A DNA stretch of 64,000 nucleotides. It comes from Klenkia soli (GTDB lineage: Bacteria > Actinomycetota > Actinomycetes > Mycobacteriales > Geodermatophilaceae). The position numbers and the translations under genes are program-made. The first letter of the stretch is position 1. Each line of letters starts with the position of its first letter. Shown piece by piece: positions 1 through 64,000 of this stretch. Below the pieces are notes generated by a model, which saw nothing but the letters and a program-made list of their open reading frames with translations, was not told where the DNA came from and searched no databases. The stretch spans positions 248,001-312,000 of the forward strand of contig NZ_FNIR01000006.1 of NCBI RefSeq assembly GCF_900103975.1, written 5' to 3'.

Positions 1-32
1 AGCCGTCGCCGGGTGAAGTTGTGCTGCTTCAT
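1..32 (-). CDS. N-terminus of a secreted protein, probably the sugar-binding protein of the ABC operon (partial)
   Basis: An ATG at 32..30 on the minus strand opens a frame reading MKQHNFTRRR before the window ends. A good ribosome site (GAGGAG) lies about ten bases upstream. The gene follows the two permease genes of the sugar importer in the same direction, and a basic N-terminus ending in a run of arginines suits a Tat or lipoprotein export signal. In RbsA/RbsC-type operons a periplasmic-type sugar-binding protein is the missing component, so that is the likeliest product. Only ten codons are visible; the assignment rests on context. Confidence 0.5.
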   Translation of the reverse strand, partial: MKQHNFTRRR

Positions 33-136
33 CGCTGCTCTCCTCGGAGGTGGTGCTCAGGCGTCGGTGCATCGGTGCCTCGACGTCGGCCGGTGGCCAG
101 GACCTGCGGTGCGGGTGGTGCGGTGCGGGTGGTGCT

Positions 137-173
137 GGGGTGGGTGGTGCAGGGGTGGGTGGTGCAGGGGTGG
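137..173. repeat. G-rich 15-bp direct repeats in the permease/binding-protein gap
   Basis: The 169-base gap between the last permease and the binding-protein start contains about two and a half copies of a 15-base unit close to GGTGGGTGGTGCAGG, within a wider G-rich stretch (about 105-175). On the transcribed minus strand it is C-rich. Nothing looks like a gene or a clear terminator. It may be a slippage-prone spacer that lets the binding protein be expressed differently from the permeases. Confidence 0.5.
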
Positions 174-201
174 AGGTCCGACCGGGGCCGGACCGTCCCG
201 G

Positions 202-1296
202 TCAGGGGGTGGGTGCGGGGGTGGGCGGCGGTGGGGCGGGTCGGCCCCGGCCGCGCAGCGCGGTGCGGACCCGCCGGCCGGCGGCGGCGGCGTTGGGCAC
301 CAGGACGCTGGCCAGCAGCAGGCCGCCGGTGACGATGTTCTGCACCTCGGCCTGGACCTGCTGCTGGGTCAGCGCCTGCTGCAGGACCGCCACGATCGCC
401 AGGGACAGCACGACCCCGGCCACCGTGCCGCGGCCGCCGAAGATGGAGACGCCGCCGAAGAGCACGACGGCCACGACGGTGAGCTCGAGACCGAACCCGG
501 CCGAGTAGCTCGCCGAGGAGTTCTTCAGGGCGAACAGGACGCCGGCCAGGGAGCAGACGAGCCCGGAGAGGACGAAGAGCTCGAACCGCACGCGGGTGAC
601 CCGGATGCCGGCGAACTCGGCGGCCTCGGGCTGGAGCCCGATCGCGTAGAGCGACCGGCCCGAGGGCGTGGCGTGCACGAAGGTCGCGGTCGCGACGGCG
701 AGGACGGTGAACACCGCGATCGAGTACGGGACCTGCGTGCCCGGGATGGGCAGCACCCCGAGGGTGGCCACCTCGGTGGGGAACGGGGTGGTGGTGGGGT
801 TGGGCAGGATGATCTGGGCGATGCCGCGGAAGAGCGTCAGGGAGCCGATGGTCACCGCGATGGACGGCAGCCCCAGGTAGGCGATCAGGTAGCCGTTGAG
901 GGCGCCGCCGACCAGCCCGGTCACCAGGGCGGCGGCCACGGCGACGCCGAAGGACGTGCCCGACTGCCACAGCACGCCCATGACCGCCCCGGACAGGGCG
1001 AGCATGGCGGCCACCGACAGGTCGATCTCGCCGATCAGGACGATCATCAGCAGCGGGAGAGCCATGATGGCGATCTCGCCGATGTTCAGCCCGGCGAAGA
1101 AGAACGTCGTCCCGGTGAAGAACCGGGCGGACCCGTTCGACCCGATCAGCAAGGTCAGCAGCAGGATCGCCACCAGGGCGGTCTCCCACCGCAGGGCCAG
1201 GCGCCACCGGGGCGGGCGTGCGGTGTCGACGCCCTCGTAGGTGGGCGCGGGCCCGCTGTCCCGGGGGGTCTCGGCGTGGACCGCGGTCTCAGACAT
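202..1296 (-). CDS. Sugar ABC transporter permease (RbsC/RhaP-Q type), second of two
   Basis: Membrane permease of a carbohydrate ABC importer, BPD_transp_2 (RbsC) family, 364 residues. After a polar N-terminus of about 35 residues come many hydrophobic helices. Family blocks include the ALPLLMIVLIGEIDLSVAAM segment, a YAIG loop followed by AAEFAGI (the ATPase-contact region), and VLFGGVSIFGGRGT near the end. I start at the ATG at 1296, with AAGGAG just upstream; longer upstream frames lack family similarity. It overlaps the preceding permease by 8 bases, so the two are translated together. Two different permeases served by one double ATPase is the arrangement of rhamnose (RhaTPQ) and AI-2 (Lsr) importers. 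The proline-rich C-terminal tail is probably a non-essential extension. Confidence 0.9.
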   Translation of the reverse strand: MSETAVHAETPRDSGPAPTYEGVDTARPPRWRLALRWETALVAILLLTLLIGSNGSARFFTGTTFFFAGLNIGEIAIMALPLLMIVLIGEIDLSVAAMLALSGAVMGVLWQSGTSFGVAVAAALVTGLVGGALNGYLIAYLGLPSIAVTIGSLTLFRGIAQIILPNPTTTPFPTEVATLGVLPIPGTQVPYSIAVFTVLAVATATFVHATPSGRSLYAIGLQPEAAEFAGIRVTRVRFELFVLSGLVCSLAGVLFALKNSSASYSAGFGLELTVVAVVLFGGVSIFGGRGTVAGVVLSLAIVAVLQQALTQQQVQAEVQNIVTGGLLLASVLVPNAAAAGRRVRTALRGRGRPAPPPPTPAPTP

Positions 1297-2338
1297 CGCG
1301 GTGGGCTCCTTCCTGGGTCCGCAGCTTGCGGGCGATGCGGAGGCTGAGCGAGCGGTCGAAGGCGATGGCCGCCAGCAGCAGGGCGCCGGCGATGGCATCG
1401 GTCCAGAAGCCGGAGATGCGGCTGGAGACCAGGGCCTGGTCGATCGTGTTGAGCAGGACGGCGGCCAGCGCGGCGCCGATCACGGTCCCGCTCCCGCCGA
1501 AGATCGCGACCCCGCCGACGACGACCGCGGCGACGACCAGGAACTCGTAGCCGCGCCCGGCGGTGACGTCGACCTGGGCGAACAGCGCGACGAAGAGGGC
1601 GCCGGTGAGGCCGGCGAGGGAACCGCTGACCAGGAAGGCGGTGAAGACCCGCTTCTGGGTGGGGATGCCGGCGAGCTCGGCGGCGTCCGGGTTGGAGCCG
1701 ATGGCGTACAGGTCGCGGGCCGACCGGAAGGACCGCATCGCGTAGGCGGCGACCAGCACGACGACCAGCACCAGGAGGAACAGGACCGGGACGCCGAGCA
1801 CGGTCTCGAACCCGATCCGCTGGAAGCCCCGCGGGATGGACTGCGGGTTGATGATCACGCCGTCGACGAGGAGGCCGTCCAGCCCCCGGATGACGTACAG
1901 CCCGGCGAGGGTCACCACCAGGCTGGGGACCCGGAACAGGGTGACGACGGCACCGTTCACCGCGCCGAAGAAGGCGCCGACCGCGATGCCCACGACGAAG
2001 CCGAGCAGGATCGGCGTGCCGGGGTGGTCGCGGAAGGTCATCCCGACCACGTAGGCCGAGATGCCCACCACCGACCCCACGGACAGGTCGACGTTGCGGG
2101 TGACGATCACCATCGTCTGCCCGACGGTGAGGAGGGCGATCAGCGAGGCGCCCAGCAGCAGCTGCTGGATGCTGTTGGCGCTGGCGAAGGCGTCGTTCTT
2201 GACCGTCGCCGCGACGAAGACGACGACGATCAGCAGGGCGATGCCGGTCTCCCGGGCGCGCAGCAGACCGCCGAGGCGGGCGCCCACCGGGGTCCGCGTC
2301 GATCCGGCGGGGGTGGGACGGGGCAGGGTCGCGGTCAC
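1289..2338 (-). CDS. Sugar ABC transporter permease (RbsC type), first of two
   Basis: Membrane permease of the same importer, 349 residues, with about ten hydrophobic segments beginning near residue 25. RbsC-family blocks are visible: [19 protein letters not shown], the loop [15 protein letters not shown] that contacts the ATPase, and [18 protein letters not shown]. The start is the GTG at 2338, whose bases overlap the stop of the ATPase gene (GTGA), indicating translational coupling; a much longer open frame upstream only runs over the ATPase gene. It pairs with the second permease downstream, probably as a heterodimer, to form the channel. Confidence 0.9.
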
Positions 2339-3855
2339 GCTGTGGCTCCAGAGGTCAGGCCGGACGCCGCGCGCATGATCGAGTCCTCGTCCGCGTCGGC
2401 CCGCGAGAGCTCGGCGGTGATCCGGCCCTCGTGGAGCACCAGGACGCGGTCGGCCATGCCGAGGACCTCGGGGAGCTCGGAGGAGATCATGAGGACGGCC
2501 ATGCCGGCGGCGACCAGGGAGTCGATGATGCGGTGGACCTCGGCCTTGGTGCCGACGTCGATGCCGCGGGTCGGTTCGTCGATGATGAGCAGCTGCGGGT
2601 CCCGGCTGAGCCACTTGCCCAGCACGACCTTCTGCTGGTTGCCGCCGGACAGCGTGGACGCCGGGTTGCCCAGCCTGCCGAACTTCAGCTGCAGGCGACG
2701 GGCCCAGTCGGCGGCCAGCTTCCGCTCGGCCGACCGGCGCAGCAGACCCCCGGTGGCGAGCCGGCCGAGGGAGGCCAGCGCCATGTTCTGGTCGATCGGG
2801 AGGTCCATGACCAGGCCCTGCTGACGACGGTCCTCGGGCACCAGCGCGATGCCCGCGGCCATCGCGGCGCGCGGTCGGTGGGCGGGGAGGACCTCGCCGA
2901 GCACCGACACCGTCCCGGTCGTGCGGGGATCGATGCCGAAGACGGCCCGGGCCACCTCGCTGCGCCCAGCGCCCACCAGACCGGCCAGGGCGACGATCTC
3001 ACCCCGTCGCACCTGGAAGGAGATGTCGGAGAACACGCCGTCCTCGCTCATGCCGTCGACGTCGAGGACGACCTGACCGGGCTCGGTGGTGGTCTTGGGG
3101 AACAGGGCGTCGAGGTCCCGGCCGACCATCGACCGGATGATCTCGTCGACGGTGACCTCGTCGATCGGCGCGGTGCGGACGAACCGGCCGTCGCGCATGA
3201 TCGTGACGCGCTGGCAGCTGGCGTAGACCTCCTCGAGCCGGTGGCTGATGAACATGACGGCGGCGCCCTCGGCGCGCAGCGTCTCCATCACGTCGAACAG
3301 CCGTCGGACCTCGACGCCGGTCAGCGCGGCGGTCGGCTCGTCCATGACCAGCACCCGGGCGTTCAGCGACAGGGCCTTGGCGATCTCGACGATCTGCTGG
3401 TCGGCGACCGACAGCCCGCGGGCGGGCCGCGAGGGGTCCAGGACCACCCCGAGGCGGGCGAACACCTCCCGCGCGGCGGCGTTCATCGCGCGCCGGTCGA
3501 TGCGCCGACCGGCCACCGTGGGCTGGCGGCCCATGTAGATGTTCTCCGCGACGGTGAGGTCGGGGAACAGCGTGGGCTCCTGGTAGATGATCGAGACACC
3601 GGCGTCGCGGGCGTCGGAGGGGCCGGCGAACACCACCGGTGCGCCGCCGACGACCAGCGACCCGGCGTCGGGCTGGTGCACGCCCGCGAGGATCTTCACC
3701 AGGGTGGACTTCCCGGCCCCGTTCTCGCCGAGGAGGGCGTGCGCCTCGCCCGGGTAGAGGGTGATGGAGCCGTCGACGAGGGCGCGGACCGCCCCGAAGC
3801 TCTTCTCGGCCCGGTCCAGGACGAGAAGCGGGTCGTGCGGGGCGGCGGTGGCCAT
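2335..3855 (-). CDS. Sugar ABC transporter double ATPase (RbsA/RhaT type)
   Basis: Cytoplasmic ATPase with two fused nucleotide-binding domains, 506 residues, the usual RbsA/MglA/RhaT length. Domain 1 has Walker [10 protein letters not shown] (about 43-51), a degenerate signature (LSVADQQ) and Walker [12 protein letters not shown]. Domain 2 has a degenerate Walker A (GLVGAGRSE), canonical signature LSGGNQQKV and Walker [13 protein letters not shown]. This asymmetry, with a non-hydrolysing second P-loop, is typical of CUT2 importers. The ATG at 3855 has a strong GAGGAGGAC ribosome site. It is the first gene of the leftward operon and lies opposite the LacI-type regulator across three operator-like sites, so sugar-inducible repression is likely. 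Substrate is not decided by sequence; rhamnose is favoured by the two-permease layout and the rhamnosidases elsewhere in the window. Confidence 0.93.
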
Positions 3856-3895
3856 GCCCGGTCCTCCTCGATGACGTGGTGCGTCGGAGCGGCTG

Positions 3896-3907
3896 TGAAA
3901 CGGTTCA
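3896..3907. promoter_or_regulatory. LacI-type operator O1
   Basis: TGAAACGGTTCA, a near-palindrome (10 of 12 positions) with the central CG typical of LacI-family operators. It sits 41-52 bases upstream of the ATPase start, where binding would block the leftward operon. Confidence 0.6.
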
Positions 3908-3941
3908 TCCGACGTGTGGCGCAGACCATAAGAGCGTCCCC

Positions 3942-3953
3942 GGACACGTGTCA
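3942..3953. promoter_or_regulatory. LacI-type operator O2 over the leftward -35 box
   Basis: The minus strand reads TTGACACGTGTCCG. GACACGTGTC is a perfect 10-base palindrome with a central CG, and the leading TTGACA (complement of 3949-3954) is a consensus -35 box for the leftward operon. The -10 is less clear (TTATGG or TCTTAT near 3926-3934). A repressor here would directly occlude the -35. Confidence 0.55.
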
Positions 3954-4005
3954 AGCACCACAGCGATGCGTGATCTGAGCGAGATCTGAGCCGGTATGCA
4001 GTGGT

Positions 4006-4017
4006 TGACACGTTTCA
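4006..4017. promoter_or_regulatory. LacI-type operator O3 over the regulator's -35 box
   Basis: TGACACGTTTCA, halves matching at all but one pair, with a central CG. With the preceding T it makes TTGACA (4005-4010), a consensus -35, followed after 16 bases by GACGAT (4027-4032) as a possible -10. This suggests the lacI-family gene starting at 4097 represses itself. Confidence 0.6.
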
Positions 4018-4096
4018 TATCCGTGCGACGATGACGTGACCTCGACCACCGGCGCGCCGTCGTCCGGGGTCCTGCAGACCTGCCCCGAGGAGCCCC

Positions 4097-5134
4097 GTGT
4101 CCGCCAGCATCCGCGACGTCGCCCGGCGTGCCGGCGTCTCGCTGGGCACGGTCAGCAACGTGCTCAACCGGCCCGACCAGGTCAGCGTCGGCAGTCGGGA
4201 GCGGGTGCTCGCCGCGATCGCCGAGCTGGGCTTCGTGCGCAACGAGTCGGCCCGTCAGCTGCGCGCCGGCACCTCCCGCACGCTGGGCCTGGTCGTCCTG
4301 GACATCGCCAACCCGTTCTTCACCGACGTCGCCCGCGGGGTGTCCGAGGTGGCCGACGACGCCGGCCTCGCCGTGATCCTCTGCAACTCCGACGACCGCC
4401 CGGCCAAGGAGTCGGCCTACCTCGACCTGCTCGCCGAGCAGCGGGTGCAGGGGGTGCTGATCACGCCCACGGCCGACCTGGCGCCGCACCTGGACTCGCT
4501 GCGCCGGCGGGGTGTGCCGGTCGTGCTGGTCGACCGTCGGGCCACGGGCCCGGGTCAGTGCTCGGTCGCCGTCGACGACGTCCTGGGCGGGCGCCTGGCG
4601 GCCGACCACCTCATCGAGCGGGGCCACCGGCGCATCGCCTTCGTCGGCGGCTCGTCGGGGCTCCCGCAGATCGAGGAGCGGCACGCGGGCGTGGTCGCGG
4701 CCGTCCGCGACCAGTGGGGCGACGAGGACTCCCTGACGGTCTTCGCCCCCGACGTGCTCACGGTCGCCACCGGGCGGGAGGCGGCCGCGCAGATCGTCGG
4801 CATGCCCGCTGCGGTGCGCCCGACCGCAGTCATCTGCGCCAACGACCTGCTGGCCCTCGGCGTGCTGCAGGAGATGACCCGGCACGGCGTGCGGGTGCCC
4901 GAGGAGTGCGCCATCGTCGGCTACGACGACATCGAGTTCGCCGCGGCCGCGGCCGTGCCGCTGACCTCGGTGCGCAAGCCCCGGCAGGAGATGGGCCGCC
5001 GGGCTGCCGAGCTGCTGCTGGCCGAGGCCGGCGACGACCACGTGCACGAGCAGATCGTCTACGAACCCGTGCTGGTGGTGCGGGAGTCCTCCATGGCCCG
5101 CCGGTCCACCGCGCAGGGGGAGCGCACCGCGTGA
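4097..5134 (+). CDS. LacI-family transcriptional regulator
   Basis: DNA-binding repressor of 345 residues. The N-terminal helix-turn-helix and hinge are classic ([20 protein letters not shown], about residues 5-24, then the hinge region ending in ARQLRAG), followed by a periplasmic-binding-protein-like effector domain with the C-terminal VGYDDIEFA and LTSVRKP blocks. It starts at a GTG at 4097 with GAGGAG upstream. It is divergent from the sugar importer with three operator-like sites between them and is followed 40 bases later by the lactate dehydrogenase-like gene, which it may also control. The effector is probably the imported sugar or a catabolite of it. Confidence 0.92.
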
Positions 5135-5174
5135 CCCACCGGATCCCCGTCCCCGACACCCGCGAGGTGCTGTG

Positions 5175-6413
5175 ATGTCCCCGACCCGCCGTCAGGCGCC
5201 CCGACCCGCCGAGCTGCTCGAGCTCGTGAAGTTCAAGAAGCCCGAGCTGGACGGCCGCAAGCGCCGGCTGGAGTCGGCGCTGACCATCGCCGACCTGCGC
5301 ACGATCGCCAAGCGCCGCACCCCGCGGGCGGCGTTCGACTACACCGACGGCGCCGCCGAGGGCGAGCTGTCGCTGGCCCGGGCGCGCCAGGCGTTCGCCG
5401 ACGTCGAGTTCCACCCCGACGTGCTGCGCCCGGCGGTCGACGTCGACACCTCGGTGCAGGTCCTGGGCGGGCCGAGCGCGCTGCCCTTCGGCATCGCGCC
5501 GACCGGGTTCACCCGGCTCATGCAGACCGAGGGCGAGAGCGCCGGGGCCGGTGCCGCCGGTGCCGCCGGCATCCCGTTCACCCTGTCCACGCTGGGCACC
5601 ACGACGATCGAGGACGTGAAGGCGGCCAACCCGCGCGGCCGCAACTGGTTCCAGCTCTACGTGATGCGCGACCGGTCGATCTCCTACGGCCTGGTCGAGC
5701 GGGCCGCGGCCGCCGGGTTCGACACCCTGCAGTTCACCGTCGACACCCCGATCGCCGGGGCCCGGCTGCGGGACAAGCGCAACGGATTCTCCATCCCGCC
5801 GCAGCTGACCGCGGGCACCGTGCTCAACGCCGCCGTCCGGCCCTGGTGGTGGTGGGACTTCCTGACCACCCCGAAGCTGGAGTTCGCCTCGCTGTCGACC
5901 ACCGGCGGCACCGTGGCCGACCTGCTCGACATGGCCATGGACCCGACCATCAGCTACGACGACCTCGACGTCATCCGGGGCATGTGGCCGGGCAAGCTCG
6001 TGGTCAAGGGCGTGCAGTCCGTGGCCGACGCCGCGAAGCTGATGGACGCCGGGGTCGACGGCATCGTGCTGTCCAACCACGGCGGGCGGCAGCTCGACCG
6101 CGCCCCGGTGCCCTTCCACCTGCTGCCGGCCGTGCGCAAGGAGCTCGGCGACGACGCCTGCGTCATGGTCGACACCGGGATCATGAACGGCGCCGACGTC
6201 GTCGCCGCGATGGCGCTGGGTGCCTCGTTCACCCTGATCGGCCGGGCCTACCTCTACGGCCTCATGGCCGGCGGGCGCCAGGGCGTCGACCGCACCATCG
6301 AGATCCTCCGGTCGGAGGTCGTGCGCACCATGCGCCTGCTGGGGGTCAGCTCGATCGCCGAGCTCGAGCCCCGGCACGTCACCCAGCTGCACCGCCTGCT
6401 GCCCCGCGGCTGA
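5175..6413 (+). CDS. lldD: FMN-dependent alpha-hydroxy-acid dehydrogenase (L-lactate dehydrogenase-like)
   Basis: Oxidises an L-2-hydroxy acid, probably L-lactate to pyruvate, passing electrons via FMN. The 412-residue sequence has the family's active-site set: Tyr56 in FDYTDGAAE, Tyr in WFQLYVMRD, Lys in LVVKGVQS, and His302/Arg305 in SNHGGRQLD, plus the phosphate-binding [11 protein letters not shown] and IGRAYLYG blocks. A GTG three bases upstream (5172) is an alternative start; GAGGTG precedes both. It lies 40 bases after the LacI regulator. L-rhamnose or L-fucose breakdown yields L-lactaldehyde and then L-lactate, which would explain its place beside a rhamnose-type importer. Related mandelate or glycolate oxidases are alternatives. 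Its 3' end overlaps the convergent hxlR gene by 35 bases. Confidence 0.85.
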
Positions 6414-6903
6414 GCCGCGAGCCGCGGGCGGGGGAGACGGCCAGCTCGCCCAGCGGGACGGGGTGGTCGTGCTCGCAGCGCACCTCGACCCGCACGGCGC
6501 CGCCGCAGTCGCGGTGGTGCAGCTCGAGCGGGCCGCGGCCGTCGGGCGTGCGGTGCCGCGAGCCCCACGCGAAGAGGCCGAGCACCACCGGCAGGAGGTC
6601 GCGGCCCGAGTCGGTGAGCACGTACTCGTGGCGCGTCCGCGTGCCGGGCTCCCGGTAGGGCACCGTGGTGAGCACCCCGACCTCGACCAGCTCGCGCAGG
6701 CGGGCCGCGGCCACGGCGTCGGTGATGCGGACCCGGGCGGCGAAGTCCTGGAACCGCCGCGTGCCGTAGTAGGCCTCGCGCAGCAGCAGCATGGCCGACC
6801 GGGTGCCGACGACGTCCAGCGCGGAGCGGACGGGGCACGCCTCGTCCCGCCACCGGCTGCGGTCGGCGAGCCCGCCCTCGAGGACGGCGGTGTGCTGGTC
6901 CAC
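6379..6903 (-). CDS. HxlR-family transcriptional regulator
   Basis: Winged helix-turn-helix regulator of 174 residues. The HxlR signature is clear: CPV at about 23-25 (the cysteine often used for thiol or electrophile sensing), the [20 protein letters not shown] helix, [19 protein letters not shown] for recognition, and a wing [10 protein letters not shown]. An unusual C-terminal half with two further Cys ([15 protein letters not shown]) resembles a small zinc or ligand-binding extension. It starts at GTG 6903, 53 bases from the divergent exporter gene, and so most likely controls that exporter in response to a toxic compound. Its tail overlaps lldD on the opposite strand. Confidence 0.88.
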
Positions 6904-6932
6904 GACAGTGCCTCCTGGCTTGTGCTGACCGG

Positions 6933-6975
6933 AGCCAGACCTCTACGTTGCTGGCTGTGCCCAACCCTAGCCAGC
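6933..6975. promoter_or_regulatory. Phased inverted repeats between hxlR and the exporter gene
   Basis: Three alternating copies of the same hexamer occur at 18-base steps: AGCCAG (6933-6938), CTGGCT (6951-6956) and AGCCAG (6969-6974). Each neighbouring pair forms an inverted repeat with 12 bases between arms; the second pair extends to GCTGGCT/AGCCAGC. The array covers the exporter start and lies next to hxlR, as expected for an HxlR operator. Confidence 0.45.
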
Positions 6976-8393
6976 GCACGTCGCTCGTGCTCGCCGTGCT
7001 CTCGGTGGCCGCGTTCGTGGCCAGCCTGGACGTCTTCATCGTCAACGTCGCGTTCGACGACATCGGCGCCGACTTCACCGGCTCGACGCTGTCGCAGCTG
7101 TCCTGGGTGCTCAACGCCTACGCGATCGTCTACGCCGCGCTGCTGGTCCCCGCGGGCCGGATCGCCGACCGGTACGGCCGCAAGGGCGGGTTCCTGCTCG
7201 GCCTCGGGGTGTTCACCGCGGCGAGCGCGGCCTGCGCGGCCGCCGACGGGGTCTGGTGGCTGGTGGCCTTCCGGGCGGTGCAGGCAGTGGGGGCCGCGCT
7301 GCTGACCCCGGCCAGCCTGGGCCTGGTCATCGCGTCGGTGCCGCCCGAGCGGCGGGCCGGGGCGGTGCGGATCTGGGCGAGCACCGGTGCGGTGGCCGCC
7401 GCGCTGGGCCCGGCCGTCGGCGGCGTGCTGGTCGAGGCCTCGTGGCGCTGGGTGTTCCTGGTCAACCTGCCGATCGGCGCGGTGGCGCTGGTCGGCGCCG
7501 CCCTGCTGGTGCCGCGCTCGCGCGACGAGGCCGCGTCGTCCCTGCCCGACGTCCGGGGTGCGGTCCTGCTCGCCCTCGCCATCGGCGCCCTCACCCTGGG
7601 GCTGGTCGAGGGCCCCGACTGGGGGTGGGGGTCGGCCCGCACCAGCGCGGCGTGGGTGGTCAGCGTCGTGGCGCTGGGCGGGTTCCTGCTCAGCTCGCGG
7701 CGGCACGCCTCGCCGGTGGTCGACCCGGCCCTGCTGCGGGTGCGCGCCTTCGTCTGGGCCAACGCGACCTCGCTGCTGTTCGCCGTGCCCTTCGCCGCCG
7801 CGCTGCTGACCAACATCCTCTGGATGCAGCAGGTGTGGGGCTACTCGGCGATCCGCACGGGCCTGGCCATCGCGCCCGGCCCGCTCATGGTGCCGGTCTT
7901 CGCCGCGGTCTCCCACCGCCTGGCCCGGCGGTTCCCGGTCGGGTGGCTGGTGGCGTTCGGCTGCGTGCTGCTCGGGGCCGGCGGAGTGCTCACCGCCGCG
8001 TCGGTCGGGCCCACCCCCGACTACGTCGGCGACCTCCTGCCCGGGTGGCTGATCGGCGGCGTGGGGGTCGGGTTCGCCCTGCCGTCGATCCTGTCGTCGG
8101 CCACGGCCGACCTGCCCCCGGCCCGGGCGGCCACCGGCAGCGCGGTGGTGAACATGAGCCGGCAGATCGGCACGGCGCTCGGGGTCAGCCTCGTCGTCGC
8201 CGTCCTGGGCACCCCGGTCGGGTTCGACGCGGCCCGGACGGCGTTCCGGTACACGTGGTGGGCGCTGGCCGCGGTCGCCGTCCTCGCGGCCCTCGCCGCC
8301 CCCGGCATGACCCCGCGGCGCCCCGGTGGGGGTAGCGGTGCGGGGACGGAAACGGTGCCGACGTCTGCGGGTCTGGCGGGGTCGCAGACGTAA
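6957..8393 (+). CDS. MFS drug exporter, DHA2 (EmrB/QacA) family
   Basis: Proton-driven multidrug efflux protein in the cytoplasmic membrane, about 478 residues with roughly 14 hydrophobic segments. Helix 1 carries DVFIVNVAFDDIG (DHA2 motif D1), the loop 2-3 motif is GRIADRYGRKGG, and motif C appears as GPAVGGVLVE. I prefer the GTG at 6957 (PNPSQRTSLV) to the in-frame TTG at 6948; neither has a strong ribosome site. The gene is divergent from hxlR and probably repressed by it. The substrate is unknown. Confidence 0.88.
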   Translation: MPNPSQRTSLVLAVLSVAAFVASLDVFIVNVAFDDIGADFTGSTLSQLSWVLNAYAIVYAALLVPAGRIADRYGRKGGFLLGLGVFTAASAACAAADGVWWLVAFRAVQAVGAALLTPASLGLVIASVPPERRAGAVRIWASTGAVAAALGPAVGGVLVEASWRWVFLVNLPIGAVALVGAALLVPRSRDEAASSLPDVRGAVLLALAIGALTLGLVEGPDWGWGSARTSAAWVVSVVALGGFLLSSRRHASPVVDPALLRVRAFVWANATSLLFAVPFAAALLTNILWMQQVWGYSAIRTGLAIAPGPLMVPVFAAVSHRLARRFPVGWLVAFGCVLLGAGGVLTAASVGPTPDYVGDLLPGWLIGGVGVGFALPSILSSATADLPPARAATGSAVVNMSRQIGTALGVSLVVAVLGTPVGFDAARTAFRYTWWALAAVAVLAALAAPGMTPRRPGGGSGAGTETVPTSAGLAGSQT

Positions 8394-8427
8394 CGGCATC
8401 TCGTTCCGGACGTCACCCGGGCGACAC
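8390..8427 (+). promoter_or_regulatory. Possible GlnR-type nitrogen-control box upstream of the Nit1C cluster
   Basis: Four pentamers at exact 11-base spacing: GTAAC-N6-TCGTT-N6-GTCAC-N6-GACAC. Actinobacterial GlnR sites are pairs of GTnAC/GnAAC half-sites with this spacing; three of the four fit. It ends 23 bases before the amidohydrolase ATG and overlaps the exporter's stop codon. Related genes are nitrogen-starvation-induced in other bacteria, which makes the site attractive but unproven. Confidence 0.35.
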
Positions 8428-8450
8428 ACCCCGGGACGACGGTTCTCCCC

Positions 8451-9293
8451 ATGACCACGGGGGCCCGGCAGCGGGTGCACGACGCGCACCGCCACCTCGG
8501 CGTGCTGCCCGCGTTCCCCTTCTACGGCGGCCCGCCGGTCAACCCGGACACCACGGCGCGGGCCACCATCGCCGAGCTGCGGGCCGACCTGGATGCCGAG
8601 GGCACGGAGTTCGCGCTGGTCATCCCCAACTACGGGGTGCCCGACCCGACGGCGTCGTTCGCGCTCAACGAGCTGGTCGTCGAGGCCGCGCAGACCGACG
8701 AGCGGATCCGGGCCGGGCTGTGGACCAGCCCCCGCCCGCAGGACGCCGTCGCCACCGAGAAGGCCCTCGCGCTGGCCGGTGAGCGGGGTGTCAGCGCGCT
8801 CAAGCTGTCCTTCCTGCTCGGCGGCCGGGCCACCGACGACGACTGCCGCCCCCAGCTCGACGCGATCTTCGCCGCAGCCCGCGAGCACGACCTCGTCGTC
8901 CACGTCCACACCAGCCCCGGCGCGGCCAGCGACGTCGACGAGGTCGGCCAGCTGGTCGACCGGTACGCCGACGACGTCGCTGTCCACCTGGTGCACATGG
9001 GCGGCGGCATGAGCGGCCACATCAAGCTGATCGGGCAGAAGTTCTTCGCCTGGGTCGCCGCCGGCAAGCGGGTCTACACCGACACCAGCTGGGCCATCGG
9101 CTTCGCCCCGCGCTGGTTCGCCGCCGAGATCGACCGGCACGGCATCGGCCACGACCGCGTGCTGTTCGCCTCCGACCAGCCCTGGGGCGACTTCGAGGGC
9201 GAACACGCCCGCCTCGCGGCGGCCACCGGGGACGGCGAGCTCGCCGACCTGGTGTTCCGCCGCAACTTCGAGCAGCTCCACCGCCTGACCTGA
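8451..9293 (+). CDS. Amidohydrolase-family metal-dependent hydrolase
   Basis: Probable cytoplasmic TIM-barrel hydrolase of the amidohydrolase-2 (COG2159) type, 280 residues. The N-terminal VHDAHRHLG gives the first-strand metal motif (HxH), followed by LKLSFLLGG, a second-barrel HVHTSPG, VHLVHMGGG and the C-terminal SDQPWGD, where the Asp is the usual proton-shuttling, metal-binding residue. Substrate unknown: hydrolase and decarboxylase members share this fold. There is no obvious ribosome site before the ATG at 8451, so the transcript may be leaderless. It lies 31 bases ahead of the MSMEG_0572 homologue and leads the Nit1C run, so it probably acts on a product or precursor of that pathway. 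Confidence 0.8.
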   Translation: MTTGARQRVHDAHRHLGVLPAFPFYGGPPVNPDTTARATIAELRADLDAEGTEFALVIPNYGVPDPTASFALNELVVEAAQTDERIRAGLWTSPRPQDAVATEKALALAGERGVSALKLSFLLGGRATDDDCRPQLDAIFAAAREHDLVVHVHTSPGAASDVDEVGQLVDRYADDVAVHLVHMGGGMSGHIKLIGQKFFAWVAAGKRVYTDTSWAIGFAPRWFAAEIDRHGIGHDRVLFASDQPWGDFEGEHARLAAATGDGELADLVFRRNFEQLHRLT

Positions 9294-9324
9294 CCCGCAG
9301 CACCCACAACCAGGAGGACGCCCC

Positions 9325-9858
9325 GTGACCACGCCCCTTGCCACGCCCGAGGAGATCAAGGCCAACGCCGAGGCCAGCCTGGCCGAGATCCCGCACCCCT
9401 CGCTGCCCAAGGGCAGCAACCTCTACGGCTCGACCAAGATCTTCCCGGACTACCAGGCCGGCGAGGGCGAGAGCTACCTGACCCTGGTGCACGGCATCGC
9501 GCACGAGTCGTCGGTCAGCTTCGTGGCCTGCCTGCAGGCGCTGCGCGCCCTCCGCAAGGGCTACGAGTCGGTCCTGTACTTCTACGGCCCGGCCGCGATG
9601 AACGCGATGGCCACCCGCGGCTTCCCGACCACCGGCGACTCCGCCTTCCCGGGCGAGCAGAACATCAACTCGCAGATCGAGAAGTTCATCGAGGAGGGCG
9701 GCACGGTCTACGTCTGCCGCTTCGGGCTCAGCCTGCACGGCCTCCGCGAGGAGGACCTGATCGCCGGCTGCATCCCCTGCCACCCGCTCGACGTGCAGGA
9801 CGCGCTCATCCACTACGCCCGCAAGGGCGCGATCATCAACAGCACCTACAACCTCTGA
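9325..9858 (+). CDS. MSMEG_0572/Sll0783 family nitrogen-starvation response protein
   Basis: Small conserved protein of 177 residues with no characterised catalytic activity, recognised by its blocks SNLYGSTKIFPDYQAGEGES, VLYFYGPAAM and YVCRFGLSLHGL and the ending NSTYNL. It belongs to the conserved nitrilase cluster Nit1C; the Synechocystis homologue Sll0783 is induced by nitrogen starvation and is needed for normal PHB accumulation. The fold suggests a DsrE/F-like small-molecule or sulfur-relay protein, though I cannot show this. GTG start at 9325 with a textbook AGGAGG. Eleven bases separate it from the radical SAM gene. Confidence 0.88.
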   Translation: MTTPLATPEEIKANAEASLAEIPHPSLPKGSNLYGSTKIFPDYQAGEGESYLTLVHGIAHESSVSFVACLQALRALRKGYESVLYFYGPAAMNAMATRGFPTTGDSAFPGEQNINSQIEKFIEEGGTVYVCRFGLSLHGLREEDLIAGCIPCHPLDVQDALIHYARKGAIINSTYNL

Positions 9859-9869
9859 GCCGCGCGGCC

Positions 9870-10934
9870 ATGACCCGGACGACGAGCACCCGCGTGGACG
9901 TCGCGATCCTCGGCGTCCGGGTCGACGCCCCGGTCCGGAGACGGGCCGGGGCGGGCCCCAGCGACGACGGCCACGTCCTCCTGGACGGCAGGGGGACGGC
10001 GCTGCCGCTCAACGCCGACAGCCCCTACTCGATCAGCGGCGGCCGGCTGCTGCTCGACGGTGCCGACCTCGGGTTCGACGCCGAGGTGATCGAGCGCCCC
10101 CGCTTCTACGACCTCACCACGGCCGAGGGGGTGCCCTACGAGCAGCTCGCCCGGCTGCACGGCAAGGACGTCCTGGCCACCACGGTGGTGCAGACCTGCA
10201 TCCGGTACGACGAGGCCGACCGCTGCCGGTTCTGCGCCATCGAGGCCAGTCTCGCCGCCGGCTCCACCACCGCGGTGAAGACCCCGGCCCAGCTCGCCGA
10301 GGTGGCCGAGGCCGCCGTCCGGCTGGACGGCGTCGCCCAGATGGTGATGACCACGGGCACCACCAACGGCCGCGACCGGGGCGCCCGGCACCTGGCGCGC
10401 TGCGTCCGCGCAGTCACCGCGGCCGTGCCCGGCCTGCCGATCCAGGTGCAGTGCGAGCCCCCTGCCCCGCAGGACCTCGACGCCATCCAGGAGCTCAAGG
10501 ACGCCGGGGCCACCGCGATCGGCATCCACGTCGAGTCCCTGGACGACGACGTGCGGGCCCGCTGGATGCCCGGCAAGGCCACCGTGCCGATGAGCCAGTA
10601 CCGGGCTGCGTGGGCCGAGGCCGTGCGGGTGTTCGGCCGGAACAAGGTGTCGACCTACCTGCTGGTCGGGCTGGGGGAGGACCCAGACGAGCTGGTCGCC
10701 GGCGCGCTCGACCTGGCCCGGCGCGGGGTCTACCCGTTCGTCGTCCCGTACCGGCCGCTGGCCGGCACGCTGGCGATGGCCGACGGCGTCGGTGCCCCCG
10801 ACCCGGCCGTGCTGGAGGACGTGACCGCGCGGGTGGCCGCGGGCCTGCGAGACCTGGGCATGCGCGGCGCCGACCAGGGCGCCGGCTGCGCGGCGTGCGG
10901 TGCCTGCAGCGCGCTCCAGGCGGCCGGCGCATGA
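9870..10934 (+). CDS. MSMEG_0568 family radical SAM enzyme
   Basis: Cytoplasmic iron-sulfur enzyme of 354 residues, the radical SAM member of Nit1C clusters. The cluster-binding cysteines are Cys110, Cys119 and Cys122 (TCIRYDEADRCRFC), giving CX8CX2C rather than the canonical CX3CX2C. Later TIM-barrel strands show MVMTTGTTNGRDRG, IQVQCEPPAP and GIHVESLDDDV. The C-terminus has CX2CX2C (Cys340, 343, 346), a plausible auxiliary cluster site. Its reaction is not known to me. The stop overlaps the start of the next gene (ATGA), so it is co-translated with the GNAT/AIR-synthase protein. Confidence 0.88.
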   Translation: MTRTTSTRVDVAILGVRVDAPVRRRAGAGPSDDGHVLLDGRGTALPLNADSPYSISGGRLLLDGADLGFDAEVIERPRFYDLTTAEGVPYEQLARLHGKDVLATTVVQTCIRYDEADRCRFCAIEASLAAGSTTAVKTPAQLAEVAEAAVRLDGVAQMVMTTGTTNGRDRGARHLARCVRAVTAAVPGLPIQVQCEPPAPQDLDAIQELKDAGATAIGIHVESLDDDVRARWMPGKATVPMSQYRAAWAEAVRVFGRNKVSTYLLVGLGEDPDELVAGALDLARRGVYPFVVPYRPLAGTLAMADGVGAPDPAVLEDVTARVAAGLRDLGMRGADQGAGCAACGACSALQAAGA

Positions 10935-12367
10935 CCGAGCAGGGCTCCACCGAGCGGGTCTCCTGGGACCGCAACGTGCTGCTGGTCGACCACCGGCTGC
11001 CCGTCGCCCGCCCGGGCTGGCAGCTCGAGGAGGCCGACGCCGCGGGGGTGCGTGCCCACCGGGAGCTGCGGCGCCGGGCGTTCGTCGAGGAGCAGGGTCT
11101 GTTCGCCGGCACCGACCTCGACGACACCGACGCCGACGCCCGCGCCGTCGTCCTGGTGGCCCGCGGGTCCGACGGCGCGGTCCTCGGCGGCGTCCGGCTC
11201 GCCCCGGCGGATCCGGGCGCGGCCGACGTGGGCTGGTGGACCGGCTCGCGGTTGGTCGTCGCCCCCGGCAGCGCCCCCGGCATCGGCCCGGCCCTGGTGG
11301 CCGCCGCCTGCGCCCGCGCCGAGCAGGCGGGTGCCCTGCGGTTCGACGCCACCGTGCAGGACCGGTACGCGGGGATGTTCGCCCGGCTCGGCTGGGCGAG
11401 CACCGGGGCCACCGTGATCGCCGGCCGCCCGCACACCGCCATGACCTGGCCGATCGGCCGCCTGGCCGCACTGGCCCGGGCCACGAAGGCACCGCTCGGC
11501 GGTCTGCTCGCCGGCCTCCACCTCGGGGGCGCCGGCTTCGTCGGGGACGACGGCGCCCCGGTGCCCGGCACCGACGTCGTCGCCGCCTGCGACGCGATCC
11601 TGCCCTCGATGGTCGAGCGTGACCCCGAGTGGGCCGGCTGGTGCGGGGTGCTGGTCAACGTCAACGACCTCTCCGCCATGGGTGCCGCCCCGCTCGGCCT
11701 GCTGGACTCGATCGGCGCCCGCGACGCCTCCTTCGCCGCCCGGGTCGTCGCCGGTCTGCGCGCCGGGTCGCAGGCCTGGGGCGTGCCGGTGCTCGGCGGG
11801 CACACCCAGCTCGGCGTCCCGGCCGCGCTCAGCGTGACCGCCCTGGGCCGCACCGACCGGCCGGTCCCGGCCTCGGGCGGCCGGCCCGGCCAGCGCGTCC
11901 GGCTGACCGCCGACCTGGGCGGGGGCTGGCGGCCCGGCGCCACCGGGCGGCAGTGGGACTCCACGACCGGCCGGACGACGGCCGAGCTGCAGCTGATGGG
12001 GTCCGTCGTCGCCCGCACCGCCCCGGCCGCGGCCAAGGACGTGTCGATGGCCGGCCTGGTCGGCACCCTCGGGATGCTGGCCGAGGCCAGCGGCTGCGGC
12101 GCCGTGCTGGACGTCGCGGCAGTGCCCCGCCCGGACGCCGCGACCGTCGGGGACTGGTTCACCTGCTTCCCCGGCTCCGCCTTCCTCACCACCGACGACG
12201 CGCACCGCGCCGTCGCCCCCGCGGGCCCGGCCACGACGGCCACCTGCGGCGAGCTGGTCCCCGGCTCCGGCGTGCAGCTGCGCTGGCCCGACGGCTCGAC
12301 CACCCCCGCCCTGACCGGTCCGGTGACCGGCCTCGGTGCATCCCGCACCCCCGAGGAGAACCCGTGA
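10931..12367 (+). CDS. MSMEG_0567/Sll0787 family fusion: GNAT acetyltransferase + AIR-synthase-like domain
   Basis: Two-domain protein of 478 residues. Residues about 25-165 are a GNAT-type acyltransferase (RRRAFVEEQGLFAG, then the acceptor and CoA-binding strands around APGIGPALVAAACARAEQAG). Residues about 170-470 are a PurM/AIR synthase-like ATP-binding domain (HLGGAGFVGDDGAPVPGTDVV, VNVNDLSAMGA, VPVLGGHTQLGVP, KDVSMAGLVGTLGMLAE). In other Nit1C clusters the two parts may be separate (MSMEG_0567 and sll0787). The ATG at 10931 overlaps the previous stop; the longer upstream frame is only a shadow. It may activate a carboxylate or amide with ATP and acylate an amine, but this is inference. 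Confidence 0.87.
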   Translation: MTEQGSTERVSWDRNVLLVDHRLPVARPGWQLEEADAAGVRAHRELRRRAFVEEQGLFAGTDLDDTDADARAVVLVARGSDGAVLGGVRLAPADPGAADVGWWTGSRLVVAPGSAPGIGPALVAAACARAEQAGALRFDATVQDRYAGMFARLGWASTGATVIAGRPHTAMTWPIGRLAALARATKAPLGGLLAGLHLGGAGFVGDDGAPVPGTDVVAACDAILPSMVERDPEWAGWCGVLVNVNDLSAMGAAPLGLLDSIGARDASFAARVVAGLRAGSQAWGVPVLGGHTQLGVPAALSVTALGRTDRPVPASGGRPGQRVRLTADLGGGWRPGATGRQWDSTTGRTTAELQLMGSVVARTAPAAAKDVSMAGLVGTLGMLAEASGCGAVLDVAAVPRPDAATVGDWFTCFPGSAFLTTDDAHRAVAPAGPATTATCGELVPGSGVQLRWPDGSTTPALTGPVTGLGASRTPEENP

Positions 12368-13215
12368 CCACCTTCGCCGCCGTCGCCGCCCCGTTCGGCC
12401 GTGACCTCGACGCCGCCTTCGCCCGGATCGAGGGCCTCGTCGCCGACGCCCGGGCCCGCGGCGTCGGCCTGCTCGCGCTGCCCGAGGCCACCCTCGGCGG
12501 GTACCTGGCCTCCCTCGGCGACCACGGGGTGACCGAGGTGCTGCCCGAGCACGCGCTCCCGCCCGCGCTGGACGTCGACGGCCCCGAGGTCGCCCGGCTG
12601 GCCCGGATCGCGGGGGACGTGGTGGTGACGGCGGGCTTCTGCGAGTCCGACGGCACCGCCCGCTACAACACCGCGGTCGCGGTGACCGGCGACGGCGTGC
12701 TGGGCGTGCACCGCAAGGTGCACCAGCCGCTGGGGGAGTCCAACGTCTACGCCGCCGGCGACGGCTTCCGGGCCTTCGAGACGCCGGTCGGCCGGATCGG
12801 CATGATGATCTGCTACGACAAGGCCTTCCCCGAGGCGGCCCGCACGCTGGCCGTCGACGGCGCCGAGGTCGTGGTCTGCATGTCGGCCTGGCCCGGCTCC
12901 CGCACCGGTGCGGCCGCCGACCTGGCGCAGGACCGCTGGACCCGCCGGTTCGACCTGTTCGACCAGGCCCGGGCGCTGGAGAACCAGATCGTCTGGGTGT
13001 CGGCCAACCAGTCGGGCACGTTCGGGTCGCTGCGGTTCGTCTGCAGCGCCAAGGTCGTGGGCCCGGGCGGCGACGTGCTGGCCACCACCGGCGTCGCCCC
13101 GGGCACGGCGGTCGCCAGCGTGGACGTCGGCGAGGCGCTGGCGGGGGCCCGCCGCTCGATGGGGCACCTGCGCGACCGGCGTCCGGACACCTACGGGCTG
13201 GCGGTGTCGGCATGA
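12364..13215 (+). CDS. Nit6803-type nitrilase (Nit1C cluster)
   Basis: Carbon-nitrogen hydrolase of 283 residues that should cleave a nitrile or amide to the carboxylate and ammonia. The catalytic triad is intact: Glu41 in LPEATLGGYL, Lys118 in VHRKVHQPLG, and Cys150 in GMMICYDKAFPE. Further family blocks are ENQIVWVSANQSG and KVVGPGGDVLA. GTG start overlaps the previous stop (GTGA). Nit1C has been linked to growth on cyanide or to nitrile metabolism in some bacteria, but the natural substrate is unsettled. A second, catalytically altered copy lies two genes downstream. Confidence 0.92.
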   Translation: MTTFAAVAAPFGRDLDAAFARIEGLVADARARGVGLLALPEATLGGYLASLGDHGVTEVLPEHALPPALDVDGPEVARLARIAGDVVVTAGFCESDGTARYNTAVAVTGDGVLGVHRKVHQPLGESNVYAAGDGFRAFETPVGRIGMMICYDKAFPEAARTLAVDGAEVVVCMSAWPGSRTGAAADLAQDRWTRRFDLFDQARALENQIVWVSANQSGTFGSLRFVCSAKVVGPGGDVLATTGVAPGTAVASVDVGEALAGARRSMGHLRDRRPDTYGLAVSA

Positions 13216-14540
13216 CGCTGACCGAGGACGCACCCACCCGAACCGGACTCCCGCAGCACGTGCCGGTCGCCGTCGTCGGCGGCGGGCAGGCCGGGTTGTC
13301 GATCTCCTGGCACCTGGTGCAGCGCGGCGTCGAGCACGTCGTGCTGGAGCGGGAGACGGTCGCGCACGAGTGGGTCGACGCCCGCTGGGACACCTTCTGC
13401 CTGGTCACCCCGAACTGGCAGTGCCAGCTGCCCGGCTGGCCCTACACCGGCGACGACCCCGACGGGTTCATGCTGCGCGACGAGATCGTCGACTACGTCC
13501 GCTCGTACGCGGCCTCGTTCGACCCACCGGTGCACGAGGGCGTCGCCGTCACCCGGCTGTCCCCGGCGGCCGAGGGTGGTTACACCCTGCTGACCAGCGC
13601 GGGCGAGCTGCACGCCGACCAGGTGGTGCTGGCGGTCGGCGGCTACCACCTGCCCGTCGTCCCGCCCTGGGCCTCCGCGCTGCCCGAGCGGGTCACCCAG
13701 CTGCACTCCCAGCAGTACAGGAACCCCGAGCAGCTGCCCGCGGGCGACGTGCTCGTGGTGGGCACCGGCCAGTCCGGGGCGCAGATCGCCGAGGACCTGC
13801 ACCTCGCGGGCCGCCGGGTGCACCTCGCGGTCGGCAGCGCGCCGCGGATCGCCCGCCGGTACCGCGGGCGGGACGTCGTGGCCTGGCTGCACGACCTGGG
13901 CCACTACGACATGCCGGTCGAGCAGCACCGGGACGGCGAGGCCGCCCGGGTCGGCACCAACCACTACGTCACCGGCCGGGACGGCGGCCGGGACATCGAC
14001 CTGCGCACGTTCGCAGCCCAGGGCATGCAGCTCTACGGCACGGTCACCGGCCTGGTCGACGGCGTGCTGACCTTCGAGCCGAACCTGACCGCGCACCTGG
14101 ACCGGGCCGACGCCGTCGACGACAGCGCCAAGGACGTCATCGACCGGCACATCGCCGCGGCCGGCATCGACGCCCCGACCGAGCCGCGCTACGTGCCGGT
14201 GTGGGCGCCGGAGGAGGACCCGACCGCCCTGGACGTCGAGCGGGTCGGCAGCGTGGTCTGGGCGATCGGCTTCCGCGCGGACTGGTCGTGGGTGCGGGTG
14301 CCGGTGTTCGACGGTGCCGGGTACCCCACCCACGTCCGCGGGGTCACCGCCGCACCCGGGCTGTTCGTGCTCGGGCTGCCCTGGCTGCACACCTGGGGGT
14401 CGGGCCGGTTCTCGGGCATCGCCCGGGACGCCGAGTTCGTCGCCGACCGGATCACCGAGCTGACGACGGCGGGCACCCGCACCGGGCTGGGCAGCGCCCT
14501 GGCCGCGGCCGCCGCGTCGTCGGCCTCCCGCATGGCGTGA
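13212..14540 (+). CDS. MSMEG_0569 family flavin-dependent oxidoreductase
   Basis: Class-B-monooxygenase-like flavoprotein of 442 residues. It has an FAD Rossmann motif VAVVGGGQAGLSISWHL near the N-terminus (glycines about 23-28), a second dinucleotide motif VLVVGTGQSGAQIAEDL near the middle for NAD(P)H, and a C-terminal GLFVLGLPWLHTWGSGRFSGI block typical of this Nit1C flavoprotein. It probably oxygenates or dehydrogenates an intermediate made by the radical SAM enzyme, nitrilase and acyltransferase. Its ATG overlaps the nitrilase stop and its stop overlaps the start of the nitrilase paralogue. Confidence 0.88.
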   Translation: MTLTEDAPTRTGLPQHVPVAVVGGGQAGLSISWHLVQRGVEHVVLERETVAHEWVDARWDTFCLVTPNWQCQLPGWPYTGDDPDGFMLRDEIVDYVRSYAASFDPPVHEGVAVTRLSPAAEGGYTLLTSAGELHADQVVLAVGGYHLPVVPPWASALPERVTQLHSQQYRNPEQLPAGDVLVVGTGQSGAQIAEDLHLAGRRVHLAVGSAPRIARRYRGRDVVAWLHDLGHYDMPVEQHRDGEAARVGTNHYVTGRDGGRDIDLRTFAAQGMQLYGTVTGLVDGVLTFEPNLTAHLDRADAVDDSAKDVIDRHIAAAGIDAPTEPRYVPVWAPEEDPTALDVERVGSVVWAIGFRADWSWVRVPVFDGAGYPTHVRGVTAAPGLFVLGLPWLHTWGSGRFSGIARDAEFVADRITELTTAGTRTGLGSALAAAAASSASRMA

Positions 14541-15352
14541 GGATCGCGGCGGTCTCCGCGCACTTCGGCCGGGACGTCGACGCCTGCGCGGCGAAGGTGG
14601 AGGCGATCACCGCGGACGCCCGGGCGCAGGGCGTGGACCTGCTGGTCTTCCCCGACGCGACGATCGGCGGCTACCTCGGCGGGTTCGACGCGGTGGGGGA
14701 GACGGGGCTGCCGCCGGCGCTGGCCGCCGACGACGACGTCTTCGGCCGGGTGGCCGCCGCGGCCGGCCCGACCGTGGTCTGCCTGGCCTACCGGGAGGCC
14801 GCCGACGACCGGTTCTTCAACAGCGCCGTCTGCCTGACCGGGGACGGCGTCCTCGGCCGGCACCGCAAGGTGCACCAGCCGGTCGGCGAGCTGGCGGCGT
14901 ACTCGGCCGGCGACGCCTTCACCGCCTTCGACACCCCGGTCGGTCGGCTGGGCATGCTCGTGGACTACGACAAGACGTTCCCCGAGGCCGCCCGCACCCT
15001 GGCCGGTGACGGCGCGCAGCTGCTGGCCTGCCTGTCGGCGTGGCCGGCGTCGCTGACCAACCGGGCGCCGCGGTTGCTGCAGGACCGGCAGTCCCGGCTG
15101 TTCGACCTCTACGACTGCGCCCGCGCGGCGGAGAACCAGGTGGTCGTGGTGTCGGCCAACCAGACCGGCACGATGGGCCGGCTGCGGTTCCTCGGCCAGT
15201 CCAAGGTGGTCGGCCCCGGCGGCGACGTGCTGGCCCGCACCTGGGCCAAGGCGGGGCTCGCGGTGGCCGACCTGGACGTGGCCGGGGAGGTCGCCCGCTC
15301 CCGGCTGGTGCTCTCCCACCTGCGGGAGCTGCGCCCGGAGGCCTATCGATGA
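14537..15352 (+). CDS. Nitrilase-family paralogue lacking the catalytic Cys and Glu (probable pseudoenzyme)
   Basis: Protein of 271 residues that aligns throughout with the nitrilase at 12364-13215 (shared FGRDVDA, HRKVHQPVGE, AYSAGD, FPEAARTLA, ENQVVVVSANQTG, KVVGPGGDVLAR). Two of the three catalytic residues differ: Glu is replaced by Asp40 (FPDATIGGYL), and the nucleophile Cys by Asp143 (GMLVDYDKTFPE, codon GAC); only Lys111 remains. The frame is intact and it is held in the operon by 4-base overlap with the flavoprotein gene, so this is a maintained gene rather than decay. It may be a structural or regulatory partner of the active nitrilase (nitrilases form spirals) or bind a substrate without cleaving it. 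Confidence 0.85.
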   Translation: MRIAAVSAHFGRDVDACAAKVEAITADARAQGVDLLVFPDATIGGYLGGFDAVGETGLPPALAADDDVFGRVAAAAGPTVVCLAYREAADDRFFNSAVCLTGDGVLGRHRKVHQPVGELAAYSAGDAFTAFDTPVGRLGMLVDYDKTFPEAARTLAGDGAQLLACLSAWPASLTNRAPRLLQDRQSRLFDLYDCARAAENQVVVVSANQTGTMGRLRFLGQSKVVGPGGDVLARTWAKAGLAVADLDVAGEVARSRLVLSHLRELRPEAYR

Positions 15353-15362
15353 GGAGGCCCTC

Positions 15363-16478
15363 ATGAGGATCGCGCTGCTGACCTACTCGACCAAGCCCCG
15401 CGGCGGCGTGGTGCACACCCTCGCGCTGGCCGAGGCGATGGCCCGGGCCGGGCACGAGGTGCACGTCTGGTCGCTCGGCCGGGGCGGGGACGACGCGTTC
15501 TTCCGGCCGGTCGACCCCGCGGTGACCCTGCGGCTGGTGCCGTTCCCCGATGTCCCGGGGGAGGACGTCGGGGCGCGCATCCTGCGGTCGATCGCCGTCC
15601 TCGGGGCCGCGTTCGCCGACGAGGACTACGACGTCGTGCACGCCCAGGACTGCATCTCCGCCAACGCCGTGCCCGACTGCGTCCGCACCGTGCACCACCT
15701 CGACCGGTTCACCACCCCCGAGCTGGCCGCCTGCCACGAGCGGGCCGTGGTCACCCCCCACGCGCTGGTCTGCGTGTCGGCCGCCGTGGCGGGGGAGGTG
15801 GCGGACGGCTGGGGTCGGACGGCGACGGTCATCCCCAACGGGGTCGAGGCCGCGCGGTTCGCCGTCGCGGCCGGCCCCGACGGCGCCGCGGGACGGCAGC
15901 GCTGGCGGGACCGGCTGGGCCGCTACGTGCTGGCCGTCGGCGGCATCGAGCCGCGCAAGGGCACCCTGGACCTGGTCGAGGCCATGGCCTTGCTGCGCGA
16001 CCGGTGTCCCGACCTCGAGCTGGTGGTCGCCGGCGGCGAGACGCTCTTCGACTACCGCGACTACCGGGCCCGGGTCGACGCGCGGGCCGCCGAGCTCGGC
16101 GTCCGACCGCTCGTGCTCGGACCGGTCGACCACGAGCAGCTGCCGACCCTCGTCGCGGGGGCGCAGGTGTTCGCCTTCCCCTCCACCAAGGAGGGCTTCG
16201 GGCTGGCCGCGATGGAGGCGCTGGCCGCCGGCGTCCCGGTCGTGACCCGCGACCTGCCGGTGCTGCGCGAGGTCTTCGGCGGGACGGCGGCCTTCGCCAC
16301 CGACCCGGCAGGCCTGGCCGACGCCCTGGTCGACGCCGCGGCCGCGCGCGACCCGGAGCGCCTCGCGGCGGGCCGGGCGCTCGCCCTGGCGCACGACTGG
16401 GACACCGCCGCAGCCGCCCACCTCGCGCTCTACGACCGGCTCGGACGTCGACCCCTGGCCACGGTAAGGCAAGGGTGA
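15363..16478 (+). CDS. MSMEG_0565 family glycosyltransferase (GT4)
   Basis: Retaining GT-B glycosyltransferase of 371 residues, the last gene of the Nit1C run. The N-terminal domain opens RIALLTYSTKPRGGVVHTLALAEAM, the family's hallmark; the C-terminal nucleotide-sugar domain has VAVGGIEPRKGTLDL and the EX7E motif in PSTKEGFGLAAMEALAAG. ATG at 15363 with GAGGAGG upstream, 10 bases after the nitrilase paralogue. It probably glycosylates the cluster's small-molecule product. No homologue of MSMEG_0570, another common Nit1C member, is seen here. The 3' end carries the iron box of the following operon. Confidence 0.88.
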   Translation: MRIALLTYSTKPRGGVVHTLALAEAMARAGHEVHVWSLGRGGDDAFFRPVDPAVTLRLVPFPDVPGEDVGARILRSIAVLGAAFADEDYDVVHAQDCISANAVPDCVRTVHHLDRFTTPELAACHERAVVTPHALVCVSAAVAGEVADGWGRTATVIPNGVEAARFAVAAGPDGAAGRQRWRDRLGRYVLAVGGIEPRKGTLDLVEAMALLRDRCPDLELVVAGGETLFDYRDYRARVDARAAELGVRPLVLGPVDHEQLPTLVAGAQVFAFPSTKEGFGLAAMEALAAGVPVVTRDLPVLREVFGGTAAFATDPAGLADALVDAAAARDPERLAAGRALALAHDWDTAAAAHLALYDRLGRRPLATVRQG

Positions 16479-16483
16479 CCTAA
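16465..16483. promoter_or_regulatory. IdeR/DtxR-like iron box upstream of the siderophore operon
   Basis: TAAGGCAAGGGTGACCTAA matches 13 of 19 positions of the DtxR/IdeR consensus. It lies 11 bases before the GTG of the first iron permease and overlaps the end of the glycosyltransferase gene. Iron-bound IdeR would repress the importer. Confidence 0.65.
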
Positions 16484-16493
16484 GCTCCCCGTC

Positions 16494-17507
16494 GTGCTCA
16501 CCACGACCACCACCGGACGCCCGCGGCGGGCCCTCGCCGTGGCCGCCCTGCTGGTCGCCGTCGCCGCCGCGTGCCTGGTCAGCCTGCTGCTGGGCAGCAA
16601 CCGGCTGGGGCTCGGCACGGTGCTGACGGCGCTGGTCGACCGCAGCCAGGACGTCGGCGACGTCGTCTGGGGGTCGCGGGTGCCGCGCACCGTGCTCGGC
16701 CTGCTGGTCGGTGCCTGCATGGGCGTGGCCGGTGCGGTGATGCAGGGCCAGACCCGCAACCCGCTGGCCGACCCGGGCATCTTCGGCGTCACCGCCGGTG
16801 CCGGCTTGGCCGTGGTCATCGGGCTCTACGTGTTCGACGCCTCCTCCGTGCTGGCCACCCTCGTCCTGGCCCTCGTCGGCGCCGCGGTCGCCAGCGTCGT
16901 GGTCTTCTCCGTCGCCGCGCTGGGCCGCGGCCTGTCCAGCCCGGTGCCGCTGGCCATCGCCGGCACCGCGGTCTCCGCGCTGCTGATCGCCGCCACGTCC
17001 TACCTGGTGCTGGCCGACGAGACCACGCTGGCCGGCTACCGCATCTGGGTGGTCGGGTCGCTGTCGGGCCGCTCGCTGACCGGGATCACCCCGGCGCTGG
17101 TGTTCGCCGTCCTCGGGCTGCTGTGCGCGGTGGCCAACATGCGCTCGCTGGACACCCTGGCGCTGGGCACCGAGCTGGCCACCGGCCTCGGCGAGAGCCT
17201 GCTGCGCGCCCGTCTGGTCGGGCTGGCCGCGATCACGCTGCTCACCGCGAGCGCGGTGGCGCTGACCGGGCCGATCGGGTTCGTCGGGCTGACCGCCCCG
17301 CACCTGGCCCGCGCGCTGGTCGGCGGCGGGCACCGCTGGCTGCTCCCGGCCTCGGGCCTGGTCGGTGCCGTGGTGCTGCTGGTCTGCGACGTCGTCGGCC
17401 GGCTGATCGCCGGCACCGCGGAGGTGGAGGTGGGCGTGGTGCTCACCGTGCTGGGGGGCGTCGCCTTCGTGCTGATCGTCCGCCGCGGCCGGATGGCCCG
17501 GCTGTGA
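16494..17507 (+). CDS. Iron-siderophore ABC transporter permease (FecCD family), first
   Basis: Cytoplasmic-membrane permease of 337 residues for ferric siderophores, with about nine hydrophobic segments. Family blocks: SRVPRTVLGLLVGACMGVAGAVMQGQTRNPLADPGIFGVTAGA, LGESLLRARLVG and the C-terminal GPIGFVGLTAPHLARALVGG loop that contacts the ATPase. GTG start directly after the iron box. Its stop overlaps the start of the second permease, with which it should form a heterodimer. Confidence 0.93.
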   Translation: MLTTTTTGRPRRALAVAALLVAVAAACLVSLLLGSNRLGLGTVLTALVDRSQDVGDVVWGSRVPRTVLGLLVGACMGVAGAVMQGQTRNPLADPGIFGVTAGAGLAVVIGLYVFDASSVLATLVLALVGAAVASVVVFSVAALGRGLSSPVPLAIAGTAVSALLIAATSYLVLADETTLAGYRIWVVGSLSGRSLTGITPALVFAVLGLLCAVANMRSLDTLALGTELATGLGESLLRARLVGLAAITLLTASAVALTGPIGFVGLTAPHLARALVGGGHRWLLPASGLVGAVVLLVCDVVGRLIAGTAEVEVGVVLTVLGGVAFVLIVRRGRMARL

Positions 17508-18565
17508 CCGCCACCGTCGACCGCGGCACCCTCGATCGCGGCACCCCGCCGGCGCTCCGCCGCGGTCGGGTCCTGGCCGCCACCCTGACCTGCCTGGTCG
17601 CGGTGGTCCTGGCCGGGCTGTACGGCATCACCGCCGGCTCGTCGTCGCTGACCGTCGCCGACGTCGCGGCCGTGCTGGTGGGCCAGGGGACCGGCGGCCA
17701 GGAGCTCATCGTCTACCAGCTGCGGATGCCGCGGGTGGTCGGCGGCATCCTGGTCGGCGCCGCCCTCGGCCTGGCCGGCGCGCTCACGCAGACCTTCGCC
17801 CGCAACCCGCTGGCCACCCCGGACATCCTGGGCGTCACCTCTGGCGCGAGCTTCGGGGCGGTGCTGGCCATCGTGGTGGGCGGTGGCACCTACGCCGTGG
17901 CGCCGGGGCTGCTGACGCTGGGCCTGCCCGCGATGGCCGCCCTGGGCGCGCTGGTGACCTCCGCGGTGGTCTACGGGCTGGCCTGGCGCGGGGGCATCGA
18001 CAGCTTCCGGCTGATCCTGATCGGCATCGGCACCACGGCCGCGCTCACCGGGCTGACCCAGTACATGGTGGCCCGCGCGCAGATCACCGAGGCCGGTGCG
18101 GCCACGCAGTGGCTGGTCGGCAGCCTGTCGGGCATCTCCTGGGCCAGCGTGTGGCCGGTGCTGGCCGCCCTCGTCGTCCTCGCCCCGCTGGCCTGGTCGC
18201 AGGTGCGCGACCTGGGCATCGGGCAGCTCGGCGACGAGGTCTCCATCGGCCTCGGGGTCTCGCTGCAGCGGCACCGCCTGCTGGTGATCCTGTGCGCGGT
18301 GCTGCTGGTGGCCGCCGCGGTGTCGGCCAGCGGGCCGATCGAGTTCGTCGCGTTCGTCGCCCCGCAGATCGCGCTGCGGCTGGCCCGCACCGACCGGCCT
18401 CCGCTGGCCGCCTCCGCGCTGGTGGGTGCCCTGGTCGTGGTGGGCGGCGACGGCCTGGCCCGCGGCCTGCTGCCCGGCGAGGTCCCGGTCGGCATCATCA
18501 CCGCGGTCGTCGGCGCCCCGTACCTCATCTGGTTGCTCACCCGTTCCCGAGGAGGGTCCGCATGA
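17504..18565 (+). CDS. Iron-siderophore ABC transporter permease (FecCD family), second
   Basis: Partner permease of 353 residues. After a 20-residue polar leader come the hydrophobic segments, with RMPRVVGGILVGAALGLAGALTQTFARNPLATPDILGVTSGASFGAV, LGVSLQRHRLL and GPIEFVAFVAPQIALRLART (ATPase-contact loop). The start is the GTG at 17504, inside the previous stop (GTGA); a longer open frame upstream only shadows the first permease. It ends in an ATGA overlap with the ATPase gene. Confidence 0.92.
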   Translation: MTATVDRGTLDRGTPPALRRGRVLAATLTCLVAVVLAGLYGITAGSSSLTVADVAAVLVGQGTGGQELIVYQLRMPRVVGGILVGAALGLAGALTQTFARNPLATPDILGVTSGASFGAVLAIVVGGGTYAVAPGLLTLGLPAMAALGALVTSAVVYGLAWRGGIDSFRLILIGIGTTAALTGLTQYMVARAQITEAGAATQWLVGSLSGISWASVWPVLAALVVLAPLAWSQVRDLGIGQLGDEVSIGLGVSLQRHRLLVILCAVLLVAAAVSASGPIEFVAFVAPQIALRLARTDRPPLAASALVGALVVVGGDGLARGLLPGEVPVGIITAVVGAPYLIWLLTRSRGGSA

Positions 18566-19389
18566 CGACCACGACCACGACCACGGCGCTGGCCGCCCGC
18601 GGCGTCACCCTGGCCTACGACGGCGACCCGGTCTTCGAGGGCCTGGACCTCGAGGTCGAGACCGGCCGGGTGACCACGTTCATCGGCGCCAACGGCAGCG
18701 GCAAGTCCACCCTGCTCAAGGCGCTGGGCCGGGTGCTGAGGCCGGGCAGCGGCACCGTCGAGCTCGACGGCGCCCCGATCCGGTCGCTGCCGACCCGCGA
18801 GGTGGCCCGGCGGCTGGCGATCCTGCCGCAGAAGCCGCTCACGCCGACCGCGACCAGCGTGCGCGACCTGGTCGCCCGCGGGCGGCACCCGCACCAGAGC
18901 ATGTTCCGCCCGTGGACGGCGGCCGACGCCGCCGCCGTCGACGCCGCCCTCGCCGCCACCGGCATGGCCGCGCTGGCCGACCGGGACGCCGGCTCGTTGT
19001 CCGGCGGTCAGCTGCAGCGGGCCTGGATCGCCCTGGTGCTGGCCCAGGAGGCGCCCGTCGTCCTGCTCGACGAACCGACCACCTTCCTCGACCTCACCCA
19101 CCAGCTCGACGTGCTGCGCCTGGTGCGCTCGATCAACCGCACCCGGGGGACGACGGTGGTGATGGTGCTGCACGACCTGTCGCTGGCCGCCCGCTACTCC
19201 GACCGGCTGGTCGTGCTCGGTCGAGGGCGGGTGCTCGCCGACGGGGCGCCCTGGGACGTGCTCACCCCGGAGGTGCTGCGCGACGCGTTCGACCTGGACG
19301 CCCGGGTGGTGCCCGACCCGAGCTGCGGCACCCCGCTGGTGGTGCCGGTCGAGCCGGCCGGTGATCATGCTCCTGTTTGGGTAGGCTAA
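18562..19389 (+). CDS. Iron-siderophore ABC transporter ATPase (FepC/FecE type)
   Basis: Cytoplasmic ATPase of 275 residues. Walker A is GANGSGKST (about 42-50), the signature is LSGGQLQRAWIA, Walker B VVLLDEPTTFLD, and the switch His is in MVLHDLSLAARYSDR. It powers the two preceding permeases. The ATG overlaps the second permease's stop; GAGGAGG is 10 bases upstream. The last codons overlap the second iron box. Confidence 0.93.
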   Translation: MTTTTTTTALAARGVTLAYDGDPVFEGLDLEVETGRVTTFIGANGSGKSTLLKALGRVLRPGSGTVELDGAPIRSLPTREVARRLAILPQKPLTPTATSVRDLVARGRHPHQSMFRPWTAADAAAVDAALAATGMAALADRDAGSLSGGQLQRAWIALVLAQEAPVVLLDEPTTFLDLTHQLDVLRLVRSINRTRGTTVVMVLHDLSLAARYSDRLVVLGRGRVLADGAPWDVLTPEVLRDAFDLDARVVPDPSCGTPLVVPVEPAGDHAPVWVG

Positions 19390-19394
19390 CCTCA
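19376..19394. promoter_or_regulatory. IdeR/DtxR-like iron box upstream of the siderophore-binding protein
   Basis: TTTGGGTAGGCTAACCTCA matches 16 of 19 positions of the DtxR/IdeR consensus, better than the box at 16465. It ends five bases before the binding-protein GTG, so that gene probably has its own iron-repressed promoter, perhaps with a near-leaderless transcript. Confidence 0.78.
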
Positions 19395-19399
19395 CTCGC

Positions 19400-20428
19400 G
19401 TGACCATGACCTCCCTCCCGCGCCGCACGGCGCTGGCGGCCGCCGCCCTGGCCGCCGCCGCGACCCTCGCCTCCTGCTCCTCCGGTCCCACCGCCGACGC
19501 CGCCGACGGCTCGTCCGGCTCGGGCGGGTGGGAGTTCACCGACGACACCGGCACCACGGTGACCCTCGACGAGGCACCGGACCGGATCGCCAGCTACAGC
19601 GACTACGCCCTGGGCCTGCTGAGCCTGGACGTCGAGCCGGTGGCGGTCTTCGGCCGCGTCGACGTCGCGAGCGACGAGCGGTTCGCCGAGTACCCCGAGG
19701 CGGCCGACATCCCGGTGGTCGGCAACAGCTACGGCGAGATCGACCTGGAGGCGCTGGCCGAGACCGAGCCGGACGTGATCGTCGTCGGGCTCTACCCGGA
19801 GGACCGCGAGGGCACCCTGGCCCTCGACGGCCCGCGCTACGGCCTGGCCGACGTGGAGCAGCAGGAGCAGCTCGAGGCCATCGCACCGCTCATCACCGTG
19901 GTGGTGGGCGGCACGGGCAGCGACGTCATCGACAACTTCAACCGGATGGCGCTGGCCCTGGGCGCCGAGCAGTCGTCGGTCGACGAGGCGAAGACCGAGT
20001 TCGACGCCGCCGCGGCCGACCTGCAGTCGGCTGCCGAGGAGTCCGACCTCGAGGTCACCCAGATGTACGCCGACGCCAGCTCGGGCATCTACCTGGCCAA
20101 GCCCGACGACGAGCCCGAGATGGAGCTCTACCGCAGCTACGGCGTCGACTTCACCGATCTGAACCCCGACGACGGCAACTACTACTGGGACATCTACAGC
20201 TGGGAGAACGCCGCCCAGATGATGACCGGCGACGTGCTGCTGGTGAACGTCGAGGGCTTCCAGGCCGACGACCTCGCGGCCCAGGCCACCTTCGCCGCCC
20301 ACCCGGCGCTGGTCGCCGGCCAGGTGCACGCCTGGAACCAGGTGGCGATGGACTACCACTCGCAGGCCGGCCACATGGAGCAGCTGGCCGAGATCCTGCG
20401 TTCGTCGCAGGACGTCAACCCCGCCTGA
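19400..20428 (+). CDS. Iron-siderophore-binding lipoprotein
   Basis: Extracellular lipid-anchored binding protein of 342 residues that delivers ferric siderophore to the permeases. The signal is twin-arginine-like (LPRRTALAAAALAAAATLAS) with the lipobox LASC; the Cys is residue 26 from the GTG at 19400, or 24 from the in-frame ATG at 19406. The mature part shows the helical-backbone fold (VTLDEAPDRIASYSDYALGLL, ETEPDVIVVGLY). Placing the binding protein last, behind its own iron box, allows it to be made in excess of the membrane parts. No siderophore biosynthesis genes are in the window, so it may import foreign siderophores. Confidence 0.9.
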   Translation: MTMTSLPRRTALAAAALAAAATLASCSSGPTADAADGSSGSGGWEFTDDTGTTVTLDEAPDRIASYSDYALGLLSLDVEPVAVFGRVDVASDERFAEYPEAADIPVVGNSYGEIDLEALAETEPDVIVVGLYPEDREGTLALDGPRYGLADVEQQEQLEAIAPLITVVVGGTGSDVIDNFNRMALALGAEQSSVDEAKTEFDAAAADLQSAAEESDLEVTQMYADASSGIYLAKPDDEPEMELYRSYGVDFTDLNPDDGNYYWDIYSWENAAQMMTGDVLLVNVEGFQADDLAAQATFAAHPALVAGQVHAWNQVAMDYHSQAGHMEQLAEILRSSQDVNPA

Positions 20429-21177
20429 TGCACGCGGAGGAGCACGGGGCCGGGGAACCCGTGCTCCTCCTGCACGGCGGGTTCTGCACGATCGAGACGA
20501 TGCGGCCGCAGGCCGACGCCCTGGCCGCGGACTTCCGGGTGCATGCGTTCGAGCGGCCCGGCCACGGCCGCACCCCGGACGTCGACGGGCCCTACTCCTA
20601 CGCCGCCGAGACCGCCCGCACCCTGGCCTGGCTGGACGACGTCGGCCTGGGCCGGGTGCACGTGGTGGGCCACAGCGACGGCGCGATCATCGGGCTCCTG
20701 CTGGCCCTGCAGCACCCGGAGCGGGTGCGGTCGTTGGTGGCGATCAGCGCCAACCTGCACCCCTCGGGCTTCACCTTCTCGCCCGAGGAGCTCGCCGCCG
20801 CGCTGTCCACGGCCGGCGTGCCCGTCGCGGTGGACCCCGACGACGAGGACACCCGGGCGCACGCCCGGCTGTCGCCGGACGGCCCCGACCACGCCGGCGT
20901 CGTGCTGGCCAAGCTGCGACGGCTGTGGCTGACCGAGCCGGACATCGACCCCGCCGACCTGGCCCGGATCACCGCGCCGGCCCTGGTGGTCGCCGCCGAC
21001 CGGGACACCGTCCGGCTCGAGCACACCGTGCTGATCGCCCGCAGCATCCCCGGCGCCCAGCTGGCCGTCGTCCCCGGAGCCACCCACGCCCTGGTCACCG
21101 AGCAGCACGAGGTGGTCACCGGCCTGCTGCAGCGGTTCCTGCGCGGCGTCAGCGGAACGGCACGATCGACTTCGTGA
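20428..21177 (+). CDS. Alpha/beta hydrolase
   Basis: Cytoplasmic hydrolase of 249 residues. It has VLLLHGGFC (oxyanion region), the nucleophile elbow GHSDGAIIG (Ser in VVGHSDG), an acid Asp in LVVAADRDTV and the catalytic His in GATHALV. The ATG is embedded in the stop of the binding-protein gene (TGATG), so it is coupled to the siderophore operon; hydrolases in such operons can release iron by cleaving an ester siderophore, which is possible here but not shown. A strong hairpin covers codons about 3-14. Its tail overlaps the convergent thioesterase gene by 29 bases. Confidence 0.82.
   Translation: MHAEEHGAGEPVLLLHGGFCTIETMRPQADALAADFRVHAFERPGHGRTPDVDGPYSYAAETARTLAWLDDVGLGRVHVVGHSDGAIIGLLLALQHPERVRSLVAISANLHPSGFTFSPEELAAALSTAGVPVAVDPDDEDTRAHARLSPDGPDHAGVVLAKLRRLWLTEPDIDPADLARITAPALVVAADRDTVRLEHTVLIARSIPGAQLAVVPGATHALVTEQHEVVTGLLQRFLRGVSGTARSTS
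20436..20470 (+). other. Strong hairpin at the start of the hydrolase gene
   Basis: A 13-base perfect stem (GGAGGAGCACGGG / CCCGTGCTCCTCC) with a nine-base loop begins eight bases after the siderophore-binding protein's stop codon. There is no T-run. It may limit read-through or initiation into the hydrolase or protect the 3' end of the binding-protein message. Confidence 0.6.
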
Positions 21178-21565
21178 GCTGGGCGCGGGCCACCACGTGG
21201 TCGGCCACCGTGGCCGAGGCGGTGAGGAACGCCAGCCGGCTGCCGCGGCGGTCCAGCCGGGCGGTGGCCCGCACCTCGCTGCCCACCGGTGCCGCGGCGA
21301 TCAGCTGCAGGGCCACCGCGTGGGAGACCGCGTGCTCGTCGTCGGCCAGCCGGGGGGCCAGCGCGAGGTAGCCGGCCAGCTCCAGCAGGGCCGACAACGC
21401 CGAGGCGTGCGCCCCGCCGGCCCCGTTGCCGGCGATGCCCTCGACGGTGAGGACGACGCCGGACGGGGGGTCCTCGGGGTCGAACAGCCGGGCCCCGAGC
21501 GCGTGGACGAGCGGGACGGCCAGGGCCAGGGCGGCCCGGTCGGCGAGGGGGAGCGTCGAGGCCAT
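21149..21565 (-). CDS. Hotdog-fold thioesterase-like protein
   Basis: Small protein of 138 residues resembling the PaaI/YiiD hotdog thioesterases. The hotdog helix region is GNGAGGAHASALSALLELAGYLA, followed by SHAVALQLIAAAPVGSEVRATARLDRRGSRLAFLTASA, the usual beta-strand pattern. It would hydrolyse an acyl-CoA or related thioester in the cytoplasm; substrate unknown. It starts at the ATG at 21565, stands alone on the minus strand and converges on the hydrolase. Confidence 0.7.
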   Translation of the reverse strand: MASTLPLADRAALALAVPLVHALGARLFDPEDPPSGVVLTVEGIAGNGAGGAHASALSALLELAGYLALAPRLADDEHAVSHAVALQLIAAAPVGSEVRATARLDRRGSRLAFLTASATVADHVVARAQLTKSIVPFR

Positions 21566-21626
21566 GCCCGAGCGTGGCGCGCCGCCGACCCGGCCGGGGT
21601 GGACCCGGCGTGAACTCTGGGCGACC

Positions 21627-22793
21627 TCAGACCGCGTTGGCCTGCGCCACCCCGCCCAGCCAGGCCAGGCTCGGCTTCGGCGTCCGGACGAACGTCTGCC
21701 GGTCCACCTCCACCAGGCCGAACGTGGGCCCGTAGCCGGCGAACCACTCGAAGTTGTCCAGCAGCGACCAGTGCACGTACCCGCGGACGTCGGCCCCGTC
21801 GGCGATCGCCGCGGACAGCGACCGCAGCGCCTCGGTGGTGAACTCGACCCGCTGGGCGTCGTCCCCGGTGGCGATGCCGTTCTCGGTGACCACGATCGGG
21901 GTGCCCGGCAGCACCTCCGACACCCGGCGCACCGAGGCGCCGAGCGCGCCCGGGCGGTACTCCATGTGGGCCTTCGTCATCAGGGCGGGGTCGCCGGCGA
22001 CCGGGCCGTCGGGGCCGATCCGGGCGCAGCTGTAGATCTGCATGCCGACGAAGTCGCCGTCCGCCGCGACCTCGAGGAACTGGTCCTCCATCGCGGCGCG
22101 GTGGGCGACCAGCTCGTCGTCCCCGCCGTCCTCGACGATCCACTCCTGCCCGACCAGCGACAGCCCGTGGGTGACACCGGCACCGCGGAGCACCTCGGTG
22201 CTGGCCCGGTGCGCGCTGAGGAAGGCGTCGGTCAGCCGCTGGTCGGGGCGGGGGAGACCCTCGATGGCCTCACCGCGGGCGGCCATCGCGCCCAGCACCG
22301 GCAGGACGGCGGCCAGGTTCGGCTCGTTGATGGTCACCGTGTACGGCACGTCGGCCAGCACAGGCAGCACCGTCTCGGTGAACCGGGCGAACCGGTCGGC
22401 CGCCTTCGGTGAGGTCCACGCGCCGTCGGCGTGGAACCACCGCGGGGTGGTGAAGTGCATCAGCGTGACCAGCGGCGAGAGCCCGCGCTCCAGGCAGCCG
22501 TCGACCATCCGCCGGTAGTGGTCCAGCCCGGCGCGGGAGACCTCGCCCTCCTCGGGCTCGATCCGGCTCCACTCCAGGCTGAACCGGTAGGCGCCCAGCC
22601 CCGAGCCGGCGACCAGGTCCAGGTCCTCGCGCCAGCGGTGGTAGCTGTCGCAGGCGTCGCCGCTGACCTCGGCGAACGGGGAGTGCTCGGCGTGCTCCCA
22701 CTCCCAGTAGTGGTTCTGCGTGTTGCCGCCCTCGACCTGGTGGGCGGCGGTGGCCGTGCCCCAGAGGAAGGACTCGGGGAAGGTGGCGGTCAT
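21627..22793 (-). CDS. GH1 family beta-glycosidase
   Basis: Retaining beta-glucosidase-type enzyme of 388 residues, somewhat shorter than the usual 440-480, with no signal peptide. Acid/base Glu157 lies in TINEPN and nucleophile Glu304 in VTENG; the N-terminal FLWGTATAAHQVEGG and the C-terminal WSLLDNFEWFAGY blocks bind the substrate. The ATG at 22793 overlaps the hydroxylase stop (ATGA). As the last gene of the quercetinase-like operon it probably removes glucose from an imported aromatic glycoside so the aglycone can enter the pathway. Confidence 0.92.
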   Translation of the reverse strand: MTATFPESFLWGTATAAHQVEGGNTQNHYWEWEHAEHSPFAEVSGDACDSYHRWREDLDLVAGSGLGAYRFSLEWSRIEPEEGEVSRAGLDHYRRMVDGCLERGLSPLVTLMHFTTPRWFHADGAWTSPKAADRFARFTETVLPVLADVPYTVTINEPNLAAVLPVLGAMAARGEAIEGLPRPDQRLTDAFLSAHRASTEVLRGAGVTHGLSLVGQEWIVEDGGDDELVAHRAAMEDQFLEVAADGDFVGMQIYSCARIGPDGPVAGDPALMTKAHMEYRPGALGASVRRVSEVLPGTPIVVTENGIATGDDAQRVEFTTEALRSLSAAIADGADVRGYVHWSLLDNFEWFAGYGPTFGLVEVDRQTFVRTPKPSLAWLGGVAQANAV

Positions 22794-24391
22794 GCGGTCT
22801 CCAGGGTGTGCACGCCGGTGACGGCGTCGAGCAGGTCGGTGGGGGAGTCGATCGCGTCGCCGCGCCAGGCGACGTGCTGGTCGGGCCGCACGAGCACGAG
22901 GTCGGCGCCCCACAGCTCACGTGGCACGACCACCTCGACCACGGTCAGCGGGATGCTCCGTCGCACCGCCTCGGCCGCCAGCGGAGCGGGGTCACCGGCG
23001 AGCACGAGCAGGGTGAACCCGTCGCCCAGCTCGTCGTAGACCGAGCACCCCGGCCGCAGCCAGGCGTGCGGCAGCCGGGCACCGGGGTGCGCGGAGGGCC
23101 GGTACTCCACGACGTCGTGCGCCGGAGGTGTCGACCCGTCGGGGACGACGACCGGGGAGTCGGCGTAGTCGTAGCCCAGCACGAGGCCCAGGCTGTGGAA
23201 CTCCGGGTCCTTGGCCTGCAGCGCGGCGGCCAGCTCGGCCCGGACGGCGTCGCCCTCGGGTCCGGGGGCCTCGGCGTCCCGTCCGGCGAAGGCGGCCGCG
23301 GTGAACGACTCCTGCCCGCCGGCCGCGGCGATGGTCCGCTCGGCCACCGGCCGGCGCTCGGGCTCGTAGCTGTCCAGCAGCGACACCGGGGCCCAGCCCT
23401 GCAGCACGGCGGCCAGCTTCCAGCCGATGTTGACCGCGTCGCCGACGCAGGTGTTGAACCCGTGCCCGCCCCACGGGGGGTTCAGGTGCGCCGCGTCCCC
23501 GACCAGGAACACCCGCTCGCCGCGGTAGCGGTCCACCAGCAGCATGCGGGCCGACCACGGGTCGGTGACCAGCACCTCGACGTCCAGGTGCGGGTCGCCG
23601 GCGAAGGCGCGCACCAGCTCGACCGGGTCGACGGCCTCGGTGCGCACGTCGACGCCCTGCACGATCGCCCACCAGGTGCCGTCGAGGTCCAGCCGACCCA
23701 TCAGGCCGCCGCGCTCGCCGCCGACCACCCACCAGTGCACACCCAGCCCGCACGGCGGCCGCTCGTCGAGCATCCGCGAGCGGAAGGCCAGCGACAGGTT
23801 CGGGGCGGTGCCCGAGGAGCCGGCGTAGCTCGCGCCGATGGCCGCCCGGGAGACCCCGCCGCCGCCGTCGGCACCGAGCAGGTACTCGGCCCGCACCTCG
23901 GTGGTCGTGCCCTCGGGCCCGGTGACCACCGCGCGGACGCCGTCCGGCCCGTCCTCGACCTCGCTCACCCGGTGCCCCAGCAGCAGCGTCACCGACGGCA
24001 GGTCGGCCACCGCGTCGCGCAGCAGCTGCTCGACGACGGGCTGCGGCACCTGCTGGCCGGCCTCGGCGGCGATGTCGCGGGGCTGCGTCCACAGACCGAA
24101 CGCGTTCGGGAAGCGGGTCAGCTCACGGCCGAACACCGAGGTGCAGAAGACGACGTCCTGGGCGTGCTCGACCGGCAGCGGTGCCCGCCGGCGCAGTTCG
24201 TCGGCCAGCCCCCAGCGCCGCAGGTGCTCCATGGTGCGCACGCTGGTGGTCTTCGCCCGGGCGCGCAGCGGGTCGAGGGTCTCCCGCGGCTCCACCACGA
24301 GCACCTCGATGCCGCGCCGGCCCAGCTCGATGGCCGCGGCCAGCCCGCTGGGCCCGCCCCCGGCGACGAGCACCGGGACGCGTTGGTTCAT
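22790..24391 (-). CDS. FAD-dependent aromatic hydroxylase (PheA/TfdB family)
   Basis: Class-A flavin monooxygenase of 533 residues that uses NAD(P)H and O2 to hydroxylate a phenolic ring. It has the FAD motif VLVAGGGPSGLAAAIELGRRG (about 7-27), the second FAD motif VFLVGDAAHLNPPWGGHGFNTCVGDAVNIGWKLAAVL near the middle, and a thioredoxin-like C-terminal domain. Phenol, chlorophenol, resorcinol and naringenin (FdeE) hydroxylases share this build. It lies in a run of 4-base overlaps between the DUF3500 and GH1 genes. The ring it attacks is unknown; an A-ring hydroxylation of a flavonoid would fit the context. Confidence 0.9.
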   Translation of the reverse strand: MNQRVPVLVAGGGPSGLAAAIELGRRGIEVLVVEPRETLDPLRARAKTTSVRTMEHLRRWGLADELRRRAPLPVEHAQDVVFCTSVFGRELTRFPNAFGLWTQPRDIAAEAGQQVPQPVVEQLLRDAVADLPSVTLLLGHRVSEVEDGPDGVRAVVTGPEGTTTEVRAEYLLGADGGGGVSRAAIGASYAGSSGTAPNLSLAFRSRMLDERPPCGLGVHWWVVGGERGGLMGRLDLDGTWWAIVQGVDVRTEAVDPVELVRAFAGDPHLDVEVLVTDPWSARMLLVDRYRGERVFLVGDAAHLNPPWGGHGFNTCVGDAVNIGWKLAAVLQGWAPVSLLDSYEPERRPVAERTIAAAGGQESFTAAAFAGRDAEAPGPEGDAVRAELAAALQAKDPEFHSLGLVLGYDYADSPVVVPDGSTPPAHDVVEYRPSAHPGARLPHAWLRPGCSVYDELGDGFTLLVLAGDPAPLAAEAVRRSIPLTVVEVVVPRELWGADLVLVRPDQHVAWRGDAIDSPTDLLDAVTGVHTLETA

Positions 24392-25620
24392 GGCTGCTCC
24401 TCGTGCATCTGCTGGTACCGGCGGACCCAGGCCCGGCCGTAGTCGTTGCCGTGCGGGGTGCGCAGCACGGTGTGCACGTGGAAGGGCTGCGGGGTGCGGT
24501 AGTCGAGGAAGACGCCGCAGTGGTGGTCGATCTCGGCGACGACGACCGGTGACTGCACGCGGCAGTAGTAGACGTCGGTGCCGCCGATCCAGCTGAAGCT
24601 GGTCCCGTCCAGGTGCGCCCGGATCTCCCGCATCCGGGCGGCCCGCGGGCCCGCCGGGAGCAGCACGTGGAAGTCCTCGAGCAGCGCCAGGACGGCGTCC
24701 TGCGCGGCCGGCGGCATGTCCGCGACGGCGACGCCCTCGACCGGGATGACCCGGTTGTCCTGGAACGCCCCGGCCAGGTGCCGTTCGTCGCCGGCGTGCA
24801 CCCGGCCGGGCGGCATCGCCGGGTCGACCATCTGCTCGTAGACGACGGCGGCCGTGCGCTGGTCGGCCGGCAGTGCGGCCATGACCGCCCGGCCGAGGTC
24901 GATGCGGTGCGCGAAGAGCGTGGGGCCGGCGTTCGGTCCCTCGTCGATCCGGTCCGGCTCGGCGCCCAGGAACACCGGCGAGAGCACCATCCGGCCCTCG
25001 ACCACCAGGCAGTTCAGCGCGCAGTGGTGGCCGTAGAGCTGCCAGCCCCACGGCGCCCGCAGGTCGGGGGTGCCGTAGACCGCGATGTTGTAGCTGAACT
25101 CGCCGAGCACGGTGGGCAGGTCGACGACCTCGCCGAGGAAGCCGTTGACCAGCATCATCCCGTGCGCCAGGTCGAAGCCCTCGGGGCTCAGCGAGGCCCG
25201 CACCAGGTCCAGCGCGGCCTGCCGCACGGCGTCGGGCTGCAGCTCCAGGCGCAGGCCGGTGTCGAACTGCAGGAACTCCGGGTTGGCCCAGGTCTGCCAC
25301 TCGGGGGCGTCCACGTCGTACCGGAGGCGGGGGTCGTCGGCGACCGCGATCAGCGCTTCCGCCGCGGCCACCATCGCCGCGACGGGGGCCTCCTCGCCGG
25401 GCTCGGCCGGGGTGAGGTCGTGCAGGCCCTCGCGGAGCACGCCGTCCTCGGTGACGCCGCGGAACGGCGCGAGGTACAGCGGCGTCCAGCCCTCGACCAG
25501 CCCGCCGGTGAAGGTGCCGGGCGTGCGGGCGTGCTCGCGGTAGGCGTAGGGGTCCATGCCGCGGACCGACGCCAGCCGCGGGTGGTCGTGCGGGAACAGG
25601 TACTGCCGGAAGTCGGTCAC
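24388..25620 (-). CDS. DUF3500 family protein
   Basis: Protein of 410 residues of unknown function, recognised by the DUF3500 blocks GEFSYNIAVYGTP, PWGWQLYGHHCALNCLV and the C-terminal VVAEIDHHCGVFLDY...PFHVHTVLRTPHGNDYG. Several conserved His residues (YGHHCALN, DHHCG, HVHTV) suggest metal or substrate binding. No signal peptide or membrane segment. GTG start overlapping the FAH stop, and its own stop overlaps the hydroxylase start, so it is translated as part of an aromatic catabolic operon. I do not know its reaction; a hydrolytic or ring-fission step is possible. Confidence 0.82.
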   Translation of the reverse strand: MTDFRQYLFPHDHPRLASVRGMDPYAYREHARTPGTFTGGLVEGWTPLYLAPFRGVTEDGVLREGLHDLTPAEPGEEAPVAAMVAAAEALIAVADDPRLRYDVDAPEWQTWANPEFLQFDTGLRLELQPDAVRQAALDLVRASLSPEGFDLAHGMMLVNGFLGEVVDLPTVLGEFSYNIAVYGTPDLRAPWGWQLYGHHCALNCLVVEGRMVLSPVFLGAEPDRIDEGPNAGPTLFAHRIDLGRAVMAALPADQRTAAVVYEQMVDPAMPPGRVHAGDERHLAGAFQDNRVIPVEGVAVADMPPAAQDAVLALLEDFHVLLPAGPRAARMREIRAHLDGTSFSWIGGTDVYYCRVQSPVVVAEIDHHCGVFLDYRTPQPFHVHTVLRTPHGNDYGRAWVRRYQQMHEEQP

Positions 25621-26480
25621 CGGTCGGCCACCACGGGCGTGGTCAGCGTGCCGAGCCCGTCGATCTCCACCTCGACGACGTCGCCGGGGTGCAGCAGCCA
25701 CTGCGGGTCGCGGGCGTAGCCGACCCCGGACGGCGTGCCGGTGGCCAGCAGGTCGCCCGGCCGCAGCGTGAAGGTGCGGCTGATCAGGGCCAGGGTGTCG
25801 CCGACGGTGTAGACCATCTCGTCGGTGGAGCCGTCCTGCACCGTCTCGCCGTTGACCCGGGTGCGCACCCGCAGGCCGTCGCGCAGGTCGCCGACCTCGG
25901 CGGCCGGCACGATCGGACCCAGCGGGCCGGACCGGTCGGCGTTCTTGCCGAGGATCCACTGGCTGGTCAGCTTCTGCGCCCGGCGGGCGGTGATGTCGTT
26001 GAACGTCGAGTACCCGACGACGGCGGCCAGCGCCTCCTCGGGCGTGGCGTCGGCCAGCTCGGCGCCGACGTAGGCCATCACCTCGCCCTCCCAGTCCAGC
26101 CCGTCCTCGTCGACCGGCACCGGGACGCCGACCCCGCCGACCGACAGCGACTGCGTCCAGCGGGCGAACAGCGTGGGGTGCTCGGGCAGGGCCTGGCCGC
26201 TGAAGGAGCCCTCGGCGACGTGCTTGAGGTAGTTCAGCCCGATGCAGACCACCCGGGCGCCGGGCAGCACCGGCGGCACCAGCTCGACGTCGTCGACCGC
26301 GAGGTCGGGGGCACCCATCGCGGCGGCCGGGTCGGCGGCCAGCAGCGCGGCGGCGTCGGACCAGAACTCCTCCAGGGTGGCCAGCGCGGTCACCCGGGCG
26401 CCGTCCTCGGAGAGCGCCCCGACCTGCACGTCCCCGACGGCGCCGTCCCCGGCTCGGTGGCGGAAGCCGACGATCCTCAC
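25617..26480 (-). CDS. Fumarylacetoacetate hydrolase (FAH) family protein
   Basis: Metal-dependent hydrolase of 287 residues that cleaves a C-C bond in a diketo acid. Family motifs: VCIGLNYLKHVAEGS, the metal-binding DWEGEVMAYVG, GYSTFNDITARRAQK, and the C-terminal LLATGTPSGVG. Such enzymes act after ring cleavage (fumarylpyruvate, acylpyruvate) in aromatic pathways. It starts at GTG 26480, overlapping the stop of the alpha/beta hydrolase gene. Placement between a hydrolase and the DUF3500/hydroxylase pair suggests a late step in aglycone breakdown. Confidence 0.9.
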   Translation of the reverse strand: MRIVGFRHRAGDGAVGDVQVGALSEDGARVTALATLEEFWSDAAALLAADPAAAMGAPDLAVDDVELVPPVLPGARVVCIGLNYLKHVAEGSFSGQALPEHPTLFARWTQSLSVGGVGVPVPVDEDGLDWEGEVMAYVGAELADATPEEALAAVVGYSTFNDITARRAQKLTSQWILGKNADRSGPLGPIVPAAEVGDLRDGLRVRTRVNGETVQDGSTDEMVYTVGDTLALISRTFTLRPGDLLATGTPSGVGYARDPQWLLHPGDVVEVEIDGLGTLTTPVVADR

Positions 26481-27343
26481 TGCTGGTCTCCGATCAGGTG
26501 CTGGGTCAGGAAGGTGGTGGTGCGGGCCAGCGCGGTCGCGGCGGCGTCGGGGGAGCCGAGCCACATGTGGTCGGCGCCGGTCAGGGTCTCGAACTCGACG
26601 TCGGGGAGCAGCTGCGCGAGCCGCACGCTCTGGTCGTGCGGGACCAGCCGGTCGGCGTCCCCGTGCAGCAGCAGGAACGGCGGCGCGGTCGGGGTGACGT
26701 GGCTGACCGGGCTGGCCTGCACGGCGCGGACCGGGTCGGCCGCGGGCGGGGCTCCCAGCAGCTGGGCCTCGCGGGAGGCCGGGTCACCCGGGTCGGCCAC
26801 CGTCGCCAGCTCGGTCGGCGGGTACCAGGCGACGACGGCGCACACCGTGCTCGGCACCCCGGTGACCCCGACCTCGCCGTCCCACTCCCCGCCGGTCAGC
26901 CCGAGCAGCGCGGCCAGGTGCCCGCCGGCGGACTCGCCCCAGGCCGCGATGCGGTCGGGGTCGATCCCCAGCTCGTCGGCCCGGGACCGCAGCCACCGGA
27001 CGGCGGCCTTCGCGTCGTGCAGCTGGGCCGGCCAGACCGCCTCGCCGGAGAGCCGGTAGTCGACGCTGGCCACCGCGATGCCGGCGGCGGCCAGCTGCTC
27101 GAACGGCTCGCTGCCGGTGAACGACGGGCCGGCCGAGTGCCGGCTGCCCAGCCGCCAGCCGCCGCCGTGCAGGAACACCACGACCGGCGCGTGTCCGGGG
27201 TGCGCGGGCAGGTGGAGGTCGAGCTCGAGCGGTCGGGCACCGGGCAGGGCTGCGTAGGGGACGCCGGCCAGGACCCGGACGCCGTCCGCGGTGGTGCGGG
27301 CGGGCGGCAGGGGAGCCGTGTGCGCCGGGGGCGGCGGGGTCAC
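26477..27343 (-). CDS. Alpha/beta hydrolase (carboxylesterase type)
   Basis: Esterase-like enzyme of 288 residues. The oxyanion motif is VVFLHGGGWRLG, the nucleophile elbow GESAGGHLAALL (Ser), followed by a late Asp in LLHGDADRLVP and His in GADHMW. No signal peptide. GTG at 27343 overlaps the cupin stop. Directly behind a quercetinase-like cupin, it could cleave the ester (depside) formed when a flavonol ring is opened, but related enzymes are promiscuous and this is inference. Confidence 0.85.
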   Translation of the reverse strand: MTPPPPAHTAPLPPARTTADGVRVLAGVPYAALPGARPLELDLHLPAHPGHAPVVVFLHGGGWRLGSRHSAGPSFTGSEPFEQLAAAGIAVASVDYRLSGEAVWPAQLHDAKAAVRWLRSRADELGIDPDRIAAWGESAGGHLAALLGLTGGEWDGEVGVTGVPSTVCAVVAWYPPTELATVADPGDPASREAQLLGAPPAADPVRAVQASPVSHVTPTAPPFLLLHGDADRLVPHDQSVRLAQLLPDVEFETLTGADHMWLGSPDAAATALARTTTFLTQHLIGDQQ

Positions 27344-27894
27344 TCCTGGACGTCCCACCGGTGCTCGGGGAGGAACTGCATGCGGTGCTGCTGCGCGGCG
27401 GACTGCATGCGCGGGAAGTCCGGGATGAACGGCGGCTGCTCGCCGGTGTGGTCGGTGGGGGTGCCCATGTGCTGGAAGAACCGCTCGAAGCCGCCGGAGA
27501 GGGTGCCCATCATGCGGCTGGGCTCGAGGACCTGGTAGGCGTGCGCGAAGCCGGCGGGCACGTAGCCGAAGTCGCCGGGGGCGAGCAGGCGGGTCTGCTG
27601 AGCGCCCTCGGCGTCCTCGAAGAACAGCCGGACCTGGCCCTCGAGGACGAAGAACGTCTCGTGGGTGGCGTCGTGCTTGTGGGTGGGGATGACGTCGCCG
27701 GGTGGGCACTCGGCGGTGATGATCCCGAACTGGTTCTCGGTCTCCGCGCCCGAGAGCAGCACGGTGAACAGGTCGCCGAAGAGCTTGGCGTGCTCGCCCT
27801 CGCCGCGGCGCAGCACGTAGGGCTCGGGCGTACCGGGCAGCTGGCCCTGCCACTGCGGACCGTTGGCGGGGTCGATCAGGTACTCGAAGCTCAT
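27340..27894 (-). CDS. Monocupin dioxygenase, quercetin 2,3-dioxygenase-like
   Basis: Single-cupin protein of 184 residues. Cupin motif 1 is exact (G66 to G86 following GX5HXHX4EX6G) and gives His72, His74 and Glu79; motif 2, GDFGYVPAGFAH, gives His118, together the 3-His-1-Glu metal site of quercetinases. Size and the flanking HAKLFGDL, ETENQF and FERFFQHMGTP segments recall the actinobacterial monocupin quercetinase QueD. It would open a flavonol or related ring with O2. First gene of a six-gene overlapping operon, ATG at 27894, with an IclR-type site 75 bases upstream. Other cupin functions cannot be excluded. Confidence 0.8.
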   Translation of the reverse strand: MSFEYLIDPANGPQWQGQLPGTPEPYVLRRGEGEHAKLFGDLFTVLLSGAETENQFGIITAECPPGDVIPTHKHDATHETFFVLEGQVRLFFEDAEGAQQTRLLAPGDFGYVPAGFAHAYQVLEPSRMMGTLSGGFERFFQHMGTPTDHTGEQPPFIPDFPRMQSAAQQHRMQFLPEHRWDVQE

Positions 27895-27938
27895 GGCTGC
27901 CTCCAGGCGCGGGGTCGGCGTCGACTCCCACGAGCATC

Positions 27939-27954
27939 GGTGACCGCGGTCACC
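27939..27954. promoter_or_regulatory. Perfect 16-bp palindrome upstream of the cupin operon
   Basis: GGTGACCGCGGTCACC is self-complementary over all 16 bases. It lies between the IclR-type site and the cupin start, 45-60 bases upstream of the ATG, where a second regulator or a dimeric activator could bind. It is too short and lacks a T-run to be a convincing terminator. Confidence 0.5.
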
Positions 27955-27968
27955 GCACGGCAGCGGCC

Positions 27969-27983
27969 TGCCATTGAGCGGCA
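27969..27983. promoter_or_regulatory. Putative IclR operator, site 1 (cupin operon)
   Basis: TGCCATTGAGCGGCA, an imperfect palindrome with TGCC/GGCA ends, 75-89 bases upstream of the cupin ATG. Near-identical 15-mers occur at 35956, 36805 and 53623, each at a promoter of a glycoside or esterase operon. Confidence 0.65.
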
Positions 27984-27998
27984 CGGCTTCCTGGCGGG

Positions 27999-28976
27999 TC
28001 AGAGACCGCGCTCCACGGCGGCGGCCCAGCCGGCGGGGTCGGGCCCTGCGGGGATCTGGCCCAGCCCCTCGGCGAGCACGCACACCTCCAGCCAGTGCTC
28101 CTCCGCCGCGGTCAGCGCGGCCACCGACCGGTAGCCGTCCAGCAGCTGGTCACGGCTGCCGGGCGGGGGCGGGTCCCAGTCGTGGAAGCGGGTGGCGAGC
28201 TTGACCGCGGCGGCCGCCAGGTCCTGCACCCGGTGCCCGACGACCAGGCTGTCGTGGTCCAGCAGCGCGGACACCCGGCCACCGGACACGAGGACGTTGG
28301 CGCCCCGGACATCCCCGTGCACCAGGGCAGCGGGGACGTCGAGCTCCGGCAGGTCGCGGAGCAGTGCGTCCAGCCGGGCGGCCGCACCGGGTGCGCGTCC
28401 GCGGGTGCGGGCCGTCGCGGCCTCCGGCGCGGCGAACGGGTGGACCGCGCCGCCACCGGCCAGCGGCGGCAGCTCGAGGTCGAGCCCGGCCATCGCCCTG
28501 TGGACGCGGGCCAGCACCTCGCCCGTCGCGCGGACGGCGCCCGGGTCGGTGCTGTCCAGCAGCTCGCCGTCCACCTCGGGCAGCACCGCCACCGACAGCG
28601 GGACGGGGCCGTCGAGCAGCGCGCGGGCAGCACCCGCCGTGCTGCGGACCGGTGCCGCGACCGGGAGTCCCTGGTCCCCGAGGGCGGTCACCACCTCGCC
28701 GATGACACCCAGCCGGTCGAACAGCGGTGCCCAGGCGCAGGCCTTCACCACGACCCGACCGGCGGGGGTGTCCATCCACGCCAGGAGGTTCTGGTCGCTC
28801 ATCGTCATCCGCCGGCAGGTCGTGGCGCGCAGGCCCCAGTGCCGCCCGAGGGCTGCCTGCAGGTGCGCCGCCGCGGTCGCGCCGTCCGGGAAGCCGAACC
28901 GCCGGCGCAGCGCGGTCGGCGCGTCGGTGCGTTCCCACAGCATCGACACCACCGGTTCCGGCGGGGTGGTCGGCAC
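27999..28976 (-). CDS. Aminoglycoside phosphotransferase-like kinase (APH family)
   Basis: Protein of about 325 residues with the kinase-like fold. The catalytic loop is LVHGDVRGANVLV (HxDxxxxN), the metal-binding segment is SALLDHDSLVVGHRVQDLA, and an N-terminal ATP-binding strand is RVVVKACAW. It would phosphorylate a small molecule; antibiotic resistance is only one option. The GTG at 28976 lies 5 bases after the oxidoreductase stop; an ATG at 28943 is an alternative start. The shared operon with the flavin oxidoreductase suggests a common substrate or pathway. Confidence 0.75.
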   Translation of the reverse strand: MPTTPPEPVVSMLWERTDAPTALRRRFGFPDGATAAAHLQAALGRHWGLRATTCRRMTMSDQNLLAWMDTPAGRVVVKACAWAPLFDRLGVIGEVVTALGDQGLPVAAPVRSTAGAARALLDGPVPLSVAVLPEVDGELLDSTDPGAVRATGEVLARVHRAMAGLDLELPPLAGGGAVHPFAAPEAATARTRGRAPGAAARLDALLRDLPELDVPAALVHGDVRGANVLVSGGRVSALLDHDSLVVGHRVQDLAAAAVKLATRFHDWDPPPPGSRDQLLDGYRSVAALTAAEEHWLEVCVLAEGLGQIPAGPDPAGWAAAVERGL

Positions 28977-28981
28977 TGCGG

Positions 28982-30388
28982 TCAGCTCGCTCCGGTGCGG
29001 GCCTCGACGAGGCGGGTCAGGTTGGCCACGGCGGCCGGTGCGTGCTGCTTGAGGCGGGTCAGGATCGCCAGCTGCTGCGGGTCCGCACGGTCGGCCCGGG
29101 CCATGAGCTCGCCGAAGCCGTCGAGGCGGCTGGCCCGGATCCAGCGGCGCAGCTCGGTGTCCTGACCCCAGTGGAACTGGTTCCACATCGTGGCCAGCAT
29201 GGTCGCGGGGTAGTCGTCGAGGGTGTGCGGGAAGGGGACGGTGCCGCACAGCCGGTTCTTCGTCCCGTCGTCCTCGTGGTGGGCCTCGACCCAGGCGGTG
29301 AGCGCGGCGCTGAACGCGGGCTGCGGGAGCCGCACGAGCTGCAGCACGATCCGGTCGCCCTGGAAGACCGGCTGGGGCGGGCGCGGCTCGACCGCGGAGG
29401 CCGTGCAGTCGACGAACACCGTGCCCGGGGCGACCGGCACCGAGCCCTCGTCCAGCACCATGTGATCCGGGTGCAGCTCGCGGACCCGACCGAGCCGGAC
29501 GACGTCGTGGATGCGGCGAAGCACCTCGACCTCGCCGGGGGCGACGGTGGCCAGGTGGAACATGCCGGGCCGGCGGTCCTGGTCGACCCGCGTGAGGATG
29601 CCGGCCCGCTCCAGCCGGAGGAAGAGGTCCTCGGTGCTGGTGGCGGCCGCCATGGCCTCCAGCTGGTCGGCCTGGCCGCCGATCGACTCCGCGAAGAACT
29701 CCGTCCCGGGCTGGGTGGTGACCCGGTTGATCAGCCAGGAGTCGCGCGGCACGACCCAGGTGATCGCCTCCGGGTCGAGGCCGCTGCGGAGCAGCCAGAC
29801 GCAGGTGTCCATCGCGGTCTTGCCGCCGCCGAGGACGACGAAGCGGGCCGGTGGCCGGTGCGCGAGCCCGGGGAGGGCGTTCGGCGGGACGAGGTGGACG
29901 TCGTCCGCGACGGTGAGCCGGGGCCGGTGGGTCGAGGGCACCGACGGGCTGGCGTACGTGGCGTCGACGACCTTGCGGCGGACCCGGACCTCGGTGACCG
30001 CGCCGGAGAGCAGGTTGCGGAAGCCGTGCGCACCGTCGTACTCGCTCATCGGGTGGTAGCCGACCCGACCGCTGGGCAGCAGCCGGGTGCGCACGACCCG
30101 GTCGTAGTAGGCGGTGATCTCGGCGCCCGAGGCCAGCTCGTAGAGGCCCTGGTTGGGGCCGGCGGTGTCCTTCCGCCGGGTGCCCAGCTCGAGGGAGTTG
30201 ACCCCGTAGAACGCCGAGGGCTGGTGCAGGGTGACGAAGGGGTAGGCGTCGTTCCAGTGCCCGCCGGGTGCGCCGTGCCGGTCGACGACCGTGATGTGCG
30301 CGTCGGTCTCGTCGAGCAGGGTGTCGGCGAAGGCCAGGCCGGTCGCACCCGCGCCCACGACCAGGTAGTCGGTCTCCACCACGCTCAT
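28982..30388 (-). CDS. FAD/NAD(P)-dependent oxidoreductase
   Basis: Flavoprotein of 468 residues. The N-terminal FAD motif is YLVVGAGATGLAFADTLLDE, with HITVVDRHGAPGGHWNDAYPF following as in class-B-type monooxygenases; a second nucleotide motif FVVLGGGKTAMDTCVWLLRSG is near residue 190. The rest is unusual and I cannot name the substrate. ATG overlaps the GNAT stop (ATGA), and the kinase-like gene follows 5 bases later. There is no link by shared promoter motif to the catabolic operon next door. Confidence 0.78.
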   Translation of the reverse strand: MSVVETDYLVVGAGATGLAFADTLLDETDAHITVVDRHGAPGGHWNDAYPFVTLHQPSAFYGVNSLELGTRRKDTAGPNQGLYELASGAEITAYYDRVVRTRLLPSGRVGYHPMSEYDGAHGFRNLLSGAVTEVRVRRKVVDATYASPSVPSTHRPRLTVADDVHLVPPNALPGLAHRPPARFVVLGGGKTAMDTCVWLLRSGLDPEAITWVVPRDSWLINRVTTQPGTEFFAESIGGQADQLEAMAAATSTEDLFLRLERAGILTRVDQDRRPGMFHLATVAPGEVEVLRRIHDVVRLGRVRELHPDHMVLDEGSVPVAPGTVFVDCTASAVEPRPPQPVFQGDRIVLQLVRLPQPAFSAALTAWVEAHHEDDGTKNRLCGTVPFPHTLDDYPATMLATMWNQFHWGQDTELRRWIRASRLDGFGELMARADRADPQQLAILTRLKQHAPAAVANLTRLVEARTGAS

Positions 30389-30924
30389 CGGTCGGACCGC
30401 AGGACGCCCATGAGCACGACGTCCTCGTAGCCGCCGCGGACCCAGGCGTGCTCGCGCAGCCGGCCCTCGACGACGAACCCGGCCTTCTCGTAGGCGCGGA
30501 GCCCGCCGACGTTGGAGGCGATGGCCTGCAGGTGGATGCGGCGCAGGTTTCGCCGGGTGAACCCGAACTCCACGACCTGGACCAGCGCCGCCGTGCCGAT
30601 GCCGCGGCCGCGGGCCTCGGGGGCCAGGCTGATGCCCACCTCGGCGTGCCGGGCGTACAGGTCGAACCCGAACAGCGAGACCGCGCCCACGGCCCGGCCG
30701 TCGGCGTCGACCACGAACTCGACGGCGTCGCCGCCGGGGTCGGCCGCACGCCGCGCGTCGAACCGCTCGCGGGTGAGCGGCGCCGGCGCCTGCGGGTTCC
30801 GCTCCTCCCAGGTGTCGAGGTCGGCGGCGATCCCGAAGAGGACGTCGAGGTCGTCGTCGGTGCGCGCCCGAAGGGTCACGCGAGGTGGTTCGGCCACGGC
30901 CCGACCGTAGCGCCGGTCGATCAC
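30385..30924 (-). CDS. GNAT-family N-acetyltransferase (RimJ/RimL type)
   Basis: Acetyl-CoA-dependent acetyltransferase of 179 residues. VTLRARTDDDLDVLF is the first strand and helix, VGISLAPEARGRGIGTAALVQVVEFGF carries the CoA-binding Q/RxxGxG/A motif (RGRGIG), and LQAIASNVGGLRAYEKAGFVVEGR is the usual RimJ ending. The GTG at 30924 overlaps the upstream gene's stop (GTGA), which favours it over the internal GTG at 30897. Substrate unknown: protein N-terminus, amine or antibiotic. Confidence 0.85.
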   Translation of the reverse strand: MIDRRYGRAVAEPPRVTLRARTDDDLDVLFGIAADLDTWEERNPQAPAPLTRERFDARRAADPGGDAVEFVVDADGRAVGAVSLFGFDLYARHAEVGISLAPEARGRGIGTAALVQVVEFGFTRRNLRRIHLQAIASNVGGLRAYEKAGFVVEGRLREHAWVRGGYEDVVLMGVLRSDR

Positions 30925-31310
30925 CGTGCTTGCCAGACGGCTCGGGCATCGACCCCGACGCCGTGGTCAGCGGTGACCCGGGCGGCGAGGACTGCATCGG
31001 GGAGTCGCCCGAGGTGCCAGACGCCGTCCTCGTCCTGGTGGGTGGTCCAGGTGGGCTGCCCGCGACGGCGCGTCCGAGCCAGCTCGCGGGGCGCTCCCTC
31101 GTGCACGTAGACGGCGGCCAGCGACACCGCCTTCGCGACGAGCATGCTGCCCCCGCTCGACGGTCCCGGACCGTGGAACAGCAGCCAGCAGCCGACGGAG
31201 CAGACCCGGACCAGCTCCGCATCCGTGCAGCGCAGAACCCAGGCCGCGGTCGCGTCCTCTCCGTACTGCAGCAGGTCGCTGGCGATGTGCTCAGCGCTCG
31301 TGGACAGCAT
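30921..31310 (-). CDS. Hypothetical protein
   Basis: 129-residue protein I do not recognise. It has a mixed composition without signal peptide or membrane helix, a conserved-looking central part (CSVGCWLLFHGPGPSSGG, then SLAAVYVHEGAPRELARTRRRGQPTW) and a histidine-containing WHLGRLPDAVL. The ATG at 31310 has a strong ribosome site, GGGAGGTGGGC. Its stop overlaps the GNAT start, so it heads a four-gene leftward operon (hypothetical, GNAT, oxidoreductase, kinase). Confidence 0.65.
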   Translation of the reverse strand: MLSTSAEHIASDLLQYGEDATAAWVLRCTDAELVRVCSVGCWLLFHGPGPSSGGSMLVAKAVSLAAVYVHEGAPRELARTRRRGQPTWTTHQDEDGVWHLGRLPDAVLAARVTADHGVGVDARAVWQAR

Positions 31311-31384
31311 GTGCCCACCTCCCGCCCGTCGGCTTCAGCCGCTCACGACGCGGCGCCGGTCGATCATGGCCCAGGTCGGCGTGC

Positions 31385-32809
31385 TCAGGTTCGGCGGTCG
31401 GCGAAGAGGGGTGGGTCTTCGGTGTGCAGGTCGGGGAGTGGGTCGCCGCGGGTGTCGGTCATCGGCCCGATGAGGATCTCGGTGCCGTCGGGCCGGTGGG
31501 TGCGCCACCGGCCCTGGTCGGGATCCCACCTGATCGTGAAGCCGTGGTGGACCTGGGTGTGGTGGCGTTCGCACAGCAGTGCGGTGTTCTCCAGCGACGT
31601 CGCGCCGCCGTCGATCCAGTGCACGACGTGGTGCGCGTCGCACATCCAGGCCGGGTTGTGGCAGCCGGTGAACACGCACCCACCGTCCCGGACCTCGGCG
31701 GCCCGTCGGATGTGGGCCGGGACCAGGCGCTGGGCCCGGCCGACGTCGAGCGGGAGGGAGTCGGGGCCCAGGACGATGCGGGCGATGTCGGCGTCGCAGG
31801 CAGCCTGCCGCGCGACCAGGGACGACACCGTGACCCCCGACCCGAGCCTGGCGGCGGCGGCGACGCCGGTGGGGTCGGCCAGGTCCTCGAGCTGGATGAC
31901 CGCGGCGAGCTGGGGCCGCACCTTGCGCAGCACCGGCAAGTCGCCCAAGGCCAGGTGCAGGTCGGCGAGCTGCACGAGGGCGTCGGCGCTGCGTTGGTCG
32001 CGGGTGCGCAGGTCGCCTTCGCAGCGCCCGGCGGCGGCGATGGCCTCCAGGGCGGCTTCGACCTTCTCCCCGCCGGCGGCGTCCAGGGACCCGCGCAGGG
32101 CGCGGGTGCCGTCGGTGCGGCGGGTGATCCGCAGGAACCGCCCGGCGGTGGGGTCGACCGGTGGTGGTCCGTCGGGGTCGATGGTGTCGGCGATCCGCTG
32201 GCACACCTGGGTCAGGGTGCGGGGGTGGTCGCCGGTGATCGTGTCGGTGACCACCTGGTCCATCGCCGGCAGGTCGATGCCCCCGGCGGCGCCGGTGGCC
32301 CACACGTCGGCGGTGAGGATCCGCCCCACGACGCCGAGCTGACCCATGGTGACCGCGCCTTGGGCCGCCGCGGCACCCAGGACCGGCATGCGCTCGAGCA
32401 GCCGCCCGGCGGCGAGCACCGCGGCGGCTTCGGGCCCGGTGGCCCCCACGTGGCCGCGCAGCCAGGGCCGCATCCCGGTCAGCCCGTCGGCGGCAGCTGC
32501 TTCCTGGGTCTCGGCGCGCGCCACCACCCGGGACAGCTCGGCCTGCGCCAGGTTCACCACCCGCGCCAGGCCCCGCGCCCGGTCCAGCAGCTGCGCCGAG
32601 GACGCCTCACCCAGCTCGGCACCGGCTGCCGCCAGCAGCGCATCGATCACCGCCGTGACGTCGTCGGGCGGTGGCTGCGGCAACCGGCGGGCGGCAGTCA
32701 CCGGGGATGGAGAAGGCGACGGGTCGGCACCGAGCGCACCGGGCGGCAGCGGCTCGGGCACCCACCCCGTGGGCGTGGCGCGAGGGGGTGTCTCGGACTC
32801 CAGACCCAC
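31385..32809 (-). CDS. DUF222 / HNH endonuclease domain protein (13E12 repeat family)
   Basis: Protein of 474 residues with an N-terminal to central DUF222 region (LLDRARGLARVVNLAQAELSRVVARAE, LRGSLDAAGGEKVEAALEAI) and a C-terminal HNH nuclease zinc site, CVFTGCHNPAWMCDAHHVVHW...LENTALLCERHHTQVHH, with two Cys pairs and the catalytic His. I start at the GTG at 32809, which has AAAGGAGG seven bases upstream; an earlier in-frame GTG (32836) lies inside an SOS box and lacks a ribosome site. Members of this multicopy actinobacterial family are damage-inducible in mycobacteria. I see no flanking repeats marking it as a mobile unit. Confidence 0.88.
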   Translation of the reverse strand: MGLESETPPRATPTGWVPEPLPPGALGADPSPSPSPVTAARRLPQPPPDDVTAVIDALLAAAGAELGEASSAQLLDRARGLARVVNLAQAELSRVVARAETQEAAAADGLTGMRPWLRGHVGATGPEAAAVLAAGRLLERMPVLGAAAAQGAVTMGQLGVVGRILTADVWATGAAGGIDLPAMDQVVTDTITGDHPRTLTQVCQRIADTIDPDGPPPVDPTAGRFLRITRRTDGTRALRGSLDAAGGEKVEAALEAIAAAGRCEGDLRTRDQRSADALVQLADLHLALGDLPVLRKVRPQLAAVIQLEDLADPTGVAAAARLGSGVTVSSLVARQAACDADIARIVLGPDSLPLDVGRAQRLVPAHIRRAAEVRDGGCVFTGCHNPAWMCDAHHVVHWIDGGATSLENTALLCERHHTQVHHGFTIRWDPDQGRWRTHRPDGTEILIGPMTDTRGDPLPDLHTEDPPLFADRRT

Positions 32810-32828
32810 GACCCCTCCTCCTTTGTCT

Positions 32829-32844
32829 TCGAACACCTGATCGA
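32829..32844. promoter_or_regulatory. LexA (SOS) box upstream of the DUF222/HNH gene
   Basis: TCGAACACCTGATCGA matches the actinobacterial SOS box TCGAAC-N4-GTTCGA with one mismatch in the right arm. It is 20 bases upstream of the preferred start codon. LexA repression of 13E12-type genes is known in mycobacteria, so DNA-damage induction is likely. Confidence 0.72.
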
Positions 32845-33036
32845 AGAGTAGCGGAACCTCGACAGGTGGGCAAGGCGAAAGCCCAGGTCAAACGGGTGAC
32901 GAGGCCGTCGCCCGGTAGCTGCGCGAGCCGGGGCAAGGGGTGGCCTCGAATCCCTGACGGTCGTCGGTCATCGCAACGGGTGACCACCGTCGGAGATCAG
33001 CGGCCACCCCATGGCCTTCCTCGATACGGTCCGACC

Positions 33037-33507
33037 GTGACGTCAGCAGAGCGGCCGCAACCGCTGGTGGTCCGCCGCGGCGAGGGCGAGCTGCTCGACG
33101 TCGGCGGCATCCGGCACCTGTTCGCGCTCACCGGCGACGACACCGGTGGCCGGTTCGGGCTGGAGGAGTTCGCGCTCCCGCCGTCCACCCTGGGCGCCCG
33201 GCCGCACGTGCACGGCTCGCACGACGAGTACTTCGTCGTCCTGGCCGGGCAGCTGACGCTGAGCACCGCGGGGGACGACGTCGTCCTCGCTCCGGGCGAC
33301 ACGGCGGCCGCACTGCGCGGCACCGCGCACGGCTACCGCAACGACAGCAGCACCGAGCCGGCCCGGGCGCTGTGCCTGTACACCCCGGCCGGCTACGAGC
33401 AGTACTTCCGCGACGTGCACGCCGCCGTCGCCGCGGGCGAGGACCCCACCGACGACCTGCTGGCCGCCCTCCGCTCCCGCTACGACACCACGTCGCTGCC
33501 GCGGTAG
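33037..33507 (+). CDS. Cupin-domain protein
   Basis: Single-cupin protein of 156 residues. The metal motif is PHVHGSHDEYFVVLAGQL (HxHX4EX6G) and the second motif ends TAHGYRN; a short helical tail follows. Function could be a sugar or aromatic isomerase, dioxygenase or regulator-like sensor. GTG at 33037 lies six bases after a TACGGT -10-like hexamer (33025-33030), so the message is probably leaderless. It converges on the GH43 gene and overlaps it by 28 bases. Confidence 0.75.
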   Translation: MTSAERPQPLVVRRGEGELLDVGGIRHLFALTGDDTGGRFGLEEFALPPSTLGARPHVHGSHDEYFVVLAGQLTLSTAGDDVVLAPGDTAAALRGTAHGYRNDSSTEPARALCLYTPAGYEQYFRDVHAAVAAGEDPTDDLLAALRSRYDTTSLPR

Positions 33508-34925
33508 CGGAGGTCGGTGAACGACACCGTCCCGTCGACGGCGAACAACCCCCAGACCCGGCCGGTGAAGGACTTCGCCACCTCGTAGGACCAGTACCGG
33601 CCGTCGAACTCGGCGAGCAGCACCGGGTCGGCGTCGGCCCAGGCGGCCAGCAGCCGCACCACCCCGCCGCCGATCGCCGCAGGTACGAACCCGCTCGGCG
33701 GCAGCTGCTGCTCGATCGTCAGCTGCACCGGACCGGCCGGGAACGCCGCCGTCCAGGTGCTCTCCAGCCCGGACAGCACCGCGCGGCCCGTGACCACGGT
33801 CCGGTCCCCGGAGGTCGCCGCCTCCAGCCCGAACCAGTGCTGCTCGTCGTGCCGGGCGGCCAGGCCACCGCGACCGGCCGACGCGTCGACCACGACGTCG
33901 ACCGCGCAGCCCAGGTGCCGCTGCCGCCGGCCCACGAACACCGGTCGCGGGTCGGCGAGCGTCGTGCCCTCGCCGGTCAGCACCAGGCCGTCGCCGGTCA
34001 GCACCGACGACGGCGTCCGGCGGACGGCGATCCAGTCGTCGCCCCCGGCGACGTCCTCGTCCGGTGTCCCGGTCGGCTCGGGCAGCGTCGCCTGCGGCCA
34101 GCCGTCGACCCAGGTGACCGGGGCCAGGAACGTCTCCCGTCCCAGCGGCGAGAACGCGTTCGCGAAGCCCAGCGGCCGCACGCCGAGCAGCACCAGCGCC
34201 GTCCCGCCGTCCGGGGTGTCGACCAGGTCCGCGTGCCCCAGGTTCTGCACCCGGTGCTCGGTGCCGACCGCGGTGATCACCGGGTTGTCCGGGTTCGCCT
34301 CCCACGGGCCGGACGGCGAGGGGCCGCGGGCGATGCTGACCCGGTGCCCGCGGTCGGTGCCGCCCTCGGCGACCAGCAGGTACCAGTGCTCGCCGCGTCG
34401 GTACAGGTGCGGACCCTCCGGCGCGAACGCCCCGGTGCCCTCCCACACGACGCGCACCGGGCCCAGCGCCTCGCCGGTCGCCAGGTCGACGGGCACCTGC
34501 CGGATCGGGTGCGGAAACCCGCCGAAGGTGATCAGCGCGGTGCCGTCGTCGTCCCAGGCCAGGTCGGGGTCGATGCCCTCGACGGCGGGCACCTGCACGC
34601 CGTCGCTCCACGGGCCGGCCGGGTCGGTGGCCGAGAAGACCACGCAGCCGCGACCGCCCAGCATCACGGTCACGACGACGTGGAAGGTGCCGTCGCGGTG
34701 CCGGATGGTCGGCGCCCAGGTGCCGCCCGGGGTGGGGACGTCGTCCAGTCCCAGCTGCTCGGGCCGCACGGCCACGTGGCCGACCAGCTCCCACGACACC
34801 AGGTCGGTGCTGCGGTGCACGGGCAACCCCGGCAGGTATTCGAACGTCGACGTGACCAGGTAGTACGTGCCGTCGACCAGCACGATGCTCGGGTCCGGGT
34901 GGAAGCCCGGGAGGACCGGGTTCAC
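33480..34925 (-). CDS. GH43 family glycosidase (beta-xylosidase / alpha-arabinofuranosidase type)
   Basis: Inverting five-bladed-propeller glycosidase of 481 residues. Catalytic residues: base Asp11 in GFHPDPSI, modulating Asp119 in EGIDPDLAWDDDG, acid Glu170 in FAPEGPHLY. The C-terminal part (from about 310) is a beta-sandwich as in GH43 xylosidases. No signal peptide, so it acts on imported oligosaccharides. GTG overlaps the esterase stop (GTGA), giving a two-gene esterase/GH43 operon with an IclR-type site upstream; together they suit acetylated or feruloylated arabinoxylan fragments or pentosyl decorations on glycosides. Confidence 0.9.
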   Translation of the reverse strand: MNPVLPGFHPDPSIVLVDGTYYLVTSTFEYLPGLPVHRSTDLVSWELVGHVAVRPEQLGLDDVPTPGGTWAPTIRHRDGTFHVVVTVMLGGRGCVVFSATDPAGPWSDGVQVPAVEGIDPDLAWDDDGTALITFGGFPHPIRQVPVDLATGEALGPVRVVWEGTGAFAPEGPHLYRRGEHWYLLVAEGGTDRGHRVSIARGPSPSGPWEANPDNPVITAVGTEHRVQNLGHADLVDTPDGGTALVLLGVRPLGFANAFSPLGRETFLAPVTWVDGWPQATLPEPTGTPDEDVAGGDDWIAVRRTPSSVLTGDGLVLTGEGTTLADPRPVFVGRRQRHLGCAVDVVVDASAGRGGLAARHDEQHWFGLEAATSGDRTVVTGRAVLSGLESTWTAAFPAGPVQLTIEQQLPPSGFVPAAIGGGVVRLLAAWADADPVLLAEFDGRYWSYEVAKSFTGRVWGLFAVDGTVSFTDLRYRGSDVVS

Positions 34926-35869
34926 GACGCGACCACCTCGCTCATCAGGGCGAGTGCGCGGCCGACGGGTTCGACCGTGGCCGGCAGGTTGAGGAAGCCG
35001 TGCAGCATCCCGGGCAGCACGACCTGCCGGACGTCGACCCCGGCCACCGCCAGCGCCGCGGTGAAGTGCTCGGCCGACACCCGCAGGTCGTCGTACTCGG
35101 CGGTCAGCGCGACCACGGGGCACAGCCCGGTCAGCACCGCCCCGGCCGGCATCGCGTACCCGTCGGCCCGGCTCTCGGGCCCGCCGACGTAGTTCCGGGT
35201 GATCCCGGCGCGGGCCTCCGGGGGGAAGCGCAGCAGCGCGGGCACCTCGGCCATGAGCGCGGTCAGCTCGGCGGTCGCCGGGGGGAGGACGGCGTGCGTC
35301 GTCGTGTAGGCCAGCACCAGGGCGGCCGGCAGCCAGCCGTCGTCGTCCCGCAGCCGCAGGACCGCGCCCGTGGCCAGGTTGCCCCCGGCGCTGGCCCCGC
35401 CCACGGTGATCCGGGCCGGGTCGACGGCGAGGGTCGCGGCCTGGTCGCGCACCCACCGGACGGCGGCCACGACGTCGTCGTGCGGCACCGGGTAGGTCAC
35501 CCCGCCGACGGCGAGCCGGTAGTCGACGCTCACCACCACGGCACCGGCACGCGTGCAGACCTCACGGGCGGTCCGGTCGGCCTCGGGCATGTCGAGGTCG
35601 CCGGCCCGGAACGCCCCGCCGTGCATCCAGACGAAGCCCGGCCGCCCGGTGCCGTCGGCGGTCGGGGAGTAGACGCGGACGGGGACGTCACCGTGCGGCC
35701 CGGGCACGGCGGTGTCCCGCACCTGCACCTCGGGGGCCGGCGGTGCCTCGCCCAGCGACATGAACTCGTCCAGCCTCGCCCGGGACGCCGGGTCGGCCAT
35801 CGCCGCCTCGAAGGACGTCAGCCCGTCGAGAAGGGCGAACTTCGAGGCCTGGGACGGGTGGACGGGCAC
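34922..35869 (-). CDS. HSL-type esterase (alpha/beta hydrolase)
   Basis: Cytoplasmic esterase of 315 residues in the hormone-sensitive lipase family. HGGAF (83-87) forms the oxyanion hole; the nucleophile Ser160 lies in GGASAGGNLA; an Asp in TAEYDDL and His in GMLHGFLN complete the triad. GTG start at 35869 preceded by GAGGAG. It leads the operon with GH43 and sits behind IclR-type site 2, so it may deacylate sugars or phenolic esters before glycosidic cleavage. Confidence 0.87.
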   Translation of the reverse strand: MPVHPSQASKFALLDGLTSFEAAMADPASRARLDEFMSLGEAPPAPEVQVRDTAVPGPHGDVPVRVYSPTADGTGRPGFVWMHGGAFRAGDLDMPEADRTAREVCTRAGAVVVSVDYRLAVGGVTYPVPHDDVVAAVRWVRDQAATLAVDPARITVGGASAGGNLATGAVLRLRDDDGWLPAALVLAYTTTHAVLPPATAELTALMAEVPALLRFPPEARAGITRNYVGGPESRADGYAMPAGAVLTGLCPVVALTAEYDDLRVSAEHFTAALAVAGVDVRQVVLPGMLHGFLNLPATVEPVGRALALMSEVVAS

Positions 35870-35955
35870 GGCGGCTCCTCGACGAGTCGACCCGTGACGT
35901 GCGCCACGGGTGTTCGGTCGACGGTCGGGCACGCGGCGCTGGTCGGCTACGGCCC

Positions 35956-35970
35956 TGCCATTGGGCGGGA
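35956..35970. promoter_or_regulatory. Putative IclR operator, site 2 (esterase/GH43 operon)
   Basis: TGCCATTGGGCGGGA, 13 of 15 positions identical to site 1, 87-101 bases upstream of the esterase start, in the 122-base gap between that gene and the iclR gene. Confidence 0.6.
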
Positions 35971-35991
35971 CGCGGCTGCGACCGGCTCCGC

Positions 35992-36810
35992 TCAGGGCGC
36001 GGGGACCAGCCCGATCGAGCGCTGGGCGCCGAGGCCGCGCGAGATGGCCCGGGCGGCGGTGCGGACGGCGGGGCCCAGCAGCCGCGGCTCGGCGTGCTCG
36101 AGCGGGACGACGACCGACAGTGCCGCGGCGATGCGGTCGTCGGCGCCGAACACCGGGGCGGCGACGCTGACCAGCGGCTGCGGGGCGCGGCGGCGGAGCA
36201 CGTGCAGGCCGTCCTGGCGGATCGCGGCCAGCGTGCGGCGCAGTGCGGCGGGGGAGACCGCGACCTTCTCCGGCTCGTGCACCAGCGGCCGGCCCAGCAC
36301 CTCCTCCTGGAACTCGGACTCGGCGTACGCCAGCAGCACCAGCCCGACCCCGGTGGAGTGCAGCGGCAAGCGGCCGCCGACCCGGTAGAGCACCGGCATC
36401 GCCAGGTGGGAGGACAGCCGTTCGACCAGCAGGCCCTGGTCGCCGTCCCGGACCGCGAGGAGCACGTGCTGCCGGGTGACCTCCTCCAGGTCGCCCATGT
36501 AGGGCATGGCCACCTGCTTGAGGCCCTGCGCCCGGGGGGCCAGCGAGGCCACCTCCCACAGCCGTAGGCCGATCGAGTAGCGACCCTCGGCGTCGCGCTC
36601 CAGGGCGCCCCATGCCACCAGCCGGCCGGCCAGCCGCAGCGTGGAGCTGGTCGGGATGCCGCTGCGCCGGGCCAGCTCGCCCAAGGTCATGGACCGGCGG
36701 CGGGCGTCGAAGGCACCCAGCAGCGCGAAGGCCCGGTCGACCACGGGATCGCCCTGCGGCGGGCGCTTGCCGCGGACGCGGGGCTCGGTGACCGGGATCT
36801 CGTGTGCCAT
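35992..36810 (-). CDS. IclR-family transcriptional regulator
   Basis: Regulator of 272 residues. The N-terminal winged helix is DRAFALLGAFDARRRSMTLGELARRSGIPTSSTLRLAGRLVAWGALE (about 24-70); the C-terminal effector domain has VLYRVGGRLPLHSTGVGLVLLA and VSVAAPVFGADDRIAAALSVVVP. The start codon lies within a copy of its putative operator and no ribosome site precedes it, suggesting a leaderless, self-regulated message. It is divergent from the importer/glycosidase operon and lies beside the esterase/GH43 operon. IclR proteins often sense aromatic acids or small carboxylates, which would suit induction by an aglycone product. Confidence 0.9.
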   Translation of the reverse strand: MAHEIPVTEPRVRGKRPPQGDPVVDRAFALLGAFDARRRSMTLGELARRSGIPTSSTLRLAGRLVAWGALERDAEGRYSIGLRLWEVASLAPRAQGLKQVAMPYMGDLEEVTRQHVLLAVRDGDQGLLVERLSSHLAMPVLYRVGGRLPLHSTGVGLVLLAYAESEFQEEVLGRPLVHEPEKVAVSPAALRRTLAAIRQDGLHVLRRRAPQPLVSVAAPVFGADDRIAAALSVVVPLEHAEPRLLGPAVRTAARAISRGLGAQRSIGLVPAP

Positions 36811-36819
36811 TGACCGGCA
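36805..36819. promoter_or_regulatory. Putative IclR operator, site 3 (iclR / importer promoter)
   Basis: TGCCATTGACCGGCA, 14 of 15 positions identical to site 1. The iclR start codon (complement of 36808-36810) is inside it, and it lies 103 bases upstream of the binding-protein ATG. Overlapping palindromes TGACGTCA and GTCACGTGAC follow at 36827-36840 and may belong to the divergent promoters. Confidence 0.65.
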
Positions 36820-36921
36820 TTGTGCCTGACGTCACGTGACCCGCGCCTCCATGGTCGACGGCGACCGGGATCAGGCCCGGGTCCCGACGAGCTCGTCACC
36901 GGCGAAGGAGCCCACACGCAC

Positions 36922-38466
36922 ATGAATCGTTCCAAGAAGCTCGGGGTGGCGGTCGCCGCCGTCAGCGCGCTCGGCCTCACCGCCTGCGGCGGCGGCTCCG
37001 GCGGCGGTGGCAGCAGCCAGAGCGCCGAGGGCACGCTGACCGTCGCGTTCGACGCCGACGCCGCGCCCACCGGCTACGACCCGCTGCTCTACTCGCAGGG
37101 CCAGTTCACCTTCTTCGGCTCGATGTACGACGCCCTCTTCGAGACCGACACCGACGGCGTCTCGCAGCCCTCGCTGGCCACCGGCTACACCAACAGCGCC
37201 GACAACCTGCAGACCACGCTGACCCTGCGCGACGACGTCACGTTCACCGACGGCTCGAGCCTGGACGCCGACCTGGTCAAGGCCAACCTCGACCGGCGCA
37301 CCGACACCGACCTCACCGCCTACGGCGCCTTCGCCAGCGGCGGGGCCAGCGAGATCACCGACGTCACGGTCACCGACCCGCAGACCGTCGTCATCACCTG
37401 GGCCGCCGCGCAGGCCACGCCCGAGAACAGCCTGGTCGACACCCAGGGCGCCATCGTCGGCAAGGACGGCGTCGACGACCCCGACTCGCTCGAGACCACC
37501 CCCGACGGCTCGGGTGCCTACACCCTCGACGGCGACGCCAGCACCCGCGCCAGCTCGTACACGGTGACGAAGAACGCCGACAACTGGGACGCCGACAGCT
37601 GGTCCTACGACACCATCGTCTTCACCGTCATCACCGACGCCCAGGCGCTGGCCAACGCGGTCGTCTCCGGCCAGGCCGACGTGGCGACGATCCTCGACCC
37701 GTCGACGATCGACCTGGTCGAGTCGCAGCAGAAGACGGTCAGCGTCGGCGGCACGATCGTCGGCTTCCCGGTCACCGACAAGACCGGCGCGATCAACCCG
37801 GCCTTCGGCAACGTCGAGGTCCGACAGGCGCTGATCTACGCCACGGACCGCCAGTCCCTGGTGGACGACCTGCACCCCGGTGCGCGTGCCACCTCGCAGC
37901 TGTTCCCCGAGGCGGCCGAGGGCTTCGACGCCGCGCTGGACACCGAGTACGCCTACGACCCCGACAAGGCCGAGCAGCTGCTGGCCGACGCCGGGTACGC
38001 CGACGGCCTCGAGGTGAACCTGACGGTCCTGGGCCAGCCCGACGAGGACGCCGTCGCCATCCAGGCCCAGTGGGCCCAGGTCGGCATCACGCTGAACTTC
38101 ATCACCGCGACCTCGACCGACCAGGCCTTCGCCGCGGTCTCGACCGACCCGATCCTCTTCGGGCCCTTCGCCGTGGGCGCCAACCCCGCCGGCTTCATCG
38201 CCGGGGTCGTCGTCGGCGGGTTCATGAACCTGCAGCAGGCGCAGGACGCGGACATCTCGGCGGCGCTGGGCGCCTCGCTGGGCACCACCGGTGACACCCA
38301 GGAGCAGGCGCTCACCCAGCTGAACACCCTGCTGACCGAGCGCGGCTGGTACGTGCCGGTCTACGAGGACTTCACCTACGCCGGCTACAACGCCGACTCG
38401 GTGCAGGAGCCCTCGTTCGCCGGGACGAACAACTACCTGGTGCTCTCGGCCATCCAGCCGGCCTGA
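36922..38466 (+). CDS. ABC transporter substrate-binding lipoprotein (SBP_bac_5, Dpp/Opp type)
   Basis: Lipid-anchored binding protein of 514 residues. Signal peptide with lipobox LTAC (Cys22), a glycine/serine linker, then the family-5 fold (GYDPLLYSQGQFTFFGSMYDALFE; FGNVEVRQALIYATDRQSLVDDL). The family takes up peptides, nickel and also oligosaccharides and glycosides. ATG at 36922 with GAAGGAG upstream. First gene of a seven-gene rightward operon ending in glycosidases, so I infer a glycoside substrate. A strong hairpin follows its stop, which would keep binding protein more abundant than the permeases. Confidence 0.92.
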   Translation: MNRSKKLGVAVAAVSALGLTACGGGSGGGGSSQSAEGTLTVAFDADAAPTGYDPLLYSQGQFTFFGSMYDALFETDTDGVSQPSLATGYTNSADNLQTTLTLRDDVTFTDGSSLDADLVKANLDRRTDTDLTAYGAFASGGASEITDVTVTDPQTVVITWAAAQATPENSLVDTQGAIVGKDGVDDPDSLETTPDGSGAYTLDGDASTRASSYTVTKNADNWDADSWSYDTIVFTVITDAQALANAVVSGQADVATILDPSTIDLVESQQKTVSVGGTIVGFPVTDKTGAINPAFGNVEVRQALIYATDRQSLVDDLHPGARATSQLFPEAAEGFDAALDTEYAYDPDKAEQLLADAGYADGLEVNLTVLGQPDEDAVAIQAQWAQVGITLNFITATSTDQAFAAVSTDPILFGPFAVGANPAGFIAGVVVGGFMNLQQAQDADISAALGASLGTTGDTQEQALTQLNTLLTERGWYVPVYEDFTYAGYNADSVQEPSFAGTNNYLVLSAIQPA

Positions 38467-38474
38467 CGTCACCC

Positions 38475-38509
38475 GCCGGTGGCCGGGCTGCTGCAGCCCG
38501 GCCACCGGC
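38475..38509 (+). terminator. Intercistronic hairpin after the binding-protein gene
   Basis: A 16-base perfect stem (GCCGGTGGCCGGGCTG / CAGCCCGGCCACCGGC) with a three-base loop begins nine bases after the stop codon. No T-run follows, so it is more likely a partial terminator or 3'-end stabiliser within the operon than a full stop. Confidence 0.65.
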
Positions 38510-38537
38510 ACCCACCCCCTCCCGACTGGAGCCCCCG

Positions 38538-39479
38538 ATGCTCGCCTTCGTCGCACGCCGGCTGGCGTTCGCCGTCGTCACGGTGCTCGTCGCCGTGCTG
38601 ATCAGCTTCCTGCTGGTGCACGCCAGCGACACCACGCCCGGCGCCGTCCGGCTCGGGGCGGGGGCCACCGCGGCCGACATCGCCGCGGAGAACGCCCGGC
38701 TGGGCTGGGACGACCCGCTGTGGCAGCAGTTCGGGCGCTACCTGGGCCAGCTGGTCCACCTCGACCTGGGCACCTCGCTGATCGACGGCCGGGACATCGA
38801 GTCCGACCTCGCCGCGCGGCTCCCGGTCACTGCCTCCGTCGCCGTGCTGGCCACGCTGCTCTCTGGCCTGGTCGGGGTGCTCCTCGGCGTCGCCGCCGCC
38901 GTCCGCGGCGGCCGGTTCGCCAAGGCCATCACCACCAGCAGCGGCATCGCGCTGTCGTTGCCGCAGTTCTGGATCGGCGTCCTGCTGGTCTACGTGCTCT
39001 CCCTGCAGGCCGGCCTGCTGCCGGCCACCGGCTACGTGCCCTTCACGACCAACCCCGGCCGCTGGCTGGACAGCATCACCCTGCCGGTGCTGGCGCTCAC
39101 CGTCGGCGGCGCCGCGATCGTCGCCCGCACCTCGGCGGCCTCGATGCGCGAGGTGCTGGGCGCCGAGCACATCCGCACCCTGCGGGCCACCGGGACGCCG
39201 GAGTGGCGGATCCGCTACGTGCACGCCCTGCGCTCGGCCGCCGTCCCGGTGGTGGCGGTGCTGGGCATCCAGTTCATCGCGCTGTTCGGCGGCTCGGTGA
39301 TCATCGAGAACCTCTTCGCCCTGCCCGGGCTCGGCCAGGCCAGCCAGGCGGCCGCGAGCTCCGGCGACTTCCCGGCGCTGGTCGGGGTGGTCGTCGTCGC
39401 GACCGTCGTCGTCGTCCTGGTCAACCTGCTGCTGGACCTGGTCACCGCAGCCCTCGACCCGAAGGTGCGTGCCGCGTGA
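38538..39479 (+). CDS. ABC transporter permease (DppB/OppB type)
   Basis: Permease of 313 residues with about six transmembrane helices. It begins LAFVARRLAFAVVTVLVAVLISFLLVH, contains the LPQFWIGVLLVYVLS helix, and the ATPase-contact EAA loop EHIRTLRATGTPEWRIRYVHALRSA followed by FGGSVIIENLFALPGLGQ. It pairs with the permease half of the following fusion protein. The stop overlaps that gene's GTG (GTGA). Confidence 0.92.
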   Translation: MLAFVARRLAFAVVTVLVAVLISFLLVHASDTTPGAVRLGAGATAADIAAENARLGWDDPLWQQFGRYLGQLVHLDLGTSLIDGRDIESDLAARLPVTASVAVLATLLSGLVGVLLGVAAAVRGGRFAKAITTSSGIALSLPQFWIGVLLVYVLSLQAGLLPATGYVPFTTNPGRWLDSITLPVLALTVGGAAIVARTSAASMREVLGAEHIRTLRATGTPEWRIRYVHALRSAAVPVVAVLGIQFIALFGGSVIIENLFALPGLGQASQAAASSGDFPALVGVVVVATVVVVLVNLLLDLVTAALDPKVRAA

Positions 39480-41506
39480 GCGCTCCCCAGCCGTTGCCCG
39501 ACGCCGATCTGCTGGCCCCCGACAAGCCGGCGACCGAGCCGGCCCGCACGCGCCGGGTCCCCGCCTTCCTCCGCCGGCCGGGTGGTGCGCTGGGCGCCCT
39601 CTGGCTCGTCGTGGTGGTCGTCGGCTCGCTGACCGCCCCGCTGTGGGTGCCCTACGACGTCACCACCCAGGACCTCGCCAACCGGCTGGCGCTGCCCTCG
39701 GCCGACCACCTGCTGGGCACCGACCCGCTGGGCCGCGACCTGCTCAGCCGCATCGCCACCGCGGGCTCGCTGCCGCTGCTGTCCTCGGCGCTGATGCTGG
39801 TGGTCGCCTTCGCGATCGGGCTGCCGCTGGCGCTGGTCGCCGCCGAGCGCCCCGGGCGCACCGAGCGGTTCATCAGCCGGGCCACCGAGGTGCTGCTGGC
39901 GCTGCCGGCCACCGTGCTGCTGCTGGCCGTCATCGGCATCGTCGGCAACGAGATCCCGCTGGTCATGGCGGTGTTCGGCGTGCTGCTCTCGGCCGCGGTC
40001 TACCGGGTGATGCTCGGGGTGGCGCAGTCGGTGCGCCAGCGGCTCTACGTCGACGCCGCCCGGGTCGACGGCCTGGGCTCGCTGCGGGTGAACGTGCGGC
40101 ACGTGCTGCCGGCCATGGGCACCGTGATCGCGGTGCAGGGCGCGCAGCTGTTCGGCATCGGCATCCTGGTCGTCGCCGGCCTGGCCTTCCTCGGCTTCGG
40201 CCCGGGCGAGCCCGCCCCCAGCTGGGGCTTCATGATCAACGACGCCTCCTCGCACCTGTTCGACGGCCCGTGGCTGCTGGTGCCCTCGGGCCTGGTGCTG
40301 GCGCTCACCGTCGTCGCCGCCAACGAGCTGGCCGACGCCCTCGCCGCCCGCGGCGGGGCCGGGGCGAAGCGGCGCTCCCGCAAGCAGGTCCGCGCGGCCG
40401 CGGCGGCAGCGGCGGCAGCGCAGGGGGAGTCGGGCTCGGAGCAGGACGCCGTCGCGCAGCCGGTCCCGGACGACGCCGTGCTCGCCGTCCGCGACCTGCG
40501 GGTCAGCGTGGTCGGCGGGCCGGACCTGGTCACCGGCGTCTCGCTCACCGTCCGCCGGGGCACCGTGCTGGGCCTGGTCGGCGAGTCCGGCTGCGGCAAG
40601 TCGATGACCGCCCGCTCGCTGCTGGGCCTCCTGCCCGACGGCGTGGCCGTCTCCGGCGGCTCGATCATCTTCCAGGGCACCGACCTCGTCGGCCGGCCCG
40701 AGAAGGAGCTGCGCGGCTACCGCGGCAGCCGGATCGCGCTGATCTCGCAGGAGCCGATGGTCGCCCTCGACCCCGCGTTCTCGATCGCCGCCCAGCTCAC
40801 CGGCCCGATCCGCCGCCATCGCGGCGTCGGTCGGGGCGAGGCCCGAACCATCGCCGCGGAGCTGCTGCGCAACGTCGGCATCGTCGACGCCGACCGCATC
40901 CTGCGCAGCTACCCGCACCAGCTCTCGGGCGGCATGGCCCAGCGGGTCTGCATCGCCCTGGCGCTGACCGGCGAGCCCGACCTGCTGGTCGCCGACGAGC
41001 CGACCACCGCGCTGGACGTCACCGTGCAGGCCGAGATCCTCAGCCTGCTGCGGGCACTGGTCCGCGACACCGGCCTGTCGGTCGTCCTGGTCACCCACGA
41101 CCTGGGCGTGGTCGCCGACCTCTGCGACGACGTCGCGGTCATGTACGCCGGCGAGGTCGTCGAGGCCGGCGCCACCGCCGGGGTGCTCGACGAGCCCCGG
41201 CACCCGTACACGATGGCCCTGCTGGGCGCCGACCCGCACGTGCCCGACGGCGAGCCCGTGCCCGAGCGGCTGGCCTCGATCGCCGGCACCGTGCCCTCCC
41301 CGGGCACCTGGCCCGAGGGCTGCCGGTTCGCCGGCCGCTGCCTGTTCGCCACCGACGCCTGCCGGACACCGTTCCCGACCGTGCCCGCGCACGGCGGCGG
41401 ACTGGTCCGCTGCGTCCGAGTGGAGGACCTGGCGCTGCACCAGATCAGCTGGACGCCCGAGGAAGCCGGCGCCGAGACCGCCACCACCGCCGGAGGAGCC
41501 CGATGA
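39476..41506 (+). CDS. Fused ABC permease-ATPase (DppC + DppD)
   Basis: Fusion of 676 residues. Residues about 25-300 are a DppC-type permease ([18 protein letters not shown] loop [30 protein letters not shown]). An alanine-rich linker (about 300-345) leads to a DppD ATPase with Walker [10 protein letters not shown] (about 368-376), signature LSGGMAQRV (about 483-491), Walker [13 protein letters not shown] and the C-terminal oligopeptide-type [14 protein letters not shown] cysteine cluster. Such fusions occur in actinobacteria; the frame is continuous, so it is not an assembly error. GTG start overlapping the DppB-type stop. Confidence 0.93.
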
Positions 41507-42507
41507 CCGCCGCCGCACCCGTCCGCGAGGACGCGGCCACCACGACGCCCGCGCTCGAGGTCCGCGACCTCGTCGTCCGCTACGGCTCGGGCCGGAAGGC
41601 CCGCGCGGCCGCCCCGGCGATCGACCGGGTCAGCTTCACCGTCGCCCCCGGCGAGACCCTCGGCCTGGTGGGGGAGTCGGGGTCGGGCAAGTCCACGATC
41701 GGCAAGGCCATCCTCGGCCTGCAGCCGCCCAGCGAGGGCCAGGTGCTGGTGCAGGGCCGCGACATCACGAGCCTGCCGCTGCGCAAGCGCCGGGGGCTGG
41801 CCGCCGACCTGCGGGTGGTCTTCCAGGACCCGTACTCCTCGCTCAACCCGGCCCGCACGATCGGCCAGACCCTGGTCGAGCCGCTGCCCCGCGGCACCGC
41901 CGACGCGACGACCCGGGCCCGGCAGGCGCTGGAGTCCGTCGGCCTGCCCGGCGACGCCGTCGACCGGTACCCCACCCAGTTCTCCGGCGGGCAGCGCCAG
42001 CGCATCGCCATCGCCCGCTCGCTGGTCGTGCGGCCCAAGGTCATCGTGCTCGACGAGCCGGTCTCCGCCCTGGACCTCTCCACCCAGGCCCAGGTGCTCA
42101 ACCTGCTGGCCGACCTGCGGGACGAGCACGGCCTGGCGTTCCTGTTCGTGGCGCACGACCTGGGCGTGGTCCGGTTCCTCGCGCAGCGCACCGTCGTCCT
42201 GTACCGGGGCCAGGTCATGGAGACCGGACCGGTGGACGACGTCACGCTGCACCCCCGGCACCCCTACACCGCGGCGCTGACCTCGGCCGCGCCCGTGCCC
42301 AGGCCCGCCGAGCAGGCGGCCCGCCGGGCCGCCCGGGAGGCGCTAGGCATCGGGACGGCGGGGGCCGCCGCGCCCTCGCCGACCGGCTGCCCGTTCGCCA
42401 CCCGCTGCCCGCTGGCCACCGAGGTCTGCACGACCGAACGCCCCGCGCTGCGCCAGGTCGGCGCCAGCCTGACCGCGTGCCACCACGCCGAGGAGCTCAC
42501 CGCGTGA
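41503..42507 (+). CDS. ABC transporter ATPase (DppF/OppF type)
   Basis: Second ATPase of the importer, 334 residues. Walker [11 protein letters not shown]-loop [17 protein letters not shown], signature [15 protein letters not shown], Walker [13 protein letters not shown], and the C-terminal [14 protein letters not shown] cluster. It forms a heterodimer with the ATPase half of the fusion protein. ATG at 41503 with GGAGGAG; its stop overlaps the GH3 start, tying transport to hydrolysis. Confidence 0.94.
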
Positions 42508-44852
42508 TCGAGGACCTGCTCGCCCAGCTCGACCTGGACACCAAGATCGCGCTGATCTCCGGGTCCGGGGCCTGGACGACGGCCGCGGTGCCGGCGATCG
42601 GGCTGCGGGAGATCAGCGTCTCCGACGGCCCGGTCGGCGTCCGCGGCACCAGCCGGGACGACTGGGAGGCATCCGCGGCGTTCCCGTCCGGCTCGGCCAC
42701 CGCGGCCAGCTGGGACGTCGACCTGCTGCACCGGCTGGGTGCCGCGCTGGCCGCCGAGGCGGTGCGCAAGGGCGTGGACGTCGTCCTCGGGCCGACCATG
42801 AACCTGCACCGCTCGCCGCTGGGCGGCCGGCACTTCGAGTGCATGGCCGAGGACCCGCACCTGACCGGCGAGCTGGCCGCGGCCTACGTGCGCGGGCTGC
42901 AGGAGGCCGGCGTCGGCGCCTGCCCGAAGCACTACGTGGCCAACGACGCCGAGACCGAGCGCATGTCGGTGGACAACGTGCTCGACGAGCGCACGCTGCA
43001 CGAGCTGTACCTGGCGCCGTTCGAGACCGTGGTGGCCGACGCCGCGCCGTGGACGATCATGGCCGCCTACAACGGGGTGGACGGCGCCCCGATGACCGAG
43101 AACGACCTGCTGGCCGAGCCGCTGAAGGGCAGCTGGGGCTTCGACGGCCTGGTGATCAGCGACTGGGGTGCGGTCTACGACGGCGAGGCCACCGCCGCGG
43201 CCGGCACCGACCTGGCGATGCCCGGGCCCGAGGCCCGCTACGCCGGCCTGGCCGACTCGGTGCGGGCCGGCCGGGTGCCGGAGTCGGCGATCGACGACAA
43301 GGTGCGCCGGCTGCTGCTGCTCGCGCAGCGCACCGGTGCCCTGGGGGACGAGCACCCGCGCCCGCCCGCGGTCGACGTCGCCGCGCTCGCCCGGGAGGCC
43401 GCCGCGGCCGGCTCGGTGCTGCTGACCAACGACGGCGTGCTGCCGCTGACCGGCGCCGGCCGCGTCGCCCTGGTGGGCCCGGGCGCGGCCGACATCCGGG
43501 CGCTCGGCGGCGGCTCGGCGATCGTCTTCCCGCCGCACCTGGTCACCCCGGTCGCCGGCCTGCGCGCCGCCGGAGCTGATGTCGTGACCGCTCCGGGCTG
43601 CCTGCTGGCCGAGGGCCTGCGGCAGGTCCGGCCCGACGAGCTGGTCGGCGACGCCGTCGTCCGCTGGCTGGACGCCGCCGGCGAGCTGGTCGCCGAGCAG
43701 CGCGCCGCCACCACGAACCTGATCCGGATCACCGCCGAGATCCCGGCCGGCGCCGTCGCGCTGGAGCTGGTCTGCACCTTCCGCCCTGACGAGGACGGCG
43801 AGTGGCAGCTGGGCGTCTCCGGCGCCGGCGAGCACCGGCTGACCGTGGCCGGCACCGAGCTGCTGCACCGCGAGCACCTGGACGCCCCGCGCGACCCCGC
43901 CCTGCTGTTCGGCACGCCCGCGCAGGCCTCGGCCGGCGTCGCGCTGCGCGCCGGCGAGGACGTCGAGGTGCGGCTGCACTGGGCCTTCGACCCGCAGGCG
44001 TTCATCCTCTTCGGCGGGTTCGCCGTGCAGGGCCCGTGGGCGGGGGACGACGCCGAGCTGGCCCGCGCGGTCGAGCTGGCCCGCGACGCCGACGTCGCGG
44101 TGGTCGTCGTCGGCACCTCCGAGGCCGTCGAGAGCGAGGGCCAGGACCGCACCTCGTTGACCCTCCCGGGCCGGCAGGACGAGCTGGTCCGCGCCGTCGC
44201 GGCGGTCAACCCGCGCACCGTCGTCGTGGTCAACGCCGGGTCGCCGGTCGAGCTGCCGTGGCGGGACGACGTCGCCGCCGTCCTGCAGTTCTGGTTCCCC
44301 GGCATGGAGGCCGGCGCCGCGCTGGCCGACGTCCTGCTGGGCGCCGTCGAGCCCGGCGGCCGGCTGCCCACCACCTGGCCTGTCGTGCTGGCCGACGCCC
44401 CCGTCACCGAGGTCGTGCCGACCGACGGCCGGCTGGAGTACACGGAGGGCCTGCACATCGGGCACCGCGGCTACCTGCGCGCGGGCACCACGCCGGCGTA
44501 CTGGTTCGGCCACGGCCTGGGCTACACGACCTGGGCCTGGGAGCAGCTGACCGTCGAGGGCTCCACCGCGACCGTCCGGCTGCGCAACACCGGCGAGCGG
44601 GCCGGAAAGCAGGTCGTGCAGGTCTACGCCGCGCGCCCGGACTCCGCGCTGGACCGGCCGGTGCGTTGGCTGGCCGGCTTCGCCGTGGTGCACGCCGGCC
44701 CGGGCGAGGTGGTCGACGTCCCCGTCCCGATCGGCGCGCGGGTGCTGCGGCACCGCATCGCCGGGGCGTGGGCCGTGGAGCCCGGCACCGTCGTGCTGTC
44801 CAGCGGCCCGTCGGCCGGCGAGCAGCTCGTGCACGCCGACCTCCAGCTGTGA
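42504..44852 (+). CDS. GH3 family beta-glycosidase
   Basis: Retaining beta-glucosidase-type enzyme of 782 residues with no signal peptide. Nucleophile Asp220 lies in GLVISDWGAV; substrate-binding blocks SVSDGPVGVRG, GPTMNLHRSPLGGRHFECMAEDP, ACPKHYVANDAE are intact. A beta-rich insertion between about 390 and 510 (ITAEIPAGAVALELVCTF) resembles a PA14-type domain, followed by the alpha/beta sandwich domain (VVVVGTSEAVESEGQDRTSLTLPGRQDEL) and a fibronectin-like end. GTG overlapping the ATPase stop. It probably hydrolyses imported beta-glucosides. Confidence 0.93.
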   Translation: MIEDLLAQLDLDTKIALISGSGAWTTAAVPAIGLREISVSDGPVGVRGTSRDDWEASAAFPSGSATAASWDVDLLHRLGAALAAEAVRKGVDVVLGPTMNLHRSPLGGRHFECMAEDPHLTGELAAAYVRGLQEAGVGACPKHYVANDAETERMSVDNVLDERTLHELYLAPFETVVADAAPWTIMAAYNGVDGAPMTENDLLAEPLKGSWGFDGLVISDWGAVYDGEATAAAGTDLAMPGPEARYAGLADSVRAGRVPESAIDDKVRRLLLLAQRTGALGDEHPRPPAVDVAALAREAAAAGSVLLTNDGVLPLTGAGRVALVGPGAADIRALGGGSAIVFPPHLVTPVAGLRAAGADVVTAPGCLLAEGLRQVRPDELVGDAVVRWLDAAGELVAEQRAATTNLIRITAEIPAGAVALELVCTFRPDEDGEWQLGVSGAGEHRLTVAGTELLHREHLDAPRDPALLFGTPAQASAGVALRAGEDVEVRLHWAFDPQAFILFGGFAVQGPWAGDDAELARAVELARDADVAVVVVGTSEAVESEGQDRTSLTLPGRQDELVRAVAAVNPRTVVVVNAGSPVELPWRDDVAAVLQFWFPGMEAGAALADVLLGAVEPGGRLPTTWPVVLADAPVTEVVPTDGRLEYTEGLHIGHRGYLRAGTTPAYWFGHGLGYTTWAWEQLTVEGSTATVRLRNTGERAGKQVVQVYAARPDSALDRPVRWLAGFAVVHAGPGEVVDVPVPIGARVLRHRIAGAWAVEPGTVVLSSGPSAGEQLVHADLQL

Positions 44853-47464
44853 CCGCCCCGCACGCCCTCCGCGTCGAGCACCTGGACGAGGCGCTGGGCA
44901 TCCAGACGGAGGCGCCGCGGTTGTCCTGGCAGCTGCCGGCCGGTGCCACCGGGCAGCAGGGCTACCGGATCACCACGGACAACGGCTGGGACACCGGCTG
45001 GGTGGCGTCGGCCGACCAGCTGCTGGTGCCCTACGCCGGGCCGCCGCTGGCGTCGTCCCAGCGGGTGACCTGGCAGGTGCAGGTGCGCACCGACCTGGGC
45101 GAGAGCCCGGTCTCGGCGCCGTCCTGGTTCGAGACCGGGCTGCTCTGGGCCGAGGACTGGCGCTGCGTCTGGATCGAGCCGGGCACCATGCCGGCGGGGG
45201 AGAAGGGCCACCGCCCGGCGGCGCTGCTGCGGTTCGAGTTCGACGCCGGCACCCCCGTCGTCGCCGCCCGGCTGCACGCCACCGCGCAGGGCCTCTACGA
45301 GGCGTTCTGCGACGGCACCCGGATCGGGGACGCCGAGCTGACCCCGGGCTACACGCAGTACGACGCCCGGCTCCAGGTGCAGACCCACGACGTCGGCCCG
45401 CTGACCGCCGGCCGGCACGTGCTCGCCGTGGTGCTCGCCGACGGCTGGTTCCGCGGGCAGGTCGGCATCACCCGGGCCGCCGACCAGTGGGGCGACCGGA
45501 CGGCGCTGCTGGCCCAGCTGCACCTGACCCACGCCGACGGCAGCACCTCCGTCGTCGGCACCGGGGCGGACTGGCGCAGCTCGACCGGTCACGTCGTGGC
45601 GGCCGACCTGATCGAGGGCGAGCGCTGGGACCTCACCCGCCGGCCCACCGGCTGGGACGCCCCCGGCTTCGACGACACCGGCTGGGACGCCGTCACCGTC
45701 GTCGACCACGGCTATGCCGGGCTGGTCGACTCCCCGGCCCCGCTTGTGCGCCGGGTCGAGGAACTGGTGCCGGTGTCGGTCGACCGGTTGCCGAGCGGTG
45801 CGCACGTCGTCGACCTGGGCCAGAACATCAACGGCTGGCTGCGGGTGAGCGACCTCGGCGCGGCCGGCACCGAGCTCACCATCACCCACGGCGAGTGGCT
45901 GGTCGACGGCGACGTCACGGTCACCAACCTCGAGCCCGACCTGCCGTTCCTGCCGCACCGGCTGAGCGCCGGCCAGGTCGACGCGGTCGTCTCGTCCGGG
46001 GTGCCCGGCGAGGTGTTCGAGCCTCGCCGGACGACGCACGGCTTCCGGTACGCCCGCATCGAGGGCCACCCGGGCCCGCTCACGGCGGACGACGTCCGGG
46101 GCGCGGTGGTGCACACCGATCTGCGCCCCACCGGCTGGTTCGCCAGCAGCGACGCCCGGCTGGACGCGCTGCACGAGGCCGCCCGCTGGAGCTTCGTCGA
46201 CAACGCCTGCGACATCCCGACCGACTGCCCGCACCGCGAGCGGCACGGCTGGACCGGCGACTGGCAGCTGTTCGTGCCGACCGCCGCGTTCCTGTACGAC
46301 GTGGCCGGGTTCAGCACCAAGTGGCTGCGCGACGTCGCGGCCGACCAGTGGCCCGACGGCACGGTGGCCAACGTCAGCCCGTCGCCGCGCACCGAGGGCC
46401 GCGAGGGCCCGATCGCCTTCCTCAACGGCTCGGCCGGCTGGGGCGACGCCTGCGTGATCGTGCCCTGGGAGATCTACCAGGCCTACGGCGACACCGACGT
46501 GCTGGCCGAGACCTGGCCGACGATGGTCCGCTGGCTCGAGCGGGCCGAGACGACGGCCCGCGAGCAGCGGCACCCCTCCCGCACCGGGGAGCCGGCCCCG
46601 CACGAGCGGTTCCTCTGGGACACCGGCTTCCACTGGGGCGAGTGGCTGGAGCCGGGTGAGGGGCCCGGCCCGATGGAGGAATTCATCGCCGCCGACAAGG
46701 GCGACGTCGCCACCGCGTTCCTCGCCCACTCCGCCGGGCTGATGGCCCGGATCGCGGCGGTCATCGGCGAGGACCCGACCCGGTGGACGGCGCTGGCCGA
46801 CGGCGCCCGGGACGCCTGGCAGCGCGAGTACGTGCACGACGGCCGGCTGACCGTCGACACCCAGGCCACCCACGTCCGCGCGCTCGCCTTCGACCTGGTG
46901 CCGGCCGACCTGCGGACGGTGGTCGCCGACCGGCTGGTCGAGCTGGTCGCCGAGGCCGGTGGCCACCTGGCCACCGGCTTCCTCGCCACCCCGTACCTGC
47001 TGCCGGTGCTGGCCGACGCCGGGCACCTGGACACCGCCTACGAGGTGCTGCTGGCCGACGGCGAGCCCGGCTGGATGCGGATGGTCGACGCCGGCTCGAC
47101 CACGGTCTGGGAGCGGTGGGACGGCGTCCGGCCCGACGGCACCCCGCACGAGTCGCTCAACCACTACTCCAAGGGCGCGGTCGTCTCCTTCCTGCACCGG
47201 TACACCGCCGGCATCTCCCTGCTCGAGCCCGGCTACCGCCGGTTCCGGGTCGCCCCGCGCCCCGGCGGCGGGCTCACCTCCGCCTCGGCCGCGCACGAGT
47301 GCCCGTACGGCCGGATCGAGTCGGCCTGGACGCTCGCCGACGGCCGGTTCGAGCTGCACGTCGTCGTCCCCGCCGGGACGCAGGCCGAGGTGGTCCTGCC
47401 CGACGGGACGACGGCGACCGCCGGTCCCGGCACCCACACCTACGCACTGGAGGGCCACCGATGA
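44849..47464 (+). CDS. GH78 alpha-L-rhamnosidase, first copy
   Basis: Inverting alpha-L-rhamnosidase of 871 residues, intracellular by its lack of a signal. N-terminal Bac_rhamnosid_N-type beta domains (HATAQGLYEAFCDGTRIGDAELTPGYTQY) are followed by an (alpha/alpha)6 barrel. Catalytic candidates are Glu464 in DCPHRERHGWTGDWQ and Glu755 in TTVWERWDG. Compared with the second copy the loop after CP is one residue shorter. GTG overlaps the GH3 stop. It should release terminal L-rhamnose from rutinosides, neohesperidosides, saponins or rhamnogalacturonan fragments. Confidence 0.93.
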   Translation: MTAPHALRVEHLDEALGIQTEAPRLSWQLPAGATGQQGYRITTDNGWDTGWVASADQLLVPYAGPPLASSQRVTWQVQVRTDLGESPVSAPSWFETGLLWAEDWRCVWIEPGTMPAGEKGHRPAALLRFEFDAGTPVVAARLHATAQGLYEAFCDGTRIGDAELTPGYTQYDARLQVQTHDVGPLTAGRHVLAVVLADGWFRGQVGITRAADQWGDRTALLAQLHLTHADGSTSVVGTGADWRSSTGHVVAADLIEGERWDLTRRPTGWDAPGFDDTGWDAVTVVDHGYAGLVDSPAPLVRRVEELVPVSVDRLPSGAHVVDLGQNINGWLRVSDLGAAGTELTITHGEWLVDGDVTVTNLEPDLPFLPHRLSAGQVDAVVSSGVPGEVFEPRRTTHGFRYARIEGHPGPLTADDVRGAVVHTDLRPTGWFASSDARLDALHEAARWSFVDNACDIPTDCPHRERHGWTGDWQLFVPTAAFLYDVAGFSTKWLRDVAADQWPDGTVANVSPSPRTEGREGPIAFLNGSAGWGDACVIVPWEIYQAYGDTDVLAETWPTMVRWLERAETTAREQRHPSRTGEPAPHERFLWDTGFHWGEWLEPGEGPGPMEEFIAADKGDVATAFLAHSAGLMARIAAVIGEDPTRWTALADGARDAWQREYVHDGRLTVDTQATHVRALAFDLVPADLRTVVADRLVELVAEAGGHLATGFLATPYLLPVLADAGHLDTAYEVLLADGEPGWMRMVDAGSTTVWERWDGVRPDGTPHESLNHYSKGAVVSFLHRYTAGISLLEPGYRRFRVAPRPGGGLTSASAAHECPYGRIESAWTLADGRFELHVVVPAGTQAEVVLPDGTTATAGPGTHTYALEGHR

Positions 47465-48369
47465 CCGAGGTCACCGCCGACTGGGCCGGCCCCGCCCGGT
47501 TCCTGCCCCCGCACGAGCCCGCCGTCCGGCCCGACGGGAGCCGGCACTGGTCGGGGCTGACCTACGCGGTGGCCATGGGCTACCGGCCGCTGCAGCTGGA
47601 CCTGTGGGCACCGGCCGGCTCCCCGGCCCCGCTGGTGGTGTGGGTGCACGGCGGCGGGTTCATGTTCGGCGATCGTCGGATCCTGCCCGAGACGTTCCGC
47701 CCGGACCAGGTGCCCGACGCCTTCCTCGCCGCCGGGATCGCCGTCGCGAGCATCGACTACCGGCACGCGCTGGAGGCGCCGTTCCCCGCGCAGCTGCTGG
47801 ACGCGAAGGCCGCCGTCCGCTGGCTGCGCCGGTTCGGCCCCCACCTGGGCCTGTCCACCGAGCGGATCGGCATCGTGGGGGAGTCCGCCGGCGCGCACAT
47901 CGCCGCCTCGGTCGGGCTCACCGCCCACCGCGCCGACCTGGAGCCGGCGCACGGCGTGCAGGGGGAGTCCTCCGCCGTCCAGGTCGTCGTCGACTGGTAC
48001 GGCCCGGCCGACCTGGCCACCATGCCCCGCCGGCAGCCGCCGCCGCACATCGCGGCCAAGCTCCCCCCGGAGCTGCTGGTCGCCCCCGAGGACCACCTGA
48101 CCCGTGGTCTCACCGGCGACGCGCTGGCCGACGCCAGCCCGGTCACCCACGTGACCCCGCAGGCCCCGCCCTTCCTGCTGGTGCACGGCACGGCGGACTG
48201 GCTGGTGCCCTACGAGCAGAGCGAGGTCCTGCACGCCGCGCTGACCGCCGCCGGGGTGCCCTCGACGCTGGTGCCGGTCGAGGGCGCGCAGCACATCTTC
48301 GACGGCCACGACGACGTCGACGGCCTCGTGCAGCTGACCGTGGACTTCGTGGCGGAGCAGCTGTCGTGA
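47461..48369 (+). CDS. Alpha/beta hydrolase (carboxylesterase/BD-FAE type)
   Basis: Esterase-like enzyme of 302 residues. HGGGFMFG oxyanion motif, nucleophile GESAGAHIAAS, Asp in LLVHGTADWLVP and His in EGAQHIFDGH. It resembles the hydrolase at 26477 in the middle and C-terminal half (shared DAKAAVRWLR and SPVTHVTP...APPFLLVHG patterns), suggesting paralogues. ATG and stop both overlap the flanking rhamnosidase genes, so it probably removes acyl groups from rhamnosylated substrates before or between rhamnosidase steps. Confidence 0.87.
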   Translation: MTEVTADWAGPARFLPPHEPAVRPDGSRHWSGLTYAVAMGYRPLQLDLWAPAGSPAPLVVWVHGGGFMFGDRRILPETFRPDQVPDAFLAAGIAVASIDYRHALEAPFPAQLLDAKAAVRWLRRFGPHLGLSTERIGIVGESAGAHIAASVGLTAHRADLEPAHGVQGESSAVQVVVDWYGPADLATMPRRQPPPHIAAKLPPELLVAPEDHLTRGLTGDALADASPVTHVTPQAPPFLLVHGTADWLVPYEQSEVLHAALTAAGVPSTLVPVEGAQHIFDGHDDVDGLVQLTVDFVAEQLS

Positions 48370-50975
48370 CCATCGTCGGACCCGTCACCGTGGAGCACCA
48401 CCGCGAGCCGCTCGGCATCGGCGAGACCACGCCCCGGCTGTCCTGGGTGACCAGCACGGACGAGCGCGACTGGGTGCAGCGCGGGTACGAGCTGCAGGTC
48501 GACGGCTGGACGTCGGGCCGGGTCGGGTCGCCCGACTCCGTGCTGGTGCCGTGGCCGGTCGAGCCGCTGACCAGCCGGGAGCGACGCACCGTGCGGGTCC
48601 GCGTGTGGGGGCCGGACGACGACCCGTCCGAGTGGTCGCCCGAGGTCGTCCTGGAGGCCGGGCTGCTCGACCCCGCCGACTGGTCGGCGACCCTGGTGCA
48701 GCCGGTCCTGGGCGACGCCGACGAGCCGGTCGCCCTGCTCCGCCGTGAGTTCACCCTCGCCTCGCCGGTCGTCTCGGCGAGGCTGTACGCCACCGCGCAG
48801 GGCGTGTTCGAGGCCGAGCTCAACGGCGCGGCCGTCGGCGACGAGGTGCTCGCGCCCGGGTGGACCAGCTACACCCACCGGCTGCGCTACCTGACCTGGG
48901 ACGTCACCGACCAGGTGGCGGAGGGACCGAACACGCTCGGGATCACCCTGGCCGACGGCTGGTTCCGCGGCGCGCTGGGCTTCACCGGCAAGCGGGCGTT
49001 CTACGGCGACCGGACCGGCGCGTTCGCCCAGCTCGAGGTCGAGCACCCCGACGGCAGCCGCACCGTCGTCACCACCGACGGCAGCTGGCGGTCCACCACC
49101 GCCGGCCCGGTCATCCGGGCCGGGCTCTACTCCGGCGAGACGCACGACTGCCGGCGGGAGCTCCCCGGCTGGTCGAGCTCCGGCTTCGACGACTCCTCCT
49201 GGACCCCGGTCGAGGTCGGTGCGCTCGACGCGAGCACGCTGGTCGCCCCGACCGGCCCGCCCGTCCGGCGCACCGAGGTCGCGCCCGCGGTCGAGGTCAG
49301 CCGGTCGCCGTCCGGAGCCGTGCTGGTCGACTTCGGCCAGAACCTGGTCGGCCGGATCCGGTTCGCCCTGCCCGACGCCCCGGCCGGCACCGAGATCACC
49401 GTGCGGCACGCCGAGGTGCTCGAGCACGGCGAGCTCGGCACCCGCCCGCTCCGCGGTGCGAAGGCCACCGACGTCGTGGTCCTCGACGGCACGGGCCCGC
49501 GGTCGTGGGAGCCCCGGTTCACCGTGCACGGCTTCCGGTACGCCGAGGTGACAGGCTGGCCCGGCGAGCTGACCACCGCGCACCTCGAGGCGGTCGTGCT
49601 GCACACCGACCTCCGGCGCACGGGCTGGTTCGCCTGCTCCGACTCCCGCGTCACCCGGCTGCACGACAACGTGCTGTGGGGCATGCGCGGCAACTTCCTC
49701 GACGTGCCCACCGATTGCCCGCAGCGCGACGAGCGGCTGGGCTGGACCGGTGACCTGCAGGTCTTCGCCCCGACCGCCTCGTTCCTCTACGACACCACCG
49801 GCATGCTCAGCTCCTGGCTGGCCGACCTCGCCGTCGAGCAGGCCGAGCTCGACGGCGTCGTCCCCATGTACGTGCCGTTCATCCCGTTGCTGCCCTTCCC
49901 GCAGCAGCCCGAGGTCGGCTGGGGCGACGCGGCCGTCGTCGTCCCGTGGGTGCTGCACGAGCGCACCGGTGACCGGGGTCTGCTGCGGCGGCAGTGGCCG
50001 TCGATGGTGGCCTGGGTCGACGCGTTCGCCGCGCGGGCCGGGGCCGACGTCGACTTCCCCGAGGGCGGGTTCTCCTTCGGCGACTGGCTGGACGCCTCTG
50101 CACCGCCGGACAACCCGGCCGCCGCGCGCACCCCGTGGCAGGCCGTGGCCACGGCCTACCTGGCCCGGTCAGCCCGCACGCTGGCCCAGGTCGCCGCGCT
50201 GCTGGGCGAGGACGGCACCCGGTTCGCCGAGCTGGGGGAGCGGGCCGCCGCCAGGTTCCGCGACGAGTACGTCAGCCCCACCGGCCGGGTCGCCTTCCCG
50301 TCCCAGACCGCCTACGCGCTGGCGCTCGAGTTCGACCTGCTGGCCCCGGAGCAGCGGCCGCACACCGGGCGGCTGCTGGCCCGGCAGGTGCTGGACGACG
50401 GGTTCCACATCGCCAGCGGGTTCCTCGGCACGCCGCTGGTCTGCGACGCGCTGACCCACGCCGGCGAGCTGGCCAGCGCCTACGAGCTGCTCCTGCAGGA
50501 GGAGTGCCCGAGCTGGCTGTACCCGGTGTCGATGGGGGCCACGACGATCTGGGAGCGCTGGGACTCCATGCTGCCCGACGGCTCGATCAACCCCGGCGAC
50601 ATGACGTCGTTCAACCACTACGCCCTGGGCGCGGTGGCCGACTGGCTGCACCGCACGGTCGCCGGCCTCGCCCCGGCGTCACCGGGTTACCGCGAGCTGC
50701 TGGTGGCCCCGCGGCCGGGCCCGGGCATCAGCTCGGCGTCGGTGGAGCACGACACGCCCTACGGCCGCGCCGCGGTGTCGTGGGTGCTGACCGGCGGTAC
50801 GGCGTTCACCCTGGAGTTGACCGTGCCGGCCGGCACCACCGCCACTGTGCAGCTGCCCGACGGCAGCGACCCGGCGGTCGTCGGGTCGGGGGCGCACGCG
50901 TTCGCCTGCACGATCGACGAGCCGCAGCCGGTGGAGAAGCCGGCGCTGTTCTTCGACCCCGACGCCCACGCCTGA
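48366..50975 (+). CDS. GH78 alpha-L-rhamnosidase, second copy
   Basis: Second GH78 enzyme, 869 residues, same domain order: beta domains with LYATAQGVFEAELNGAAVGDEVLAPGWTSY, the (alpha/alpha)6 barrel, then a C-terminal beta domain. Catalytic candidates are Glu456 in DCPQRDERLGWTGD and Glu730 in TTIWERWDS. Sequence divergence from the first copy is considerable despite the tandem position, so the two likely differ in linkage preference (for example alpha-1,2 versus alpha-1,6). GTG start overlaps the esterase stop; it ends the seven-gene operon. Confidence 0.93.
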   Translation: MTIVGPVTVEHHREPLGIGETTPRLSWVTSTDERDWVQRGYELQVDGWTSGRVGSPDSVLVPWPVEPLTSRERRTVRVRVWGPDDDPSEWSPEVVLEAGLLDPADWSATLVQPVLGDADEPVALLRREFTLASPVVSARLYATAQGVFEAELNGAAVGDEVLAPGWTSYTHRLRYLTWDVTDQVAEGPNTLGITLADGWFRGALGFTGKRAFYGDRTGAFAQLEVEHPDGSRTVVTTDGSWRSTTAGPVIRAGLYSGETHDCRRELPGWSSSGFDDSSWTPVEVGALDASTLVAPTGPPVRRTEVAPAVEVSRSPSGAVLVDFGQNLVGRIRFALPDAPAGTEITVRHAEVLEHGELGTRPLRGAKATDVVVLDGTGPRSWEPRFTVHGFRYAEVTGWPGELTTAHLEAVVLHTDLRRTGWFACSDSRVTRLHDNVLWGMRGNFLDVPTDCPQRDERLGWTGDLQVFAPTASFLYDTTGMLSSWLADLAVEQAELDGVVPMYVPFIPLLPFPQQPEVGWGDAAVVVPWVLHERTGDRGLLRRQWPSMVAWVDAFAARAGADVDFPEGGFSFGDWLDASAPPDNPAAARTPWQAVATAYLARSARTLAQVAALLGEDGTRFAELGERAAARFRDEYVSPTGRVAFPSQTAYALALEFDLLAPEQRPHTGRLLARQVLDDGFHIASGFLGTPLVCDALTHAGELASAYELLLQEECPSWLYPVSMGATTIWERWDSMLPDGSINPGDMTSFNHYALGAVADWLHRTVAGLAPASPGYRELLVAPRPGPGISSASVEHDTPYGRAAVSWVLTGGTAFTLELTVPAGTTATVQLPDGSDPAVVGSGAHAFACTIDEPQPVEKPALFFDPDAHA

Positions 50976-51084
50976 CCCCCCGGACCACTCGCCAGGTTTA
51001 CAGCGTTACGTGTCGGGCCATCTTCTCGTCCGAGACCGGGTCGGCGCATCCGCCGACCGCCGACCGACCCCGAGGAGAACGACG

Positions 51085-51198
51085 ATGGCTGCGAAGAAGA
51101 ACGCCCTGGCCGCTGTGGGCTGGGTGGTCGTGAAGCTGCTGGCCAAGGTCGGCGTGCCCTACGCCAAGCAGAAGGTGTCCCGCGGCCGCACGCACTGA
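51085..51198 (+). CDS. 37-residue basic hydrophobic small protein
   Basis: A short frame with an excellent ribosome site (GAGGAGAAC, seven bases before the ATG). The product has a basic start (AAKK), one hydrophobic segment (ALAAVGWVVVKLLAKVGVPYA) and a basic end (KQKVSRGRTH), so it is probably a single-pass or surface-bound membrane peptide. It lies 109 bases after the rhamnosidase operon and ends 3 bases before the convergent GH3 stop. Function unknown. Confidence 0.6.
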   Translation: MAAKKNALAAVGWVVVKLLAKVGVPYAKQKVSRGRTH

Positions 51199-51201
51199 TC
51201 C

Positions 51202-53580
51202 TCAGCCGAGGGGCAGGCGCAGCCGGATGTCGCCGAGGCCGCGGGCGAGCATCAGCTCACCGCGGTCCTCGGCCACCCAGCCGGCCCCGTCCCAGCGGCG
51301 CAGCACCCGGGGGTCGCAGGTGACGGTGACCTGCGCGGTGGCCCCGGCGGGCACGACCGCAGCGCGCCAGCCGACCAGCCGGACCGGGCGCGCGGGGTCG
51401 GCCGGCTGCAGGTAGACCTGCACGACCTCGCGGGAGTCGCGGGTCGAGGTGTTCGCGATCGTCGCCGTCACCACCGGGGTCGGCCCCGCGGTGTCGACCG
51501 ACGCCTCCCGGTAGTCCCAGCTGCCGTAGCCCAGCCCGGCGCCGAACCAGGCCGCCGGCGCCGGCGCGTGCCCGGCGGCGTGCCCGCGGTGCCCGACGAA
51601 CGCGCCCTCGGCGTAGGTGAGCACGCCGTCGGTGGGGGTGACCGACCAGGCGGGGGAGGCCCCGTCGGCGGCCGGCCAGGTGGTGACCAGGCGGCCGGCC
51701 GGTTCGAGCTCGCCCAGCAGCGCAGCCGCCACGGCGTGCCCGCCCTCCTGACCGGGCAGCCCGGCCACCAGGACGGCGTCCACCCGGTCGAGCCAGGGCA
51801 TCAGCACCGGGGTGGCTGCGTTCACCACGACGACGGTGCGCCGCGCCGTGGCGGCCACGGCCTCGACCAGGGCGTCCTGCGCACCGGGCAGCGCCAGGGT
51901 GGTCTTGTCGCGGGACTCGGTCTCCTGCTCGGCGGTCAGCCCGACCACCACCACCGCCACGTCCGCCCCGGCGGCGGCCGACGCCGCGGCCGCGATCGCG
52001 TCGGCGTCCGGCACCGGCGCGGGGCGGGCGACGAGCCCCACCATCGCGTGCTCGAGGTCGCCCAGGTCGACCTCGGCGGTCACCTCGACCGGCCCGTCCA
52101 CGGCGAGGTCGGCCACCCGGTGCGGCGGCGCGAGCAGCGACTCCCCGGGCACCCCGGTCACCGGGTCGACCTGCACGGTGGCCCGCTGGTCGCCGGCGGT
52201 CACCGTCCAGCTGCCGAGCCCGACGACGCCCAGCTGCAGCGGCCCGGTGTGGTCGACGCGGGCGGTCAGCCGCACCCGGGTGCCGGGGCCCGCCAGCTCA
52301 CCACCCCAGCCGACGACCCGCCGGCTGTCGGCCAGGTGCTCGTCGACCAGGGGCCGGCCGTCGGCGCCCACGACCTGCAGCCGCACCCCCGGCGTCCCGT
52401 CGACCGGGTCGACGACGAACCCGGGGCGGGCGGCCGGCGGGGTGCTGCCCAGCTGCACGCCGCCGGCCCAGGTGACGGCCGGGCCGAGGGCGGCGGTCAG
52501 CCCGTCCAGGACCGAGACCTGGTGCGGCGGCGAGACCTCGGCCGAGCCGCCGCCCATGAGCAGCGTCTCGGTCGCCGGCAGCCCGGCCAGGGCGACCCGG
52601 GTGCCGGCGGCCAGGGGGAGCGCGCCGTCGTTGCGGAGCACGGTCATGCCGGCGGCCGCCCACTCCCGCAGCTGCGCGGTGCGGGCCGGGTCGTCGGCGC
52701 CGGGCACCTCCGGCCACTCCCGCGGCGTCCCCAGGGCACCCACGCGCTCGGCCAGCAGGAGCACCCGGCGGACGGCGGCGTCGACGACGGCCGGTGACAC
52801 CTCGCCGGCCTCCACCGCGGCGACCAGCTGCTGGCCCCAGGGCCCGAACGGGCCGGGCAGCACCACGTCGAGACCGCCGGTGATCGCCGGGGCGGTGGAG
52901 TGGGTGGCGAAGAAGTCCGACACCACCAGGCCGGCGTAGCCCCACTCGCCCTTCACGACCTGGTTGAGCACCCGGTCGTGCTCGGTGGCCGGCACGCCGT
53001 CGACCCGGTTGTAGGCCGCCATGAGCAGCCACGCGTCGGCGTCGGCCACCGCGATCTCGAAGGGCAGCAGGTAGACCTCCCGCAGCGTGGCCTCGTCGAT
53101 GCGCACGTCGACGGTGTGCCGGTCGGTCTCGGCCTCGTTGCCGACCAGGTGCTTCAGGCAGGCCCCGACGCCCTGGTCCTGCAGGCCGCGGACGTAGGAG
53201 GCAGCGAGCCGACCGGTGAGCAGCGGGTCCTCGGAGAAGCACTCGAAGACCCGGCCGCCCAGCGGGCTGCGGTGCAGGTTGATGGTCGGTCCGAGGACGA
53301 CGTGCGTGCGGTTGCGCTGCGCGTCCTCGGCGAGGAACCGGCCGACGTCGGCGAGCAGCTGCTCGTCCCAGGTGCTGGCCAGCGCCGTGGCGTTGGGCAG
53401 CAGCGCGGCCGGCGCGCCTCCGCTCTGCGACTGGCCCTTCACCCCCGAGGGCCCGTCGGACATGGCGATCGGGGTGAGCCCGATCGCCTCGTCGCCGGTG
53501 AAGGAGAAGAACGAGGCCCCGGTCAGCAGCCGGACCTTGCCGGCGAGGTCCAGCTGGACGAGGGCGGCGTCGACGGTCAC
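51202..53580 (-). CDS. GH3 family beta-glycosidase, second copy
   Basis: Retaining glycosidase of 792 residues without signal peptide. Nucleophile Asp222 in GLVVSDFFATHS; substrate blocks IAMSDGPSGVKGQ, GPTINLHRSPLGGRVFECFSEDP, ACLKHLVGNEAETDRHT; a middle beta-rich insertion and a C-terminal fibronectin III-like domain (VVTATIANTSTRDSREVVQVYLQP). It parallels the GH3 at 42504 but is clearly diverged. GTG start at 53580, a single-gene unit with IclR-type site 4 just upstream, so it should be co-induced with the rhamnosidase operon. Confidence 0.92.
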   Translation of the reverse strand: MTVDAALVQLDLAGKVRLLTGASFFSFTGDEAIGLTPIAMSDGPSGVKGQSQSGGAPAALLPNATALASTWDEQLLADVGRFLAEDAQRNRTHVVLGPTINLHRSPLGGRVFECFSEDPLLTGRLAASYVRGLQDQGVGACLKHLVGNEAETDRHTVDVRIDEATLREVYLLPFEIAVADADAWLLMAAYNRVDGVPATEHDRVLNQVVKGEWGYAGLVVSDFFATHSTAPAITGGLDVVLPGPFGPWGQQLVAAVEAGEVSPAVVDAAVRRVLLLAERVGALGTPREWPEVPGADDPARTAQLREWAAAGMTVLRNDGALPLAAGTRVALAGLPATETLLMGGGSAEVSPPHQVSVLDGLTAALGPAVTWAGGVQLGSTPPAARPGFVVDPVDGTPGVRLQVVGADGRPLVDEHLADSRRVVGWGGELAGPGTRVRLTARVDHTGPLQLGVVGLGSWTVTAGDQRATVQVDPVTGVPGESLLAPPHRVADLAVDGPVEVTAEVDLGDLEHAMVGLVARPAPVPDADAIAAAASAAAGADVAVVVVGLTAEQETESRDKTTLALPGAQDALVEAVAATARRTVVVVNAATPVLMPWLDRVDAVLVAGLPGQEGGHAVAAALLGELEPAGRLVTTWPAADGASPAWSVTPTDGVLTYAEGAFVGHRGHAAGHAPAPAAWFGAGLGYGSWDYREASVDTAGPTPVVTATIANTSTRDSREVVQVYLQPADPARPVRLVGWRAAVVPAGATAQVTVTCDPRVLRRWDGAGWVAEDRGELMLARGLGDIRLRLPLG

Positions 53581-53622
53581 CGGGTCAGCCTCGTGCGCAC
53601 GTCCGGGCCGCCGCACCCCTCG

Positions 53623-53637
53623 TGCCGCCAGATGGCA
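53623..53637. promoter_or_regulatory. Putative IclR operator, site 4 (second GH3)
   Basis: The minus strand reads TGCCATCTGGCGGCA, 12 of 15 positions identical to site 1, with TGCC/GGCA ends. It lies 43-57 bases upstream of the GH3 start, in the short gap behind the MFS gene. Confidence 0.55.
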
Positions 53638-53643
53638 GGCGGC

Positions 53644-55876
<2,233 letters not shown>

Positions 55877-55893
55877 CGGAGCAGGATGGCACG

Positions 55894-55929
55894 AAAAATG
55901 CGGGGACTGCAACATTGCAGTCCCCGCAT
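55894..55929 (-). terminator. Intrinsic terminator after the MMPL gene
   Basis: On the minus strand a 15-base perfect stem (ATGCGGGGACTGCAA / TTGCAGTCCCCGCAT, two bases between) is followed by TTTTT and starts 11 bases after the MMPL stop. This is the most canonical Rho-independent terminator in the window and insulates the tetR-MFS operon from MMPL transcription. Confidence 0.88.
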
Positions 55930-55939
55930 CTTCAGCGTG

Positions 55940-58126
55940 TCAGCGTCCGGCGCCCACCAGTTCGGGTTCGTCGTCCCGGGGGGTCGACCTCTCCAGCGCG
56001 GCGCCCTCGACGTCGAGCACCGGCAGCCAGCCCAGCCAGCGCGGCAGCCACCAGGCCCGCTCGCCCAGCAGGGCCAGCGCGGCGGGCACCAGCACCATGC
56101 GGACGACGAAGGCGTCGAACAGCACCCCGATGGCCAGCGCGAAGCCGATCGACTTGATCGTGGCGTCGCCGGCCGGCACGAACCCGGCGAAGACGCTGAA
56201 CATGATCAGCGCGGCGGCGAACACCACCGGTGCGGCCGAGCGGAACCCGCTGCGGATCGCCGCGGTGGGGGCCGCCCCGTGGGCGTGCGCCTCGTGCATC
56301 CGCGACACCAGGAAGACCTGGTAGTCCATGGCCAGCCCGAAGAGGATCCCGATGACCAGGATCGGGGTCAGGCTGATCAGCGGGCCGGAGCTCTCGAGGT
56401 TGACCAGGTCGCCCAGCCAGCCCCACTGGAACACCGCCACGGTGGCGCCGAGCGAGGCGCCGATGGTGAGCAGGAAGCCCAGCACGCCGACCAGCGGCAC
56501 CAGCAGCGACCGGAACACCAGCACGAGGAGGACCAGCGCCAGGCCGACGACCAGGGCCAGGTAGACCGGCAGGGCGCTGTTCAGCGACGAGGCGACGTCC
56601 ACGCTGACCGCAGTCTGCCCGGTGACCGAGGCGGTCGCGCCGTCGAGGTCGGCCAGCTGGGCACGCAGGTCCTCGACCAGCTGCTCGGTGGCCGCGCTGG
56701 TCGGCCCGGAGCCGGGGACGACGGTGAGCAGCGCGGCGTCGCCGGCGGCGTTCGGGATCGCCGGGGTGACGGTGACGACGTCGTCCAGGCCCTGGATGCC
56801 CGGCGTGGCCGCCGTCGCCACGGTGGCGGCGTCGGCGCCCTCGAACAGCACGGTGATCGGGCCGTTGACACCGGCCCCGAACCCGTCGGCCAGCAGCTGC
56901 TGGGCGCGCTCCTGGGTGCTGTCGGCCGGCGGGGTCTGGATCAGCGTGGTGCGCATCGAGGCCACGGGCACGGCGATGACGCCCAGGGCGACGACCGCTG
57001 CCAGCAGGGCGACCACCCGGTGCCTGGTGACGCCGGCGGCCCAGCGCCCGAACAGGCCGGTCGCGGGGGCGGCGTCGTCGACGGCGGCCACCGGCGGCAG
57101 GTCGCGCTGCTTCGTCGGCAGCGCCCGGCGGCCCAGGAAGGAGAGCACCGCCGGCACCAGGGTCAGCGCCACCAGCACGGCGACCACGATCGTGGCGCCG
57201 GCCGCGATGCCCATCTGGGTGAGGAACGGGATGCCGGCGACGAACAGCCCGACCAGGGCGATCACCACGGTGAGCCCGGCGGTCACCACCGCGGAGCCCG
57301 CCGTCCCGACCGCGGTGGCGATCGCGGCGGGGACGTCCGCGCCGCGCAGGAGCTCCTGCCGGTAGCGGTTGATGATGAACAGCGCGTAGTCGATGCCGAC
57401 CGCCAGGCCGAGCATCGCGGCCAGGATGGACGTGGTCGAGGACAGCTCGAGGAACCCGGTGGCGATGGTGATGCCGAGGACGCCGATGCCCACGCCGACG
57501 GCGGCGGTGAGCAGGTTCATCCCGGCGACGACCAGCGAGCCGTAGGTCAGCGCGAGCACCAGGACGGCGACGACGACGCCGGCGATCTCGCCGATGCCGC
57601 CGACCTCGGGAGCGGCCTCGAGGGCCTGGCCCGCGACCTCCACGGTCAGCCCGGAGTCGCGGGCGTCGGCCACCGCGGCGAGGAGGGCGTCCTGCTCGGC
57701 CGGGGTCACCTCGCCGGGGCCGACGCCGTAGGTGACCGTGCTGTAGCCGGTGGTGAGGTCCTGGTTGACCGACGGGGCGGCCGGGTCCAGCGGGTTCGTC
57801 GCCGACGCGACGCCGGGCAGCGCGCCCAGGTCGGTCACCAGGGTCTGCAGCTCGGCGGCCTGGTCGGGGTCGGCGAGCGTGGTGCCGTCGGGGGCGCGGA
57901 CGACGACCTGGGCGCTGGCGCCGGAGTCGGTGGCGCCGAACTCCTGCGAGATCCGGTCGAGGGCGACCGTGGACTCCTGGCCCGGGATGGAGAACGACGT
58001 CGTCGTCTCCCCGGCCAGGGTGGCGGCGCCGACCCCGCCGGCGACCAGGACGGCCAACCAGACGAGGACGACGGTCAGGCGGCGGCGGTGGGCGAGCGCG
58101 CCCAGCCGGGACAGCAGTGCAGCCAT
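55940..58126 (-). CDS. MMPL/RND-superfamily membrane transporter
   Basis: Large membrane exporter of 728 residues with two repeats, each of one helix, a large extracytoplasmic loop and five helices. The first helix follows LTVVLVWLAVLVAGG; MMPL signature regions include LGLAVGIDYALFIINRYRQEL and the second-repeat equivalent FGLAMDYQVFLVSRMHEAH, with the Asp-Tyr pairs used for proton relay. Candidates for cargo are lipids or hydrophobic toxins. It is the second gene after its TetR regulator (5-base gap) and ends in a strong terminator. Confidence 0.92.
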   Translation of the reverse strand: MAALLSRLGALAHRRRLTVVLVWLAVLVAGGVGAATLAGETTTSFSIPGQESTVALDRISQEFGATDSGASAQVVVRAPDGTTLADPDQAAELQTLVTDLGALPGVASATNPLDPAAPSVNQDLTTGYSTVTYGVGPGEVTPAEQDALLAAVADARDSGLTVEVAGQALEAAPEVGGIGEIAGVVVAVLVLALTYGSLVVAGMNLLTAAVGVGIGVLGITIATGFLELSSTTSILAAMLGLAVGIDYALFIINRYRQELLRGADVPAAIATAVGTAGSAVVTAGLTVVIALVGLFVAGIPFLTQMGIAAGATIVVAVLVALTLVPAVLSFLGRRALPTKQRDLPPVAAVDDAAPATGLFGRWAAGVTRHRVVALLAAVVALGVIAVPVASMRTTLIQTPPADSTQERAQQLLADGFGAGVNGPITVLFEGADAATVATAATPGIQGLDDVVTVTPAIPNAAGDAALLTVVPGSGPTSAATEQLVEDLRAQLADLDGATASVTGQTAVSVDVASSLNSALPVYLALVVGLALVLLVLVFRSLLVPLVGVLGFLLTIGASLGATVAVFQWGWLGDLVNLESSGPLISLTPILVIGILFGLAMDYQVFLVSRMHEAHAHGAAPTAAIRSGFRSAAPVVFAAALIMFSVFAGFVPAGDATIKSIGFALAIGVLFDAFVVRMVLVPAALALLGERAWWLPRWLGWLPVLDVEGAALERSTPRDDEPELVGAGR

Positions 58127-58131
58127 GGGGG

Positions 58132-58728
58132 TCAGGCCTCCGGGTCGGTGGTGCGGGTGGGCTGGGCGCCCGGACGGCCGTGGCCGAGCGCGTCGAGGCA
58201 GGTGGCGACCACGTGGGGACGCCAGGTCGTGACGGTGTCGTGCTCGGTGGCGGCCAGGGAGAGGACGGCGAGGGCGCCCAGGGCCCCGAGCACCCGGACG
58301 GTGCGGACGGGGTCGTCGGCGAGGCTGTCGGGGGTCAGCCCGAACGCGCGCAGGGCGGCGTCGCCGGCCGTGGTCGCGCACTCGGGGACGGGCTCCTCGG
58401 CGGCGGGGGACAGCAGCAGCGCGACCAGGCCGGGGTGGGCGAAGGCGATCTCGACGAGGACCTCGACGGTGGCGCGGTCGCGGTCGGCGCCCTCGGGCAC
58501 CCGGTCGCGGACGGCCAGCACCTGGTCGGCCAGGCCGTCGGCGCGCGCGGTGACCGCGGCGTGCAGGGCGTCCTTGCTCGGGTAGTGGTGCAGCAGGCCG
58601 GCCTTCGACAGGCCGACGGCGTCGGCGATCTCCTGCACGGATGTCTTGCCGTAGCCGCGACGGGCGAACAGGCCGGCCGCGCGGTCGAGGATGTCGCCGT
58701 CCCCGTGCGGCCGTGGTGTGCGGGTCAC
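58132..58728 (-). CDS. TetR-family regulator of the MMPL transporter
   Basis: Repressor of 198 residues. Helix-turn-helix AAGLFARRGYGKTSVQEIADAVGLSKAGLLHHYPSKDAL at about 17-51. GTG start at 58728. Two adjacent palindromic operators lie 20 bases upstream, indicating autoregulation of the tetR-MMPL operon. No clear ribosome site, so the message may be leaderless. Confidence 0.9.
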   Translation of the reverse strand: MTRTPRPHGDGDILDRAAGLFARRGYGKTSVQEIADAVGLSKAGLLHHYPSKDALHAAVTARADGLADQVLAVRDRVPEGADRDRATVEVLVEIAFAHPGLVALLLSPAAEEPVPECATTAGDAALRAFGLTPDSLADDPVRTVRVLGALGALAVLSLAATEHDTVTTWRPHVVATCLDALGHGRPGAQPTRTTDPEA

Positions 58729-58747
58729 GGGAGCACGCTAACCGAGT

Positions 58748-58787
58748 ACCGACCAATCTGGTCGGTAAACCGACCAGATTGGTCGGT
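58748..58787. promoter_or_regulatory. Tandem TetR operators
   Basis: Two 19-base palindromes, ACCGACCAATCTGGTCGGT (58748-58766) and its exact reverse complement ACCGACCAGATTGGTCGGT (58769-58787), separated by AA. Two dimers on opposite faces of the helix could bind side by side and shut off the tetR-MMPL promoter. Confidence 0.88.
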
Positions 58788-58921
58788 GACCTCACCCACA
58801 CGGCGGAGCGGTGACGATCCGGTTGCCCGCGGTCGCGACGACGCCGGATCGGTGTGGTGTGCAACCGTCCCGACCTGTGAACCGCTGGCGGCTACCTGTG
58901 ACCGGGGGCACAATGGGGCCC

Positions 58922-59179
58922 GTGGACAGCTATGCCGTCGGGTACGCCCGACCAGACCGGTGGTCGCGTCAGCGGCCCGAGGACACCGTCTCCTCCTCCT
59001 GGCACGCCGTCGAGGCGCACCGCCCGCCCGCCGAGCTCGACGGCGAGGTGGAGCTCGCCGTGTGCGGCGCGATCGTGCAGGTCTGGGGCGCCCACCGGTG
59101 GGACCGCGTGGGCGCGCGCGAGACCGCCTGCGAGGAGTGCAAGCGGTCCACCACGCACCAGCTCAGCCGCGCGGGCTAG
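58922..59179 (+). CDS. Small conserved-looking hypothetical protein with a CxxC motif
   Basis: 85 residues from the GTG at 58922; an in-frame ATG at 58913 is an alternative. CACAAT just before the GTG could be a -10 for a leaderless message. The sequence is polar with Trp-rich patches (DRWSRQRPEDTVSSSWHAVEAHRP, VQVWGAHRWDRVG) and a C-terminal CEECK plus an upstream Cys (LAVCGAIV), hinting at metal binding or a redox switch. I do not recognise the family. It lies 135 bases from the divergent tetR operators and overlaps the convergent oxidoreductase by 4 bases. Confidence 0.55.
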   Translation: MDSYAVGYARPDRWSRQRPEDTVSSSWHAVEAHRPPAELDGEVELAVCGAIVQVWGAHRWDRVGARETACEECKRSTTHQLSRAG

Positions 59180-60078
59180 CCCCGCGGGAGCACCACCAGC
59201 TTGCCGCGCACGTGGCCGGCCTGGCTCTCCCGGTACGCGTCGGCCGCCTGCTCCAGGGTGAAGGTGCCGGCCACCGGGGTGGTCAGCGTCCCCTGCGCCA
59301 GCAGCTCGCCGACCTGGCGCAGGGCGGGCCCCCGCTCGCCGCCGCCGGTGCTGACGTGCGCGCCGAGCTCGGAGGCGCCGAAGTCGGCGATGGTGACCAC
59401 GCGGCCCGGGTCACCGGTCAGCTCGATCAGGTCGGCCACCGAGCCCTTGCCGGCGGTGTCCAGTGCGGCGTCGACGCCGTCCGGTGCGATCTCGCGCACC
59501 CGCTCGACCAGGCCGGCGCCGTACGCCGTGGGGATCGCGCCCAACGACCGCACGAAGTCCTCGTTGGCGGCGCCGCACGTGCCGATGACCTGCGCGCCGC
59601 GGTGGACGCCGAGCTGCACCGCCACCAGCCCCACGCCGCCCGCCGCGCCGTCGACGAGCAGGGCGTCGCCGCTGCCGACCCGGATCAGGTCCAGCGTGCG
59701 CACGGCGGTCTCCCCGGTGACCACCAGGCCGCCGGCCACCTCCCACGGCGAGCTCGCCGGCCGCGGCGCCCAGGTGCCGAGGACGGCGAACTCCGCCAGG
59801 CTGCCCGCGACGGCGAAGCCGAAGACCTCGTCACCGATCTGCACCCCGGGCACGCCCTCGCCCACCTCGTCGACGACGCCGGCCGCGTCGATGCCGGGCA
59901 CCCGCGGGCCGGACAGCTCGCCGCCCATCATGCCGCCGAAGATCTTCCAGTCGACCGGGTTCAGCCCGGCGGCGTGGACGGCGATCCGGACCTGCCCGGG
60001 GCCGGCGTGCGGCTCCGGTAGGTCGGACACGGCGAGGACCTCGGGTCCCCCGAACTCGGTGTAGGTGACTGCGCGCAC
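59176..60078 (-). CDS. NADP-dependent quinone oxidoreductase (zinc-free MDR family)
   Basis: Medium-chain dehydrogenase/reductase of 300 residues. Substrate domain begins AVTYTEFGGPEVLAVSDLPEP with GLNPVDWKI; the nucleotide site is LLVDGAAGGVGLVAVQLGVHRGAQVIGTC; the C-terminus is GHVRGKLVV. No zinc-binding Cys/His set. It probably reduces quinones or enones with NADPH. GTG at 60078, five bases after the acyl-CoA dehydrogenase stop, so the two are co-transcribed. Confidence 0.88.
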   Translation of the reverse strand: MRAVTYTEFGGPEVLAVSDLPEPHAGPGQVRIAVHAAGLNPVDWKIFGGMMGGELSGPRVPGIDAAGVVDEVGEGVPGVQIGDEVFGFAVAGSLAEFAVLGTWAPRPASSPWEVAGGLVVTGETAVRTLDLIRVGSGDALLVDGAAGGVGLVAVQLGVHRGAQVIGTCGAANEDFVRSLGAIPTAYGAGLVERVREIAPDGVDAALDTAGKGSVADLIELTGDPGRVVTIADFGASELGAHVSTGGGERGPALRQVGELLAQGTLTTPVAGTFTLEQAADAYRESQAGHVRGKLVVLPRG

Positions 60079-60083
60079 GGTCC

Positions 60084-61289
60084 TCAGTCCTTCCGCGGAC
60101 GACGTCCGGTGATGGCCGACAGCCCGGTGACCTCGCGGCCGACGATGAGCGCCTGCACGTGGTCGGTGCCCTCGAAGGTGTAGATCGCCTCGATGTCGGC
60201 GTGGTGCCGGGCGATGTGGTGCTCGAGCAGGATGCCGTCGCCGCCGAAGAGGTCGCGGGCGTCGGCGATGATCGTGCGGGCCTTCTTGCAGCAGTTCATC
60301 TTCGCCAGCGACGCCATGGCCGCGGTCATCCGGCCCTGGTCGGCCAGCGTGGACAGCCGCCAGCACATGAGCTGCATGAGGGTGATCTCGGCCAGCATGC
60401 GGGCGAGCTTCTCCTGCACCAGCTGGTAGCCGGCGATCGGCGAGCCGAACTGCTCGCGCTGCAGGGTGTGCGCCAGCGCCAGCTCGTAGGCCGACTGCGC
60501 GACGCCGAGCGCGCGCCAGGCGACGGTGTACCGGGTGCGGTCGAGCACCTGGGAGACGTCCTTGAAGTTGTGGCAGTTCGCGAGCTTGTTCTCGCTCCCC
60601 ACCCGCACGTCCTCCAGCGTGATCTCGGCCTGCCAGACCGCCCGCAGCGCCGTCTTGCCGGTCATCACCGTGGCGGTGAACCCCGGCGTGCCCTTCTCGA
60701 CGACGTAGCCGCCGACGTTGCCCTCCTCGTCGCGGGCCCAGATCAGCACGATGTCGGCGATCGAGCCGTTGCCGATCCACTTCTTCGCCCCGTTGAGCAC
60801 GAAGCCGTCGCCGTCGCGGGTGGCCGTCGTCCCCAGGGCGACGGCGTCCGAGCCGTGGTCGGGCTCGGTCAGGCCGAAAGCGCCGATGGTCTCCATTCGC
60901 GCCATGCCCGGCAGCCAGCGCTCCTTCTGCTCCTCGCTGCCCAGCAGGTCGATCGACTGCATGGCCAGGAAGGAGTGCACGCCGTGGAAGGTGCCCATCG
61001 AGCCGTCGGCCCGGGCCCACTCGGCCGCGACCAGCCCGGCGGCCACGGCGCTCATGCCGGCCGACCCGTGGCCCTTGACCGTGCCGCCGGCGATGCCGAG
61101 GTCGGCCAGCTTGGGCACCAGGTGCGCGGGGAACTCCGCGCGCTCCCAGTAGTCGTTGATGATCGGCGTGACCTCGGCGGCGCAGAAGGCGCGCACGCGG
61201 TCGCGGATCTCCAGGTCACCGGGGTCGATGAGGTCGTCGACGGCGTAGAAGTCGGTGGCGGGGGCGAGGGGGTCGGCGGCGGTGCTCAC
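60084..61289 (-). CDS. Acyl-CoA dehydrogenase, glutaryl-CoA dehydrogenase-like
   Basis: FAD enzyme of 401 residues. FAD- and substrate-binding blocks: IGAFGLTEPDHGSDA, LNGAKKWIGNGSIADIVLIWARDE, and the C-terminal AIYTFEGTDHVQALIVGREVTGLSAI, where the Glu of FEGT is the catalytic base position of the glutaryl-CoA dehydrogenase branch. It may oxidise glutaryl-CoA or a branched or aromatic-derived acyl-CoA. GTG at 61289. It heads a two-gene leftward operon and is divergent from glycerate kinase. Confidence 0.88.
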   Translation of the reverse strand: MSTAADPLAPATDFYAVDDLIDPGDLEIRDRVRAFCAAEVTPIINDYWERAEFPAHLVPKLADLGIAGGTVKGHGSAGMSAVAAGLVAAEWARADGSMGTFHGVHSFLAMQSIDLLGSEEQKERWLPGMARMETIGAFGLTEPDHGSDAVALGTTATRDGDGFVLNGAKKWIGNGSIADIVLIWARDEEGNVGGYVVEKGTPGFTATVMTGKTALRAVWQAEITLEDVRVGSENKLANCHNFKDVSQVLDRTRYTVAWRALGVAQSAYELALAHTLQREQFGSPIAGYQLVQEKLARMLAEITLMQLMCWRLSTLADQGRMTAAMASLAKMNCCKKARTIIADARDLFGGDGILLEHHIARHHADIEAIYTFEGTDHVQALIVGREVTGLSAITGRRPRKD

Positions 61290-61329
61290 GGGATCGGACG
61301 GTAGGCCGGAGTCCGGCATGCTGCCCGTC

Positions 61330-62427
61330 GTGCGCATCGTGATCGCCCCCGACAAGTTCAAGGGCACCCTGGACGCCGACGGCGTGGCCGCCGCGATCGC
61401 CGCCGGCGTCGCCCGGGTGCACCCCGCTGCCGAGCTCCTGCTGCGCCCGATCGCCGACGGCGGCGACGGGACGGTGGCGGCGGCGCTCCGGGCGGGCTGG
61501 ACGCCGCTCGCCGTCCGGGTGTCCGGGCCGGACGGCGCCCCGCGCGAAGCGGTCCTCGCCGTGGACGGCGACACCGCGCTGGTCGAGCTGGCCACCGCCG
61601 CCGGGCTGCACCTGGCGCCGCCCGCCCCGCTGACCGCGTCGACCCGCGGGGTGGGGGAGCTGCTGCTGGCCGGCCTGGACGCCGGTGTGCGACGCCTCGT
61701 GGTCGGGATCGGCGGCAGCGCCACCACCGACGCGGGCACCGGGATGCTGGCCGCGCTGGGTGTCCGGTTCCTGGACGCGTCCGGCGCCGAGCTGCCGCCC
61801 GGCGGTGCTGCGCTGGCCCGCCTCGACCGGATCGACGCCACCGGGCTCGACCCGCGGCTGGCCGGCGTCCCGGTGCTCATCGCGACCGACGTCGACGCCC
61901 CGCTGACGGGGCCGACCGGGGCGGCGCACGTGTTCGGGCCGCAGAAGGGGGCGACCCCCGCCCAGGTCGACGAGCTCGACACCGCGCTCGCCCGGTTCGC
62001 CGCCGTGGTGCGGCGCGACCTCGGGGTCGAGGTGGACGACGTGCCCGGCGCCGGGGGAGCGGGCGGGACCGCGGCCGGCGCGCTGGCCCTGCTGGGTGCC
62101 GAGATCACCTCGGGTGCGGACCTGGTCTGCGACCTGGTCGGGCTGGACGCCGCGCTGGCCGGTGCCGACCTGGTGATCACCGGCGAGGGCGCGCTCGACG
62201 CCCAGACGCTCACCGGCAAGGGCCCGGCTGTCGTGGCCCGCCGCGCCGCGGCCGCCGGGGTGCGCTGCCTCGGTCTCGCGGGCGTCGTCCTGCTGGCCGC
62301 CGACGACCTCGCAGGAGCCGGGTTCGCAGGCGCGCACGGGCTGACCGACGTCGAACCCGACGTCGCGGTCTGCCGCGCCGAACCCGCCCGCCTGCTCGCC
62401 GACCTGGCCGAGCGGGTGATCAGCTGA
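61330..62427 (+). CDS. Glycerate kinase (GarK/GlxK family)
   Basis: Phosphorylates D-glycerate using ATP, feeding it into glycolysis. The 365-residue sequence has the family's opening VRIVIAPDKFKGTL, IADGGDGTV, GVGELLLAGLDAGVRRLVVGIGGSATTDAGTGMLAALG, and the C-terminal VITGEGALDAQTLTGKGP. The GTG at 61330 matches the family's usual first residues; an ATG at 61318 would add four. Its end overlaps the convergent GyrI-like gene by 8 bases. Confidence 0.93.
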   Translation: MRIVIAPDKFKGTLDADGVAAAIAAGVARVHPAAELLLRPIADGGDGTVAAALRAGWTPLAVRVSGPDGAPREAVLAVDGDTALVELATAAGLHLAPPAPLTASTRGVGELLLAGLDAGVRRLVVGIGGSATTDAGTGMLAALGVRFLDASGAELPPGGAALARLDRIDATGLDPRLAGVPVLIATDVDAPLTGPTGAAHVFGPQKGATPAQVDELDTALARFAAVVRRDLGVEVDDVPGAGGAGGTAAGALALLGAEITSGADLVCDLVGLDAALAGADLVITGEGALDAQTLTGKGPAVVARRAAAAGVRCLGLAGVVLLAADDLAGAGFAGAHGLTDVEPDVAVCRAEPARLLADLAERVIS

Positions 62428-63025
62428 TCGGCTGGCGGAGGATCGTGCGCTGCTTCTCGGGTGCCGTGCGGCGGGGGTCGGTCAGGTAGACCTCGTGGTG
62501 CTTCCCGGTGGGGACGAACCCGGCGCCGGGCAGGACCTCGTGGTGCAGCCGGTGCAGCACGGGGCCCTCGTCGTCGAACGGTCCGACGTGCAGGGTCTGC
62601 ATGCACCGCCCCTCCGCCAGCTGCTGGAGCCGGACGTCGTCCAGCCGTGGTGGAGCCTTCCGACGGGTGTGCTCGACGGCGGCCGCGACGTCGTCGGCAC
62701 CGAGCCAGTCGGGCACCAGGAGCAGCAGGGTCCACTCCCACACGGCCTTGTCGCGGCGCCGGGTGAAGGCGTCCATGTCCTGCGCCCACCACAGGCCCTC
62801 CAGCGGTGGGACGACGTAGTCGCGCCCGGCGTCCTTGCTGGCGAACTTGAGCGCGTACGCCACCGGGTAGAGCGCCTGGACGGCGACGGCGAACGCCGCG
62901 GTGTTCGGGTCGCCGTGCCCGTCGACCGCCAGGTAGGCCCGGTCGGGGACGGTCAGCATGCGGAACTCGCCGCGGTGCGCGCGGTAGGCGTCGTCGTCCT
63001 TGAGGTCGACCTTGGCCGCGGTCAC
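62420..63025 (-). CDS. GyrI-like small-molecule-binding protein
   Basis: Stand-alone GyrI-like domain protein of 201 residues (FRMLTVPDRAYLAVDGHGDPNT, YVVPPLEGLWWAQD, then CMQTLHVGPFDDEGPVLHRLHHEVLPGAGFVPTGKHHEVYLTDPRR). These proteins bind or hydrolyse small hydrophobic compounds and have no DNA-binding part. GTG overlaps the VOC stop (GTGA), so it is co-translated with the VOC protein, both perhaps handling toxic compounds. Confidence 0.87.
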   Translation of the reverse strand: MTAAKVDLKDDDAYRAHRGEFRMLTVPDRAYLAVDGHGDPNTAAFAVAVQALYPVAYALKFASKDAGRDYVVPPLEGLWWAQDMDAFTRRRDKAVWEWTLLLLVPDWLGADDVAAAVEHTRRKAPPRLDDVRLQQLAEGRCMQTLHVGPFDDEGPVLHRLHHEVLPGAGFVPTGKHHEVYLTDPRRTAPEKQRTILRQPIS

Positions 63026-63396
63026 CGCAGCGGCTCCCCGACGTCGATGCGGTTGCCGTCGGGGTCGCAGAACACGAATCCGCGCAGGCCGTGGTCGGCG
63101 TCGCGCAGGCCCTTCACGATGCGCACGCCGTGGGCCACGAGGTGGTCGTGCAGCTCGGCCGCCCCCTCGACCAGGAGGTGCGCCACGTTGTGCGTGCCCG
63201 CCGGGCGGTCGCGGACCAGCGTCAGGTGGAGCTCGGCGCCCTCGCGCCGCAGGATCACGAACCCGACGGGGTCACCGTTGGTGAAGGAGACGGTCATGCC
63301 GAGGACGTCGACGTAGAACGCCACCGCCCGGTCGACGTCCCTGACCGGGATCCCCGGGGCCGTCCGACCGAAGACGATGCCTGATGTCGACTGCAC
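63022..63396 (-). CDS. VOC-family (glyoxalase/bleomycin-resistance) protein
   Basis: 124-residue protein of two beta-alpha-beta-beta-beta repeats (GIPVRDVDRAVAFYVDVLGMTVSF; AHLLVEGAAELHDHLVAHGVRIV; FVFCDPDGNRIDVGEP). The final Glu in the C-terminal strand region and the His residues are usual metal ligands. Reaction unknown; could bind a drug or catalyse isomerisation or dioxygenation. GTG at 63396, first gene with the GyrI-like partner. Confidence 0.87.
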   Translation of the reverse strand: MQSTSGIVFGRTAPGIPVRDVDRAVAFYVDVLGMTVSFTNGDPVGFVILRREGAELHLTLVRDRPAGTHNVAHLLVEGAAELHDHLVAHGVRIVKGLRDADHGLRGFVFCDPDGNRIDVGEPLR

Positions 63397-63486
63397 GACG
63401 CGTTCCTCGCGATCACGTGGTCGGTCGAGGCGGTGCTCGACGCTGACGTCAGCGGCGCGGTGGCCAGTGCGGGGGAGGCTAGCGGA

Positions 63487-63987
63487 TCAGGTGATCAGCC
63501 CGCGGACGTAGGCGGCCTGGCCGGCGTGCTGGAGGTCGTCGGTGATGACGCTGACCAACCGGACGCCGAGGGTGACCGGGGGGTCCCAGCGCTCGTCGAC
63601 GACGCGCTCGAGGTCGTCGTCGGACAACGTGGCCAGGTACTCCTTCGTCTTCGAGCTGACCGCGTGGTGGTAGCCGGTGAGCAGCTCGGCGTCGGCGTGC
63701 ACCTTCGCGGCGTCCTCGGCGGACATGCCGTAGCCGTGCGCCGCGTCGGGGAAGGGGAGGTCGAACCGCCGGGCCCAGCCGTCGGCCGTGTACACCTGCT
63801 CGTGGCCCGCGACGTCCGCGACGTGGTCGTCCTGCACGCGGGTGAGGTGCCAGACCAGCCAGGCGATGGAGTTGGTGCCGGCGCGCGGTGCCTGGGCCAG
63901 CTGGTCGGGGGTCAGGCCGTCGACGGCGGCGTCGACGACCCCGGCGATGTTGTCGAAGGCGGCGCTGAGCAGTTGGTCGGTACGCAT
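63487..63987 (-). CDS. DinB-superfamily protein (probable thiol transferase)
   Basis: 166-residue four-helix-bundle protein. Metal-ligand histidines of the DinB fold are visible in SIAWLVWHLTRVQDDH and in DDLQHAGQAAYVRGLI near the C-terminus, with a third in the middle (TGYHHAVS). Actinobacterial relatives include mycothiol-dependent transferases and isomerases. ATG at 63987. Single gene, 90 bases from the VOC-GyrI operon in the same direction; that gap shows no clear site. Confidence 0.83.
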   Translation of the reverse strand: MRTDQLLSAAFDNIAGVVDAAVDGLTPDQLAQAPRAGTNSIAWLVWHLTRVQDDHVADVAGHEQVYTADGWARRFDLPFPDAAHGYGMSAEDAAKVHADAELLTGYHHAVSSKTKEYLATLSDDDLERVVDERWDPPVTLGVRLVSVITDDLQHAGQAAYVRGLIT

Positions 63988-64000
63988 GCGCGCGGGCCTA

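What the first reader, a model, noticed from the sequence alone, without database searches (positions are those of the whole stretch)
21627..53580. Candidate rhamnosyl-flavonoid (rutin/naringin-like) utilisation system
The putative regulon combines an importer, two GH78 alpha-L-rhamnosidases, two GH3 and one GH1 beta-glycosidases, esterases, a 3-His-1-Glu monocupin resembling quercetinase QueD, a TfdB/PheA-type hydroxylase (the family of naringenin hydroxylase FdeE), an FAH hydrolase and DUF3500. This is a plausible complete route: import a rhamnosyl-glucoside, strip sugars inside the cell, open and hydrolyse the aglycone. None of the glycosidases has a visible signal peptide, which supports import of the intact glycoside. 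The substrate is inferred from the enzyme set.
Basis: inference. Interest (0 to 1): 0.78.

Follow-up and report, generated by a model that had tools for sequence, protein, structure and literature searches.

The report
Flavonol rhamnoside breakdown gene cluster
A soil bacterium carries one co-regulated set of genes that seems to import sugar-decorated plant flavonols such as rutin, strip off the sugars, cut the flavonol open and digest both halves, and one half appears to go through a ring-opening protein so far known mainly as an unexplained family in bacteria.

Summary
The gene inventory is confirmed and forms one regulon. A 16-bp operator pattern, CTGCCATNNRGCGGNA, has three exact matches in the 4.76-Mb genome, each before a transcription unit of this set. 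With up to two mismatches it recurs 85-89 bp before the cupin match in 16 of 18 related loci. The cupin is a QueD-type monocupin quercetinase by full-length similarity (E 6.5e-43), with the four ligand residues kept. This points to flavonol rhamnosides (rutin/quercitrin type), not naringin: none of 27 proteins scanned belongs to the ring-cleavage families searched for. It lies with an FAH hydrolase in 76 of 80 related loci, and with an FAD hydroxylase in all 35 that carry a quercetinase-type cupin, mono- or bicupin. In fungi a DUF3500 protein is the proposed ring-opening enzyme for 1,2,3,5-tetrahydroxybenzene, a pathway described in 2026 as seemingly restricted to fungi. I propose this cluster is a bacterial counterpart, fed by flavonol A-rings: quercetinase, depside esterase, FAD hydroxylase, DUF3500, FAH. 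Synteny is strong. The hydroxylase, DUF3500 and FAH chemistry is inferred, and the only solved DUF3500 relative is titled a dehydratase.

The parts
27340..27894 (-). Monocupin quercetinase (QueD type), first gene of operon B
   Evidence: 5FLI E 6.5e-43, Bacillus quercetinase 2H0V E 2.4e-40; ligand residues H72, H74, E79, H118 kept
26477..27343 (-). BD-FAE esterase (EstB), proposed depside hydrolase
25617..26480 (-). FAH-family hydrolase, proposed acylpyruvase of the A-ring branch
   Evidence: PF01557 E 1.5e-63; near DUF3500 in 76 of 80 loci
24388..25620 (-). DUF3500 protein, proposed 1,2,3,5-tetrahydroxybenzene ring-opening enzyme
   Evidence: PF12006 E 1.3e-90; H198 H199 H281 E363 D365 H366 H367 H381 H383 invariant in 77 sequences; model pLDDT 85.4
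22790..24391 (-). FAD aromatic hydroxylase (FAD_binding_3 + Rng_hyd_C), proposed to make tetrahydroxybenzene
   Evidence: PF01494 E 1.9e-68, PF21274 E 6.1e-13; relative, 46-82% identical, in 35 of 35 loci with a quercetinase-type cupin
21627..22793 (-). GH1 beta-glycosidase, last gene of operon B
   Evidence: PF00232 E 4.3e-70
27968..27983 (+). Operator CTGCCATTGAGCGGCA before operon B
   Evidence: exact match, 1 of 3 in the genome; site at the same place in 16 of 18 related loci
33480..34925 (-). GH43 glycosidase
   Evidence: PF04616 E 6.9e-75
34922..35869 (-). Abhydrolase_3 esterase (Est34)
   Evidence: PF07859 E 2.3e-44
35955..35970 (+). Operator CTGCCATTGGGCGGGA before the Est34-GH43 unit
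   Evidence: exact match
35992..36810 (-). IclR-family regulator, divergent from the importer
   Evidence: PF01614 E 5.6e-26, PF09339 E 5.7e-14; IclR relative in 28 of 80 loci
36804..36819 (+). Operator copy GTGCCATTGACCGGCA (2 mismatches) at the IclR/SBP divergent promoter; overlaps the called IclR start, which may lie further in
36922..38466 (+). Family-5 solute-binding lipoprotein of the importer
   Evidence: PF00496 E 3.6e-55
38538..42507 (+). ABC permease, permease-ATPase fusion, ATPase
   Evidence: PF00528, PF00005, PF08352
42504..44852 (+). GH3 beta-glycosidase (GH3a)
   Evidence: PF00933 E 1.6e-35, PF01915 E 9e-56
44849..47464 (+). GH78 alpha-L-rhamnosidase (GH78a)
   Evidence: PF17389 E 6.5e-97 and four further GH78 domains
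47461..48369 (+). BD-FAE esterase (EstA)
   Evidence: PF20434 E 5.1e-49
48366..50975 (+). GH78 alpha-L-rhamnosidase (GH78b)
   Evidence: PF17389 E 2.4e-116; 6GSZ alpha-L-rhamnosidase E 5.4e-227
51202..53580 (-). GH3 beta-glycosidase (GH3b)
   Evidence: PF00933 E 6.2e-39
53623..53638 (-). Operator CTGCCATCTGGCGGCA before GH3b
   Evidence: exact match

Best explanation
This is an IclR-controlled regulon for using flavonol rhamnosides (rutin, quercitrin and similar) as food. The SBP5/ABC importer takes up the intact glycoside (inferred). Cytoplasmic GH78, GH1, GH3 and perhaps GH43 enzymes strip rhamnose, glucose and other sugars (family-based). The QueD-type monocupin opens the C-ring of the flavonol, releasing CO and a depside (family-based, strong). 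The BD-FAE esterase next to it hydrolyses the depside (for quercetin, to protocatechuate and 2,4,6-trihydroxybenzoate) (inferred from conserved pairing). Protocatechuate goes to the pcaGHB pathway elsewhere in the genome. The A-ring half is hydroxylated, with loss of the carboxyl group if it is still present, by the FAD hydroxylase to 1,2,3,5-tetrahydroxybenzene; DUF3500 opens that ring; FAH cleaves the product. Cleavage between two adjacent OH-bearing carbons would give 2,4-dioxoadipate (malonylpyruvate), which an acylpyruvase of the FAH type would split into pyruvate and malonate. The last three steps are inferred from synteny, from the fungal DUF3500 proposal and from chemistry; none is shown here. 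That IclR is the protein that binds the operator is also inferred.
For: Quercetinase: 5FLI E 6.5e-43 with ligand residues kept. One regulon: 3 exact operators in 4.76 Mb, all here; in 18 related QueD loci 65 sites (up to 2 mismatches) vs 15 for the reversed pattern, 16 of 18 QueD promoters vs 0 of 18, and 4 sites in 181 kb of mapped genes vs 61 in the remaining 179 kb. One cluster: SBP, IclR, QueD, EstB, FAH, DUF3500 and FADhyd lie within one fetched locus in 13 of those 18; a GH78b ortholog with a second GH78 beside it is found in 14 of 16 genomes searched, and in 13 of the 14 its coordinates adjoin the locus. DUF3500 with FAH in 76 of 80 loci, 67 of those 76 within 1.5 kb. Quercetinase-type cupin in 35 of 80 (19 mono, 16 bi), every one with a 46-82% identical FAD hydroxylase; of the other 45 loci 20 have one at E <= 1e-10, 10 of them only 28-32% identical. 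The one bicupin compared with the PDB, from Arthrobacter (L152), matches the Bacillus quercetinase 2H0V at E 1e-60 and QueD only at 2.3e-15, so the DUF3500 set was apparently joined to flavonol opening more than once. BD-FAE esterase in 34 of 35 vs 5 of 45. Fungal DUF3500 proposed as tetrahydroxybenzene dioxygenase (PMC12388069, passages; PMC13094099, passages). pcaG, pcaH and pcaB above cut-off in this genome. CoA-transferase plus carboxyltransferase genes in 9 of 80 loci fit malonate as a product.
Against: No activity is shown for any enzyme. The only solved DUF3500 relative (9X86, E 1.3e-25 with the profile) is titled a dehydratase, and it was the only match at E <= 0.001 in the fold search, so no known dioxygenase fold was found. 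45 of 80 loci have DUF3500 without a quercetinase-type cupin and 25 have neither that nor this hydroxylase, so the module serves other substrates too; flanks that end at contig ends make these upper bounds. The other two sampled genomes with QueD (G246, G334) have DUF3500 genes only of another type, without HxxDERH. A Thioclava plasmid has a gene annotated hpaD about 2 kb from DUF3500. The 80 loci are the best 80 of 199 and many are close relatives, so counts are not independent; no tree was built.
Confidence: 0.66

Rival explanations
1. Same flavonol rhamnoside regulon, but DUF3500 is not a dioxygenase: it is a dehydratase, hydrolase or tautomerase acting on a product opened by the hydroxylase, by air oxidation or by an enzyme elsewhere.
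For: Its only solved relative, 9X86, is titled 'dehydratase ApmL in Amipurimycin biosynthesis' and matches the GHH, E363, D365 and HxH positions. No match to a known dioxygenase fold at E <= 0.001. Intradiol dioxygenase family genes exist elsewhere in the genome.
Against: DUF3500s of this clade carry further conserved residues (HxxDERH; the two His of DHH) that 9X86 does not match. Fungal work proposes a dioxygenase role. No other ring-cleavage family among the 27 proteins scanned.
Confidence: 0.25
2. Flavanone (naringin/hesperidin) utilisation by an FdeE-like A-ring hydroxylation route.
For: The FAD hydroxylase is in the same broad family (PF01494) as FdeE (Pfam family of FdeE recalled; FdeE/FdeC roles from PMC11069340 passages).
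Against: No FdeC-like dioxygenase family in the cluster. The first gene of operon B is a flavonol-type quercetinase. All 35 loci with a quercetinase-type cupin have the hydroxylase.
Confidence: 0.06
3. A system for non-flavonoid rhamnosides (pectin fragments, saponins), in which FAH is the L-2,4-diketo-3-deoxyrhamnonate hydrolase of rhamnose oxidation and the aromatic genes serve an ester-linked phenolic acid.
For: The best NCBIfam match of FAH is NF053535, that hydrolase, and 8GSR matches at E 1.5e-35. GH78, GH43 and esterases also suit plant polysaccharides.
Against: FAH scores 141 against a cut-off of 500, and four other PDB chains match it better than or about as well as 8GSR. FAH accompanies DUF3500 in 76 of 80 loci, while only 7 of 80 have GH78 within the flank. 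The quercetinase is under the same operator.
Confidence: 0.08

Closest known systems
QueD monocupin quercetinase of Streptomyces sp. FLA (5FLI)
   Same: Size, full-length similarity, four ligand residues
   Different: Here it opens an operon with esterase, FAH, DUF3500, hydroxylase and GH1 in an IclR-linked regulon; metal and activity untested. The FLA gene neighbourhood was not examined
fde naringenin pathway of Herbaspirillum seropedicae and the Variovorax isoflavone cluster (PMC11069340, passages)
   Same: Bacterial flavonoid catabolism that includes an FAD monooxygenase
   Different: Those start at the A-ring with FdeE and FdeC; here the C-ring is opened by a cupin, and no FdeC-type gene family was found in the cluster
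Fungal 1,2,3,5-tetrahydroxybenzene central pathway with DUF3500 protein AN10530 (PMC12388069 and PMC13094099, passages)
   Same: DUF3500 together with a hydroxylase as proposed supplier of tetrahydroxybenzene
   Different: Fungal route starts from gallate by PhyA; here proposed to be fed by flavonol A-rings, with FAH as steady partner, in bacteria. The sequence of AN10530 was not compared
ApmL/Amc20 of amipurimycin biosynthesis (9X86)
   Same: Only solved relative of DUF3500 found
   Different: Antibiotic biosynthesis, titled dehydratase; HxxDERH and the two His of DHH not matched
GH78 alpha-L-rhamnosidase 6GSZ
   Same: Match over residues 5-846 of 869, E 5.4e-227
   Different: Linkage preference untested

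Membership tests
Monocupin quercetinase (QueD) | Full-length similarity to QueD | tested here: met
   5FLI E 6.5e-43, residues 21-181 of 184
Monocupin quercetinase (QueD) | 3-His-1-Glu metal site | tested here: met
   H72, H74, E79, H118 align with H69, H71, E76, H115 of 5FLI (ligand roles recalled)
Monocupin quercetinase (QueD) | Dioxygenolytic cleavage of flavonols | not testable with these tools
   needs enzyme assay
GH78 alpha-L-rhamnosidase | Bac_rhamnosid6H catalytic domain with N, concanavalin-like and C domains | tested here: met
   five GH78 Pfam domains in each of the two proteins
fde-type A-ring pathway | FdeC-type ring-cleavage dioxygenase beside the hydroxylase | tested here: not met
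   no PF00903, PF02900 or PF00775 at E<=0.001 in 27 proteins; rest of the genome not searched for FdeC
Tetrahydroxybenzene pathway (DUF3500 type) | DUF3500 protein | tested here: met
   PF12006 E 1.3e-90
Tetrahydroxybenzene pathway (DUF3500 type) | Orthology to fungal AN10530 | not testable with these tools
   no fungal sequence was at hand; source paper not held
Tetrahydroxybenzene pathway (DUF3500 type) | Upstream hydroxylase making tetrahydroxybenzene | tested here: inconclusive
   FAD hydroxylase relative in 55 of 80 loci, 10 of them weak; product unknown
L-2,4-diketo-3-deoxyrhamnonate hydrolase | NF053535 cut-off | tested here: not met
   141.2 bits against 500

The most novel reading that the evidence does not exclude
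Bacteria have the 1,2,3,5-tetrahydroxybenzene central pathway thought to be fungal. Its ring is opened by DUF3500, a metalloenzyme with a fold unlike the known ring-cleavage dioxygenases. FAH splits the product into pyruvate and malonate. Actinobacteria joined this module at least twice, to monocupin and to bicupin quercetinases, giving a complete genetically encoded route from rutin to central metabolism.
Probability: 0.48. Interest if true: 0.76.

Novelty: new variant of a known kind. Interest (0 to 1): 0.62.

Why it matters
In the passages I saw, quercetinases are described as enzymes, and no bacterial genes were named for what follows them. The cluster proposes genes for depside hydrolysis, A-ring hydroxylation, ring opening and the final split, and offers a function for one branch of a widespread domain of unknown function. 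If right, it extends a pathway called so far fungal-only in 2026 to bacteria, and supplies ready operons for testing plant-flavonol turnover in soil.

Tried and rejected
Naringin/FdeE route: rejected for lack of an FdeC-type gene family in the cluster and because the first gene of operon B is a flavonol-type cupin. Rhamnose-oxidation role for FAH: disfavoured on the NCBIfam cut-off and on synteny. Cupin at 33067-33507: not placed in the regulon; no site with up to three mismatches lies in 32651-33066. QueD as the steady partner of DUF3500: rejected; the steady partner is FAH. Own-genome DUF3500 copies on contig C8: they belong to a diverged type (29% identity for the one compared); that one has a lipoprotein-like N-terminus and lies beside a HupE-like gene; not part of this. 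Fold search for a known dioxygenase fold: only 9X86 at E <= 0.001. Paper searches for DUF3500, quercetinase-rhamnosidase clusters, quercetinase with phloroglucinol carboxylic acid, Amc20, tetrahydroxybenzene, phloroglucinol hydroxylase or malonylpyruvate, amipurimycin, bacterial quercetin/rutin degradation and phloroglucinol catabolism in Corynebacterium glutamicum: in the listings, and in the passages I opened from seven papers, I saw no bacterial description of this pathway. The library lacks most subscription journals, so prior work may exist. No tree was built; relatedness of loci is not corrected for. Metal-site geometry of the DUF3500 model could not be measured: no model file was among the files open to scripts. 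Of the 16 bicupins only one (L152) was compared with the PDB; the others are called quercetinase-type by similarity to L152 or L130. Rows dropped: L108, L112, L124 and L151 were left out of the invariant-residue count because their match translations contained a stop; alignment A2 used 34 of the 77 sequences then available, window included; L114 (Amycolatopsis) was left out of the operator count.
Full report
What is there. The window is 74.8% G+C and lies in a 4.76-Mb genome. By gene calling and Pfam the finding holds two main operons and smaller units. Operon A (+, 36922-50975) is SBP5, permease, permease-ATPase fusion, ATPase, GH3, GH78, BD-FAE esterase, GH78. Divergent from it are IclR (35992-36810) and then an Abhydrolase_3 esterase and a GH43. 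Operon B (-, 27894 to 21627) is cupin, BD-FAE esterase, FAH, DUF3500, FAD hydroxylase, GH1, neighbours overlapping by 4 bases. A second GH3 (51202-53580) stands alone. Between the two halves lies a block (27999-32650) of APH kinase, FAD/NAD protein, GNAT and DUF222-HNH genes; apart from two 34%-identical DUF222 matches, tblastn at E <= 1e-15 found none of them in 80 related loci.

One regulon. Reading the intergenic stretches showed a shared imperfect palindrome. CTGCCATNNRGCGGNA has three exact matches in the whole genome, all here: before the cupin operon, before the esterase-GH43 unit and before the lone GH3. A two-mismatch copy lies at the IclR/SBP promoter. The pattern was drawn from these sites, so the genome count alone is partly circular; with one mismatch allowed the genome has 8 matches against 9 for the reversed pattern. 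The independent test is in relatives. In 18 Geodermatophilaceae loci with the cupin (the 19th QueD locus, Amycolatopsis L114, was left out) there are 65 matches with up to two mismatches against 15 for the reversed pattern; 16 of 18 cupin promoters against 0 of 18; spacing 85-89 bp from site start to the start of the tblastn match in all 16; 4 matches inside 181 kb of mapped genes against 61 in the other 179 kb. Further sites lie about 125-182 bp before the hydroxylase and around IclR in many of these loci.

The cupin. phmmer against the PDB gives QueD (5FLI, E 6.5e-43) and Bacillus quercetin 2,3-dioxygenase (2H0V, E 2.4e-40), far above chains named oxalate decarboxylase (2.8e-9 at best). H72, H74, E79 and H118 align with the FLA ligands (ligand roles recalled). 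QueD at 45% identity or more, this genome included, is in 3 of 396 sampled genomes of the phylum, but within about 10 kb of DUF3500 in 19 of 80 loci.

Related loci. A scan of named genomes with a DUF3500 alignment returned the best 80 of 199 relatives, so the sample leans towards the query's clade. tblastn at E <= 1e-10 finds FAH in 76, a relative of the FAD hydroxylase in 55, monocupin QueD in 19, a bicupin in 16, and CoA-transferase plus carboxyltransferase together in 9. All 35 loci with a quercetinase-type cupin carry the hydroxylase at 46-82% identity; of the other 45, 20 do, half of them at only 28-32%. At the stricter setting the hydroxylase is in 46 of 80. A BD-FAE esterase is in 34 of 35 against 5 of 45. 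The Fisher p-values (5e-16 and 1e-8) overstate the case because relatives are counted. By genus there are three layouts: monocupin in Modestobacter, Blastococcus, Geodermatophilus, Klenkia and two unnamed Geodermatophilaceae (and one Amycolatopsis); bicupin in Arthrobacter, Pseudarthrobacter and a Micrococcaceae MAG; another bicupin in Brevibacterium. The one bicupin compared, from Arthrobacter (L152), matches 2H0V at E 1e-60; the Brevibacterium bicupins were not compared with the PDB, only with Pfam and by clustering with L152. Some loci stop at contig ends, so presence counts are lower bounds.

Whole cluster in relatives. SBP, IclR, QueD, EstB, FAH, DUF3500 and FADhyd lie within one fetched locus in 13 of the 18 Geodermatophilaceae QueD loci. 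Searching 16 of these genomes for GH78b finds a 72-80% identical ortholog in 14, each with a second GH78 (44-47%) close by. In 13 of the 14 its coordinates lie within 7 kb of the importer end of the locus (same contig inferred from coordinates, names not shown). Two (L103, L111) have none at E <= 1e-40.

DUF3500. The family has several types. Positions H198, H199, E363, D365, H381 and H383 recur in most members that align there. The type that travels with FAH adds H275/D278/E279/R280/H281 and H366/H367, with one exception each in the more distant L004 (H275) and L008 (H366). An AlphaFold model (pLDDT 85.4, pTM 0.89) has one match at E <= 0.001 among solved structures, 9X86, titled a dehydratase of amipurimycin biosynthesis; two paper searches for it gave nothing I could use (listings only). 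A review passage (PMC12388069) says an Aspergillus nidulans DUF3500 protein is the proposed dioxygenase turning 1,2,3,5-tetrahydroxybenzene into 5-hydroxydienelactone. A 2026 paper (PMC13094099, passages) names IPR021889 (printed there as DUF3550; [quoted passage not shown] The primary paper (Martins 2024) was not held.

Chemistry. Quercetin opened by a quercetinase gives CO and a depside of protocatechuate and 2,4,6-trihydroxybenzoate (established knowledge). Hydroxylation of the A-ring part would give 1,2,3,5-tetrahydroxybenzene. Cleavage between two adjacent OH-bearing carbons gives 2,4-dioxoadipate, an acylpyruvate; FAH-type hydrolysis gives pyruvate and malonate. A CoA-transferase and an ACC-like carboxyltransferase in 9 of 80 loci fit malonate use. 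A dienelactone hydrolase in one further locus with DUF3500, FAH and an FAD monooxygenase (L058) fits the lactone version. The protocatechuate half is covered by pcaG, pcaH and pcaB in this genome; pcaH is also over the cut-off in 8 of 8 relatives tested, though it is common in such bacteria.

Results against. The module occurs without a quercetinase-type cupin in 45 of 80 loci, so it is not specific to flavonols. The two other sampled genomes with QueD lack DUF3500 of this type, and two sampled genomes with this type and FAH nearby, G278 and G316, lack QueD. A Thioclava plasmid carries DUF3500-FAH beside genes annotated hpaD, hpaH and HpcH/HpaI, and a Paraburkholderia plasmid carries an annotated dioxygenase and maleylacetate reductase 6-7 kb away, so other ring-cleavage enzymes can be near. 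The dehydratase title of 9X86 is the strongest warning.

Verdict. The inventory and regulon are firm; flavonol glycoside is the best substrate call (about 0.8); the DUF3500 ring-opening role is likely but unproven (about 0.5). The kind of system, flavonoid catabolism with a quercetinase, is known; the combination and the bacterial tetrahydroxybenzene branch look new within the library searched.

Noticed in passing
L054 (own genome C13:30000-46000): A second importer (SBP, permease, permease-ATPase, ATPase; 36-52% identical) next to a GH78 50% identical to GH78b: a paralogous rhamnoside system.
   Followed up: no
   Followed up: partly
L093, L100, L101, L102, L107, L137, L145: Fused ACC-like carboxyltransferase (and in several a CoA-transferase family III gene) near FAH/DUF3500; may be a malonyl-CoA handling pair.
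   Followed up: partly
L127, L130, L120, L122, L129, L131: Brevibacterium bicupins, distinct from the Arthrobacter ones, in the same DUF3500-FAH neighbourhood; not compared with solved quercetinases.
   Followed up: partly
L160 (Thioclava plasmid) and L161 (Paraburkholderia plasmid): DUF3500-FAH pairs on proteobacterial plasmids, with FAD monooxygenase, dienelactone hydrolase, hpaD/hpaH or Rieske genes nearby.
   Followed up: partly
L051 8518-11089 (own genome C8): Lipoprotein-like DUF3500 next to a HupE/UreJ_2 protein: a different DUF3500 type of unknown role.
   Followed up: no
27999-32650: Block of APH kinase, FAD/NAD protein, GNAT and DUF222-HNH genes splitting the regulon; apart from two 34% DUF222 matches not found in 80 relatives' loci at E <= 1e-15: perhaps an insertion.
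   Followed up: partly
control genome Corynebacterium glutamicum: Rings for DUF3500 over the cut-off, so a genetically tractable host with a DUF3500 gene exists; its type was not examined.
   Followed up: no
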